Shown here piece after piece: positions 1 through 64,000 of a DNA stretch of 64,000 nucleotides. The DNA is from Ephemerocybe angulata (lineage: Eukaryota; Basidiomycota; Agaricomycetes; Agaricales; Psathyrellaceae). A program made the translations under genes and the position numbers. How positions within the stretch are numbered: the stretch's first letter is position 1; the number at the start of each line of letters is the position of its first letter. Below the pieces are notes generated by a model. That model did no database searches. It saw only the letters and a list, made by a program, of their open reading frames with translations, and was not told where the DNA came from. Location: the NCBI GenBank assembly GCA_013368325.1, contig JAACJK010000169.1, forward strand, positions 186,001-250,000. Reading direction: 5' to 3'.

Positions 1-2720
1 GAAGAACAGCGTCGTCAGCGAGACTCCACTAACGGGAGCAACTTGTACCATTCACCAACGAGTATCCAGCCCGCCATATATCCCTAAAGGTATGGGTCGG
101 CGTATTTGTGGCGCGCATGGCAAGCTCACGCTTGTCGGATCTCTACGGTCCTTCAGCTACCCGACTGTGGAGCCTAGCGCAGAATGCGCGCGCGAGTACC
201 CGCCATTCGAGGAACGGGATGAAGCCCGAGGCATGGCAGCCCGCGCTGCAGCTCGTGTTGGTTCTAGTCTTTAGTCTTTAGAACTGTTGGTAGTGCAGAG
301 AGGCCAGTGCGGGATAGAGTGTCGGAGACGGGATGATGCACGCCAAGAGATGGGCCCAGAGGTCGTCTGTTAAGGCTAATGTGGATTCGCACCTCGCTGT
401 GATAGGGTGGCATGACACACACTCGGTCTCCTGGCCCCTAGAGCTGCGGTTCCCCTCCCGAGTCATAAGCCCTCGACCAGAAGTATTGCGCAGGATAATG
501 GAGATGAAGATGGCGGACCACTGGAGGTGGGGGAGGAGATTACCTACACCCCAAGACGTAGGAGGACGAACCCACGCGTTCGTGGTATATAAGCAGCGTA
601 TCCCATGGTCGCCTAGATTCACCTTTCTTGAGTTACGAGGGAAGAGGGTCTTCAGCGCTGTTTCTGGCCCGTTCGCGCGTGCTCTGCAATTCCCCCGTTC
701 ATACCTCAGGGTATTCTAGCCAAACGTCAACCGAGTATCTATACGAAAGTAAGGGGCCCCGTAAGGTCGGGTCCAGACCCCAAAACAGGCGAACGAAGCG
801 TACCAGTGATGCATCCTCCTCCCTCCCTGCGTACCGGACAGACCGGTTCCAAATCGCAATTCCTGGACCGCATGGGGTAGTAGCTGGGCGAGGGAGTGGA
901 AGAGGTGTTGGAGGTGGTTGTGAGCGAGTTGTGTGAAGAGAGAAGAATTTGATCTGGAGTACGTCTTCCCATCGCGCCTCTCAAAAGGGGCCCCGTAAGT
1001 TGGATCCAGATTCCAAAACCGAAGGAACGAGGCGTACCACCCATGCTTCCTCCTCCTCCCTCCCTCTACACCAACATTACCAGTTGAAGGTCGCCCTATT
1101 CCTGAAGCGCGTACTTTGAAGCGTCGACTTTCCCGGGAGAGGGTGGTGCTGGACAGTGTTGGAGGCGGTTGTGAGGTTCAAGCGAGGAAAACAAGGTTTG
1201 ATCGCAGGGAGAATCCAAATCCCCACGCTCACGCCCACGTGTTCTTCATCCTGAAATAGGCGCTCAAGGGTCCAGCTCGACCCTTCTTTAGTTTCAGGCC
1301 TCGCCCAGGTGTTATTATATCTATTGCGTTGAATAACTCATTTTGGCTACCACCCGATCCATCACTGTACTGAGACTTGAGTGCTCTGCCACCTCATTGA
1401 CACGCAAATGAGACCCATGACGCCAAAGCTTGGGGTGAGAATGCGCACCATCGCGGCATCATCCACATCGCCCGCTTTGCATCCACCGCTTCGACTGCAT
1501 CCCCCGCTACGAGCCCGAACCTGCCAGTTGAGTCGACCTCAGGTCGCAACGATGCAAAGTTAGGTTTACGCCCAACTCAATCAGCAATTCCTGGGCCGCG
1601 GCTGTAACTGCACGCCAGGCGCTTGGTAGGCGGCGAGGCGCCCATTAGGTGCCTCAGGTTAACAGGGGTCCATGGGGCTTCCGGATATAACTGTAGCCTT
1701 CCAACCTGTCTTGTAGAATGAGAGGCTGTTCTTAAGACACCGATTGTAATGCACGAGAGACCTCTTCTACACACGGACTCGCTGCTGTTCGTTCTGGATG
1801 CTGTACTGAACGATAGATGACCTACACTGAGATGGACGCCGGCTGGTATACGGGGCGCTCGTGTTCGTAACCAAGTCCCCTGATTCTCAATTCAACCTAC
1901 TTGCTTCTCCGTGACTACAGGGATAGCAAGCACTTCGCACAATCACCCATGTGAATCCCCGTGAGATTCCAGTGCCGAAACCAGGCTTCTCTGGAAAATC
2001 GTTCCCACAAGAATTCGAGGTACGAGCATCTGAAACATCTATGGCAGTACAAAAGATATGCGCCGACCACGAGTAACTGCATTGTAAAGATGAGGATTCT
2101 GGATCCTATTCAGACATGCCACATCTTGGCGCTAGATACGGCATGGTTTTGACAGGGATCTGCACATACTAGAGCTCTAATTAAGTTTATGATTGGCGCT
2201 CGTACTCGCGCCCCTGTGTCCCCCTCAATCAGCACGATGCAGTGAGCTTACATCCCGCCTTGGATACATCCCTCGCAAGAGTGCGAACTCAGAATCAGAA
2301 CGAACAGGTCATCAAGATGTAGTTGCTCCTGATGCTGATATCTCTTGTGCGTGTTCATTAATAGCGCGTATTCAGTGTTTGACAACGAGCCAATGTAAGT
2401 TCTGCCATGCAGCTTACGAAGGGGTATACTGTACTTCTAAGCCTGCTACGTGCAAATAAATTAAGCGTTGGGAGAAGGAACCTATGTATGTACATCAAGT
2501 ACTCTGGTCGAAACTAAGTATGTCTAAATTGCCCTGTATCAAAGCCCTAGATCAATGGAGTGGAGCGAACGGCCGCCATCAGATTCAGAAGACCACAGTA
2601 CCTAACATAAAGATCTTTATCCTGGATTAGACGCCAAGACAGTCAGATCGCCTGTCCTGGCTTTGAGATATAAGCCAACTGCCCTACCGGCCGGGGTGGC
2701 ATGCTCTAACTATACACATA
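1..2720. other. No recognisable gene
   Basis: I see no open frame here with domain character or a consistent splice structure. The stretch holds one pair of degenerate tandem repeats, described separately, and otherwise unassigned sequence. Open frames are short and low in complexity. The right end abuts the start codon of a DUF6533-like gene, so its promoter probably lies in the last few hundred bases. Confidence 0.5.
751..1210. repeat. Degenerate tandem repeat, two copies of about 235 bp
   Basis: Two successive copies begin with AAGGGGCCCCGTAAG and share, in order, a GGNTCCAGA segment, CCAAAACNG, a GAACGANGCGTACCA segment, a pyrimidine-rich TCCTCC run, and a GTGTTGGAGGNGGTTGTGAG segment. 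The second copy starts near 985. They are diverged, so the duplication is old. No function is visible. Confidence 0.6.
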
Positions 2721-4656
2721 ATGGATCTCTCAACCGAAGAACTTTCTCAAGTTACATCTGCCTTAGGGGATTCCTTGGCTCAGGAGGTTTGTCTTCAAAC
2801 CAAGAATAATCACCCAGTACTAATTCTCTGGATGGCTTGTTCAGTTTGTACAATGTAAGGCTTTGAATTTCACTCTTTCACGCATCGCTTACGCCGTATC
2901 TCACAAACCAGGCATTTTTGGGACAGTATATGTGTGTAATTATTTACGTCCATTTATTACTCCAAATTGACGTGGTTCATTCAGGTGTACCATTACTTGA
3001 CTACGGTCGCAGAAGAGGTGAGAAATTTTTGCGCGGGCCTCCCAACGTAACTCCTTCATCTGGAGCACCTTCTCCCGCAGGTTGGCGCAATATGGCCACA
3101 GAGGTGGCGAACCGGAAGAATACTATTCACTCTTACGCGATATACTCCTCTACTCGCTTTTCCGCTGGACATGCTTAGTATGTATCCTGCATACCAATAT
3201 TTACTTGGTTCCATTACTGACATGAGAGGTTATAGTCGGAAAGAAAGTGCATACAACTCTTACTCCCAATGTGCGTCGTATCGCTTTCCCAGTAACCCAG
3301 GGTCTCGATGGCGAACTGATAGAAGTCACTTTAGGCCTGTGAAGGTTTATGGATGGTCCTGTATTGTAAGCATTACTATCGTATGTGGCAACACTGCTAA
3401 TAACTCACGCTACACCCACAGATACAAGGAAGGTTACAATAATCTCCTCCGAGTGTAAGTAACACCTCATCATTTGACGCAACATATTTTGATCTATAGT
3501 CTCATTAGTGGTCCTTCTACTATGCCTTCATGCGCTCCTGGGAGCGAGGCGTATATACCTAATATCAATGTTGCTCATATACGCGGTATCACAGTCCAAT
3601 CCATGCTAATGTTTCATGCCGTTGATCATGCAATTATAGAGTCTAACCATTACGAAGGTCATCCTACTCATAACCTCTGGCTACATCACCGACGTATCTC
3701 GCGGTAAGCAATATTGGTTCTGTATGCTAGTAGTTCTACTTGGCTAAGAGTCGCATAGCGTTCCCCACCTCCTCACTGGATCAATACCTGGGCTACGCTT
3801 GCACATGGGGAGGGACTCTTTCCCCCCCCTCGATGTATACCTACAATCAGACAGCGTATATCTCATTTGCCAATGGACTCTGTAGGTGCAATATTTACTC
3901 CGTCCCGTTTTATAACTTTGACTCACACCACGGACTTCAACTCAGGCACAGCTGCGCTTGCATTTGCAGTGATTTATGTGCGTTATCGAGCGCAGACAGG
4001 ATCACTTATACAGACCATACGAAGAGATAGTGGGATATATATCCTATCTCTCATCGGTATATCCGTTCCGCACCCCACACTTGGTACTTACTCTAATCAA
4101 GGTGCTCCATAGCTGTCAGTTTCCCAAACGCAATAATTGCGGCATTCCACTTGGTGGGCCAATACTTCCCATCACGTATTAGCGTGGCTTTGCTTACGTC
4201 CCTCTCATCCCGTAGAACGAAGGATGGTCCAACATCATAATAACGTATGTCTCAACTTCTTAGAGCCTGGCTGCACCTAACAACCATCGGTATATACAGT
4301 GTGCTCTCACAGTACGTTATCTCCATTTTTTTCTGTGCGCGCGTTACGATGTCACCCCATCTCCTGCCAGTCTCCAGTGCAACTTCGTACCCATCGTCGC
4401 GTGCCGCCTTCTGCTCAATATCCGTATGCCTGAGGACCGTGCACTATTCTCAAGGGTATCGACACTTCTATTTGAACCGGGAGGAAGAATGTCCAGCCTT
4501 CAAAGTGATTCGAGTACTTCCGAGAAGCCCCACAAGAGGGCACAGTTCTTAGGCATTGGCCGAACATGCGGAATGAAGAAAGGGAAAAAAGAAGTGGAGG
4601 AAAATGCGGCGGGGTCCGATGGAGACTGTGAAACTCTGCAAGAAGAAGAAGTGTAA
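2721..4656 (+). CDS. DUF6533-type seven-helix membrane protein, multi-exon
   Basis: This is a probable integral membrane protein of the DUF6533 family, common and expanded in mushroom-forming fungi; its function is unknown. The start is ATG at 2721. Joining exons 2721-2786, 2845-2854 (10 nt), 2912-2931 (20 nt), 2985-3017 and 3081-3177 gives an unbroken frame with the family's opening signature: an IFGTVYVYHYLTTVAEE helix end, then IWPQRWRTGRILFTLTRY. Further on, KVYGWSCIVSITI (about 3340-3380), TGSLIQTIRRDSGIYILSL (about 4000-4060) and IGIYSVLSQYVISIFF (about 4285-4330) match later helices, the RRD-GIY motif being typical. A hydrophilic tail containing LLFEPGGRMSSLQSDSST ends at 4656. I could not fix every junction between about 3400 and 4430, so the middle of the model is open and a broken copy is possible. 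The micro-exons are unusual. It converges with the MDR gene on its right. Confidence 0.6.
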
Positions 4657-4935
4657 TGCAACAGATATTTCGGTGAAAATGCATCCTTTGTATAACTTAC
4701 CGCCCTTTCTGTACGTTGGACGTGAAATATGACTGTAAATGGTGTTCCAGAACCCAGGCCACGGAGCGGGGCGAACCTATCACCCCTAATGCTTTAGATG
4801 TGATTCTCGAATATACCGAGGAACCTCGTTCTTTCTGTGACATTCTTCATGTAGCAATTCAGCCTTAACTGAATTACATCGAGTGTTAGTACACAGTATA
4901 ACTCCCCTCCATCCGCCCCATAGAACGTCGCAAGA

Positions 4936-6602
4936 CTACTCATCTGCCACGATAACAACAGCTTTCCCAACATTCGTTCCTTTGAAGAGTCCAATCATCG
5001 CATCCTCTAACGACCCCAAGCCCATTGTGACATCCTCTTTGTACTTAATCTCTCCATCCGCGACGAGCTTCGGTACCGTTGTGTAGAAGTCGTCAAGATG
5101 CCCTTCGTATAAGTCCCAAACTAGGAAGCCGACCATCGTAATCGACTTTCCGACAATATTCCAGATGTTCTTGATGGGTAAGAGGAATGTTAACTTAGTA
5201 GTCAAGCGTCGGGTGCTTTTGGTATGTAGTATGTACCTTAATAATGGCGTTGGGACCGTCAGTCGCACCGTAGGCTGGCTCAGGTGGGTTAGGAGCCTTT
5301 TCAAGCGGATTTTGTATCACAACATACCCGCCATCATACCGCATTCCTATCCATAGCGAGCGACGATGAGAGTCAGGCCCCAGCAAATGTAAACTAAAAC
5401 ATACCAAGAATCGTGCCTTGCGCCGCGACGCCTGCAGAGCCGCATCAAGAGAAACGCCCCCAACATTATCCCAGAATCTACATAAGGCCAGTCAGCAACA
5501 AGACAAAGTCCTTACTAGAACCACTTACACATCAATCCCACCTTCCCTCTCCAGTATCTCGAGCGTATTCGCCGTCTTGTAGTTAAAGGCAACATCAGCC
5601 CCAAACGACTTCATCAACTCGACTTTCTCATCTGAGCCCGCACTCGCTATCACCTTGAGGCCGTCTCGTTTTGCCATCTGAATGACGAACCTTGGAGATT
5701 TTATGTGTGAAGCTTGCCTATCAGAAAAATCCGAATGCACTCACGATCCTACAGGGCCTATCGTTCACAAGCCAATTAAACCGAGGCCAACATTCGCACT
5801 TCAAGAAGACTTACCTGCTCCTGCTGTTACGAAAGCGGTCTCTCCCTGCTAAATTATCAACCTCGAGACCTTTGAGCTGAACCGCGATTGTCACCTTTTT
5901 GGCTTTGGAATACTCTTTCCACCCCATGTACGCAGTTTGCCCCGGCATACCGCAGACGCCCACATACGTACTCCATGGAATCCCGACATAATTAGGCAGA
6001 GGGACTGTACTCTCTGGAAGGGAATCGATAATGAAGTATTCTTCCAGTGCTGTATACCGCCGTTCTCATCTCGCCGTTGTTGCAGTAAACTTGACGTGAA
6101 CGGGCTTACGGAACATATTCATGAAGTGGTCCCCAGCCTTCACGGTGGGGATTTCCGACCTTAATGCAACGATCACAGCATACGCAATGATTCTGGAACG
6201 TGCATATTAGCGCCCACACAGAACTTTGAGAAAAGTAAAACGTACGGTTTCCCAATCTTATATGTCAAGTGCTATTGACCGACCCGATCAACTTCACATA
6301 TCGAAATGAAAGCAAGAGGACTCACCTCAAATGCCGACTCACTGTAAGCAGGTGACATGAGTGCAGTGAGAAGCGGATCTGCAGATACTGCGAGCAACTT
6401 GAATAGGGCGCCTCCATTGAGTGGAACGGCATCCAAGTCGATTGTCTCGGACTCATCGTAACGAAGAGTCCCAGGCACAATCCCGTCTCATTAATACACA
6501 CCTTGTCAGAATCGGGAACCAGGATACCTGCGCATTTTAAATATGCTTACCGCTAACGGGGACAGAGTTGAACAGAAGGCGTCCGTTCTTCGTTAACACC
6601 AT
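4936..6602 (-). CDS. NADPH-dependent MDR reductase (alkenal/leukotriene B4 dehydrogenase-like)
   Basis: This is a cytosolic zinc-independent medium-chain dehydrogenase/reductase that reduces activated double bonds (alkenals, enones) with NADPH. Twelve exons join in frame to 343 residues, the usual family length: 6551-6602, 6326-6486, 6246-6256, 6110-6192, 5895-6049, 5815-5845, 5745-5757, 5529-5690, 5405-5477, 5328-5346, 5237-5274 and 4936-5169. Visible family motifs in order are NGRLLFNSVP at the N-terminus, ETIDLDAVPLNGG, a GVCGMPGQTAYMGW segment, the nucleotide-binding loop VTAGAGPVGS, a Rossmann segment VIASAGSDEKV, FWDNVGG, and the C-terminal GTNVGKAVVIVADE. Three exons are only 11, 13 and 19 nt long, yet all are needed to restore the conserved residues. 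The first intron is the least certain (alternative acceptors exist). The summed length, 1,032 nt, is a multiple of three with no stop, so the gene looks intact. Confidence 0.9.
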
Positions 6603-7201
6603 CTCGAGAATACAGTTATAGGAGTTGGACCCACGGCTCGATGGTACCAATCGAACATCTGAGGCTGCAAACGCCGCTTTTATATGTTCCCTTTCGCCTC
6701 CCCTGCTGACATATCCAAACTTCCTTATTGTCCATAGAACTCACCTTTCTGTCCTCATAGTGCTTTTTATGTCGGAAATTCTCACTCCCGTTCGTCCAGG
6801 CCAGGAAATAGTGGTCGAATATTGGTAATCCACAGAGCAGCCCCACATGGCACAAGGTCCAAGGAAGATTCGGAGGAAGAAGTCGAGTCAGATGCCATTT
6901 ACTTACGCTTCCGAGGGCTGCCAAGAGTTCTAGCTACGTAGATGCGCTTCGTCGTTTGCCTCTGACTCGGACGATAAGGAAAATGGCGCACATTTATGTC
7001 CGCACTCGCGACGATAGCTTCGGAGCCAGTGATTCGTGCTTCTTAAGAGTGTCGAGATCCCTCTTACCGAAGTATTGGATTACAGGTATATCTAGAGTAG
7101 CACAGACCCAGTATACACGTTGAAAATGAACTATCTCAAGCGTCCAGCGCTGTCACTGCTCCCTCATTTCCATTCAGAACATCCTCGGAATTCGACTTCT
7201 T
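6603..7201. other. Intergenic, nothing recognised
   Basis: This is the presumed upstream region of the MDR gene. The open frames in it show no family character. Confidence 0.5.
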
Positions 7202-7708
7202 CTAATTGGTCGCAACTGTATACATCAGCCACCCTTGAAGAATGTCAAATGTCGCCTCTCCCAACGCAGTATATGGCGACCCAAGAGGCATCGGGTACCC
7301 CCACCTCGCGTGTTCGAGCTTCTCAATCAGTTGGAGGATGGCGGTAGTGAACGCCGTGAAGCCCGTGAGGAGCCAAAGGAGGGAAAGGGTCAAGGCTATG
7401 ACGATGTAGGGCTCTGGAATGAGGGGAGGATGACCGGTGTCGCCCGGAAGACCACGAGGTAGAATGCCCCTCGCCTGCGGAGTGCCGAGTAGAGGTGCTG
7501 TTTCCTCTCCGGCGGAAATGGGCTGTGAGCTCGGTCGTGAGGGTGTATCTTCACGATTCTGGTGGGCGGGGTCAGGCTTGAGTCTCTCGTAAGAGAGCCA
7601 GGAGAAGCAGAACGTAAACACCGCGAGAGGGGGAGTGACGAAGAACGTGTGCAAAGAGAAAGGGGCGGACGCCCAAGGTTCAAGCTGGCACCTGACGAAC
7701 GGTTTCAA
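7202..7708 (-). CDS. Hypothetical membrane protein, possibly missing its N-terminal exon
   Basis: An open frame of about 168 codons encodes two strongly hydrophobic segments, one near the N-terminus (FFVTPPLAVFTFCFSWL) and one near the middle (YIVIALTLSLLWLLTGFTAF). They are separated by a proline/serine-rich hydrophilic loop, and the frame ends in a short tail LQGWLMYTVATN. There is no ATG at the 5' end of the frame. A possible splice acceptor (CGTCAG) lies just inside it, so a first exon further right (towards 7.9 kb) is likely but was not identified. I do not recognise the family. The regular hydrophobic pattern and proline-rich linker argue for a real coding sequence, but it could be a fragment. 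Confidence 0.4.
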   Translation of the reverse strand: MKPFVRCQLEPWASAPFSLHTFFVTPPLAVFTFCFSWLSYERLKPDPAHQNREDTPSRPSSQPISAGEETAPLLGTPQARGILPRGLPGDTGHPPLIPEPYIVIALTLSLLWLLTGFTAFTTAILQLIEKLEHARWGYPMPLGSPYTALGEATFDILQGWLMYTVATN

Positions 7709-8122
7709 TGCGGCTTATGACGCCTCAGACTGCTATTCATAGAGCATTCTGGGAGAACACTTGTCAAAGCTGTCATTCACAATGAATGAAGCGTTGACAA
7801 CTTGTTTCGGAATTCCAAGGTAGGACGTTCTCTACCACAGTCCTCACTCGCCCACGCCGGTCAACTCCTCTCGCTCCTGATCACACCATCACTATGCTGC
7901 AGAGTGGGTCTTTCTCCGTTATTGCTTGGTCTTATCGCTTAATACATATCTACCATCAGTACTGGAGAAGTTGTGGAAGCTCCTGGTTAACCTGGTGGGA
8001 GGTGTAGTAGATGGTGAGTCGAGGCATATTGAATATCCCAGAGAGTGCGCGCTGAGCAGTTCGTATCGTATCGAGGATTGAGTAGGTTCTGGGCACGATT
8101 GGTGAAGACTATCCGCGGTGTA
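7709..8122. other. Intergenic, nothing recognised
   Basis: This region lies between the hypothetical membrane protein and the first glycoprotein paralog and probably holds promoter sequence for one or both. No repeat or motif stands out. Confidence 0.45.
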
Positions 8123-9705
8123 ATGAATGGTTAGTGTATCACTAGCTTGACTATATCGGCTGACTGGATTATTCAGCTCTGGGGAAATCGAGAGAGAAGC
8201 TTGTTCAAAAGGGCCGAGCGATACGAAGCGGTAAGCCATTGGCGACCCCGTCGTAATTATGCGTCTAAAGTACCACACCAGCTATTGGTAACTTCTGGGG
8301 ATACTGGGGTCAGCGTACGCAACTCTTCTCCTACCTACTCCTCAGGACCGTTTTCGCAGTTGGCCACCATTTGATGTGCCGACACTTTGATGGTAAACGT
8401 GTACATGGGACCGGCGCTGCCTTTGGGGGAGAAGAGGTCGATCAGACGCTCGTCAGCGCAGGAAGCAATGCACTTGCCCTCCTTGTCAAGTATTCATTTG
8501 CAGCTGCCATCGGAGTCACATATGCCCAGTGTTTTTGGAGAGTCGTCAAACCTTTCTCAAACAGAGTGGGTGTCCAGGCAGAGAGCGCAGTTGCATCCAG
8601 GTGGTCGAAGAATGAGTTGGAGGTCATCAACTCCCCCGTAGCAGCGGCTCAAGGAAACCCATTCCTACCGTCATCTTTCAAGACGTGGTTATCCTCTCCC
8701 AGCCTCGCCAGTATGTCGCTCGTGATGCTACTCCTATTCCTTATCCCCACATTCGCTCCTGGCTCCATCCGCGTTGTGACGCCCGATTTCAGCATACCGG
8801 TCCCGTGCAATATCCCCACACCAAACGTTACCCTCGTCGGTGTGGATAATCTGGACCTCACCGCCATTTTCAACAACGTCGCCTTCTCCGGCTCATATCT
8901 TCCCATTCAGAGTCCGTGCGGAGTATGCGCATATAACGTCACCTTCCTCGGCCCATCACTCAAATGTTCTCCCGACCCCAACTACGATTTCGCGCCACTC
9001 CAGCTTCACGATGGTCAGCTGCCTCTCTACGTGGGAAGGTTCAATAGGAATCCCTTTCTAATCATCACAGCCGCTATTCAGGACGGCGATCCAGCAGCCC
9101 CCAATCCTCCCCGCGCTATCCGATGTGATGCCTACTCCACGCTGTACCGCGCCCAAGTCTGGCACAACGCCACGGCGAGAGTCGATATCCTTGATGCGAC
9201 AGATGTAGAGCCACTGAGCACCGTTTCATTATCAGTCAACCAGGTGGGGCTGGCCAGTGAGATCGGGTCCCAATTTTTTGGCGAGGTCTTCTATAGCATC
9301 GACTTCAAGAGGACACTCTCGACCGTTCCCGTTGTCACACGACTCTTGCACCGGAGCCAGGACATCAATACCAAGGGAACGACATTCAATTGGGCCAATA
9401 TGGAGGAGGCGCTGCCATCGCTTATGCGGAACATGAGCATTAGCCTGCTCTCTGGCCAATATACCCCCTGGAATGGATCATATCTCGATGCGATCCCAGG
9501 AACGTGCATGTCAGCGGCGCCTGTCTATGAATATCAAGGTTGGAGGCTCTTGATGATATATGGCATTGGGTGGGCGGTAGCAGTTGGTTCACTTGCGCTT
9601 GGGTTTGTGCTCATAAGCAAGAATGGGCGGGAGAGAACTATGGACTTTTCAAAGCTGGTTTCGGGATTGGGACCTCGCACAATCCAGGAGGAGACCGAGC
9701 CTTGA
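8123..9705 (+). CDS. Membrane-anchored extracellular glycoprotein, paralog 1
   Basis: I do not know the function. Three exons (8123-8129, 8177-8230 of 54 nt, 8282-9705) join in frame to 494 residues. There is a hydrophobic stretch near the N-terminus (LLLRTVFAVGHHLMC), a second one (SYSFAAAIGV region), and a third (about MSLVMLLLFLIPTFAPG). A large loop follows with many N-glycosylation sequons and a cysteine motif SPCGVCAYNVTF, then a final helix (GWAVAVGSLALGFVLI) and a short cytoplasmic tail. This layout fits a surface protein with a luminal or extracellular domain. The next gene is a clear paralog with the same exon plan, so they form a tandem pair; a decayed third relative lies near 62.1 kb. 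The tiny first exon encodes only ATGAATG. The start was chosen because the same exon exists in both copies. Confidence 0.75.
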
Positions 9706-10254
9706 AGTGTTTAGTAAGGGCTCAAACCTTGTTTCCTTTCAAGTACCGGGTTCTGCACATCTTTGAATATACATACTGTATACACTGCGCCATATTACGC
9801 ACCTCCTTCTTACCGAGCTTCGAGACCGCAAGTCCGGAGCTCACGTCGTACACTTGGAGCAATAGGCGCCCGTCAAACCTGCCATCCAACCCTGGTCCCT
9901 ATTATCCCCTGAGGAAGTTAGTGTGACGTAGGAAGATGTGCGTACCTGACTGAGCTCCACAATCCACACCCTACATACAATAGGCCTATATTCAGACGCT
10001 GTTACTAATCTTATCTAGGCGCCCAAAGTGCTCAAGTTATCTAACCTTGATCTAACCAGTGTTAGGAAAGCAGAGCTGTACTTATCCAGTGGTGTGCGGA
10101 CACAGACAGAATTTAGTCAAGATCATTCATTCCAGCCAGAGCACTGGAGCCAAACGGCTTATATTCGGCGCGCCTGTTTCCTACTCCTCCGGGTCAGCGC
10201 TTACATAGCCTTCCTGCTCTGAGAATATTCAGCCGCTGTCACTCTATCTGAACG
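9706..10254. other. Intergenic between tandem paralogs, nothing recognised
   Basis: This 549-bp spacer probably contains the promoter of the second paralog. I see no conserved motif or repeat in it. Confidence 0.45.
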
Positions 10255-11969
10255 ATGAATGGTGAGTGGGTCATATCCATATTGAAGGCCATTCACTGAC
10301 CAAGCGTTTCCCAGCATTGACTGAGGTCTGGTCGTGTTTCGATTTAGGCGCACGAGTCCTTCGAGGGGGTGAGTTTCGATTCTCCGTAGTAATAGCGTAG
10401 CTTATCGAGATTCCACAAATTCAGCTCTGAAAAGGTGGTGGAAGCGTTTGGCTGCGCTTATGTCTGGGATGATACACGGTGCGTCGATTCATTCAGATGG
10501 ATAGATTGAATAGCCAATTCCATGTAGGCTTAACCGAAGTGTGGCGATTTTGGGGCCAACGCGTGCAGCTCCTTTCCTATCTCCTTCTCGGAACCGCTTT
10601 CGCAGTGGGTCACCACTTCATGTGCCAAAGCCTCGACGGGAAGGCGATCCGGACGAATCGATTCCACGTCTTTGGAAGGGTGCTGAGCGACCAAACGGTA
10701 GTCAGCGCAGGGAGCAACGTACTTGCTCAACTGATCAACTATTGCTTTGCAGCTACGATGGGAGTCGCATTCGTCCAGTACTTCTGGAACGTCATCGAAC
10801 CTTTTGCGTCTCATCGGGAGGACGACGACAACAGCTCGCAGGAGCCTAAAAGGTCAGATGAGGAGGGTTTAGAGGCGATCGATGCCGCTGTAGCTGCGGC
10901 CCCGGGAAATCCGTTTCTTCCATCTTCGTTCAGGACATGGTTCGTCGCTCCTGGCCTCGCAGTCATCGCCTTCATGATGCTTCTCCTGGTTCTTATCCCC
11001 ACATTCGCTCCCGGATCTCTTCGCGTCATAACTCCAGACTTCCGCGTCCCAACCTCCTGTACTATCGCGACGCCGAACCTGACCCTGGTCGACGGTCTAC
11101 TCTCCGATCCGGAGACGCTCTTTACCAACATACTCACGTCGGGGTCATACCTCCCACTAAGAAGTCCATGCGGGAGGTGTGCGTACAACGTCACCTTTCA
11201 AGCTGTATCGCTCGATTGTGCCCTTTCCCCCGACTACGATTTCACCTCATTCCAGGCAGTGCCAGAGGGCGAACTGGTGCTCTACAATGCGACATTCACT
11301 TGGGATCCTTCGTTCGTATTGACTGTTGCGTACCGAGATGGAAGTTTGGACTCCCTCTCACCTCCTCGCGCTGTCCGTTGCACCGGCTACTCCACCATGT
11401 ACCACACGCAGGTCTCACACAACACGACATCCTGGGCGCAAGTACTCAGCCAGACGGTGGGGGATCCAATCAACAATGCAACGCTGACTGACGCGACTAT
11501 ACCATACGAGCCCTTCCTCATGCTGGACAGCATCGGTTGGGTACTCACCGGCAGTGTTGTGCGCGGCAACGACAGAGCCGACGATCAGTCCCTCCCGGTT
11601 ACTCACTGGCTGGACCGGAAATATGCCATCGGGAGTGGCTTCGCGTGGCCAAGTATAGGGAGCGCCTTACCCTCCCTAGTACAGAACATGAGCCTTAGTC
11701 TGCTCTCGGGCCATTTCGCCCCCTGGAACGAGACGTACTTCGACGACATTCCAGGAACGTGCATGTCGACTCAGCCTGTCTTCGAGTACATTAAATGGAG
11801 GCTGCTGACCATCTATGGGATCGGTTGGATTGCCGCGGCGGGGTGTCTTGGAGTTGGATTCTGGTTCGTAGGGAGGAATGGGCGAGAGAGGGATATGGAC
11901 TTTTCGAATTTGGTTGACGCGTTAAACGATGAGCCACTGGCCAAGCACCACCAGGGTACTGTCCCGTAG
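10255..11969 (+). CDS. Membrane-anchored extracellular glycoprotein, paralog 2
   Basis: Four exons (10255-10261, 10315-10368, 10425-10478, 10528-11969) join in frame to 518 residues. The two small internal exons are each 54 nt, and both phases match. The protein shares with paralog 1 the segment NPFLPSSF-TW, the helix ending VLIPTFAPGS, the cysteine motif SPCGRCAYNVTF, the sequence PPRAVRC, the PW-N--Y-D-IPGTCMS block and the last helix before NGRER-MDFS. The N-terminal exons repeat an LTEVW motif (residues about 4-8 and about 40-44), which suggests an internal exon duplication. Function is unknown. Sequons and paired cysteines point to a secretory-pathway surface protein. The frame is intact, so the tandem pair appears functional. 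Confidence 0.78.
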
Positions 11970-12021
11970 CGCTAGCATTACCGACTGCTTCTACTTGGCA
12001 CCCCAACCCTTCGTCACGCTT

Positions 12022-13176
12022 TCATAATTTCATCTGGTTAATGTGATCAGCGCGATTCGTACGGGGATAGGAGTAGCCCACCGACTCACCATACAGCCTT
12101 ACTCCTACTAGTACCGCACTGGGCCCCAAAACGAGGGACCCAGCACCCCCTACCACGATTAACCCAAGAACCCTGCCCAACGCACCACTCGCCAGAGAAT
12201 CGATGAGATATACGAGATAGAGCGAAGCGAAAGATAAGATGAAGTCAAGCTGGAGGAAGGTATTGACGCTCGAAGGAAGGGACTCCAACCTCCGAAGCGT
12301 AGGATTGAAGAACTCGATAATCGAAGGGATGTCGAAGGAGGCGATCTCGGATGAAAGCGTCGAAATGTGGAAGTACGCAGAAGTAAGAATGCAAGAAGCA
12401 AGGAGGATGTGGATCGGGGGTCGGCTGTTGGTGTTGGGTTGGGCAGTGACGAACGAGCGATGCGCTCGCCGCCAAATGTAGCTAATTGCAGCAATGTACA
12501 GTGGGAAGAGCTGCCAGACCGCAGTCACACGCGGATCCTCGCATTGGAGGAGCGCGTATGATGGAAGTGCCGCTCCGAGGACGAGGGAGATCGCAATGCC
12601 GACGATGTCGAGCGACGTGGATGGTTGGGTACCTGTTCCTCTTGCGGTAGAGGAAGGGGACGCGAGGGAGAGCGCGAGGGCGTATACCGTCATAGTAACT
12701 CCCAATGTCGCGACCTGAGTCAAACTGAACCATACCGCCGGATAGGTTAACGCTCGCCTCGCCCAGCCTGCAACGACGCCATGCCCTACCCTTCCAGACC
12801 GTTTCTGCGCATTCTCGAATGCCACCAGGAGTGGAAGCACAATGTACGGCACGCTCGTCCCTAGGAGATACACCAAAAATCTCCGAGCGTCCCGATCCTC
12901 GAGTGCGACATGGAAGAACGAAATGGCGAAACAGAGGGGCTCGTCGACCGCCTCGAAACCAGTGCGGGGAACGTTCTGCAACTGTGAGGGCGGGGTACAT
13001 TGTCGATGGAGACCAGGTGCGAAGGCGGGTAGTAGGTCGAAGAAGAGAAACGCCGAGACCGCGGTAAGAACTGGGAATATCAAAAGCGGGATAGTTTCTG
13101 TCGGGAGGGAGGTCAAGAACTTGAAGGTAACGATTGCCTAGAGGAAGGACCCATGCGTACCTGATACTCCTGGCAT
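12022..13176 (-). CDS. Multi-pass membrane protein of unknown function
   Basis: The main exon (12022-13119) encodes about nine hydrophobic segments spread over some 365 residues, beginning with IPLLIFPVLTAVSAFLFF and ending with a helix rich in glycine and valine before a hydrophilic tail. A short first exon at 13168-13176 (MPG) joined through a 48-bp GT-AG intron gives an in-frame start in good context, but other starts are possible. The layout (few charges, regular helix spacing, TPPSQ motif after the first helix) resembles uncharacterised fungal integral membrane proteins found in accessory or metabolite regions; I cannot assign a reaction. It is transcribed towards the tandem glycoprotein genes, with only about 50 bp between stop codons. 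Confidence 0.6.
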
Positions 13177-13444
13177 TGTGAGTCTCCAACAATCTCAACA
13201 CAATGATAAAGGTCAAGAAGACGGCGGAGGGGGCACGGTTCTCATTCATAGATCAGCGAGCGGTAACGTGGTAGCGGCCGCTGATGGACGATGCATGCCT
13301 GACGGAGTTGATGCTTCGACGACCTTGCAGTAGACCCTTTTTGCCTGTGAGAGTGCGCAAGTGTTACAACGCAGGCCTTGACACATCTTCCAAAGTCAGT
13401 CTGCAGCCCATTGGTGATGGGAGGAGGAGAAGATCTGCCGCAAA

Positions 13445-13831
13445 CCGTTGGACTATCCGTCCCGTCTCAATTTTACCGAAACGTTACATCTGGTGAGACG
13501 CGAGTGAATGCGTTCGAACCACGGCACTGGCATTTATTTGCAGTGTGATTTAGACCCCTGGCCTCAATCAGGTTGGGGGTGTGTGACGGTAGCGTCCACC
13601 GTCACGAACAGACCAGCGTGGCCGCCCCGGAAGGCCGGAGTAACGGGCGCTTGGAGACAGACGATAATGTACGTTGAGGAAATTGGGACGGATAGTCCAA
13701 CGGTTGTGCCGTGTGCAATTCCGGCACGTCTCACCAGATGTAACGTTTCGGTAAAATTGAGACGGGACGGATAGTCCAACGGTTGTGCCGTGTGCAATTC
13801 CGGCACGTCTCAATTTTACCGAAACGTTACA
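13445..13831. repeat. Fold-back element with nested inverted and direct repeats
   Basis: A left arm (about 13445-13500) is the reverse complement of a segment at about 13729-13785, giving inverted repeats of about 56 bp around a 230-bp centre. Inside and beyond the right arm, a 49-bp block (13685-13733) recurs in direct orientation (13764-13812). A 26-bp block at 13739-13764 forms a further perfect inverted repeat with 13806-13831, also matching 13463-13488. The result is a compound palindrome, probably a fold-back or MITE-type element that duplicated one end. No coding capacity is seen. Confidence 0.75.
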
Positions 13832-14253
13832 GTGGGCGATGGCTTCGGAATCAAGCAATGACAAGCTCAACTTTGACGCCCGTGACCACTGACTGAACCT
13901 TCGTGACCACGGAGACGCGGAAGCGGCTCTCTCCACATATACTCTTTGATATCCTGGGTGAATCGGAAGGAATACTCTCGAATTCTTCGAGCAAGGCTGT
14001 GACAATCACACGTCATCTCGCCCCTTCAATGAAATATTGTGAGGTTTTATCCCGTTATTCCTCTTTCTTACTCACAAAAGCTTGCCCCTGGACTGCGTCG
14101 CGCCGGACCTAGGCCCCTCGTAGGTAGACGCAGTCGCTCAAGAAGTGCCAGCGGAACATCGGGCGCGGTGGGATCGGATTAGGGGCATCTGGAGCTACGA
14201 AGTATCTTGATTCCCAAGCGCACGAGTCGCAGGTGGCTGAGGAGTACGGGCAT

Positions 14254-14570
14254 TTAAATTGTTTCTACCAGCTGAATGACTGTGTCTGCCTGCACATTGA
14301 GTTCCGTCATGGTCGGTTCTGCTTCCATGTCAACCCAGGTGTCGCCGATCTTCACCACAATTTTGTCGACTAGGCCCAGGCGTGAATCTGTTGTGCCACT
14401 TCCAAATCGCTACATAATCGGATGGGCATCACGACGGGCTCCCATGCACGATCCATCGTGTATTCCTGGCCTTTGAAGCTGAATTTGACAAAATGGGGGC
14501 GCGTGTTTCGAGTGCACGGTGCACATAACCGACTGGCGCTCCAGAGTCCATTGTGCATGCGTCCGTATGA
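14254..14570 (-). pseudogene. Decayed ubiquitin/SUMO-like domain
   Basis: The first part reads PHFVKFSFKGQEYTMDRAW, like the beta-1/beta-2 hairpin of a beta-grasp domain. After one probable single-base frame change near 14390 the sequence resumes as KIVVKIGDTWVDMEAEP, then TMTELNVQADTVIQLVETI and a stop at 14254-14256. The closing L-V-x-x-D-T-V-I pattern resembles the last strand of SUMO/ubiquitin-like domains. No upstream exon or leader was found. I read it as a broken relative of the ubiquitin-like sequences at 15.7, 21.4 and 52.2 kb. The similarity is structural in style rather than close in sequence, so the assignment is tentative. Confidence 0.35.
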
Positions 14571-14582
14571 TGCGTCTGACAC

Positions 14583-15715
14583 TTCCCTTGATGCACTCCG
14601 GAAATCTCGTGGTTTCTGATGGTATTGAGATCCAGAGTGTTTAAGTTTAATCCCCCTAGAGCAGTGCGACCACCAAGACTGTATTTACAGAAAGGAACAG
14701 CTGCATAGGTTAAGCGCGCCGACTTCTAGACAAAACGGATACGGTGTTTGAACTTTGCGTGCTGGATATTTTAGGACGCTTGAATGATCATCCAGGACGA
14801 AGTGAGGAGCGGCTCGGAGTCGAGACCATAATGCAGTCACCAGGTGATCGTTCAAGCACGTTCAGGATCGATCCTCGTGGATTTCCTGGGATCCGATCAT
14901 CGAGGAAATGGCGGTAAGGAATAGAACACATGATATGGCTGATGCGAGGTTCTATAGACAAGAGGTCACTTAGGACGGTGTCAAGGCGCGCTATGTAGGG
15001 AGACTCACAGGACAGAGATGACCGGAAAATCTCTTTCAGAGGCTCAAATACGAGTACTTATCTCGATGAACTCAGCGTGGTTACTTGTATCGTCTCTCAA
15101 ACGCTCCGAGTTCCAGGAAGATCTCACAAGCTGCGACGTCATGAACGAGCTTTCCGACCGCCTGGTCCGCCGATGCTGCCGGTACAGCAATCTTAACTGT
15201 TAGAGAACATTGAACGCACCAAGCGGTGCCGCCCTTGACTGCATTTTCCTTTAGCATAGGACTTTGTAGTAGTCGGAAAGCACCTTCGGTGGCATGCCTC
15301 GCAAAGTCACGCCCTCCCATCGTCCACTCAATAAATCATGGTGTATGATAGGTGATAAAATAATACTGACTTTCGCGCCCATTTGCGCCTATATGCGCCT
15401 TTTCTTAGGGTTAGGTGGTCAGGCAGGTGAGGCGACGGGGCGCTCTGATTTGCATGAGCGCGCCGATTAGAAACCAATATTCAAATAACTCCCCCCTCTA
15501 ATTAGACGACCCCTTTGCGACCAAGTAACATAGTACATACTCGACTGCCTGCATTCCACAAGCGGATGCTCGAGGGACGTTTTGGATGGGCATCTACTGG
15601 GGAGAGTACTGAAGAGTAAAAACGGGCTCAAGTTTGCATGGTTCCAAATTGGACAACGCAGAGTAAGTAATTAATAGATGACGCCGACCCTCTAAACAAC
15701 ACGACCGAGCCAACT
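14583..15715. other. Mostly unassigned sequence
   Basis: A minus-strand frame at 15081-15320 (79 codons, with a segment LTVKIAVPAASADQAVG) has a protein-like composition but no recognisable family or leader. A short TTAGGGTTAGG stretch near 15400 is only about two telomere-like units. Nothing else is supported. Confidence 0.4.
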
Positions 15716-16315
15716 CTAGCGCCGGCCCCGGCTCTGTCCTGTTGATTTGAGCACCATATAGAACGCGCCCCCAAGCCTCATATCAAGGTCTCGGAGCGTC
15801 ACGAGATTGCCGTGCGGCAGGATGTGGGTGCCTGGCGCCGGCTTGAGTACAATCTCGTTGACAGCATAGTTCGGCTTCGAGTTGTGTATCTTCTCCTTGA
15901 CATTCTGGACGTTGTCTTTCATCGGGTCACAGACCACCATGAGCTTCCCGCCGTTAGTCTCGTCTATGATGTCGATGTAGATCGGGCCGCGCGCGGCGAG
16001 CTCGTCCTCGTATTCGAGCGCGTCGAGGGCGCGGCGGTGGGCGTCTACGGCGGACTCGAGGAAAGAGCGGAGGGAATGCTCGAAAGGGACTTCGAGTGTG
16101 GTAGATCGGGCGTCGAGCTCGTTGTGGTTGACGTGCTTGAAGGGTAACGACTTAGTGTGAGATTGCGGATTTTGAGGCGGAAGAGGACACATAGAATGTG
16201 CATCAAACATCGTCATAACAAAGTGACCTGCATTTCTGCATTGCGTTGAGGTCACCTCCGTCCAGCCAAGGTCGTTTTGGCGCGCGCCAAACTTGCACCA
16301 ACACCGGCACCCCAT
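15716..16315 (-). CDS. Ubiquitin-like fold protein of the local family
   Basis: The conserved family block (NELDARS, then VPFEHSLRSFLESAVDAHRR, then DELAAR) is followed by a domain whose strands line up with ubiquitin. It opens with IYIDIID and GGKLMVVCDP, continues with a helix NVQNVKEKI (compare TIENVKAKI in ubiquitin), and closes with TLRDLDMRLGGAFYMVLKS (compare the TLSDYNIQKESTLHLVLR region). The protein ends GQSRGRR with no diglycine, so classical conjugation is unlikely. A probable 3' splice site lies before the codon for HVNHNELDARS. The signal-peptide exon seen in the other members was not found upstream, so the N-terminus is uncertain and this copy may be leaderless or mis-started. 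The domain assignment is by eye. Confidence 0.6.
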   Translation of the reverse strand: MGCRCWCKFGARQNDLGWTEVTSTQCRNAGHFVMTMFDAHSMCPLPPQNPQSHTKSLPFKHVNHNELDARSTTLEVPFEHSLRSFLESAVDAHRRALDALEYEDELAARGPIYIDIIDETNGGKLMVVCDPMKDNVQNVKEKIHNSKPNYAVNEIVLKPAPGTHILPHGNLVTLRDLDMRLGGAFYMVLKSTGQSRGRR

Positions 16316-17487
16316 TGTGCCGCTCGCGGAGTTGCGCGGACATTGAATATGCTCACGTGGCTGGCCCGTGCGCTAGGCGCGGCCATATAACCAGTGGACG
16401 CGACGCGTCGCACATAGCTCATTCTTCCGTTCTTCCGTTTTTCCCCCCACTTCCTCCCACCCACTTCTGCGCTGTGCCCTTAAACCTCACGCCTTGTTAC
16501 AAGCTCTCGCAGCTAACCAGCCACCTCGACGCATGCGAGCTCCGCCAGCCCGAGTGAACAATCCCCGCCCAGCACAGTTCGACCTCTACATACAAGTCAG
16601 TGATCTCGCCCAGTGTCAATTGGTAATTTCGACGAAATGGCGGCCCCTACCATTGAGAATGGACGCTATAGGCCAATCGATGACCTCGCCCAGCAAGACC
16701 GCGACCCACAAGCAGCCCGATATCGCTACAGGTCTCATGCTGCCCCCAGCGCACCCGAATCATGAACGCCGGGCGTTCATGGCTTGCTAGTGCAGCTCTT
16801 TGGTCTGGATGTGCCGCGTTCCCCTCCCTCCGGACAGTCTACTACTCCAGTGAGTCTAGGCAACCATCGTACCTCGCCTGTCCACCCATTTATGCATTCG
16901 CACGAGCTTTACTCAGAAGTCGAGTACAGTCTGGCGCCGAGGTCAAGCGTAACGGTGCACTACTTCGGGAGGTGAGGGTTAGCGCCCTTCTGCGCCGCTA
17001 GGTCCGTCTCTCTGCTGGGCTGCGAATAAACCCTTCGCAGTTTCGCCCCTTTCTGCAAGGTAAAAGTCAGCGCCAGCATTCAGAGTTTGATTTGAGACTC
17101 ACAGGTATTGCCTTGAGTAGCCATAACAGCAAGTTATTCTCTCGGAGGATTGCTGTACACAGTTGAAATAGCGTGAAGCCTCCGCCCACAAACAGCTGGG
17201 CCAAAAATGTGAATATTTGGTTGAACACTTGCAGTGGCTAGCGCCCCACTGCGCCGCTAAGCTGCCCTTGTGGGCGCCTATTCACTTCGGCCGACAAAAG
17301 CCTCGTTGCACATATTTGCAACCAACGCCATCGCCTCCCGTACACAGCCGGTTTCCAGGGCCGCACAGCCCCCTCCTCCACATCATTCGCCCTCGGCTCT
17401 TCCTCTTCCCTCCCACCACCACCACAGAAACTATCTTCGGGCAGGACCCCTAGACCCGGGCAGGACCCACACAACAAACTTGTAACA
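16316..17487. other. Gene-poor stretch before duplicated block
   Basis: I see no gene I can defend here. One 42-codon frame is noted separately. The last 70 bp belong to the duplicated block and are the 5' region of the low-complexity protein gene. Confidence 0.4.
16637..16765 (+). CDS. Possible small peptide or first exon (42 residues)
   Basis: An ATG in good context (GACGAAATGG) opens a hydrophilic 42-codon frame starting MAAPTIENGRYRPIDDLA and ending SAPES. Codon use and the lack of low complexity look protein-like. It is preceded by a possible 5' leader intron (GTCAGT near 16596). It may be the first exon of a gene whose remainder is lost or unrecognised. I do not know the family. Confidence 0.25.
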   Translation: MAAPTIENGRYRPIDDLAQQDRDPQAARYRYRSHAAPSAPES

Positions 17488-18124
17488 ATGGCCTCCTCAC
17501 TCCTCAGCCCGCCCAACTCGCCGATGGACCACCGGCACTACATCCCGCGGCGCCCCTCCCCGCTCTCCCTCCCGCCCGTCGGCACCCCCGCGCCCTCCCA
17601 CACCGTCTCCATGGGCTTCGACGCCTCCACCTCCAGCTACCAGCCCTTCTCCCTCAGCGAGTTCGCCGTCGCCACCCCCCGCACGGGCGCACGCATCCCG
17701 CGCTACCCGCTCGAGAAGCAGCGGCGCGCGCTGAAGGAGCTCGAGCAGGAGCAGCAGCGCAAGCGGCAGTCGCAGCAGATGCAGAGGCAGGCGCCGATGG
17801 GGGTGCCAGGGCGGAATGGGAGCTGTGATAGTGTTATGTTGAGCCCGACGACGACGCTGCCGCTGACGCCGAGGAGCGGCGCGAGCTCGGTGTCGAATTA
17901 TTCGCAGGAGGCGCAGCATACGCAGGAGAGGAGGGCGCCGAGCTATCGCAATCCGGCGCTCGCGATGTGTGCGACGGTGTTTGGAAGCTGTTTCGGTGCG
18001 TCGTTCTCTGTTTTTTTCGGGGATGAATGGTTGTTGAATGATATATATAGCCTCGTTGTCTGGACCTGCCAAGCGGCTCGACACGATGAACATGAACATG
18101 CGCACCATCGCCAGCGCTCGCTAG
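17488..18124 (+). CDS. Small proline/glutamine-rich protein, unknown function (copy A)
   Basis: Two exons (17488-17995 and 18051-18124) joined across a 55-bp intron encode 193 residues. The N-terminus is rich in proline and serine (LLSPPNSPMDHRHYIPRRPS). A charged glutamine-rich coiled-coil-like stretch follows (LEKQRRALKELEQEQQRKR), then a SPTTTLPLTPRSG segment with proline-directed phosphorylation-like sites. The C-terminus is GPAKRLDTMNMNMRTIASAR. The intron position and the last 24 residues are preserved in the copy at 48.8 kb, which supports the model. There is no signal peptide or membrane segment, so it is probably a nuclear or cytosolic regulatory-type protein, but no family is recognised. 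Copy B is frameshifted; this copy is intact. Confidence 0.7.
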
Positions 18125-18715
18125 GCACCCTCCTCCCCCTCCCTGGGGTCAACGCGCGAAGGCTGGACAAGCACGATGGGATCGATAGATCGATCGATGG
18201 TAGAGAGGAAGGACAATATGTGGGCGGCGCTGGACGTCGCTCTTTTACACCAGGTAGTGTATCAGTTACGATGGAGGTCTGGGCGTGCTGGTTCGCGTCC
18301 GTATCTCTCTTATATCGTCTATATCTTATCGTTGGAAGATGTCTAGTTTCTGAATCATAGTTTCTTGGGGTGGTCCCCGTTCTCTTACTTTGCTTTGCGT
18401 TGGTGATGGGTGCTGCGTGTTGGTGGGATAGGCTTTTCCTCATCTCGCTCCCTGGGTTTCTCGGGGATACGAGCCGTGGGCTGTGTCGTTACCACCGCCC
18501 AGCTGATACTGTTCAGATCCTCTGGTTATCATCCTTCTCGTGGTCGATGTGCTCTCAGGGATCCAACAAGCGCAGTGATAACCTTGACAGGTCTTCCTCT
18601 CCCAGTGGTCCACAACCTCTACTCGAGCACATCGTCAATCCCATGGAAGATTGGATTTAACAGGGGGCGAGTGAATAATCTGACATACCTTCCTCATTCC
18701 TGCTCATCTAGCTGA

Positions 18716-19343
18716 ACTACGTCCATCGATACGCAGGGCTTCTTTCGATCCTGGCAGGAAATATCCACTCGATTTACTACAGTACGTCGACCAAGATTCG
18801 CGGTCAGTAACCGAGGCTAACTTTCTCCCGTAGTTTACAAGTGGACAAACGCAGGCACGGTCATAGCGAATATATCGCGTCCGAAGTACACGTGGGGTCT
18901 TTTCCTTCTTTTCGCCATGGACCTCCTCCACGTATTCTCGACCGAGATTTGGAGGCGCAAGGCATACAACGTATTCTTCTGGACACACCGTCGGTGTCAT
19001 TATCCTCTTCCCTGCTGTAAGCCTCTATCTTCTGTAGCGGAGATTGACCAATACTCACCACATATACTTCGCAGGCTTGCCTCCATCGACGGGCCCGTAC
19101 GCTTTCGCCTGCGTAGGTCTTTACGGCCTACCGGCTTCTACGGGCATTCAAGTCAAGCATTGCCCCCGCCAAAGCCACTGCGATGGACATAATAGCCTGT
19201 CTCGAGATCCCGACCATCAAGTCTGGCTGGCGCGCAGGCCAGCACGTCCGTCCGCCTGCGCATCCTCTCTGGGGGCATGGGCCTCTTCGGCTGGACGGAA
19301 ACGCACCCGTTCGCCAGCGCCAGCGCCCCTAGGGCGAACGATG
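18716..19343 (+). pseudogene. Ferric reductase fragment
   Basis: The pieces match the central part of a fungal ferric/cupric reductase (FRE/NOX-like flavocytochrome). They are HRYAGLLSILAGNIHSIYY, an intron, then VYKWTNAGTVIANISRPKY, FSTEIWRRKAYNVFFWTHR, a second intron, and after it IPTIKSGWRAGQHVRLRIL and GWTETHPFASASAP, the FAD-binding HPF motif. The intact enzyme would reduce extracellular Fe(III) across the plasma membrane. Here the N-terminal helices and the NADPH-binding half are missing, and a 2-bp loss after WTHR breaks the frame. It occurs only in copy A of the duplicated block; copy B is deleted across this interval. Confidence 0.75.
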
Positions 19344-21426
19344 GACTAGTACTGTGAGGTGCGCCCCAACACGAGTGAGCATGTAAGTACGTACGATCGA
19401 TCGAGCGACCCATTGACACCGTGTCTGACGAACGAACCCTTGATTCTCGCTCTAGGGTACCTACCTACCTACCCCTACCTACCGACATCCAGGCATACTT
19501 TGAACGAATGGCCGACGTCTAATTACCCTCTCGTAGAAGGCGAGCGGCGAGCTGCAGTTCCCTGGCACACGCACATCTGCACATCTGCAGCGCTTCGTTT
19601 ACGTCTCCCCGAGCCTCCGGTCGTCCACCTCTCGGTCGGTCAGTATGCCCGTCCGTCTCGCTTCGTGAGTCATTGACAGTCTTTCTTTCGGCCGCCTTTT
19701 CTTTCTCTCGCGGATCGGGTGGGATATGCATAAGTACCTCTGGGTGTGTGGACGCGCGGGTGAGATCTAGCTACATGAATAGCATACTTACCCGTCTGGT
19801 GGGTGTAGGGTGCTTGGGGGTTGGTTCCCTGCGAGACTCTGGGGAGTTGGTGATGTTGCGGGCGACTGATGCCTCTCTGTCCGTTCCGTCTGTCTGGCGT
19901 TGGCGTTGGGTTTCGGTTTGGGTTATGGGGGTGGGAGGTCCAGGTGTACAGAGCAGTCTGAACTTTCGCCCCTGTGGCCTTCGTATGAATACAAGTCGCG
20001 AGCGAATGATTGAGCTCACGCGGGCTGTGCATGCCATGAGTCGACCGTCAGCATGACGGACGGACGTTGACTAGCCAGTCGTCCAGATCCTTCTCCCTCC
20101 TCGTCTTCATTTATATCATCTCGTCGATATTGCGACTCGCGAGTGTGATATTTCAGGCCCCTCCGCTCCCATAGCATAAGTACGAACGACGTCTGTCTGA
20201 CCTATGTACATGGAAGCTTGAAGGTATGTTATCAGTTCAGTTGTACCTATGTAAGCGAACCATCGATCGCCGCGGTGGCTGGCGATACGTAAAGTACGTG
20301 TGTCTACCGTTAAGCGAAATGATAGATCGACCGACCGTCCACCCCCCCTGTGAGGCGGGAGCACGTAGAACCGCTTCGTCATTCGTCGTTATCGTTAAGT
20401 CACGCTCGGATTCTCGGCGCTTGATGCTAGGCTCTCATTCTCGTAGCGTAAGCCGTACCTCCCCCACACCATCCAGCTCCACCCTTCTTTCTAAGGCGCC
20501 TCGATGCATGATGTACCGTATATTAACTGATGTAGACAGCTTATCTGCTTGCGACGCGGCCGGGAGATCCACATGTGTCTGCGCGGGCCCCGCCGCTCCC
20601 TATGACGAGCAACGCGCGGCGTGCGGTAGCGTACTCGCTACCACTCGCTAGTAGTACCACTCCGAATTTCCTTAATACTGTCCCGGCGGCGATGAAAGCG
20701 GAGATGCAGCTGCTTGTGGATATTAATATCTATGGCGGGGAATACTATGCCGCTCATCGGGTGAACGGAATACTAATTGATGAAGGATACATACCCACCA
20801 GGAATCCGGGCTCGTGTTACTCAGGGTTTTAAGAAACATCCGGACGTAGAGCTTGGGATCCGTATCGTTTGAAGGGAATATTCAGGGGCGTCTCTGTCCT
20901 GAGTGCTGAGCGCCCCTGTGGTCTTAGAATCTATTAGAGCGAAGATCCAGGAGCATGGTATGCGTTCAATACGTCTATGCAAGCCACACAAACCGATCAT
21001 CTCAGTCCGACGTCCGCAGTTCAGCATTTGCTTCTACCTCAGCCAGGTTCAGGGTCATTCTATGTGATATATTCCCTAGCCGACCCTACACGGAGTGGGG
21101 TCGGGCTCGTTTCTGGTGCGTCAGCGAGAAAAAGAGTGCATAACTGAAACGCGCATCCGGGTTCGAAACGCACACTTGGCGACGATGCAGGACGATGGAC
21201 AGGGTGCCGAACTTTATCAGATGTCTCACATATCCCAAGAGGACTGGGGCTTGAGAGTGTGATCAAATTCATTCAGATAGTAGAAGTAGATCTTGATAAT
21301 AGTGGGTTGTATAAACGAAGACCCGGTATACTACTATAACAACGCCTTAAGCGAGGGTGGCCCCGCTTAGCGCCGCTTGGGGGCCTTGGCCGGCTTGCCC
21401 GTCGGAGGATTCCTTGGCGAGGTGTA
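19344..21426. other. Non-coding part of duplicated block
   Basis: There is no supportable gene. The segment from about 20041 is closely matched in copy B (from about 50752). The part at 19.45-20.04 kb is specific to copy A. It contains short simple-sequence tracts such as repeated CTAC near 19460. Confidence 0.5.
20681..20815. repeat. Dispersed repeat, copy 1 of 3
   Basis: A stretch of about 135 bp beginning GGCGATGAAAG and passing through GGAATACTATGCCGCTCATC and GATGAAGGATACATACCCACC recurs at 51432-51560 and, more diverged, at 60393-60528. In all three places it lies a few hundred bases downstream of a minus-strand ubiquitin-like gene or remnant. The translated frame EYYAAHRVKGIL is partly kept, so it may derive from an old exon. 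Confidence 0.7.
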
Positions 21427-21974
21427 TTAGGGAAGAGCGCGGATCGTTTCGTCGATCCAAGGCTCCGTAAGGTGAGCCTCGTAAACCTTTTTAGGGTCTT
21501 CCAGAAGTAGGCCTCCTTTGGTGCGCCATACGTTTGGGTAGATACTCCTCTTGTGCTTTGTTTTGTACAAGTGGTGCTTGCATTCACCCCAGTCCTTGTC
21601 CAGGTCGCAATGGCCTTCCATTCGTTTCCCATCGTGTAGCTTCACGCTCAAAAAGATTTTTCGGTCGTTGCGGGCCGCGAGCTCGTCTCCGCGTTCGTCC
21701 AGGGCCCGGCGGTGCGCGTCGGCTGCCCCTTCGAGGAAGGAGCGGAGCGAGGGCTGGAACGGCACGTCCACGATATGGCGTTCGGAAATGTCGGCGAAGG
21801 GAGCGTCGATGGCACTACGAGCGTCCAACTCGTCGTATTCCTTCAGGGGTTTGTGTTAGCGTCAACCTCAGCACAAATGACCCCGTAGAAACGTACCGCC
21901 TGTGCAAATGCACCCTTGACAAAGAGGGCGGTGCAGAGAGCAAGACCGACGATGGAGCCGACGGGGGACTTCAT
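21427..21974 (-). CDS. Small secreted ubiquitin-like protein (copy A)
   Basis: Two exons (21897-21974 and 21427-21840) join in phase across a 56-bp intron with a GCTAAC branch site, giving 163 residues. Exon 1 is a clean signal peptide (MKSPVGSIVGLALCTALFVK, then GAFAQA). The mature protein begins EYDELDARSAID and has a conserved helical block (DVPFQPSLRSFLEGAADAHR). A domain with beta-grasp character follows: IFLSVKLHDGKRMEGHC, a WGECKHHLY helix start, then LLLEDP in the position of the ubiquitin GKQLEDG turn. Two cysteines eleven residues apart could pair. The frame ends at TAA after ALP. In-frame sequence beyond that stop ends AKAPKRR-stop, echoing the basic tail of the 15.7-kb member, so the stop may be recent. 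Its paralog in copy B shares the leader but not the domain surface. Confidence 0.7.
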
Positions 21975-22158
21975 TGAGGAGTATGTAACGTGTTGATGAA
22001 GGGTAGAGGTGGTGTTTAGGCGATGGTCGATTGGAATAGGGGTGATGAAAGGACGGGCTGCTTCTGTGACGATGATACCTAACCGACTTTGAGATGTGCA
22101 TGGTTTTTATACAAATTTCTTCTCCATCATTCAGGGGCGGCCTGGTATGTTGGGGGAG

Positions 22159-22878
22159 TCTCCGGGTGCAGACTGAAGGACCGAAATATCGCATGAGCCA
22201 TAAGGCGCTTCCGTGCTAGCCGAGGCCCGAGGGTGAGGGTGGGGGGGAGGCTGGGGGAGGGTGTGTGCAGTTTTGTTCAAGCCACCGCGCTAACGCTTGC
22301 GGTATATGAATGTGGCACCGTCGAGATGAGCAAGGCGCGGGATGTGACCTTGGGACGGACGGTGGTTTGGTGCTAGGCGCCTCTCCAACGATGACGTAGG
22401 CCTCAGGCGCCCATCAGGGTCGGCTTTAGTCAACGCGGAGCACCGAGGCTTCGCGGACTTTCGCGGACCGAGACCATCAATCACACCTTGCCTGGCGACT
22501 GCCACCTGGCTCCGAGCAGCTCCTCGACATCTGGCCACTCCAACGGTCGTAGGTTCGTTGTCCAACTATCAGAAAAATAAGACGCTTCGTTCAGGAGAGT
22601 CCACCGCGGACGTTAGCGAGCGGCAGGGTGGTCGTGCCTCTCGAGTCAGAACGGTGGCTTCCGTGAAACGAGAGATCAGCCTTGTGAGAGGTCTGGGTGT
22701 GCGTTTTACCTTCGTTTTACCGTAAGCGCGCGTTGAGGATCGCCGTTGCTTGATGCTTCACATCGACGTAAACCCTGGATACGTAGTTGCCCGTCGCTGG
22801 CCAAGAGGATTCTGGGAGCGCAAGCGCGCTTGCAGTCAGTTGGTCGAAGTCGGACCCCACACGGATGATGTTGATAGG
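22159..22878. other. Intergenic, nothing coding
   Basis: This stretch lies between the end of duplicated block A and the left LTR. The last 130 bp or so resemble the region upstream of the intact MFS gene (about 55.98-56.06 kb), including a shared ACACGGATG stretch, so they belong to a duplicated MFS upstream segment. Confidence 0.45.
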
Positions 22879-23157
22879 TGTTGGGATTCGACGCGCTGCG
22901 TCGTTGGCGCTGCGGCGCTCGATCTAAGTCTGGATATTTGTCGTTGTTTCTGTGTTGTATTTTCTCCGTTACTTTCATGTTCTCTAAGTTCTCTATTGTC
23001 CTTTGGAAGGACTTCCATACTTCTTTACTTCTTATTTATCCTTCATCTTTCCTTCGGAGTATTATTGGAACTATTTACTTGTATTTATACGATGTATAGT
23101 TACTGTGAATTATCATCGGTTTTACCTTTCTCTCAGTTGCTGCGCATAACTGTAACA
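22879..23157 (+). repeat. Left LTR (279 bp)
   Basis: Begins TGTTGGGATTCG and ends CATAACTGTAACA. By eye it is identical to the right LTR. Confidence 0.93.
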
Positions 23158-23173
23158 AGTTATGAGCCCCGCG
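23158..23173 (+). promoter_or_regulatory. Primer-binding site (initiator tRNA-Met half)
   Basis: Sequence AGTTATGAGCCCCGCG directly after the left LTR is complementary to the anticodon loop and stem of initiator tRNA-Met (GGGCTCATAAC). This internal-tRNA priming is known for copia-type elements. Confidence 0.75.
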
Positions 23174-23261
23174 CGGCTCTGACTTCGTTATTTAACTTGT
23201 CTTCATCATCGTAACTCTACTCTGATATCTTGTCTCGCCGCCGCCATCAGCAGCTACAACC

Positions 23262-24095
23262 ATGTCCGATAAACTCTTCAGCACAATCACCACTATCCTC
23301 AACGGCGACAATTACCATGATTGGAAGTTCGCTGTTGGGATGATCCTCAAGCATCGTGGATGCTTTGATGTTGTCACTGGCATCGAAACACAACCATCCA
23401 GCTCCGACGCAACGGGACTAGCAGCCTGGAAGAAGAAGGCCGACGACGGTCTTACCGTAATCGGTCTCACGGTCGATTCCAGCCAGTACACGTTCATCCG
23501 GGCTTCCACAAATGGTGTCGAAGCCTGGCAAGCTCTCAAGGATCAGTACGAGAAGAATACTCGCGCCACTCGCATCTCTCTCAAGCGCCAGTTCTTCGGA
23601 TTCCAGCATGACCCTCACGTACCCATGCAAACCTACATCGCCGGCATAACAGATCTCGCCGCCAAACTTACCGGCATCGGCATCACCCTTTCTGCCGACG
23701 ATATCACCGATGTCCTCATTTTCAATCTCGCCCCTGCCTACTCTAGCCTTGCATCCACCCTCATGGCCACCAAGGGAGATCTCAAGGTCTCCGAGGTCAC
23801 GAGTGCACTCTTGGAGGAGGAGCGGCGTCTAGGAGGAGGAACCTCGGATCGAGATGCCGCCTATGCCCTTTATGGGAAAGGCTCCGCCGGGCCGGGGCGC
23901 TCGGCACCCACTTGTTTTCGTTGCGGGCGGAAGGGGCACCGGTTGAAGGAGTGTTCCGCCCAGAAGCATTTCAACGGAGGCCCCATCACTGCGGAGATGG
24001 AGGAGGAGGCCCGGAGGAAGGCATCTTCCTTTCAGTCCAAGGCCTCTGCATCCCAAGCCGTCGACCTCAACCACGCCATCTCTGTCTCCTATTGA
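23262..24095 (+). CDS. Copia-type Gag polyprotein
   Basis: A 277-residue Gag of the UBN2/Copia class. The N-terminal half contains ILNGDNYHDWKFAVGMILKH and a W-x8-D-x-Y block (AWQALKDQYEKNTRATRISL) typical of the capsid-like domain. A CCHC zinc knuckle CFRCGRKGHRLKEC sits at about residues 218-231 and would bind RNA. The protein should assemble a virus-like particle that packages the element RNA in the cytoplasm. The frame stops after a serine-rich tail, with no pol fusion or frameshift site leading onward. The start ATG at 23262 lies in good context 104 bp inside the LTR. Confidence 0.9.
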   Translation: MSDKLFSTITTILNGDNYHDWKFAVGMILKHRGCFDVVTGIETQPSSSDATGLAAWKKKADDGLTVIGLTVDSSQYTFIRASTNGVEAWQALKDQYEKNTRATRISLKRQFFGFQHDPHVPMQTYIAGITDLAAKLTGIGITLSADDITDVLIFNLAPAYSSLASTLMATKGDLKVSEVTSALLEEERRLGGGTSDRDAAYALYGKGSAGPGRSAPTCFRCGRKGHRLKECSAQKHFNGGPITAEMEEEARRKASSFQSKASASQAVDLNHAISVSY

Positions 24096-24428
24096 TCCCT
24101 TACCCCATCCATCTCTTCAGCTCTCACATCGTCTCACGCACCCTCGTCTCTGTTTGTCGCATATCTCGTGGGTTTCGGGTTTGGAAGGAAAATGGTGGAA
24201 ATACAATTATAGCCAGATCCTCACTGGAGGAAGAGGCTACGGTGAACCCGTGTTTCGGGAATTTTGTTTCTTGTGTTCTTAATTGTGTCTTATCGCTTGT
24301 GGGAGTTGAATCCCTTCCCAAGCTGGATTCCTGTCCGGGTCGAGGTTTTACCTACCCGTTGTTATTGTCTGTGTCAGTTATGGGTCGAGGTGCTGCCTAC
24401 CTGTCTCGCTTGCCGCATCGAGGAGGAG

Positions 24429-24707
24429 TGTTGGGATTCGACGCGCTGCGTCGTTGGCGCTGCGGCGCTCGATCTAAGTCTGGATATTTGTCGTTGTTTC
24501 TGTGTTGTATTTTCTCCGTTACTTTCATGTTCTCTAAGTTCTCTATTGTCCTTTGGAAGGACTTCCATACTTCTTTACTTCTTATTTATCCTTCATCTTT
24601 CCTTCGGAGTATTATTGGAACTATTTACTTGTATTTATACGATGTATAGTTACTGTGAATTATCATCGGTTTTACCTTTCTCTCAGTTGCTGCGCATAAC
24701 TGTAACA
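24429..24707 (+). repeat. Right LTR (279 bp)
   Basis: Identical by eye to the left LTR; followed by the ATAGG target duplication. Confidence 0.93.
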
Positions 24708-24929
24708 ATAGGTACGACTCAGGTCTTCGTACCGGAGACTTGTACAAGCCCCGAACACTGTCCCAAACACCACCTGTCGGCTTCACGGAACGAAGCCGCT
24801 GGGTGACCAAAATATAAAATCTACTTCAACGATAAGCAAGTAAGTACTTTCGAACCCCTTCCATCTCAATCTCATTAATCCATTGACATCTCTTGGCGCA
24901 GAAACCTGATACCTACGGAAGTTCGAAGC

Positions 24930-25318
24930 TCCAAGGCGGATGGAATCTGGATGGATCATTCTCCGTTTTGGCCTCATCCCCAATCAGTTCTCCGGTAAGT
25001 ACCAAACACCCCCTTCTTCCGTTCAGGATCCATGTACCAACTCGTAAGTAATAGGTGCTTGGTGCATGCGGGCTGTCTTTAACTCTGGTGAGTTTGCAGG
25101 TGTGTCACTTCCCTTCCCTTCCCCATCACACCCTATCGTCGGGTCTCTTCCATCCCCTCTCCCTCTAGCTTAGGAATATGGACGCCAAGACTGCCTCGGA
25201 CTATAATTCGAGGGTCGGAGAAGAATAGCATCGAGAAGCCTTCGAGTGGAGATGCACTCGACGCGCACTACACACACACACACACACGACCCTGAATTCG
25301 TGGAGCAGACCCTGTGAG
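24930..25318 (+). pseudogene. Duplicated MFS promoter and first exon
   Basis: This segment resembles the upstream region and first exon of the intact MFS gene at 56.1-56.46 kb. It shares the CAAGGCGGAT and TCATTCTCNGTTTTGG stretches, an AATAGGTGCT stretch, and a start context ATGGACGCCAAGACTGCCTC (intact gene: ATGGATGCAAAAGCCCCCTC). The copied exon has a frame break after SRV and an inserted (AC)n run at 25272-25288, but still ends in the donor-like GTGAGTACC. The rest of the transporter is absent; decayed Copia gag sequence takes over within a few bases. This is a truncated DNA-level duplicate, not a gene. Confidence 0.75.
25272..25288. repeat. (AC)n microsatellite
   Basis: A short AC dinucleotide run inside the copied MFS exon, absent from the intact gene at 56.4 kb. 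Confidence 0.8.
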
Positions 25319-25319
25319 T

Positions 25320-27548
25320 ACCAACCCCCTACCCGCCTTCCCACTCCAGCAGAACTCGTGCTCCCGGGAGTACTCGGTGCCTGGGGCGCTTGGGCGGACA
25401 TAGCGGCGATGCCAGAGGCACCAGCCTTTTTGAGACGGATCGCTTCTCTCCTCTCTTCCCTCTTCCCTTCCCACGGCCCACCCTTCGCCCAGCAGTCGTC
25501 GACAACATGCGACGTACCCTGACAGTTGGTGCAGACACTGCGAGACGAGGATGATGTCGAAGTAGAAGGAGCCGCCCAAGTCGAAGTCGGCGTAATCGAA
25601 TTTTTGGACATGAAGTGGTCGAGCTCTTCTTCAAGTTGCTCGAGGACGGCGTGGGCAGGATAAAGGTGCGCATTCCCGGTGTTCGCAGCATGACGATAGT
25701 CTCGAGAGATGGAACCCCACACACCATCCAGCGGGAGCGCCTTCGCGATACCCGAAAGAACCTGTTCAGCTGGTGGGACGCGATTTCGGATTCGCAGACA
25801 CGAGTGCGGTATACGCCTGGCGAAACTCCGAGATGAACGAGCGGAGGCCGGTGGCAATGGCGGATGGGGAAGACGAGGAAATGTGAGTCGAGATAACGGA
25901 GTTCCATTTATCGAGAACCTTCGTCACCATGCCTACACCATAGACACGCGGCATATAGTCCCAGATTTCGCGAGACGGAAGAGGTTTTTGAGTGGCAGAG
26001 TCGACAGTAGGGACGGTCTGAGCGATGGAAGGATCCAATCGCGAGGTGATGATGTGGTTGACGATGCGATCCGAGCTCCACCAATCCGAGCACGCCTTCG
26101 ATGCACCAGAGTTCATGTTCCAGTCCGTAGGCCAAGGAGGTGGGTACAATGGCTGCTCATCACCCAGAAGGCCCAATTCGCCGGGATTCGAGATATGCGC
26201 GTATAACCCAGAGTTCTGCACCAACGTCCTGACCCATCTCTCCCAGCTGGGATAAGTAATTCTCGCGACCTTTCAGAATCTCCCCCTTATTCGTTGAGGG
26301 CAGGGACCGGGCCCTCTCCTGTTGGATAACAATTGGCTGTTGAGGGGGGTAGTAGAGGTATTGCGGGTATGGGGCTGGAGGCAGCGGTGGGATGGGCTGA
26401 GGCGGCAGCAGAGGTGCCGGGGCTTGAGGTGGCGCTCGCGGGGCCGGAGCCAGCTGAGGTGGCGCTGGAATCATGGGCTGAGGCGCCCGTAGGGGAGGCG
26501 GGGGGAGTTGAGGCGCCAGTGGAGGTGCATTTTGTTGATGAGGCGCCGGTAGAGGTGCTCGCTGTGGCTGAGGGGCAGTCAGAGGCGGCACTCGCTGCGG
26601 TGCACCCCCATAGTGAGTCGTCGTGACAGGAGGTGCCGTCGGCGCAGGTGCGAGGAGGAGAGATGTACGCGGAACCTGAGGGGCAGGAGCAATCAAAGGC
26701 TTCGGCGCTTGAGGCTGTGGTGCTGCGGAGATGACAGGGCGCGTGTGGCGAGGAGGAAGTGGTGGTGGCGGACCCTGATTATTGGGGTCGAACCTCGTAA
26801 CTGCTGCAGTCGGCTGCTTCGAGGAGACTTGGCGTGGTTTGCTGGGCTGTTCCTCGAAGGAAGTTGTGATACTATTGAGGCTATCCGAGTACCCATAGCC
26901 AATGTGATCATAAGCGTACCCTACATCCTCTCTCCACATTTTCGCCTGCGCTAAGCCCCTCTGCGAACGACTCGGCGATGGGAGTGGCCTGGGAGGTGCA
27001 CTCTAGCCTCTGCGGAGTTGCTGCGCCTTTACGACCCCCAGGTAGGAATATTGGTGTGCCGTAGACAGAGGGAGAGGAAGACGACAAAGATTCGAGACTG
27101 GGGAGAAGGATGGTAGATTAAGGTCAAGCGACGATGGAGTACGTCGCGGCGTAGGAGGAAGTGTACGAGAAGTTGCTAACGAAGAGGGCTATGCGTTCCA
27201 CCTGGTACCGAGGCATCCTGAAGCGTCATAGAACCCATCGAAGCCATGATGCAGACGGTGCCGAAGGGTCGCCGGAGGATAAACTCCGAGGATTGATATT
27301 GAGCTCGCTGAGGTGCAAGGATTGATCACGTCGGAGAAGAGAAGACATTTCTTCGTGGAAGGTACTCATGGACGCGCTGGGAAAGCATGCTGGGACGAGA
27401 GTGGGTTGTCGCTGAAAATCGAGTTGGGGCGTCCATCTGTAGAGAGAATATCGGTAGGTCCGGTCCCGGATGGTGTGCTGTGCACCTGGTAAGTACCATA
27501 TGGTGCAGTTGGCCGGTTAGGCGACTCTGGGCGCTCTCCTGACCCCAT
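25320..27548 (-). mobile_element. Decayed Copia-type retrotransposon gag region
   Basis: Read on the minus strand, this has a proline/glutamine-rich N-terminal region (about 26940-26240), then a capsid-like segment with YPPPWPTDWNMN and HIITSRLDPSIAQTVPT. After a frame change near 25800 come QVLSGIAKALPLDGVW and a CCHC knuckle CTNCQGTSHVVDDCWAKGG. At least two frame changes and several stops (upstream of 26940) break the protein. No LTRs, integrase or reverse transcriptase were found, so this is a remnant. It is unrelated in detail to the young gag-only element at 22.9 kb, whose knuckle and spacing differ. Confidence 0.7.
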
Positions 27549-27648
27549 GGAGGAACGGTGATTTGAGCTCGATGGAGGGGGCGAGAGAAAAAATCGCAGT
27601 GTTCACGAGACTGGGCTCATAACTTGTCCAGCCTAGCAGAGCACGATG

Positions 27649-27781
27649 CTCAGACCACTCAAGAGGAAAGGACTGTAGTGGTATTTACCTAGCGGAGGAC
27701 AACTACAATGTATGTAAGTACATGGGGGGAGGACGAGGACAAGGAAATACGCACTGCTCAGACCAATCAAGAGGAAAGGAC
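27649..27781. repeat. 27-bp direct repeat
   Basis: GCTCAGACCACTCAAGAGGA (plus AAGGACT) at 27649-27675 recurs with one change at 27755-27781, about 80 bp apart. Function unknown; possibly an LTR remnant of the adjacent decayed element. Confidence 0.55.
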
Positions 27782-28059
27782 TGAACAGCACAAAAGGAGA
27801 CGGTCAAGTATATAAGTGAGTAGACGAGAGCGACGATTGAGAAGGGCGCGAAGTCGAAGTGATGGGGAGCTGGAAACGGAAAGGGAAGTACACCTTCCTA
27901 CACCGCTCAGAAGCTTACTACGAGTATCCTCTTCATCTACACATCGCTGTACCATCACACTTTGGGCCTTGACCAGTTCTTTCTCCTCAATAGACCATGT
28001 CTTAGCGCAGCCTTCGAGTTGGTCCAAAAGAAATGGAGAATGTTGGAAAAAGAGGTGGG

Positions 28060-28793
28060 GCTTGTTGTTGGTGACGGGGCGGTTCGCAACGGCCAGTATC
28101 CGTACAGTGTGGCGACTTTGCAGGCTGGTAAGAAGCTACGCCCACTATGCCTTATTGTATTGACATTCTTCTTGGATTACAGGGCTTATAACGTATCAGC
28201 CCACGGCCGTCAGTCCTCCAATAAACGGCCCACTTCCTTGCAACATTTGTGGCAAGGAGGTCGAGCTGCAGGAGAGACAAAACCATATGGGTTACCATAT
28301 GTTGTATTCCCAGCCTGGTATTCCCCCGGATCCAAAGCATATAGGAATCGTACGTCATGTCCTCACTTCTACATACTTCCATATGCCAGACTAGTTCTAT
28401 AATTTACCATTTCTTTAGGTATCAAGTACTTTTCCATGCGGCTTCCGAGTCTGCGCGCAGTCAATGCAGCGTGGTACATGTGCCGTGCGAGTTGATAAAG
28501 GGAGAGTTATCTCGAGTTGTAAGTATTCCCATCCACTCAAGGCGGGATTCACAGTGAAGTCGACTGCAACTCGGCCTTGCTCAAACTCTCCAATCGTGTG
28601 CCCGCTGAATAGCTGCAGAGTGACACATTGGAAGTACAACATGCTGTGCCATCTTCAAGTCCGGCACCCCAATTACTCGGCACTCCTGGACCAGAAACTC
28701 GCCTTTCGAGATATTATACAGGTTAGCGCCGAGGAGAAGAGCGGTATGGGACTTATGGATGCACTCATGTCCTCAGGACGGAGGTCGCGGTGA
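28060..28793 (+). pseudogene. Zinc-finger protein remnant
   Basis: Several pieces in different frames match a family of mushroom zinc-finger proteins often found among transposon-derived genes. They are a CNICGKEVELQERQNHMGYH segment (C-x2-C, H-x3-H), a further block with CAVRVDKGRVISSCKY and a CSNSPIVCPLNSC cluster, and HWKYNMLCHLQVRHPNYSAL, a finger-like ending with paired histidines. The last 109 codons (28464-28793) are open; upstream parts are split by stops and frame changes, or by introns I could not place. I treat it as a broken gene, though a spliced functional form cannot be excluded. Confidence 0.45.
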
Positions 28794-29437
28794 TATCAGG
28801 AGGGTTACGATGCTCGGAGAAGCAGGCAGCCGCCTACAACCCAAGACCTGCATGGTCCATCTCCCCAAAGACCCCGGCACTATACCTCAGACTGTAGCAC
28901 AGGTAGAAGCGCCCCATCCTTTGCTTATGCGGGCTCTATGCTACTTCCACAACATAATATTTATTCCCCAACTCTCAACAGCTCTGCTAGGGCCTGCAAC
29001 GGCGACGTCTTCTCCTGATAAAATCTAACACTAGCATTATATACCCTTTGATTGTTTCCTTCCTCCTGTCTGTTATTGGATTTCTCTGGGTGTATTTATG
29101 GCTGTATACTATACCTTACATGTAACTCAAAAGATCTATCGAAAGATTCCCATCGTTAAATTTTATCTACATGGAGAACCGTCGTGTCGAGATAGCCCTG
29201 CGAATGCGAGCGCCAGCGAGCGGAGTTGGTTTCCACTGATGGGACATGTTCTGCCGACCGCCTGCCGAGCTCGGGGTTTTCCCTGTTGCCATCAATTCGT
29301 CATCCTGGATCGGCGGATCTGGGCCCTCTTGGACCACAGGTCATCCAGACTTGCCATTTCTTCCCTCTTTCTCACCTTGCCAAAGAGATCAATCCCCGCA
29401 GTGTGCTCGCGGCTGGCTGAGAAAGGAGACTTGGGGA
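28794..29437. other. Intergenic, nothing recognised
   Basis: No supported gene. Overlapping frames at 29.1-29.5 kb have no family character. Confidence 0.4.
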
Positions 29438-29439
29438 TA

Positions 29440-29706
29440 CTGTACCATTTCGAGCAGTTCGACACAGGGTGTGACCTGTGACCGGTTTCGACCGTTTTTT
29501 GGTTTCGACAAGTAGGTCCGGGACGTGTGACATAGGCCCCGAATTACTATATTTGGTGCGCGCGCCGTAGGCGCGCCGCCAAAATTGGCCTATTTTGGGG
29601 AAAACCGATTCGACAGCGGGGTCTGTGACTCTGTGACGCCGGCCAAATTTCGACATAACAGAGGGGCCTGTGACCTGTGACTGTCGAAGTGCTCGAAATG
29701 GTACAG
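29440..29706. mobile_element. MITE with inverted ends and TA duplication
   Basis: The ends CTGTACCATTTCGAGCANTTCGACA are inverted repeats that then continue imperfectly through CTGTGACC/GGTCACAG motifs. The element is 267 bp and is flanked by TA on both sides (29438-29439 and 29707-29708), as expected of Tc1/mariner-type insertion. The centre holds a palindromic GCGCGC stretch. There is no coding capacity, so it is a non-autonomous element. Confidence 0.75.
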
Positions 29707-29708
29707 TA

Positions 29709-31499
29709 TATTGACGACGCGGATCCCACGCTCTACACTGGCATAAATAGTACCATCATCTCACAAAAAGCTCTACACGGTTGATGGAGAAAAGAATATA
29801 TGACTGCGACCAAATTGGTCAATTTGGTCCCAGTCCTATATTCTTTGTCCGACCAATTGACAGGTGTGCACCGTTACTTCATGCCAGGCGGCTTGTGGCC
29901 CGCATCGAAGTGGTACCGAACGTGCTTTTCCAACTATTACTTGAGCTGTGGCCAGACTTTGCCTGGCAATTACGAGTCCGTTTTGGCCGTTTGAGGTTGC
30001 ACAGTGACACACCATTATCCATAGCAGGGAATATTGATAATCTGTTCATAATATTCTCTTTTTTGAGTTGCGGAACAGGTTATCTAGACACTATTGAGAC
30101 ACTAACCAACCCCACGACCGTTATTAACTTATGGCAGACCACATTCTCAATTTGAAATCTCGTACAGATCGATGCTTAAAGGCACCAGGAACTGTATGAC
30201 CACTCGAGGTAGAGTCAATAACTAGCCTACTCACCTAGTTACTGTAGCATAGTATCTCACCTGCAGCGGCCAGCCCATGCGACGTCAGGTACAGTGAGGT
30301 GCATAAGCGCTTGGCGCAACCTCCCTCATGGGCCTACTCTGAACTCATGTATCACTTCGACTCCTCACCGACAGCACCTTCAACTCTTCAGGAACAGTAA
30401 GTTGCATAAGTTGCGGATGCTGTATGAAAGACTAAGCTGAGACGTCCGAAGATTGGGGGAAAGGACCGGTAGAGCGTGGAAGTCTAGAAGTCGAAATACA
30501 CTGCACTCGCACGGCACGGCAACGACGCACCCTGGTAGATCTGGTCCTTGAAATCAGCCTCATGATAGGAGCCTGAGCACCTCCCGACTTTGGCCCGCGT
30601 CTACTTACGCTAATCTACGCGAAGCTGGCCTCCTCCTGTTCCCACGCTTCCTCTACCGTGCTCGAGCATCCCTGCCTGCCGCTGCGACCCCAGGCACAAA
30701 TTCCTCAACGCGATGTACTACTACTGATATTGCCCCACACACCTCAGCACACCGTGTCAAATTGACCGAACACGGCAAATTGAGGTGCCGTGCGTACAAG
30801 AGAGGTGGGCATCCGAGTCGCAGGTTTACTGCATCTAAGGTGAGTCTTGCTATTTCAGCAAAAGCATCGCAATCCGCTCACTAGATGTACTAGGTTCGGC
30901 TGACCACACGAACACCCACACACCAGCCGATAGGCCTGTTCCAGAATTGACGCGAGAACCGGGGCGCCCCAGCACCTATATTCAACAGCACCGGGTATGG
31001 CCCGAAATTGCAGCATGAGAGCCCTCGCGTTACCCCGATGCCGAGACTGCGAAAACGAAAGGTTAGTGTTGCTGTTTTTCTCATGCCATGAGATACTCAC
31101 TATCCACAGTGCGGTGATGCAGCTTCAGGTCCGGCACCATTTGAATGAACCCTCGGCGTGCCTGGTGAAGCCAACTAAACGTCAAACCTAGACACTCAAC
31201 AATTACCAACAAACCTCACCACGGTCAAAGGTCGACGCTAGCGGAGGATCTGAATGAGGAGTTTGTATCGGCTGGGTCAGTATTCTGAGGGAACGGTGAG
31301 CAAGTCTTTGATAGAGTTGGGACGAAGTACTTACCCATTCGTTCTTAGTGGAGACAATGGCATCGGCCACCGGCATATGCATGGGCAAAGCCACGTAGAC
31401 ACAATAGACGAACCGGGGGTTGGAATCGCGCAAAGCATGACTTGGTTCTGGTGATCGGTGAGTCGATCTGTTCGATATTTGCACGCCGAGACTCACCTG
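29709..31499. other. Gene-free stretch
   Basis: Over 1.7 kb with no frame, splice structure or repeat that I can support. Several frames of 60-125 codons exist but have no family character. Confidence 0.4.
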
Positions 31500-32010
31500 T
31501 CGATTCCAGGTACCGTCAATCGTAGACGCCATAGAGCATCTCTCAGCAGCACCATTGACGATGCGCGAGGGGGACTGCAGAGCGAGAGACACGGCCGGGG
31601 GTAGCCACGACGAGCCACGACGTGGACGCCCTCCTGGAACTTGGCCATGTCCTCACGGACATGGCACTCGATGTTCATAGAATCGCCGAGGGCGATGACG
31701 ATCTTTTGGATCTGCTGGGCGAGCTTAAGGCTGGGGGCGAGGGTGAGGGCCTGGTTGCCCTTGATGGACATGTCGAGCTTCGGGGGACGGGCCTTCAGTG
31801 ATGCCCGGGAAACCTGGAAGGAGATGCGCTCACCTGCTAGAGGATGGAGATGAAGGTCTTTCCAGTTCCAGACTGGGCTTGGGCAATAACGTCATGGCCA
31901 TTCACGACAGGGACGATGGTGCGCTGCTGGATGGCGGAGGGGCACTCGAAACTGTGTGCTGTGAGCCTCGCCGACGTATAGGAGATCAGGGCGGGAATAG
32001 ACGTACCCAT
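31500..32010 (-). pseudogene. eIF4A-type DEAD-box helicase fragment
   Basis: The N-terminal RecA half of translation initiation factor eIF4A is recognisable. A YAYG-like exon end is followed by an intron, then [20 protein letters not shown] and the Walker [12 protein letters not shown] second intron falls after SIL-stop-Q, then LDMSIKGNQALTLAPSLK, LAQQIQKIVIALGDSMNIEC and VREDMAKFQEGV. Residues between the Walker A motif and SIL, the GG motif and everything after motif Ib are lost or out of frame, including DEAD and SAT. Because introns remain at family positions, it arose by DNA duplication rather than from mRNA. A functional eIF4A gene must exist elsewhere in the genome. Confidence 0.8.
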
Positions 32011-33600
32011 AGGCGTACCAGCGATCTACCAGCTAGTCAATTCCGAGCTTCAATCACTATAGCAGACACCCCAGAGCGGCCACGTTGTGCAATGCCCAAT
32101 CAAGCGAATGACCTCTTCCCCAATCTATCCTTCTTATCGTTTCGGGTCGTGGTCGAGCACAACGAGCTCGTTGCGCGTCGCAAAAGGAGCACATTGGCTG
32201 GCTTAGCCGCCGCCGCCGTAAATTGAAGGGCCTCAGGATGGGTGTGCGAGGTGATCGAGTCGGAATTGCGGGCTGACGATATCGGAAGGTCTTTAAGGGC
32301 GTCGGGAGGTGTGCGCGACGTCCAAGTCCGAGGACTGGATAACATCGTCCATGCGGTCTGTGGACAAAGGTAAGTCTGGCTTTACTCATGCAACAAGGAG
32401 AAACTGACCTTACGTCGACGAGACTGCAGCCGTCCACCGCCGCCCTCCTCCTCCGTCTCCTTCGCACCGAATCATCGACGTGGTCTCGTTGAGGCAGGCA
32501 TGGGCTGTGGGCCGGGCAAGGCAGGCTCGTGGGCTGGGGCGTAGGCCCGCATCATGCGCTTTGCTTGGTTGTCGTGCAGTCCTTCGTCGTAAGCGTCCGG
32601 GTTGCGTGTTGTAGGTGGTTGGCTTGGGTCGTTTCAAGTTCAAACATCCGTCGTTGATGTTGGGCTTCGATAATGATGTCCCGGAGCTCCGCGCTTCGCG
32701 CACCGTGGACTTGTTCTGAGCCGCGGCCAGGGGTCTGTTTCGATTTATCATCCTTGTCAGAACCACGGCCCATCGAGCACGATGACGATGACAACAGCTA
32801 GACAATGATACAGTGAGTACCGCACCAAAACGATGACGAAGACGAATGCACCTTGACCTTGTCGATGCTCCTAGCGATACCGAATACTTACCGCGAACTC
32901 CACCACGAACGACGCCGAGGACCACGACCTCGCTGACTGCAGCGTCGCATCGTCCATGTCGTCGAGCCTGGGTCGTGCGTGAGACGTCGTTGTTGCCGAT
33001 TTCGAATGGGCCGTGAGGCGAGTACACGATTGGGTTCGGAATTGCGCGCTGATGGAGTCCTTGGGTCTTGGTACAGGTGATGGGGCTTCAATGGGACATG
33101 TCACACGCCGATAAATGGTGGGGCATTTACATGAGAGCGCCGGGTATGGGAGAGGAGAAAGAGAAGACGGAGCCGCTGCCCTCGGCCTTCGAGAACGAGA
33201 ATGATGGGGCAGCATTTGCCGTTTGGGACATCAAGTTCGCGGCCGTGGACTTTGTTGTGGGCCGCGGAAGCAACGAGGCAGGGGAATTTGGAGGAGGGTG
33301 AGGTCGTCGAACTTGTGGTTATGTTATATTCAGACCACGGACAGGCTCAATTACTTCACGTACCCTTGAGCGCAAGTTACTCTCTCTTTTCATGACATAA
33401 CTTTTCATCATTCATGTTGTAAATACTGTAGCCTATGTATGTCCAATCTATCTCTATCATAAGAGTTAGTCCAAAGCATGTTAGGAATGACATGTCTGGT
33501 GAGAAACTAAAGACATGATTACTTACAACATCTGTGTGGTATGACGGAGAATAAATCAGTGGTCAGTAGGTCCGCGCCCATTTGGCGCCCATAGTGCTGG
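32011..33600. other. Decayed or unassigned sequence
   Basis: Minus-strand pieces such as GSEQVHGARSAELRDIIIEA (near 32.7 kb) look protein-like, but they are scattered over frames with stops and I cannot place them in a family. This could be another gene remnant. Confidence 0.35.
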
Positions 33601-33605
33601 ATGAG

Positions 33606-33935
33606 ACACCACAGGCTGAATCGACCTGGGGGGAGGTGGGGTCCGTGCACAGAAATGGCGACAGAAGAGCACCACAGGCTGAATCGGACTGGGGGGAGAG
33701 TGGTCCGTGCACAGAAATGGCGATGGGAGAGGCTGAATCGACCTGGGGATAGAGTGGTCCGTGCACAGAAATGGGGACGCGAGAAGCTGAATCGACGTGG
33801 GGGGAAAGGGTGGTCCGTGCGCAGAATGAGGACGCGAGAGGCAGAATCGATGTGGGGGGAAAGAGTGGTCCGTGCGCAGAATGAGGACGCGAGAGGCAGA
33901 ATCGATGTGGGGGGTAGAGAGTGGTTTGTGGATCC
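33606..33935. repeat. Minisatellite, about six units of about 53 bp
   Basis: The unit reads roughly GGCTGAATCGACCTGGGG followed by GAGAGTGGTCCGTGC and ACAGAAATGG, repeated six times with progressive change (ACAG to GCAG, CTGAATCG to CAGAATCG). The minus-strand frame across it gives a repeated CARTTLSP-like peptide, which I take as a by-product. Confidence 0.8.
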
Positions 33936-34710
33936 CGAACCACCACCATCTGTGGTTTTCCCACGCCTGTGGGAGGACGAGGAGGAGGATCTACTACGCC
34001 TATGTACTCGAGGATGAGCCTCTAACGCTATCTTCCACACATACGGCCCTCGCTGACGCTTATCTGTCACCCCCCCGAAGGAACGACGGTTGCATGATAC
34101 CTTGGTGTCGTTGAACGCCGTCCCTGGTTTCCTTCGTGATGAAAGGGCAGATCTCGTGCCTCCGTCCTTGTCACCCTGCCCAACGGGCGTATAACATGTA
34201 CTTTACACAGATACCCTACCGCGTACCAGTTGCCTTCAATGCCAGGACCCCTTTGTTCCCCCCTTGCAGCCCTGCTCACCGCCGGCCTTGATCCTGGGCC
34301 CTGGCCGTCGAATAATCAAATTTTAGGGTTCATGACTCATGCACCACGTGGCTGTACCACGTGGATGACGTCACGGAATTTGGCGTCCACGTCGGACCTG
34401 CGTTGCTACACGCTGCTGCCCTCCCACCAGTACCATGGGCCAGTGAACCTGGGCGACGGGCAGCACCGCGCAGGGCACATCGCGCAGCAGCAGACCTTGC
34501 CCGGGCCGCTTTCATCGTGCGTCTGTAACCCAAACTCTCTCTGACCTCTTATTCACCCCTTCTCGCTTGTCGCTGAACGAACTGGAACGATCGTCGTGAT
34601 GACTCACGCGCCCCACGATCGCCCCAACCGCCCCTCCAACGCACCAAAGCGCACCAGATAAGACCTGAGACCGCTCCAGCCCCGACACATTACTTCTCTC
34701 TTCAACCTGC

Positions 34711-36286
34711 ATGGCTCGTGGCGGAAAGCGCTCTCGTCCTTCTTCTGCTCCAGACGACAACCCTCGCCCCCCTCGACGCATGTCTCTCACCCCCGACCCG
34801 GACCACATGGATGAGGACTTCCCTCCGCCCCCTTCGTCCCCTTCTGCTTCTTCTTCTGGAGCGCCGAACAGCAACTCTTCTACCTCAACCGTGAACCAAA
34901 CCAACATGGCGCAACAGTTGCCTTTCAATCCCTCGCCCTCCCCTGACCCTGGCCAACAGGGCGGTGCTCCAGGTGGACCCCAGCATGGTTCGTGACCCTC
35001 GTCCCACCGTCTACGGGCCCACTGACTCTCCATAGGTGCTTCTGGTTCTGGTGCTGCTGGCCCAACCATTAACGTCGTCCCTCCCGGCGGGCAGAACCCA
35101 AGCCTTGCCTCTAACCCCGCCTCCGGATCTGGTAGCGGTCCTCTACCTCCCCCGCCTCCTCCTCCACTGGCCCAGCACCAGGTCCAACAGCCGCCTGTCC
35201 TTCATGCGCCCCAGCCTGGGCCGCAGGTGCCGTTCTATCTTAACCCGGTTCCAGGAGGTGGATTCCCAGCCATCCTTTATCGTATCGAGCATATCACCGA
35301 GTCGATGTCCGACCCCCAGCGTCAGGAGCTTCGTAACGCCGCGGTCCGCTCGGCCATTGCTTTCCTGTCAGAGGATAACCCTGGTAACGATCCGGAGACT
35401 CGTCGCATGGTCCTGCGTGCGGTTCTTGATGGGATAGGCCTCGCTAATGTCGTCCCCCGGCCAGTACGTCTCCTACTGCACCTGTTCCCCTGGCTCCGCT
35501 AATTGTGTATAGCTTGGTCTCACGCCTGGACGTACCCATCGCCGAGGCCATGCACACCGTCGACCTGCGGGCATGTATCTATTGGAAGACCTCTCCCCCC
35601 AGCAAGAGCTTATGATCCTCCAACGCCCCTCGTTCTCTACCAACCGGGGAACTATCTTCATCTTCTCGCTCCCCCTCATGAACCACTCTGTCATCGGTAT
35701 TCTTGGTGGTGTCGTTGCTGAAGTTCGGGATGCCTCGACCAACTACATCACTGCACGCGTCGCCGACCAATTGATTGCTGACAAAGAGGTACTTACATTC
35801 ATCCGGGACCACCGCGACCGCTTCCACGCCCATATGACTCCAGAAGAGTGCGCCCAAGCCATCCGGCAGTCTGTGCGTGTCATTGGCCAGCCCAACCCCG
35901 GGACGGGGCTTGGCCAGTGGTATCTCCGTGTTGAGCCCCCCACCAACGACCCCGACCTTGTCCTTGAGTGGGTCGAGCTCGTGTGTCGCCGCTCTTTTGA
36001 CACCGGTTTCGGCATGGGCTCAGCCCGTGAGTCCCTCCACTGTACTGTCTGCTACAGCGCAGCACATACCAGTGACCTTTGTCTCTTCCCACACTTCCCT
36101 GGCTGGCACCCTCAGGTGCCTCTCCATCGCCCCCAGGCATCTGGCTCGCGCAGCCGTGGAGGTGGCCGTACTAGCCGTGGGGCATACAGGGGCAGTCCTA
36201 GCGCCAGTGGGAGCCGTGGGCCCAGCCGTGGCCGTGATTATAGTCGGAGTGGTCGCGGTGGCGGTTACGGCGGCTATGCATACTGA
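34711..36286 (+). CDS. LINE ORF1, gag-like RNA-binding protein with two introns
   Basis: Exons 34711-34987, 35036-35463 and 35513-36286 join in frame to 492 residues. The two gaps (48 and 49 bp) have GT-AG ends and plausible branch sites (CTGAC and CTAAT just upstream of CATAG and TATAG). The protein has a proline/serine-rich N-terminus, a central folded region (PFYLNPVPGGGFPAILYRIE onward), a zinc knuckle CTVCYSAAHTSDLC and an RGG-type glycine/arginine-rich tail. The presumed role is to coat the element RNA. Introns inside a retrotransposon reading frame are unusual, since they should be lost on retrotransposition; alternatives are two compensated indels or a domesticated gene next to the LINE. 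The frame is otherwise intact, unlike ORF2. Confidence 0.7.
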
Positions 36287-36761
36287 TTGACTACAGATGT
36301 TCATCTGCCCTTTGTCCGTACACGCATCCACCTTGTGTAGAAGTCAAGTAGAAGTGCCATTCTCTTGTGCTACCATCCATGTAGCTTTTTTCTTTTCTAT
36401 GTGTATTACTAGGTCGTGAATTCCCATCCTGCTTTTGCCACACTCTCTCTGTGACCTCAGTGACGCACGTCAGTTTACTTCGGTGCCTCCCTCTGCGAGT
36501 AATCGTGGGCTCGCCACTTACCTTGACCCTTGTTGTGTATATCTCTGAAACCTCCGGCTCGTACTCACGACCGCGGCACCCACATGAAAAGGTCAACTCG
36601 TCTCGTCTCTTTTCTTTCTGGCTGACTGGATTTGTTTCTCTGAGTGATTTCTGGGCGAAAGGGGTCTGATCAACCGCTTCTCGCCTGGACTTTGCTCGTC
36701 TGGACTATATGTTCAGGCACCCCCCAACTAACCGATCACGACACAACAGCAACAAGATAAT

Positions 36762-39700
36762 ATGAACACTGAACTCGACGGTGCGTACTCTCCAGTACCT
36801 CAGGCTAACGGCATAGCGAACCCCAGAAGACGAGAGGGTACTTACCGGGTCAGTAACACCGTTGATGACGATTCTGGGGGGCTTAGGGATCCAGGAAGCA
36901 ACTCCTCCCGACCCACAGAGAACGGCCACGCTCGCTGTTCTGGGTCTGAGTTGGCAACTGTAGGCACAGGAGGTCATTGTGGGGCTCCCCCGAGCTCTGC
37001 CACGGCGGCTCCTCCTACCAATAATTCTCGCAACACGGGTACTGCCCCGCACTCGAGAAAGAAGAAGTCTCGCGCTGCCCTTCGTATTGGCACTCTAAAC
37101 ATTAATGGCGCATCGGTGACATCGTCATTCCACAAGTGGTCATCCATACAGAGCTCCCTATCTATGAGCAGTTTAAGCCTCCTAGCGTTACAGGAGACGC
37201 ACATCGTTGATTCTGACGTCCCGCTGATCGAAGGACACTTTCGAAAGCTGAAGGTCCTTGCTAACCCTGACCCCTCTAATTCGTCGAGCCGTAATGGGAC
37301 CGCATTTGTTCTTAGTGTCGACAAGGTGCGCTGGGCAGAAGTTAAGCATACTATTATCATCCCAGGCCATGCCTCTCTCTTGGAACTCCCTTGGCACGGT
37401 TCATCCACTGTCAACATCCTAAATGTCTATGCTCCGTCAGGTAATTCAAGGGCAAACACGGATTTCTGGTCTGCCCTCTTACGGAAGTGGACTCAGAATC
37501 GCAGTCTCCCCAGGGTCCACATCCTGCTCGGGGACTTCAATGTGGTAGAATTGAAGTATGATCGCCTCCCACCTAAGGCAGACCCAGCTGAGCCAATTGA
37601 TGCCCTTGATAGGTTTAAGCAGCATTTTCACCTCGTCGATGGCTGGAGGCAAGTCCACGGCCCCTCTAAGCCTGACTTCACCTTCTCAATGACAAATTCG
37701 GTCGGGCGCAAACAGTGGTCCCGGCTTGACCGTATATACCTGCAGGGTAGTCTCATTGACCAGAGCTGTGAGTGGCAGACCACTCACCTTGGTTCTTTAT
37801 CAGACCACTATCTGGTTTCTGCAGTTTTCGAGCCGCCCGGGACCCCCTTTGTTGGTAAAGGGCGCAGTACCGCCCCTGCATTTATTTTGGATTTTCCTGA
37901 AGCGCAACGACTGCTCGTTAAGCGGGCCATCCAGCTCGACTCTGATGCCTGGAGGGTCCTGGAACAGGAGATTACTGATGACAATAAGTACACGATTCAG
38001 AAGGTCTGGTCTTCCTTCAAGCGTGACTTACTTGACATCGCGACTGCGTTTGCACGGGAGAGGACCTCGAGAATTGATTCCATGTTAAACCTCTGGTCGG
38101 CTCGGCAAGATAAGATTCTCGCAACTGCGAATGAGTCTGATCCCGATGAAGTGGAGATTGCCCTTACGGAAGTTGAGGACAACATACGGGCACTGACGCG
38201 CGAGAAGTTAGAAAGGAGAAAGCTGGCCTCTTCCTCGAGATTTCATATTGAAGGTGAAACTAATTCTAAATATGATTTCCTTATCCATAAGGAGTTGAAG
38301 CCTAGGGATACCATTGTATCCCTACGCACTCCGAACTCGTCCCCTCCGCAGTACGAGCATAATTTCAAGAAAATGGTGGAGATTGCGACCCAGTACCATG
38401 ATCAGCTCCAGGATAAGTTCCACATTCCTGTGACTCCTGGAGTTGCCGATGAGACTGCTGAGGATGTCCTCTCTCACATTAGAACTGAGCTTAACGAGGA
38501 GCAGAAGAGCCTCTTCTCTCAGCTTCTGACGAAAGACGATGTCCGTAAAGCTCTGTTTGAGGTCCCGAATGGGAAAGCGGCTGGCCTCGATGGGTTACCA
38601 GTCGAGGTCTGGAAGTTCCTGGTCAAGGCCTATGAGAAAAAGCAATCCGATCGTCGTACGCACTCGGCCCCCTTTGATGTTCTGACTGTCTTGACTGCTG
38701 TATTGAATAACATCGAGACCTACGGCATTGCGAACGACACTGGGTTTACTGATGGTTGGATGTGTCCGATATATAAGAAGAAAGACCGTACCAATATCGC
38801 CAATTATCGTCCCATTACCGTCTTGAATACTGACTATAAGGTGCTCACTCGTGTACTGTCTAATAAACTAGGCTCCGTTGCCAACTCTCTAATCCACGAG
38901 GACCAGGCCGGGTTCCTACGCAATAGGTCTATATTTAATCACACCGCTCTGCTACACTGTACTGTTGCGCTTAGTGAACTTGAAAGTAAAAATGGCATTA
39001 TTGTAGGCTTAGATCAGGAGAAGGCCTATGACAAGATTAAACATGATTACCTCTGGGCTGTTCTACGAAAATTTGGGCTCCCGGAGCAGTTTATCAGGAC
39101 TCTCCAAAGCCTCTATGACGGAGCAGAGACGACAATTATCCTTAACGGTGTGACGGGCTCTCCCTTCCGTATCCGCCGCGGGGTATGACAGGGGTGCCCT
39201 ATATCCTGTCTGCTTTTTGATCTGGCCATTGAGCCCTTAGCTGAGATGCTGCGATCCTCTGACTTGCGTGGACTTCACTTCCCTTGCCTCAGCAAACGCT
39301 TGTTGACTTGTCTCTTTGCTGATGACACTACTGTGTTCCTCTCGGACTCGGATGATCTTGTATACCTTCAGAGCCTCCTCGATACATGGTGTATTGTCTC
39401 CGGCACGAAGTTTAATATCTCGAAGACGGTCATTATCCCAGTTGGCGCTCCGGAATACCGTGAGTGGGTAAGAACTCACCGGAGGCTCAAGCCTGGTGGC
39501 ATACCTATCCCACCGGATATGCACATTGCTCAGAAAGGAGAACCTGTGCGAATATTGGGGGCGTACTATGGGGATAGTATCTCTATAGATGACGTGTGGA
39601 AGCCAATTGTTGAAAAAGTCAGATGCACTTTGGCCCGGTGGGATAGAAGCCGACCTACCATTCGTGGCCGAGCACAAGCCGCCAACATTATGGTGGGTGG

Positions 39701-39964
39701 ATACACCCAGTACCTAGTCAAGGTCCAAGGGATGTCTGAATCGACCCTCCGGGTGCTGGAAGAAGCGGTCGATGATTTTGTATATGCAAAGAAAGGGGAG
39801 AAGAAAGCGAATGCTGTCGGTATTGAAGTCCTCCAGTACCCATATCCTGATGGCGGCCTTAACCTTTTGAATCTTCGCTTCTGGAATGAAGCCGCGGCTT
39901 TGACAAATCTCGGTGAATACCTGAAGCCGCCTAGAGAACGTCCCTTCTGGGCGTACCTTGCTGA
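36762..39964 (+). pseudogene. LINE ORF2, endonuclease and reverse transcriptase part
   Basis: The apurinic-type endonuclease starts near residue 108 (LRIGTLNINGAS) and includes ALQETHI, NVYAPSG, ILLGDFNVVE and SDHYLVSAVF. Reverse transcriptase motifs follow: GKAAGLDGLPVEVWKFL, NYRPITVLNTDYKVLTRVL, a GFLRNRS block, GLDQEKAYDKI, then the catalytic FADDTTVFL. A TGA at 39186-39188 sits where G-V-R-Q-G-C-P is expected (CGA to TGA), breaking the frame; the same frame is open again afterwards. The remaining catalytic residues are present. The frame is cut at 39964, within WAYLAD, by the transposon insertion. Confidence 0.9.
39956..39964. repeat. Left 9-bp target-site duplication
   Basis: CCTTGCTGA, repeated exactly at 46375-46383 on the other side of the inserted transposon. 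Removing the insert and one copy restores the LINE frame as WAYLADQIYRL. Confidence 0.95.
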
Positions 39965-39984
39965 GGTGGTTCATGTTTTTGCGT

Positions 39985-40110
39985 TGCGTTGCGGTAGCTT
40001 GCGTTGATGGCCTTGCGGTATATAACACGCAAGTTACCGCAAATGCCTTGATTGCCGCAAGATTTTCGGTATTTGCGGTGACTTGCGTGAGGTTGCGTGT
40101 TTTGCGTAGG
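39985..40110. repeat. Left subterminal TTGCGGT-type motif array
   Basis: About ten copies of TTGCGGT, TTGCGTT or CCGCAA in both orientations within 125 bp. They are likely transposase contact sites. The matching array is at the other end. Confidence 0.75.
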
Positions 40111-40702
40111 GCTTCTGGGGGAGGACACGGGGGTATAATAGGGTGTTGAGGATGTTCAGTACTCAGTAGATAAGATATAGTGCATCGTTCTTCCAGCCCA
40201 GCCTGTCCTTGATCAGCGGAGAGGTTAAATGACTGTGGGAATTGTCTGAGGTGACGCAAAGCGCCGCAACGACATCGTCGATTCTGACTGCCTACCACCA
40301 CAACAGCGAGCACCGAGGACCACATCCACTCAACCAGCAGATACCCAGTATATCTCGAAAACATTCTTGAGGCTTGGAGAGGGCGCAAGACGGAGGGTTG
40401 GGCATGGGCTTGGGGAACAGGATTGATGGCCGGTGGTGACCCTCAATAGGGGCGGGGTGGGCTGTGGTAAGTCGTCCACCTCGAGTATGGCTGGTATATT
40501 GGTGTTAACAGGTTTCTAGAGACTGTATCTATACATTATAGACCCAATATATGCGCTTTCGCCTACAGACTTTGATTCTTGGAGCGATGTTTTGCTGGGC
40601 CATTATAAGCTTCCGTTCCCGATTAGGCGCCTCGCTCCAAAGATTTTGAGGACTCGACAACCTCTAATAACGCACGTTTTGCCTTACACAGATCATCAAG
40701 AC

Positions 40703-43700
40703 ATGAAGAGACTCAAAAGGGCGCTTTTTGCCTTCTTTTCGGAGGACGAGCAACAGCAACAAGCACCGCCAGTGCCCGTTGTGAACCAGCCGCAGTATCA
40801 GCACCATCCCATGCAATATCCTCCAATGTACCAACCCGCTGCCCCTCCAGGGCATATATACGGTCCGTATGCGCAACCACCACCCCATATGATGCTCCAT
40901 GGGTACCATCCAAGCCAATACATGTCTGTTTCGGCACCGTACATGAATGGTGAGTTCCAACTTCAGGGCTCAAGCAATGCTAGGCTGATAATCTTCGTTC
41001 TGGTGTGTCTAGGTTATGGAAATCCAGGAGTATACAATGTTGGAGTACCTATGGCTTCGTTTAACCCGCCTGAAGCGACGCAACCACCCAAAATGCCGAC
41101 CATCGAGACCGTTCAACCCGCCGCAACCAGACAGCGCTTACCCGTGCCCGAACAAGCAAAAATCGCGAAACCCCCAGCCGCAGACAGTCGCAAAAAGGTG
41201 CCGCAAGCTAGGGACGAATCTCAGGCAGCACTAGAGGCAAAGCAGAAGGTTAGCATGGCATCGGATTCGAGTTCGGACTCAGAAGGAGAACCGGAGGAAG
41301 AGGGAATATGTACAGCGGAACCTGGTACGTCTACAGTGCCTACGTCGATATAATGCTCTAAAATATACTAGGAACTGTCCTATACGACTGGCCGAATGGG
41401 AAACGAGTTCGAAAATTCGAAACAGAGGACGAAGCAAAGCCAAATAACGACCAGGCGAAGTGGCAGTTCCGTTCTTATGGTACAAGCAACTGGAACCGCA
41501 AAGCCACCGAATACTCCGTTGCCATTGGAAAAGCGAAGACGAGCAAGTGCCTTGGGGTTGACGTATGCCCCAATCCGGCCTGTGTACGCCCAGTGAAGCC
41601 CAAAACCGATCCCAGCACTCAGGAGAAGCAAATTCACGCCGGCTGCGCCCTATGCGGGTCCGGTCCACTTGTCCACCATGACTGTGCCGCCAGGTGCCAT
41701 CGGTATCGTGCAAAGGACATCAAGACTGGTGAAGAATACTTCCGCTGGGAGCACGAAGGATATCACGACCACCCACGCCCACCCACGAGCCACCTCTCTG
41801 TTTCAGAAACTGCTCAACTCGATGCTCAAGTCGTGCGTGGAGGGGCGAATGCAACGGTTCACGCTCTTCGCACCGGTGATCTGAATCCTGGATCCGTGCC
41901 CTTGCCCGACATTGCGCCTGCTCTTGCTAATCCCAGCGCCGCTCGGTACTTCGTCGCCAAGAGCCAGGCTCGGACTGGAGTTACGAACACAATGCCGAAG
42001 AACACTACTGCTGGGGCCACAATAAAACAAATTCTAGGTCTCAATGGCGAGCTCGGGGAGCCGTTTCTAATCTTCTCGCAGCTACACGACCAAGGATTAT
42101 TCATTTTCCGGACAGCGTTTATGAACTCGGTGCTGGAGGCGACTGTCGATGACTGGGTACTCGACAAAGACACTGTTGGCTCTCGACACGGCTTTGTAAC
42201 GGATGGAAACCATTCTTACTTCAAGGATGGTGTTCTTCTCTCGACATCTGCATTCAGCGAGACGCTGAAAGCTTGGGTCCCAGTTCTATTTACCCTCGTT
42301 TTTGGTGAAGACGCCGCCCACCATCGCCCGCACTTCAAGCATCTGAATGATGCTGTCATGGCCAAAGTCCAGCGCGACGGGCTTCCATTCAAAAAGGAAT
42401 ACCTTCTCAATGTACGTCGCCTTGACGTCGCCTTGCTGCAACTGCAACGCATGCACACGCTAATGCGCTAATGCTTATTTTTGCTATAGGTCATGGACTT
42501 CTCGCAAGCTCAGCGGAATGCGCATGCAGAGCTTAGCTCGTCCGGGCATCATTCTGCGTTATGCTGGATTCAGCCTATGATTGAGGTGAGCATGGATATT
42601 AGGTTTTTAAGAGGGTCGAAAAATCTGATATACCCTGCCCCAGGACTTCGAGCCATGTTTTGAGGCACAGAGGTACATGGCTGTTCAATACTCCGTTGAG
42701 TCAGCCTGTGGTGCGGGGCACCGATGCACGCAGTACCCCGAGAGGCCCAAGGCCATCATGCATCCACACTGCGAGTATGCTGCTGCGCTCCAGAAATTAC
42801 TGAAGATGGACACCTCAATCGGACTAGAAGAATACTTCTCAAACCTCGCTGTCATACTTCCCAACCAGGAGCTACATCCGTCTATTGCTGCTGGTCAAAC
42901 TCCATGTGCAACGGATGGATGTGAACTGAATGCGGCTCCATCAGCCGTCAACTTCTACTGGCCGCTAATCTTGACAGTCGGGTCGAACCTTTCAGACGGG
43001 AAGCGGCGGGCCCACAACCATCTCCGATTTGACGAAACATTCAAGATTATCTCCCCTGACTCGGAGATTGTGTATACCCTCGTTGGGCGTATCATTCATA
43101 AAAAGGATCACTTCACTGCTGAGCTTATGCTCGGCGGAGTTTCCTACACATACGACGACATGAACTCGAGGCTGCGTAGAGCTAAAAAGGGCACCCATCC
43201 CTTACAAAAGCGGACGACCGATGAATCCTACTACGTCTACCACCGCACCAGCCAGCTGGGAAAGGTATGTGTTCAAATACATGTGTCCACGGTATACTCT
43301 GGTCTTACGCTCTCCTGGCAGACGACTCAGTCCATCCAGAAAATGAAGGACAACTTTCACCACTACGAGCGAGTCAGCAGTGTTGGCTCAATTCCAAAAC
43401 GACCTCTCAGCGTGTCAGACGGCAGCTCTTCTGGGTCGGATATTGAAATGGGGTCTACCCCATCCAAATCCAGTCGCTCTGATGGCACGGTTTACGATAA
43501 CGACTTCAGCTCCGAGGATGAACCACTCATTCACTCAATATTTGAATCCAAGTCTCTCTGGGATGACGACATCGATGGACCCACAGAGACCAACACGCCT
43601 GGTCCAAGCAACAAGCCGGGCCCAAGCACGAGCTTATCTGACGCTTTGGCTCTTTGGGACAAAGTTGCAAAGGCTAAGGCGAAGCCCGCTGCTTCAGTCA

Positions 43701-45407
43701 CAGCTGATATTGCTATTCCATCTTGCGAGACATGTGGGCTAGATGGCGCAGCTGCGTTGTCCACGATTCTCTGTCATCTGTGTAAGGTGGTCTGGCATAC
43801 TTCATGCATGCGCCGGTTTCTTCCAAAAGATCATCTTGACGACATCGACTTTCTGTTCTGCTGTCCTCAATGCAGGTATGCAATTAACGGTCGCTGGGAT
43901 CAGTCAATGTACAGTGTATTTCTACCATTTGCAATGACTCACTCACTTACGTGTATTTGATATAGGCTTGGTCGCTTCCTCCTGGTCAACGTGCACCAAA
44001 TCACCAGACTGAACAACCGAAAATCGTATCCAGCGCAGATTATCTCCCGTACTAATGACACGGTTACTCTGCAGTGGCACAAGTACAATGACTGGCCTCA
44101 AAAATCTCCGGTCATGGTGTCAGATACCTTCACACTATCCGTGCAGGAGTGTTATAGTATGCTCTGGCGAGACGACTTCGCAACAGATTTACCAGTGAGT
44201 GTCATTCTTTACTGAGCACTTGCAAATCCGCATATTCATTCTCTTATTTTGAAAGAACTCATTGGGCTCAATCGTCTGGCCAATTGTGCTCTATGATATT
44301 ACAAGCGAAGAGGACGTCGAAGCACTGTGGGAAGCGGACTCACTTGGCATACTCTCTGCTTTGAAGGATGCTGAGACTGCCATTGTGGAGTTTGTCACTG
44401 GTATCCGATACCATCCCATCATGAATGTGCTAATGGAGTGGATGGAAGAGCTCCCGCTCTCCACGCCTAAGCGTCACTTCGCTCGAAAAAAGCATCTCCT
44501 CCGCTTCCCATCGAAGATGTTTTCAATTCCCCTCTTTCCCGGACATCGAGCAGCTATCGATAACTACATCTCGATGACATTTACAGAGCTCTTAGCAGGG
44601 AAGGAAGAAGAGCACATCTGTGTCGTAGTCCTTCTGCGACTATTGGTCCTCCGCAAATACCTCAAGCTCGAGCCGTCCGATGACGCAGAAATATTCGAAC
44701 TTTCGCGCATTCTCACAGAGAAGGAGTACAGCATGACTACAGAAAACGATATTGCGACTCGATCCCGAATCCAACGGCTACTCACCACGCATGAACGGGC
44801 ATTCTACTGCAACCGAGCCAACCTTCTGGGGAACTCTACGCTCGATCCAACCCCTCAGATCACATCATCCACCATCGCATCGGAGGACTGGAGTATGAAT
44901 ACGCACCTCCTCAAAGGGCACTCGCAAATTCAACGCAAAATCGGTGATGTACCAGTGGAGCATCCTGCAAACCTCATTCGCATTCTGACTGAGGATGGTT
45001 CCCCATACATCATGGGGACATTCGTTCATGATTACAAGGATGATATGGCGTTGTTTGGTTCAACACCCTATCCCTTGAAGACTCGGCCCCCTCGGGACCC
45101 TGCTTTGGGCCCAGAACCATTCCCCTTCAACCCGAACGAGCCGCCAGCTACCCTGAATGGTGAATCTACCTTTCGGGTAATACAGCCAAGCAAGCCCGTC
45201 CCCTCGACACCCAAGCCGAAGCCAAAGAAGAAGGAACAAGAGAAACTCGCTCACCTTCCGGCCCCAGTCCCAGTCGCAACTCGCCTCACCAGAAAGGTGA
45301 CTATGGATCAACGTTTACAGACAGAGAAACGAAGGGGAGAAGGGGAGTCGGACGAAGAATTTATTCCTGGCAGTAAAAAGCGAGCCAAGAAGCATCACGT
45401 ATCGTAG
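40703..45407 (+). CDS. Transposon protein: GCM DNA-binding, transposase-like, UCH-like and PHD domains
   Basis: Eight exons (40703-40949, 41013-41324, 41372-42411, 42490-42585, 42644-43264, 43322-43875, 43966-44194, 44256-45407) join in frame to 1,416 residues without a stop. Order: a proline/glutamine-rich N-terminus, then a GCM zinc domain at about residues 205-310 (WQFRSYGTSNWNRKATEYSV, KTSKCLGVDVC, CALCG, GYHDHPRPP). The transposase-like region runs from about 340 to 570 (FVTDGNHSYF, VPVLFTLVFGEDAAHHRPHF, VMDFSQAQRNAHAE). A ubiquitin-hydrolase-like segment at about 668-735 shows FYWPLILTVG, RFDETFKI and FTAELMLGGVSYTYDDM. A PHD finger at about 907-955 (CETCG, CHLCKVVWHTSC, CCPQC) is followed by a lysine-rich tail. 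I see acidic transposase motifs but no convincing third catalytic glutamate, and the stretch between QAQRNAHAE and the UCH-like part looks short, so catalytic competence is unproven. Confidence 0.8.
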
Positions 45408-45907
45408 TATAGCTCTGTCCCCCAAAAGTGCGAATGAATTGTATATTGATGTTTACTGCTGAACCTGATGCACTCGCCTCACAAGATTCCATATTCACGA
45501 TGCTCTAGCTACCTTAAATCTAATGTCAAGTTATCTCCTGAATTCTTTAGGTACTTGTGGAGTGGGGTGCAAAATGGCGGTTGACTTATCGAACTTTGAT
45601 GGCGCCGTGCAAGTCTCAATATGGGCACCCACCAACTATTCACTGCACCACAGTTGAACCTGATCTCGTCACCTCTCCAAATTTCGTGTAATATACCCAG
45701 AATATACCTCTAATGTACTTAGCTTGGTTTTTCCCATTTCCTTTGGGTAGTTTTTGCACGGCGATTAGATTCGTGCCCGGCACACTCCATATTGATGGCA
45801 CCGTGCGACACAATATGGGATTGTATACTACAATGAGAGATACAATATACTAATATACTTCCATAACTAATGTATTCTAAGGTCCCACCTGTAAAGAAAA
45901 ACTTTTC

Positions 45908-46360
45908 ACGCAAACCCACCGCAAATTGAAGGTCACCTACCGCAAATTCGATGCAAGTCAACGCAAATAACCGCAAAGTACATGCAGATCACCGCAAGTC
46001 AACGCAACTTGACGTGTGGGAATCAACTAAGGCTCAACATCAATTCCCTGGTTTGGGGAAGGTGTTGGGTTCCACTGCCCAAAGTCGTTATGTATGAGGT
46101 GGGCCATACCATATATATAAAGGTAGTTCTCATATAGCCCTATTTCATGCTCTAGAGTCTGTGATTTGCCCAACAGTCGCTGGAATTGGACCAACTTTGA
46201 CATATTATCAGGTATTCCATAGGCATCTCCTCGCTTTGTTATTTCTATGCTGGTAGACTGTACTGACATATGCTGAGTTATATAACTATGTACGTATGCA
46301 TCCAGGCCCAAAATTTTCAGTTTTCGTATATTTACCGCAAATTACCGCACCGCAACGCAG
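45908..46360. repeat. Right subterminal ACCGCAA-type motif array
   Basis: ACGCAA, CCGCAA and related motifs recur at 45908-46015 and again at 46333-46360. In inverted orientation they mirror the left end. The interval between (46020-46330) belongs to the element but has no gene. Confidence 0.75.
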
Positions 46361-46374
46361 AATTTTTGGCCACC

Positions 46375-46383
46375 CCTTGCTGA
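46375..46383. repeat. Right 9-bp target-site duplication
   Basis: CCTTGCTGA, identical to 39956-39964. Confidence 0.95.
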
Positions 46384-48369
46384 CCAAATTTATAGACTTA
46401 CCGCAGTTCGACGTTTTACCAGCATTGGTATAGACTTTCTGGTGAACCCGTTTATTCAACATTGGGATGTATACGCAGGCGCGGGAAGCATTCCCCTCAT
46501 CTTGCGTCGGATGTATCACACTGGGCGTCGCTATGGCGTGCGGGTTATCCCAGTGGAAATCACACCTGCTATCTGTCAAATGATGCCGTACTGGTGGCAT
46601 CCCGCCACGAAATCTGAGTTGGTGTCCATCTATAGCGACAAGTGGGGCAAGTGCCTGAGGCAGACTCACGGGATTTCGTCCGTCGGGGAAATGCTGCATC
46701 ATGCCAATAAAAACAGGTCACCTGACTGTTCCAAACGTGTGAATTGCTCTTGCATCCCTTGTGTCGAGGACCGGGCACAGGGTTGTGAACATCCTCCAAA
46801 ATGCCGGCGGAATGCTATGAAAAAGCTCCACAACTTGGAGGACGAGTGGAACCCTGTGGTTAACCATGAAATTCGCGAACGCGGTCACCCCGGTGGTGAT
46901 GAGGTGCCTGGATGGACCGAAGTTGGCTTTACTTCCGAAATTGTTCGACATCCCCTCCAGCTTATCCGAATCTTCGCAGGTGACCCACAGGACGTGCCGG
47001 CCACCGTGTTTGCTGCACCCCACCTAAATGATGTTGGCCCCGGGACTGGAATGAGCCTTGATGATGTATCCGTGTGGACGGATGGCTCATGTACCGAGAA
47101 CGGATCGAAATATGCGAAGGCTGGCAGTGGACTCTGGTATGCTGTGGATGATGCAAGAAACCAAGCGATACGCCTGCCGGGCGAGTATCTGACAAATAAT
47201 ACCGCTGAATTGGCCGCGATGCTGTTGTCCATTCAGACTCACCGTGATGTGCAGACGGTTAGAATAATAAGTGATTCGACGTACGCAATAACGTCGGCTA
47301 CTACCCTCCTGAGGAAACGTCTGGATCACGGCTTTCTCGATGTCCCTAATCCCAAGTATGTGGCAGCCTTGGTAGGTGAAATTATTCACACCAATTCTAG
47401 AATTCTCGTTCGAAAAGTGCGAGGCCATGCTGGGATTGAAGGGAATGAGGGGGCTGACCGGGAAGCCGCCAAAGGTGCTGAGAAGGATGACCCAACGCCA
47501 ATTGATTTATCAAAGGGTGAACACCTGCTCAAAATTGGTGCAAAACTGTCCGTACTGAGTCAGTCTGAGCTCTATAAAGCGATCCGACTCCATCATATGC
47601 ATGATAACCGCAAAAATACCCACCGGGCGGTAAAGCAGGCCGGATGCCATTGAAGCCACCTCCGGCTCTCGCCCCCCACCGTCCCAGCTGTGGCTTGCCC
47701 TAAAGAAACGGAAACACAAGACTCTTACCCAGAAATGGTGCGCCTTTAACTGGAAGGCACTTCATCAGGCGCACAAGGTTGGGGAGTACTGGTTACATAC
47801 TAGAATGAGGGAATCGAGAATGCCGTGCGCGGAATGCAACGTATCCGTTGAATCTCTGGAACACATTCTGCTGGAGTGCCGGGTATCGCACCAAGACTCA
47901 AGAGTTGGTGTGGGCTTTAGTGAAAAGCCAGTGGGAGTTGACTGGCCATGAGTGGCCCTGCTTAAATATGGGGCTCATATTGGGTATCAGTGCCATTCAT
48001 TTGCGTGACCCGGACGGGAAAGTTAATCACGCATTGACGAGGCTTTTCCAAATCCTTGTGTCGGAGTCCTGCTACCTTATTTGGTGTCTCCGATGTGAAT
48101 GGAGGATAGGCAGAGAGGCAAATCCGATGAAAAGACACACTGTGTCTGAGGTAATTGCTCGTTGGCAGTCAGCTATCAACAAGAGACTTCGTATAGACTG
48201 GAAACTTACCTCTCGGGCGGTCTATAAGAGGAAAGCCTTGCCTCAACGGTTGGTTGCACGAACATGGCAGTTGATAGCTCCCGACCTTCAGTATATAGAT
48301 GAGAAAAAGATAGAGGGGGTTTTAGTGGGTATGGGCATAGGACGACGCCCACCAGGACGTAATAGATGA
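46384..48369 (+). pseudogene. LINE ORF2, RNase H and C-terminal zinc region
   Basis: Continues the LINE frame after the inserted transposon (LADQIYRLTAVRRFTSIG, then NPFIQHWDVYAGAG). The RNase H domain shows VWTDGSCTENGSKYAKAG, LTNNTAELAAML, ISDSTYAI and KVRGHAGIEGNEGADREAAK, with the D-E-D-D acidic residues present. A +1 frame change near 47640 moves the frame to one carrying a CAECNVSVESLEHILLEC zinc motif. A second change near 47885 leads to the final frame (47.9-48.37 kb) with LGLILGISAIHL-like and SESCYLIWCLRCEWRIG segments, ending GRRPPGRNR. The element's 3' end probably lies between 48.37 and 48.74 kb. Confidence 0.85.
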
Positions 48370-48810
48370 CCAATTATTGGGCGGAGCCTGCCCAGTAAGT
48401 GGCATCGGATGTGAATACCCTGGTCACCGGCACTATGCGAGTCCCACACTTTGTGCGTAACTGCATTTCCTCCTTGTGGTTTTGTGTCTATAGTCATCGT
48501 ACTATGTTATTATTTCTATGAAGCAGCGAACGTACTTTGTCACGTCCCCGCTGGCTGGCATATAAATCACCCATCACTGATGGGATCACAAGCGACTGAA
48601 AAATCGATGGCAACAGAACGACTCCTAAACGGACTCGTAATGAGCGATGATATGTTCTAGTGTCATGGGCGTAAGCTGACTGTACACAGAAATCTACGAT
48701 CACTTGGCGCACCTGAATGATCTCAAAATCGACTGTTTCGCACCACCACAGAAACTATCTTCGGGCAGGACCCCTAGACCACACCCGGGCAGGACCCAAC
48801 TAACACAACA

Positions 48811-49368
48811 ATGGCCTCCGCACTCCTCAGCCCGCCCAACTCGCCGATGGACCACCGGCACTACATCCCGCGGCGCCCCTCCCCGCTCTCCCTCCTGCCC
48901 GTCGGCACCCCCGCACCCTCCCACACCCACACCTCCATGTCCCGCGCTACCCGCTTGAGAAGCAGCGGCGCGCGCTGAAGGAGCTCGAGCAGGAGCAGCA
49001 GCGCAAGCGGCAGTCGCAGCAGATGCAGAGGCAGGCGCCGATGGGGGTGCCAGGGATGAATGGGAGCTGTGATAGTGTGATGTTGAGCCCGACGACGACG
49101 CTGCCGCTGACGCCGAGGAGCGGCGCGAGCTCGGTGTCGAATTATTCGCAGGAGGCGCAGCATACGCAGGAGAGGCGGGTTGCGCCGAGCTATCATAATC
49201 CTGCGGTGGCGATGTGTGCGACGGTGTTTGGGAGCTGTTTTGGTGCGTCGCGATTCTTATCTTTGACTTGGATGTGGACTGACGGTGTGTATAGCCTCGT
49301 TGTCTGGCCCTGCCAAGCGGCTCGACACGATGAACATGAACATGCGCACCATCGCCAGCGCCCGCTAG
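48811..49368 (+). pseudogene. Low-complexity protein gene, copy B, frameshifted
   Basis: This is the counterpart of the gene at 17.5 kb. The first 40 or so codons match (MASALLSPPNSPMDHRHY onward). A deletion of 79 bp then joins the sequence out of frame, giving a premature TGA near 48978. Downstream, the original frame is still open, with the same glutamine-rich stretch, intron (GTGCGT...GTATAG) and terminal GPAKRLDTMNMNMRTIASAR, stopping at 49366-49368. The preserved 3' half hints at a recent break, or at use of an internal start (ATG at 49023). Confidence 0.75.
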
Positions 49369-49885
49369 GCACCCCCTCCCCTTCCCTGGGGCCAACGCGC
49401 GAAGGCTGGACAAGCACGATGCGATCGATGGATCGATTGGCTGGAGAGTCGAAGGACAATGTGGGCGGCGCTGGACGTCGCTCTTTTACACCAGGTAGTG
49501 TATCAGTGACGATGGAGGTCCGGGCGTGCTGGTTCGCGTCCGTATCTCTCTTATATCGTCTATATCCATGTCTAGTCTCTGAATCATAGTTTCTTGGGGT
49601 GGTCCCCGTTCTCTTACTTTGCTTGCGTTGGTGCTGCGTGTTGGTGGGATAGGCTTCCCTCCCTGGGTTTCTCGGGGATACGAGCCGTGGGCTGTGTCGT
49701 TGCCACCGCCCAGCTGATGGTTATCCTGCTCGTGGTCGGATCCAACGAGCGCACTGACAACCTCTTCCTCAAGCTTTAATCGACAGGACCCCCTCCCCAG
49801 CGGTCGGCACCTTCCACGGAGCATTCCTTCAATCGAGCATATCGTCAATCAATCAAATCCATGACTACTAACACCATACTGTTAG

Positions 49886-50752
49886 GTGCACCAACACGAG
49901 TAAGCATGTACCTTTCGATTCTCGCTCTAGCATACCCATCTACCTACCTGCTCGCAGCCTAGTTCACCACCACTACCACCAGATTTAGCGCGTCCCAAAT
50001 CCCATTCCTACGACGCGTCTTCGTGTACTGGCATGCCATGCGGCATCCAAGGGACCTTATGCGTCGGTGTTGGTGTCGTGTCGCTGTCGTGTCCTGTGGT
50101 AGACGGACAGGCGCTTCTGTCAATTAATGAAGTTAAGTAGCCTCCTTCGTATTGCGGACCGTGCGATAGTCAGTCAAGAAAGATCATCGCCGTTGTGTGC
50201 CTATGTAATCAGCGTGAAGGCCATCTACCGGAATACCTGACCTTTCGGACTTAAACCTAAGATATGAGAGCGCCACAAAAGGCTAGATTGGAGCCTTTAG
50301 AGATGTATTCAAGTTGAGCTTTGACCTTGGGTGAACCCGTGGTCAATATATTCAATGTGCAGTCAGGCGTGCCGTGTGCGAGTGTGATGCCTTCCCAATG
50401 GCTTCCTTGTTGCTCTCTGGACTTAAACATGGTATTCTAACGACATAATCAGCTTTACTATTGCATACTACCTATTAATATACAACAACTTCTACAGTCC
50501 CGCACCAATCACCCTCCAGAGAGGGCTCGGAGGAAGCGCTCGGAGGAGGGTGGGCGCCTAAGCAGACCGCCCGCACGTGCGTCCGGGATATGAGCCTAAT
50601 CGGGAAAGTGCCACGGTGCCAAGGCCGGGGCATCCCCGTTGCCGGCCCACCTTACCCTATCATTTCTTGCGCAACCCTACTCTTTTCGCGCAACCCTATC
50701 ATAATTGTTTTTTTTCTCTAACCCTATGACTACTACGACGGTCATCCCCCTC
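49886..50752. other. Copy-B-specific non-coding stretch
   Basis: No gene is seen. Near 50.66-50.72 kb, AACCCTA occurs three times (TGCGCAACCCTACTC, CGCGCAACCCTATCA, CTAACCCTATGAC), too irregular for a telomere repeat. Confidence 0.4.
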
Positions 50753-51431
50753 GATCGTCAGCATGACGGACGTTGACTAGCCAGTCGTCCAGATCCTTCT
50801 CCCTCCTCGTCTTTATCTATGTACCGAGCTCAATGACACTGACCACTGCCTCTTCATCATAGCCTAATCATCTCGTCGGTATTGCGACTCGCGAGTGTGG
50901 TACTATTCCAGGCCCCTCCGCTCGCATAGCATAAGTACGAACGACGTCTGTCTGACCTATGTACATGGAAGCCTGAAGGTATGTTATCAGTTCAGTGGTA
51001 CCTATGTAAGCGAACCATCGATCGCCGCGGTGGCTGGCGATACGTAAAGTACGTGTGTCTACCGTTAAGCGAAATGATAGATCGACCGACCGTCCGCCCC
51101 CCTGTGAGGCGGGAGCACATAGAACCGCTTCGTCATTCGTCGTTATGGTTAAGTCACGCTCGGATTCTCGGCGCTTGATGCTAGGCTCTCATTCTCGTAG
51201 CGTAAGCCGTACCTCCCCCACACCATCCAGCTCCACCCTTCTTTCTAAGGCGCCTCGATGCATGATGTACCGTATATTAACTGATGTAGACAGCTTATCT
51301 GCTTGCGACGCGGCGGGGAGATCCACATGTGTCTGCGCGGGCCCCGCCGCTCCCTATGACGAGCAACGCGCGGCGTGCGGTAGCGTACTCGCTACCACTC
51401 GCTAGTAGTACCACTCTGAATTTCATTAATA

Positions 51432-51560
51432 CTCCCGGCGGCGATGAAAGCGGGGACGCAGCTGCTTGTGAATATCATATCTATGGCGGGGAATACTATG
51501 CCGCTCATCGGGTGAAAGGAATACTATTGATGAAGGATACATACCCACCAGGAATCCGGG
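51432..51560. repeat. Dispersed repeat, copy 2 of 3
   Basis: Close match to 20681-20815. Here the frame EYHIYGGEYYAAHRVKGILL is open. Confidence 0.7.
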
Positions 51561-52203
51561 CTCGTGTTACTCAGGGTTTTAAGAAACATCCGGACGTAGA
51601 GCTTGGGATCCGTATCCAACTTCTGAAGGGAATATTCAGGGGAGTCTCTGTCCTGTGAGTGCTGAGCGCCCCTGTGCTCTTAGAATCTATTAGAGCATGG
51701 TATGCGTTCAATACGGCTATGCAAGCCACACCAACCGATCATCTCAGTCCGACATCCGCAGTTCAGCATCTGGCTTCCACCTCATCCACGTTCAGGGTCA
51801 TTCTAGTGTGTATTGATATATGTGATATATTCCCTAGCCGACCCTACACGGAGTCGGGGTCGGGCTCGTTTCTACTGCGCCAGCGGGAAAAAGAGTGCAT
51901 AACTGAAACGCGCATCCGGGTTCGAAACGCACACCTAGCGACGATGCAGGGCAATGGACAGGGTGGAGTCGAAAGAACTTTATCAGATGTCGCACATACA
52001 TATCCCAAGAGGACTGGAGCTTGGGAGCGCACTTCAAGCAATGTCATTTTGAGGAGGCTAAAATCCACATGAGTGTGATCGCATTCATTCAGATAGTAGA
52101 AGTGCATAGATTCACTTGTATAAACAAAGGCCCGGTATACTACTACAACAACGTCCTGAGCCTTCGCCAGCTTGCCCGTCGGAGCATTCGTTGGCAAGGT
52201 CTA

Positions 52204-52747
52204 TTAGGGGTTGGGGCGGAGCACTTCGTCGACATCGATAGTTTGGCCAATATGAAAGCCACTGTGGCCAACCAGGTCAGGGTCTCTGAGGAATACTCCA
52301 TTGTACTTCCATTGGAATCTGTAGATAGAGCCTTTTGTTCTGTACACCTTTTGCTTGCAGACACCCCAGTCGATGTTCATCGCGCAAAAGCCATTTGCCC
52401 GTTTCCCATCCTGTTTATGCACGTTGACTTCGATTCCTGACTCGCGGGCCGCAAGCTCGTCTCCGCGTTCGTCCAGGGCCCGGCGGTACGCGTCGGCTGC
52501 CCCTTCGAGGAAGGAGCGGAGCGAGGGCTGGAACGGCACGTCCACGATATGGCGTTCGGAAATGTCGGCAAAGGGAACGTCGATGGCACTACGAGCGTCC
52601 AACTCGTCGTATTCCTTCAGGGGTTTGTGTTAGCGTCAACCTCAGCACGAATGACCCGTAGAAACGTACCACCTGTGCAAATGCACCCTTGACAAAGAGG
52701 GCGGTGCAGAGAGCAAGACCGACGATGCCGGCGAGGGGGGACTTCAT
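52204..52747 (-). CDS. Small secreted ubiquitin-like protein (copy B)
   Basis: Two exons (52670-52747 and 52204-52614) give 162 residues. The signal peptide (MKSPLAGIVGLALCTALFVK, then GAFAQV), intron position and the first 80 or so residues are almost identical to the 21.4-kb copy (EYDELDARSAIDVPFADISE, DVPFQPSLRSFLEGAADAYR). After DELAARE the domain diverges: IEVNVHKQDGKRANGFCAMN, a DWGVCKQKVYRTKG helix region, FQWKYNGVFLRDPD in the position of the ubiquitin LIFAGKQLEDG strand and turn, then IDVDEVLRPNP and a stop. The cysteine pair and Trp-Gly are kept in both copies. There is no diglycine end, so ordinary conjugation is unlikely. Secretion is well supported; the ubiquitin-like fold is my reading of the strand pattern. 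Confidence 0.72.
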
Positions 52748-53256
52748 TGAGGAGTATGTAACGTGTGGATGAAGGGTAGAGGTGGTGTTTAGGCGATGGT
52801 CGATTGGAATAGGGGTGATGAAAGGACGGGCTGCTTCTGTGACGATGATACCTAACCGACTTTGAGATGTGCATGGTTTTTATACAAATTTCTTCTCCCT
52901 CATTCAGGGGCGGCCTGGTATGTTGGGGGAGCCATACTCGGGCTGCTCGGCTGAAACCCCCTTGAGGGTGAGAGCGAGGGAAGTGATCTCGGGTTTTGCG
53001 GTAGACGAATTCTAAGAATGGCTGATGGCATTTCTGGTAGAGCTACCGCTCGCCATTATCTACCGCTTCCATTATCGGAGAGTATTGTTTCATCTCAGTT
53101 GAATGTGGTGGAATCTCGCGTTTTCACCGTGTGGGTATGAACCCTTTCGGAAGTAGTTCACAAAATGCGAATGGTTAATGGAGAAGGGCATATTGTAGAG
53201 CGATGAATTACCATAAATACTGTATCGTTCTCACTCATCATAGCTCGCGAGTCGCT

Positions 53257-53704
53257 ATGTATTTCCTTTGGAACTCGATCTTCGGTGTCCTCCTAGCCGC
53301 CTTCAGTTTACTTTCCGCCGTAAATGCGTATAGTGTGCGTAGGAGCATCATCTTCTCCACGCGCCACAGTACCCTCTGACCTTTATCCGCAGGACTACAA
53401 TGAGTATGACACTCGCTCCATTGAAGTTAATTTTATTTTTGGTTACCTTGGGAGGAAATGCGCGATCGCAGTTGATGCTTTCGTCTCGTGTTGGATTAGT
53501 CCACATACATTCCTCCCTCTCGAACGCTTCTCTTTGACTTTTGCGACCCCTTTCCACATGCCTTATTCCCTGAGTCCGTACCCATACCCTTTTGCCATAC
53601 CGATTGTCCCTCGTTCTGCCTCTATTTATTTACCCACTATCGCCAAGTTGTCCATGTTCGACTCCATATACGATAGGCTCTTCCTCGAAACGGATTATCC
53701 CTAG
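53257..53704 (+). CDS. Secreted relative of the ubiquitin-like family, shortened
   Basis: Exon 1 (53257-53334) encodes a signal peptide (MYFLWNSIFGVLLAAFSLLS, then AVNAYS). Exon 2 (53393-53704) begins DYNEYDTRSIE, which lines up with EYDELDARSAI just after the intron of the copies at 21.4 and 52.2 kb; the intron position is the same. Beyond that the 129-residue product no longer resembles the family, with no SLRSFLE block and no beta-grasp pattern. It has a proline/tyrosine-rich stretch instead. It lies on the opposite strand about 500 bp beyond copy B. It may be a truncated member whose tail is fortuitous, or a new secreted peptide built on the shared leader. Confidence 0.45.
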
Positions 53705-54422
53705 TCACGGTGCCATTCCACTCGGTGTATGCGCTACAGCAACACTGGTAGATCCGGTCTCAGCTGTATCCATGTTCCAGCTCGGCGGTCATAGCATGTG
53801 CAGGAAGTCAAGAGCTTTGTTTTAACTGTATCTCATGGGGGGTTGGGTCGCTCGTTGAACGAGATAAGAAACCAACTCATATCCGAGCCTTGTGCAAGTT
53901 ACAAAGCTTTTCACTACGGGATGTTGACGGTGAAGGTCCAATAAACCGATCATACTTTCTTCTAATCCCATTTTCTTCTCCTCGGGCACAATCACTTGAA
54001 CTGCCGGACAATCGTCGATAGGCCTGATAATCAGGTTATTCAAGACTCAAGAGCGAGTCAACCGGATACCTGACGCTTTAAATTGTCGCTACATAGTCCT
54101 ACATTCCGAATTGAACTCTGCAGTCTGAACAGATAATCGTATACCCGTGTGCTGAGCTCTGAATTGCCGACCTTTCATCCTACTGCTAAGCAACAGATGG
54201 GTCGAGCGCAAGTCGAGTATATGCACAACCTTAATCACGCACGATTCAGGTTCGCGCATCGTCCGTAATTTGAAACTCACAAGAGAAAGTCTCTCGCCAT
54301 CCCACACTACACCATGGATGGAACACATTAAGGTAAAGAACGATGTGCAATAGGGTGGAACACATTACTATAAGCTAAAGAAATGTAGCGCCGGCGTGGC
54401 ATTGTCGCAAAGCAAAGGATCG

Positions 54423-54850
54423 TCAAAAGCCCATGTGTGATTTTCGATGCCTTCTGTGCTGAATCAGCCCTGAGCGCTTATATTGGCCGCCCATCTCAGA
54501 TCTACTTTCCACCACACGAAGTAACCCATCCACGGCCTTATACGCTTTCTTTTTGGCAAAATTCGTATCCCAGAGCAGAGGGGCGCCGAACTCAGGAAGC
54601 ACGACAGGGACCCACGAGTTCTTATCCGAGAGACCCGACATCGATATACCAACACAGCTTGGGAGCTCCAGACACGCCTTGGTAACAGCTCAAACTCGTC
54701 CTTTTGCATGGCAAGCTTTGCGTCGTCGATGGGGCGCTTAATATGAATGTCGAGCTCGGTGATGGCGACATCGAGTCCCGTCGAAGCGAGGCGCCTCAGT
54801 TGCGCTGGGGGCTCGCTGACATGGCCGGAGGTGAGGTGAGTCTGGGGCCC
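54423..54850 (-). pseudogene. GH10 endo-xylanase C-terminal fragment
   Basis: The minus strand reads DAIGPQTHLTSGHVSEPPAQ then LRRLASTGLDVAITELDI, carrying the GH10 nucleophile motif TELDI. HIKRPIDDAKL follows, and after a frame change or intron CVGISMSGLSDKNSWVPVVL and FAKKKAYKAVDGLL. An intact enzyme would cut xylan in plant cell walls outside the cell. The N-terminal two thirds, including the acid/base glutamate region, are absent, and the expected W-G before SDK is S-G. This is a decayed fragment. Confidence 0.75.
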
Positions 54851-54859
54851 AATGGCATC

Positions 54860-56333
54860 TATAGCCTGTACTCCCCGGGCTTGGACACGGCGTATGAGGC
54901 TGAGCTAAGTAAGTGGCTGGCTTTTTGGATATGCACGCAGATAACAGGAATGCATACATGTCGTCCTCAGCTGACCATGACACCAGTCACACTGCCATGG
55001 TTCCTACTCTTAGTGCGCACGACATCCAACTACTTTCGAAGGACGTAGAGTTAGCTATTGGCCAGAATGTCAGTAATACCTCCTCGTTTCATTGGCCCTC
55101 CCCAGCTAACCAACTTTTATAAAGTCGTTAATGTGTACAGTGGTTACTTCCCAAGAGTGCGCGGTTCAGCGACTGACTATCTTAATCCCCAGTGGCCGGT
55201 TCGGTGACATTGGTATGTTTTGAATCCTAATTGAATCCAGGTATTGATACGACACTTGTGGTGCAGAATATACTTAAGCCGAGGCAACACCATGCTGTTT
55301 GGCTGTGTGTGTATGTTTGGTGGCGGCTTTGGCGCTTAGTCAACCTATTTGAGGTTCAACGTCGCGCTAGGCTGTTCGTCGGCCCATCATCCTCTTGACT
55401 CGGATCGGGTCCAGAGTCCGTCGGAGGGACTGTCGCTGTTGCGCGGAAGCACTCGACGTGGCTGCCTGAGTTGGTCACCACGTTGCACGGCAACATCTCT
55501 CCGATAGCGGCTTACCGTGGAACGACGGTTCAAGTTTTCAAGCCTTATGGGATTCCTCAGTCCAGTCGGGGTGGGCATAAGCGCGTGCAGCGTTTGGGAT
55601 CGCCGGCGCTCGCTGCTTTTCACCCTGATATGGATAAGGAAGACAGAGTATGATGAACGGCTCTACAAGTGATGTTGGCTGGGTGGCTGGCTCGCCCATC
55701 TGAGCGAAAGCCCTTCCTTATCCACGCTGCTTGGAGATTGGGTATGTGCCCGGGGTTGAGGATCGCCGGTGGGGTGGTACAATACCTGCACTCGACATGC
55801 GCGGACTCCGGAGAGTCCGTGAAGCGCTGGGGTCACGGGTGTGGGAGAGATGGTGAGCGCTTCTTGTTTCTTCAGCTTGTGAAGTACTTACTTGCGTTGA
55901 TGGATACGAAACAGAGATGCACATCATCGAGGTGTGTAACGATGTTCATTGCACCCATCGAGACCCATCGCAGGGCAAGTATTCTGAGAAGCTGGGAGCG
56001 TGGTTGCAGTTGTATCTTGATCGAAGCCCCCACACGGATGTTTTTGAAAGGTACGGCCTCAACTATCTGGCCCATTCGTATTCCTTGGCACATGAACTTG
56101 ACACCCGAAGAACCCCAAGGCGGATCATTCTCTGTTTTGGTCCCATCCCCGATCCGTACCAGAGTTTCACTTCCTCAGGGTCCATGTACGTAGCTTGTAA
56201 TAGGTGCTGCGTGCTTTTTCCTCTGAACTCTTATGAGTCGTCCATCCGACTCTCAGGACCTTTGACTTACCTTCCCTCCTCTATCACGCATCGTTGCATC
56301 TCCTCCATCCATCCCTCCACTCAGCTTGGAAAC
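54860..56333. other. Gene-free stretch upstream of the MFS gene
   Basis: No gene is supported. The part from about 55.98 kb to the MFS start has a duplicate near 22.8 and 24.9-25.2 kb, so it probably carries the transporter's promoter. Confidence 0.45.
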
Positions 56334-58387
56334 ATGGATGCAAAAGCCCCCTCCGACTATCGCTCGAAGGTGGACGATTCGGAGAAGAACAGTATTGACA
56401 AGTCGTCAAGTGGAGAGGCCCTCGATGCGCACTACGACCCCAAATTCGTGGAGCAGACATTGTGAGTACCTACCTGCCTCCCCCAGTCCAGTTTCGCGGT
56501 GAACCATTCATCTGTTGTGTATCCGATGCTTATGGGTTTGTTTGAACGTTGCAGGCGCAAAGTCGACTGGCGCATGCTACCCCTCCTCGGCCTTCTCTAC
56601 TCTCTTGCTCTCATCGACCGCACGAATCTAAGCGTTGCGCGTATAGCCGGGATGGATAGATCCTTGGTGAGAGTTCACTCGCATCTCGCCTCGTCCCGAC
56701 TCTCGTCCCATATTTAATGGACGACGCAGGGTCTTACCATCGGCGACCGCTACAGTATCGCTTCCATGATCTACTTCCCACCATACATTCTTTTGTACGT
56801 ATCCCTCACGCTTTCTAAGCCGTGAACGAATCGACTTTCTAATTGAGGTGCAATGTGTAGAGAGATCCCTGGAAATCTTATACTGCAGAAGCTGGGCGCT
56901 CGTGCGTGGTTGACTATCTGCGTCGTGGGGTGGGGAGCAGCACAGATTGGCATGGCTTTTGTGCCGAATTGGAAGCTCCTCAGCCTCACGCGCGTCCTCC
57001 TAGGTGCATTCGAGGTACGTTTTACACACACACCGCATCATCCCCTCTCTGCACCATAGACATGAACTTACCGTCATGAAAACGACAGGCCGGGTTCTTC
57101 CCCGCACTCGCGTTCATCATTACCACATGGTACAAGCGGCACGAAATCCAGAAACGCCTAGCGGCGTTCTACCTAACAGGTATTCTCCTCGGTGGTTTCA
57201 GCGCTCCCTTAGCATACGGGCTACAGCTCATCGCCCCCGCGGGCGGCCTTAAAGGCTGGCAATGGATCTTCCTTGTCGAGGGTCTTCTCACAGTCGTTCT
57301 GGGGCTGGTTACGTGGTTCTTCGTCGCCGACTTCCCGCAGAAGAATAAGTTCTTGACGGAGGAGCAGACGAAGATGATTTTGGATAGGGTGGAGGCGGAT
57401 AGGGGGGATTCGGTGCCTGATGAAGTTACGCCTCGGGTGGTGGGGAAGCATTTGTTGGATCCGTTTTTGTGGTCATTTGGTACGTCGGATTACTCGCGGT
57501 TTCGGTTTTTGGTTTAGTTGTTCCGAAGTGAGCTGATGGTGGGTTTGTTGTGAAATAGGTCTGATGGCTATGAGTGCGACTATGCCTGCGTATGCTATTG
57601 GGTTCTTCGTCGTCATTCTTCTTCAAAGTATGGGATTCTCTATTAGAGATACGCTCCTCCTCACGACGCCGCCCTACGTTGCTGCCGTACGTCAAACTTC
57701 CACTTCCGAGAGCGTACACCATCTCATTTGGTTTGTGGCCAGGCTATTTCGACGTTCTTCTTCGCATGGCTATCGGACAAAACGCGCAAACGTGCTTTAT
57801 GGCTTGCTGTGCAGACGCTGATGACGATCGTCGGGCTTATGGTTACAGGCTATGGGAAGGGTAATGGTGTTCGTTATTTTGGACTGTTCTTGACGAACAT
57901 GGGCGCTTCGGGATCCATTCCTGGGGTTCTGGCATACGTGAGTGCATCTATTCTGTGGGAAGTAGGGCTATAGCTCACACTGTTCCTTGCGGCGCCGTCA
58001 GAACGCGAACAATATTGTCTCGCACAGCAAGGTAAGTCTTATTTAGCGAGGCGTATCTCTGTTCCTATATCTGATGAATGTCTACAGCGCTCTGTGTCCA
58101 CAGCAGTTATCATCGCATTCGGAGGGATTGGAGGAATCTTTGCGACTCTGGTGTACCGCCAGAAAGATTTCCCGGGGTACGTTTATCATCAATCCCTATT
58201 CATGTTCCGTCATGTCTGACTGCTTGTTTACAGGTACATCCCGGGCGTATGGGCGACAATGGCGTGCCAGTTCCTGATGCTTCTTCTCCTCGCAGTCAAC
58301 ACATTTGTTTTCACGCGCCGGAACAAGCTTGCTCGGGAGGGAAAGAGGATTAACGAGGGAACACCAGGATTCTATTATACTATCTAA
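56334..58387 (+). CDS. MFS transporter of the anion:cation symporter (Dal5/Tna1-like) family
   Basis: Ten exons (56334-56461, 56555-56666, 56730-56794, 56861-57014, 57089-57479, 57559-57686, 57743-57937, 58002-58031, 58088-58176, 58234-58387) join in frame to 481 residues, the usual length for this family. Motifs: KVDWRMLPLLGLLYSLALID and RTNLSVARIAG (first helix), EIPGNLILQKLG, GFFPALAFIITTWYKRHE (loop after helix 4), then GWQWIFLVEGLLTVVLG and DFPQKNKFLTEEQ. Later come WLSDKTRKRALWL, NANNIVSHSKRSVSTAVIIA and the end GTPGFYYTI. It probably imports small carboxylated nitrogen or vitamin compounds (allantoate, nicotinate or similar) by proton symport at the plasma membrane; the substrate cannot be told from sequence. 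The gene looks intact. Its promoter and first exon were copied to 25 kb. Confidence 0.9.
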
Positions 58388-58422
58388 TTGTTACATACCA
58401 TCGATATAAGTTTGAACTCATC

Positions 58423-58894
58423 CTAACCCTGCTTCGCTGATGACCTCGTGTTCGGTACAGGCACCCCACGAACGTCCCCCGCCTCCTCCACATCAAAAGC
58501 ACCCTTCCCCTTCGTGTTCAGCTTAAACTCGATCCCTTCCCAGTCGCCATTCCCATCTGTATGCCACGCATCTTTCGCTCTGCGCGTCGCAGCTTCCCCA
58601 GCTGATCCAGAACCAGACTCCCCTGCTCTGTTATTGAAATTAGTGTAAGGGGTCGTAGCATGCTCGTGGCGCTTCGCCCATGCTTCTGCGCGTGCGCGCT
58701 GACGCTCTTCCGAGGCGGGACTGGGCTTGACGGCCATGTAGATCCCGCCGGCTGTTATGGCTGCGATCGCCATGTAAACCGGGATCTGCGAGAGGTGTCA
58801 CTGGGGATGTGTTACGTGGGTTGCCATAGGTGGCGGGGCGTACGAATGTGCTGGGAGTGCGGAGGTCCCGGGGATATTTGTTTGGGTTGTTCAT
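58423..58894 (-). CDS. Small single-helix protein, probably mitochondrial (divergent pair, left)
   Basis: Two exons (58844-58894 and 58423-58785; intron 58 bp) give 137 residues: MNNPNKYPRDLRTPSTF, a helix IPVYMAIAAITAGGIYMAVK, then a charged alanine/glycine-rich tail. There is no classical signal peptide. A short N-terminus followed at once by one helix and a basic residue fits a small inner-membrane or other organelle protein. The neighbour on the opposite strand (59.2 kb) has the same plan: intron just before the helix, and a helix ending GG-Y-A-K. The two look like diverged paralogs sharing a 340-bp promoter region. The family is not recognised. Confidence 0.6.
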
Positions 58895-59234
58895 GTTGAC
58901 GAAGTTTGCTAGAAGGTGAGATGGTGGGGTTTAGGGAGGTGAAATGGGCTGAGGCTTGATGTCTCATAGTCCAGCGTCATCGATCCTAAATGGGGCCTGA
59001 GCGCTTATTATAATTGTAAGGTATGACGTATAGTCTCACTTACCCCACCCTTAACGGTTCACGACTCGATCCATGCAGTAGGTACGTGAGACTGATCTGA
59101 TACGTTCTGAATCATTTGGTCTCACACACTCCTATATAAACATCTCAATACCCCAACAATGCGGTGCCTGACCCACAAGAAGCCTATCACCATTAGCTTC
59201 AGTATCGCAGCACTAGGATATTTCAATCTTCAAG
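58895..59234. promoter_or_regulatory. Shared promoter region of the divergent gene pair
   Basis: This 340-bp gap separates the start codons of two head-to-head small genes. A TATATAAA-like element (CCTATATAAACATC near 59131) lies about 100 bp upstream of the right-hand start. The assignment as a bidirectional promoter follows from the layout. Confidence 0.45.
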
Positions 59235-59646
59235 ATGAATAACGTTATCAGCGGAGGGGGGAAACGAACAGTTTCAGGTGTATGTCAACTCTGTGCTTCC
59301 AAACGGGTAGTCATAATTATAACCTTACCATATCCTCCAACCCCAGACCGCCCTATACATCGCCGCCGCATCAGCGTTCTTCGGCGGGCTCTACTTTGCC
59401 ATGAAGGCTCCTCCACATTCAATCCGGACAGAGGGCATTGGGGGTCCCGCAGTCATGGGCACGCGTGATAAGCGTCAGGCTTCATCGGCAGCTATCTCGG
59501 CGGAGAGGAGTAGAGGAGGGATGGAGGACGCGCAGGTGGTTGGAGCACGGGATGCGAAGAACTCGGATATTGGGGATGTGACGGGTGAGGCGAGGGAGAA
59601 TGCGCAGACGCCCAAGCCGAGGGCGACGACGAAGGGGTTTTATTAG
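59235..59646 (+). CDS. Small single-helix protein, probably mitochondrial (divergent pair, right)
   Basis: Exons 59235-59279 and 59347-59646 (intron 67 bp, donor GTATGT) give 114 residues: MNNVISGGGKRTVSG, the helix TALYIAAASAFFGGLYFAMK, then a hydrophilic tail ending TTKGFY. It starts with the same MNN and has the same exon plan and helix pattern as the opposite-strand neighbour. Function unknown; location inferred from the single N-proximal helix without a cleavable leader. Confidence 0.6.
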
Positions 59647-60392
59647 AGTCGGAAGCATTCATAGGAGCGTCTTTTTTATAGTTTTGGTTGGGAGATATGG
59701 TTTTAGAGATTCCCGTCTTTAAGCGCCCAAATGCATGTCGTCTCATTCTGATCGCCAGTTCATCCCTTTCCCTTGCCTTCCGTTTGATTGATAAGCCATA
59801 TGGTACTATGCGTGTGTGTCTGGAAAATCGTAGTGGATATTCAGGATGATTGGACTTGCAATTTAGCGAGTTAAGCGCTCCTTACGACGGAGACAATTCC
59901 GGCGCTTACACTACGATCTGGTATTGGAGTTGTCAAGGTCAACTGAAGTGTATTCTGATTGGGCCTGAAGATGTCGTTATCGAGTCGCGCTCAGTCACAA
60001 TCTCACACCTAATGCGTGACAAAGAGTAGGTTGGCGTAACGTACAGAATGATCAATGACTCACGAGTGCAGGGCAGTATGGTGTCAGCCAGGAGAAGGTG
60101 GTGTATGAAGGCCATTTTCGCTGGAAATTCTCTATCACACAGTCGCTGTTCTCATATGCATTCCAGGGATTGAGTTGTGACCCGAGCGCTCGACGAAATA
60201 TTACTGAAATGGTACCGAAGGTGGGCTTCCATCTATTGTAAGTCAGTGAGTCGTGCTGCGCTAACAGAAAAGGATGATTAGGGTCGCACCAATTGGTATG
60301 TGTTGGGGACTTTGTCACACCCACCGTTGGTGTAGGGGCACTTGGTCTGTTCTCGGCGCTCCAGGCGATCGGAGCAAGATTAATACCGTCCC
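59647..60392. other. Intergenic, nothing recognised
   Basis: No supported gene or repeat. Confidence 0.4.
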
Positions 60393-60528
60393 AGGGGCGA
60401 TGAAAGTGGACACAGCTGCTTGCGGATATCATCACTATGTCATAGAATACTATCCCGCGCATTGGGTGAAAGGAATAGTACTAATTGATGAAGGATACGT
60501 ACCCACCATGATATTATCCGGGCTCGCT
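60393..60528. repeat. Dispersed repeat, copy 3 of 3 (diverged)
   Basis: Related to 20681-20815 and 51432-51560: GGCGATGAAAG, AGCTGCTTG, GAATACTATCCCGC and GATGAAGGATACGTACCCACC stretches. Here the frame runs on as IEYYPAHWVKGIVLIDEGY. Confidence 0.65.
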
Positions 60529-60695
60529 GCGAAGCAAGCGCTCAAAGAAAGGTGGCTCGCTGAGAAGCGATTTGAAAAAATGGGATGTATTGACAACGTA
60601 CACCCCACGCTGTATACAACTAGCATAGAGAATAAACTATCTAGGGGAGAGAAAGCTCGAGTCGAACTATAAGACTTTCTTCGCCATTGGACGTC

Positions 60696-60815
60696 TTAGC
60701 GCCTGCCACGCTTCTTTTCCTTCTTCTTTTCCTTGCGGTCTGGAGGCGGGCTGGGGAGACCCATCACACAGAATCCAGTCGCCAAGGTCACAACATTGAA
60801 TATGGCATCCGTCGA
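60696..60815 (-). pseudogene. Possible C-terminal remnant of a ubiquitin-like gene
   Basis: The minus-strand frame reads DAIFNVVTLATGFCVMGLPS and ends in a lysine/arginine tail closing with RGRR-stop at 60696-60698. The last-strand pattern and the RGRR end resemble the 15.7-kb member, and the position relative to the dispersed repeat copies that of copies A and B. Upstream the frame is broken by a stop within about 15 codons. Short and tentative. Confidence 0.3.
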
Positions 60816-61275
60816 GAGCGAGATATCATGTCTCCACCAAGATTAATAACTTCTCCTATCCTGGCTCTGCGGATGCTCACGATGCGGGTTGAGCACAGAC
60901 GCCTTTCTTCAAAGTTTAGCGCTGAAGCCACGGCAATCCAATCGCCGAGCGCTCAGAAGGTATCCGAAGAGTCTGCTTGAGGAGGCGTGGGCGCATGGAG
61001 ACTGATATCTCTGATTGTACATAGAATTTTATACACATGTAGAACACATAAATGGTCACAGGCTCTCATGAGTATGCTCGCAGAGGCAGCTCCGAGCTTC
61101 CAGGCAGTGCCGCTGTGCCGAAATAATGCCGATCCGGACACATCCAGGGACCGAGACGGCGGGCAGGTGCCGGCCTCGAGTTCTGAAACTTCTCTTCCGC
61201 AACCACCACCTGTCAAGACTCAACACCATACCATTCGCCGCGGCGCATTCATTCTCAAATCAAGCATTAACCAAA

Positions 61276-61542
61276 ATGTCCCTGAGCAGATCAGCTGCAC
61301 GTAGTCCGCTCGTATAGTGGTCATTCATTCTGAAGACCAACCGTGCGCCAACGTATAACCTCCCTGCTGGCCACCACATCGGAATCTTGAAATCCTTATC
61401 CGCACAGGCGATCATATATGGAACAGTTGCAGTGGCTACCTTAGGATTGCTCGCCGTCGCGGTGAAGTCCCCACCCCAGTTGCTAAATCAGGAGGAACTG
61501 GGTGGGCGCCCGGGGCCTCGCTACCGCTCATCCCCCAACTAA
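61276..61542 (+). pseudogene. Small single-helix protein with an in-frame TAG
   Basis: ATG at 61276 (context CCAAAATGT) opens MSLSRSAARSPLV, then TAG at 61315-61317. The same frame continues WSFILKTNRAPTYNLPAG, a helix AIIYGTVAVATLGLLAVAVK, PPQLLNQEELGG and a stop at 61540-61542. The helix followed by K-(S/P)-P resembles the two small proteins at 58.4 and 59.2 kb. The TAG may be a nonsense mutation, or it may be removed by an intron I cannot see (the obvious GT-AG gap is only 24 bp). Confidence 0.4.
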
Positions 61543-62089
61543 TTCCTCCTCTTCTCTCGAATTCGTCGCCAAATTGTTCATATGAAGGTCAGGTGAATAC
61601 AGTAGCCAGCACAGACAATTGATGCTCAGAATTACGCCCACCGGGGGCTGGCCGCCAGGACCTGGCGCGTAGGGAGGAGGCATGGATTCATGGCGCACTC
61701 TCAGCTATCTGCTCTGCGTGGTGTGGGAGCAATACATCAGCCTGAGGCTGGTTGGCCAGGGTATACGACTCGACCGTGCGTTTCGTCTTCCCCTGAGTAC
61801 GGAGAACCGCGGATTCAGCAAAGTCATATCGTACACTCGGTCCAGAGAGTGGGGAATGGACGCCTTTCGAGCTCGAGCATTCATGATTCTTTCGGTGCGT
61901 GGTGCTCATCGTATCCGTTCGGCACACTCTTTTCGTGGCTAACCCCGTCATCGTATCTCTAGCACCTCACATCCTCGTTTCGAATCGCGACAAACCCGAA
62001 GCCACAGAGGTCGGACTGTCGCGTTGAGTCATTGACTGTCGCGTTCAAGGTCAACCTGCCCTCTCCTGCTGCTCCACTCGTCGATGACG
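61543..62089. other. Intergenic, nothing recognised
   Basis: Overlapping frames on both strands near 61.7-61.95 kb have no family character. Confidence 0.4.
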
Positions 62090-62330
62090 CTAAGTGCTGA
62101 TACTCTCCATTCTCCCCAGAAATCGCTTCCATGTATTGGACGACTGGACCAGACTCGTGAGTTCGTATGATCGTGACCGACCAAGCGGTCATCAGCGCCA
62201 GGAGCGACGCACTCCGACAGGTAAGTAGTCAAGTGCTGGTTTTGAACAATGTCGCTGTCCTTTTCTCCAAATGCTTCGAACCATTTTCGACGCATCGTCG
62301 GGGAAGGGGGGTTGGCTCATACAGGCGCTT
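62090..62330 (+). pseudogene. Remnant of the membrane glycoprotein family
   Basis: Sequence such as NRFHV, GACCAAGCGGTCATCAGCGC and TCGAACCATTTTCGACGCAT follows the order found in paralog 2 (near 10660-10820: NRFHVFGR, DQTVVSAGSN, VIEPFASHRE). The pieces are in different frames and the extracellular domain is missing. This is a third, dead copy about 50 kb away from the tandem pair. Confidence 0.55.
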
Positions 62331-62378
62331 GTAAGCGTTAGTCAGCTGGACTCTGGGCCTTGCTCAAGTCCGTCGCGG

Positions 62379-62422
62379 GTTCTAGTCACTCGCCTCACAA
62401 GTTCTAGTCACTCGCCTCACAA
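62379..62422. repeat. 22-bp tandem repeat, two units
   Basis: GTTCTAGTCACTCGCCTCAC plus AA, twice in direct succession. Confidence 0.85.
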
Positions 62423-62842
62423 TCTCCCCACCTTTGGACAGTGCCCATCGACGGTCGCCCGAGGGTTCGATCGACATCGGATCGTCAAGAGTCCGATGTC
62501 CTGGCTTGATGCAAGTCTTTGGTTTCTTGGTTCTTCGAGGATTCTCTGAGCAGCCGATCACTTGAGAGAGTCCGCGTGCGTGCCTCCCGCGAGGGAGGTG
62601 CTCGTGCGACGTCACCTTTACAGGACTATCCCTGAAGTGGACCGTATGCGTGATGACCTGCGCCTCACGTCCGTCGAAGGTGCTTATAGCAGCCTATTAC
62701 CGGCCTCCTGGATCTTCCGCTTTCGAAGTCGAAGATGGTAGGTGGCTTGGGGTGATCCACACTCAGTGATAGGATGTCACGAACATGGACAGATACGCAA
62801 ACCAACTTTGCATTCTGGTACAATGTGCAGGTGTGTTCCCAA
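62423..62842. other. Intergenic, nothing recognised
   Basis: Downstream flank of the hydrolase gene; no supported feature. Confidence 0.4.
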
Positions 62843-63952
62843 TTAGTGATTTTTATACAAGAACTTCTCGATCGTCTGCATGAAGGCGGCGCGCTCTTCG
62901 TAGTGCGCCATATGGCTTGAATTCTGATTAGACTCGATTTAGCCAATCGTTTGACATAGGGGATATTGGGTGAGCTCACCAAGAACTTGACTCGCTTCAC
63001 GTTGGGTATCTCGGATATGTGTGGAGCAATGGCATGGTCCGTAACTTCATCTTGCGCTCCGTTCGTCACAAGGGTCGGAACCTGGATCTTATGAAGCTCG
63101 CGAATGACAGACCAATTCTTCAGAACTCCAGTGACCGTGAACTCGTTTGGTCCATTCCTGTGACCAAGTCAGATCAACGCGCAGCCAGGATAATGGATAG
63201 AGGAAGACGACTTACATGGTGAAATACACTGTTGGGTCTTTTTCAATCCATCCAGAAGCTTCTGCAATTGCCTCTGGCATAGGATTGAGGGTAATAAGAT
63301 GCTTGGAGTAGAAGTAATCCACGGCGTCGAGGTACTCCTGGCTATCCGTCGTCCCTTCAGCTTCATGTTTGTCCAACGCCTCTCTAATTTCCTTGGGTAG
63401 CTGCGCCCTGAGGACTGCTAATCCCTCAGTATACAGCTTCATCGAAGCAGGCCCGCTCATGATGATCAGCTTCCTCAGCCCATGCAGGCGAAGCGTGGCG
63501 TAGCGCGCTGCAAGCATTCCACCCCACGACTGCCCGAGCACGTCGTACTGCTTCAATCCGAGCTTATGTACGAGGTTCCGGAGCTCTGCGATGAACACAT
63601 CCTCGGTCCAGAAAGTCGTGTTTCCGATGGTGTCGGGGTAGTGCGTCGACTTGCCGTTCCCGATTTGGTCGTACACAATCAGGGGGTGGTTTGGGTACTT
63701 GTTCGTTACGTCCGATAGGATCTCGAGGTAGGCGGAGTTGATACCCGGCCCACCGTGCAGCGCGATGAGAGGACGAGAGTGGCGATGGAGAGTACCGATG
63801 ATCTTGTACCATGTTTGGCCGACGAGCCCGGTCGATGGATAGGTGAAGTCGAGGAGTCCGTCGGTGCTGATCTGGCTATTACCCAATGTGTTTCCGATGA
63901 TTGAGGATGCGAGTGTGAATTGAAAAGTGTAAGACAAGAGTCTTGAGAGCAT
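62843..63952 (-). CDS. Proline iminopeptidase-like alpha/beta hydrolase (S33 family)
   Basis: Three exons (63216-63952, 62980-63157, 62843-62923) join in frame to 331 residues. The oxyanion motif HGGPG is followed by YDQIGNGKST, then the nucleophile elbow GQSWGG. In exon 2 the acid lies in PTLVTNGAQDEVTDHA, and in exon 3 the base histidine in NSSHMAHYEERAAF, so the Ser-Asp-His triad is complete. The family removes N-terminal proline or other residues from peptides, or hydrolyses amino-acid amides. The N-terminus (MLSRLLSYTFQFTLASSIIG) is hydrophobic and may be a signal peptide, suggesting secretion, with NTT-type sequons in the mature part. The gene looks intact. Confidence 0.9.
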
Positions 63953-64000
63953 GGTGGGAAGGGCGGTGCGACGTTGTAGAGAAGGGTATGCGCGCGGGTA

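Follow-up and report, generated by a model that had tools for sequence, protein, structure and literature searches.

A genome-wide family of hypervariable ubiquitin-fold proteins with predicted export leaders in the mushroom Ephemerocybe angulata

Extent and architecture of the family

The small ink-cap mushroom Ephemerocybe angulata, of which we take Coprinellus angulatus to be a synonym, possesses dozens of genes that each encode a conserved export leader and a small ubiquitin-shaped protein. The evidence supports a common architecture, in which a signal peptide on its own exon is followed by a conserved block with a LEAR-like end and then by one to three ubiquitin-fold domains that lack a terminal diglycine. 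A preliminary description of the window (the 64,000-nucleotide stretch analysed, from contig JAACJK010000169.1) had called the family local. It is in fact genome-wide, occupying at least 73 places scattered across 25 contigs, 20 of them on the contig of the window; 73 is a lower bound, because the genome searches scored the best candidates only. An iterated block HMM, built from the same sequences, returned 69 rows (weakest E-value 1.5e-10); a 70th row (E-value 0.0011), the second ORF of family gene L089, was left out. These rows correspond to 67 distinct genes, two of which appear twice via overlapping loci, and with two identical copies elsewhere (one on C189, one on C139) they account for 69 places read, C105:543007, C52:41406, C16:607663 and C16:605465 being left out. 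The doubled rows are included in the median identities (53% and 7.5%), the comparison with control ORFs and the counts of block-end Arg or LEAR, tails and RR or KR pairs, and are excluded from the leader (61 of 67) and cysteine (65 domains) counts.

A leader exon, and with it the predicted N-terminal signal peptide typical of secreted proteins, was recognised in 61 of the 67 distinct genes by our own leader finder, the weights of which were chosen after the first gene models had been seen. A leader score of at least 9 was reached by 59 of the 69 rows and by none of 207 control ORFs. The six genes without a found leader include the copy at 15.7 kb of the window and L089, whose Pfam match is the best of any member. 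A hydrophobic stretch lies close to the N terminus in 38 of 39 deposited family proteins, and in P0017 the leader comes behind 32 residues that begin at an upstream start. All 59 rows that reach the end of the profile have Arg as the last residue of the block, 40 of them reading LEAR, a regularity that the selection partly builds in. LEAR differs from the classical dibasic site of Kex2; dibasic pairs do occur inside the blocks, RR in 51 and KR in 4 of 69 rows. The block is predicted to contain a long helix in the model of the 15.7-kb copy.

Three members lie in the window, all on the minus strand, and they share the block DARS...SLRSFLE...RRALD...DELAAR, as had been described (the 52.2-kb copy reads AYRRALD). 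The 21.4-kb copy consists of a signal-peptide exon (21897..21974), with which deposited protein P0010 starts, a 56-nt intron (GTACGT...CTGAAG, 21841..21896) that is missing from P0010, a conserved block (21670..21840) and a hypervariable ubiquitin-like domain (21430..21669). The 52.2-kb copy likewise has a signal-peptide exon (52670..52747, seen in second-strain protein P0008), a 55-nt intron (52615..52669), a block (52444..52614) and a hypervariable domain (52207..52443). Its DNA is 62% identical to that of the 21.4-kb copy in the domain and 97.6% in the block. The placement of the signal peptide on a separate first exon in these two copies is upheld, and the exons are joined in the same way in the deposited models (P0010 and second-strain P0008). 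At 15.7 kb, the block (HV NHNELDARS...DELAAR, 15989..16135), identified like the other two by translation and a block-HMM match, precedes a ubiquitin-like domain of 90 amino acids with a GRR end (15719..15988), and the leader finder recognised no leader exon. This copy had been singled out as the clearest member.

The 21.4-kb gene is contained in a segmental duplicate (17417..22158) that aligns in three pieces, at 84-91% identity, with a second duplicate (48741..52931) containing the 52.2-kb gene. Related pieces had also been reported at 14.3, 53.3 and 60.7 kb. The first two are relics: one of the family domain in two frames (14257..14410, minus strand; tblastn with P0023, E-value 1.2e-4) and one of a leader exon with the start of a second exon that lacks the block (53257..53473, plus strand; tblastn with P0024, E-value 5.7e-9). 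The 60.7-kb piece was ruled out as a member, having no family protein match at an E-value of 0.01 or below. Adjoining it is a fragment (60380..60526, 80% identity) of the 3' flank common to the 21.4- and 52.2-kb duplicates, which is not a family gene.

No relatives were found beyond the species, all matches being from E. angulata (6 of 6; 25 of 25, with the best 7,999 candidates scored; 20 of 20, from 27 candidates); more distant relatives may exist, because the searches rely on shared 5-residue words. Among the 20 window ORFs scanned at an E-value of 0.001 or below, no enzymes or immunity genes linked to the family were seen; five have Pfam matches, four to retroelement parts and one to a piece of an MFS transporter. 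No publication on the family was found among the matches listed in literature searches, and the word 'ubiquitin' is absent from the accessible part of a comparison that includes Coprinellus angulatus (PMC10182949).

The ubiquitin-like domain

Structures were predicted for the 15.7- and 21.4-kb copies, with no separate 52.2-kb model. The models support a beta-grasp over the whole domain, as in the ubiquitin-like superfamily; the strand-helix-strand order of ubiquitin, proposed in the preliminary description, is well predicted at 15.7 kb and only weakly at 21.4 kb. At the sequence level, two relatives exceed Pfam cut-offs, L089 for ubiquitin (26.6 vs 25.4 bits) and L079 for Ubiquitin_4 (24.7 vs 22.8). 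Columns 81-158 of family profile A1 match ubiquitin chains among PDB sequences (E-value 5e-5 for a single-domain chain), profile A2 matches ubiquitin weakly (E-value 0.005) and profile A3 does not find it. By hhalign, the core subfamily c0 (33 sequences) matches E. angulata ubiquitin with a probability of 90% (E-value 1.8e-6), and the matches of c18 (26%) and c1 (18%) are weak. Subfamilies c1, c2 and c6 link to c0 by profile comparison (80-88%), c18 weakly (39%), and the attempt to join all subfamilies to ubiquitin in this way failed for most. For the window subfamilies c5 and c19, hhalign gave no match to ubiquitin (0.1% and 4%), and the window copies themselves neither reach a Pfam cut-off nor find a significant ubiquitin match among PDB sequences. 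Some members are named 'Ubiquitin-like domain-containing' in UniProt, so the domain has already been noticed by automatic annotation. Designed ubiquitin variants appear among the matches to profile A1 and to the predicted structures.

Several proteins carry the domain in tandem, with three copies in L029/P0016, L014 and P0015 and two in P0038, P0014/L021, P0037, P0018 and P0041/L024. As noted for the window copies, none ends in diglycine: 0 of 65 distinct domains finish in GG (ends as encoded), the C-terminal mark of conjugatable ubiquitin-like modifiers. Cysteine is absent from 35 of these 65 domains, single in 12, paired in 16 and present three or more times in two. These counts rule out general disulfide bonding, and 'disulfide-capable', offered earlier as a family trait, fits a minority. 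The idea of a fungal ubiquitin-fold family with export leaders is itself sustained by the leaders, the Pfam and PDB matches of some relatives and the predicted structures, secretion being predicted. Overall, the preliminary description is partly confirmed in its observation and partly supported in its interpretation.

Hypervariation and possible roles

Diversity is concentrated in the domain, the median pairwise protein identity being 53% for blocks and 7.5% for domains; the pairs examined support its spread partly via recombination between gene copies, together with fast amino-acid change. In eight duplicate pairs, which share genes and were picked as having conserved flanks but divergent domains, DNA identity drops from about 97% to 47-75% close to the end of the block and rises again at the stop codon; the mean position at which the drop begins is about 30 nt ahead of the block end (0.88, 0.82). 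Within these pairs, selected for such a pattern, similarity is higher in the non-coding 3' flank than in the coding domain. Conservation of downstream DNA is limited to some of the duplicate pairs, with a median of 0.59 across 68 pairs. Domain dS exceeds that of leader plus block at p<0.02 in six of the eight selected pairs and not in the other two (p-values uncorrected). Pooled over eight non-overlapping pairs, dN/dS is 0.25 for the block (CI 0.14-0.41) and 0.93 for the domain (0.71-1.25), the latter not above 1. An excess of amino-acid change appears by itself in one of eight pairs, L078/L079, whose domains differ by 29.2 amino-acid changes and 1.8 silent ones (p 0.011, uncorrected). Four of six testable genes are mosaics. 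Of 24 second-strain members, a set gathered non-randomly by similarity, 6 have a domain match of at least 0.90 among the members read in this genome (that of P0034 calculated over the shorter sequence); the other 18 have none there, and their best block identities are 0.83-0.98. The preliminary description had made no mention of hypervariation centred on the ubiquitin-like domain, the main feature of the family.

On balance, we lean towards regarding these as prepro-proteins in which ubiquitin serves outside the cell as a hypervariable scaffold for conflict or recognition. The signal peptide would export the proteins from the cell, an endoprotease would cleave after LEAR, and the small beta-grasp protein set free would be a scaffold for binding rather than a ubiquitin tag. 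Its domains would meet variable extracellular partners, most likely competing or conspecific microbes. From the variation of the domain we infer variable partners outside the cell, and hence a service in antagonism or recognition.

A nearly functionless domain drifting under relaxed constraint, behind a 5' part homogenised by gene conversion, seems unlikely to us. The pooled domain dN/dS has a range that includes 1, several pairs show little silent divergence in their 5' part, as conversion would produce, and relics are present; yet the frames are still open, the fold is predictable in the best-modelled copy, the 3' flank has diverged less than the domain in the pairs chosen for it, and the L078/L079 domains differ mostly in amino acids. 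We put no more weight on self/non-self recognition, in which the secreted domains would be ligands marking individuals, their diversity kept by selection for rare types. The strain difference and the mosaic genes would suit such ligands, but the family is spread over 25 contigs instead of one polymorphic locus, and the fungal allorecognition genes known so far are mostly intracellular.

That the proteins are intracellular decoys of the ubiquitin pathway, their leaders unused for export and basic tails directing them to the nucleus, is very improbable: 11 of 69 rows have at least five K or R among their 15 final residues, there is similarity to ubiquitin and the 15.7-kb copy and L089 are leaderless, but 61 of 67 genes have leaders, such a tail is missing from 58 of 69 rows and none of 65 domains ends in GG. 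Still less credit is given to developmental proteins of the fruiting body or wall, expanded for dosage. Predicted secretion and restriction to the species, as far as searched, agree with this, as does the fast change of coprinoid fruit bodies, although dosage leaves the domain-centred hypervariation and the strain differences unexplained.

Within the scaffold reading, a more specific and more tentative proposal is that, in this fungus, secreted ubiquitin may have become a hypervariable scaffold for binding, comparable at the protein level to variable receptors. An exchangeable ubiquitin-like cassette would be carried by a conserved prepro part, be renewed as gene copies recombine within conserved flanks, and be used against other microbes or individuals, or to recognise them. 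Parasites are the best-known holders of hypervariable secreted families, and E. angulata is, to our knowledge, not a pathogen. If true, a large hypervariable ubiquitin-fold family in a mushroom, with abrupt change near the domain borders, would be a tractable system for the origin of new binding proteins and for how fungi fight or recognise others, and a natural library of ubiquitin variants on a scaffold already in engineers' use.

Comparison with known systems

The layout of a conserved signal and pro-region with a hypervariable mature part is shared with conotoxin-type precursors, which differ in yielding disulfide-rich cone-snail peptides. Crinkler effectors also contain a ubiquitin-like fold, there as a conserved N-terminal header with an LFLAK motif; in the present family the fold follows leader and block and forms the variable C-terminal part. 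The HYP effectors of potato cyst nematodes similarly have a central hypervariable domain, with allelic motif variation at single-gene loci according to the accessible text (PMC11228951), whereas the present family is multigene and built on a ubiquitin scaffold. Compared by description, the IGY small secreted proteins of Dikarya (about 100 paralogues in one species, found in 26 fungi) resemble the present family in having a conserved motif at the N terminus, a uniform gene structure and little similarity overall, and differ in the IGY motif itself and a conserved C-terminal motif, no ubiquitin fold being named in the portion available (PMC4367982).

The preliminary description had named the secreted ubiquitin-extension effectors of plant-parasitic nematodes as the nearest idea. 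Like the present proteins, for which secretion is predicted, those of cyst nematodes are eukaryotic secreted ubiquitins, with a cleaved 12-amino-acid extension behind the ubiquitin in the excerpted account (PMC5705921). The analogy is loose: such effectors combine a signal peptide, near-canonical ubiquitin and a short extension, whereas the window domains lack a significant sequence match to ubiquitin and the conserved block stands in front of a divergent domain. BfUbb, the secreted ubiquitin of Bacteroides fragilis, is described in the same source as a single gene close to human ubiquitin that serves within-species antagonism (PMC5705921). Unlike this single bacterial protein, the fungal family comprises dozens of divergent copies with block and introns; like it, the family combines a ubiquitin fold that lacks the critical terminal glycine with export, here predicted, by a signal peptide.

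Gene anatomy and extent of the family

In translation, the members at 15.7, 21.4 and 52.2 kb share a block followed by a ubiquitin-like domain, as first described. The preliminary description also gave two copies a separate leader exon, and this holds for the 21.4- and 52.2-kb genes: exon 1 encodes the leader (MKSP...GAFAQ) and exon 2 the block and domain, with introns of 56 and 55 nt, respectively. The deposited product of the 21.4-kb gene, P0010, is spliced by the same model, and the deposited P0008 is the second-strain version of the 52.2-kb gene. For the 15.7-kb copy, no leader was found within the range tested, the 3 kb upstream offering weak candidate starts only; nor was one found for a truncated close relative of its block (82-84% identity), on the same contig at L027:2277-2408 and also in locus L040. 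Three further pieces had been called related. That at 14.3 kb is related but is a relic in two frames, and the related piece at 53.3 kb is a leader relic; the 60.7-kb piece was rejected as a non-member, only a flank fragment lying close by.

Two genome searches with window proteins as queries together yielded at least 73 places (a lower bound) on 25 contigs, 20 of them on C139, the contig of which the window spans positions 186001-250000. Sequence was examined at 69 places, representing 67 distinct genes plus two identical copies; an iterated block HMM returned 69 rows, two doubled through overlapping loci. A leader exon could be joined in 61 of the 67 genes, and the leader finder scored 9 or more in 59/69 rows versus 0/207 other ORFs. 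Family proteins of loci L029 and L014 (P0015, P0016) carry three tandem ubiquitin-like domains. Deposited proteins that are identical or near-identical to products of the window belong to Ephemerocybe angulata (Agaricales, Psathyrellaceae), and word-based sequence searches found no relatives outside this species.

A segmental duplication, with one half at 17.4-22.2 kb and the other at 48.7-52.9 kb, contains the 21.4- and 52.2-kb genes together with a co-duplicated long ORF without Pfam match (17417-18507 and 48741-49718, 89-91% identity). The two halves are separated by LINE-type retroelement pieces (36732-47653), comprising an endonuclease and reverse transcriptase ORF, another reverse transcriptase piece and RNase H. 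The window also holds a pair of adjacent, diverged copies of long ORFs without Pfam match (8296-9660 and 10542-11915, 66-70% DNA identity), a Copia-type gag with zinc knuckle (23226-24095) beside a 281-nt exact repeat (22878-23158 and 24428-24708), and an MFS transporter gene with apparently several introns (56350-58390, extent judged by eye), one piece of which matches MFS_1.

Distribution and origin of the variation

The block has a median pairwise identity of 53% and the domain one of 7.5% (52 rows with full-length blocks). Between the 21.4- and 52.2-kb genes, identity is 94% in the leader exon, 98% in the intron, 97.6% in the block and 94% in the 3' flank; in the domain it is 62%. Block DNA identity reaches 0.88 or more in 75 pairs; the 68 of these with all regions present gave medians of 0.67 upstream, 0.89 leader, 0.83 intron, 0.92 block, 0.56 domain and 0.59 downstream, the last figure implying that post-gene DNA is conserved in some pairs only. 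In eight pairs selected for divergent domains and conserved flanks, mean identity is 0.96-0.98 until about 45 nt before the block end, and 0.88 and 0.82 over its final 30 nt; within the domain it is 0.47-0.75 over the first 105 nt and 0.59-0.66 over the last 90 nt, returning to 0.82-0.95 from the stop codon onward.

Deposited family proteins fall into two locus-tag sets, D9611 (the window's contig) and DFP72DRAFT, the latter taken as a second strain. Of 25 DFP72 proteins retrieved by similarity, 24 contain a domain 50 or more residues long; six of these have a domain match of at least 0.90 among the members read in the D9611 genome and 18 do not (69 of 73 places compared).

Silent divergence is higher in the domain than in leader plus block in 6/8 selected pairs (p<0.02, uncorrected, the pairs sharing genes), although alignment error may inflate this excess where domains are very divergent. 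Amino-acid selection by itself should not increase silent divergence, so domain exchange, or homogenisation of the domain's surroundings, is the likely source. Six genes have good partners both 5' and 3', and in four of them the best partner is not the same on the two sides; locus L048 is closest to L045 upstream (0.92) and to L043 downstream (0.95). Pooled dN/dS over eight non-overlapping pairs is 0.25 (0.14-0.41) for the block and 0.93 (0.71-1.25) for the domain, and the L078/L079 pair differs by 29.2 amino-acid versus 1.8 silent changes in the domain, as against none versus 6 in the block. Positive selection is thus suggested in this one pair and unproven overall.

Possible role and known systems

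A prepro-protein organisation is suggested, because leader, block and Arg-ended border precede a compact domain; cleavage would fall at that border, after leader and block. The reported absence of diglycine ends extends to the wider family (0/65 domains), which makes conjugation of these domains unlikely. A role in antagonism or recognition fits the concentration of hypervariation in the domain predicted to be exported, and a bolder reading of that domain as an exchangeable cassette is retained alongside. The secreted ubiquitin BfUbb is able to act in within-species antagonism (PMC5705921), the HYP effectors are secreted parasite proteins with hypervariable domains (PMC11228951), and the IGY proteins represent a fungal family expansion of comparable kind (PMC4367982). 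None of the three is the same as the E. angulata family, which would belong to a known type, that of hypervariable families of secreted proteins built on a common fold.
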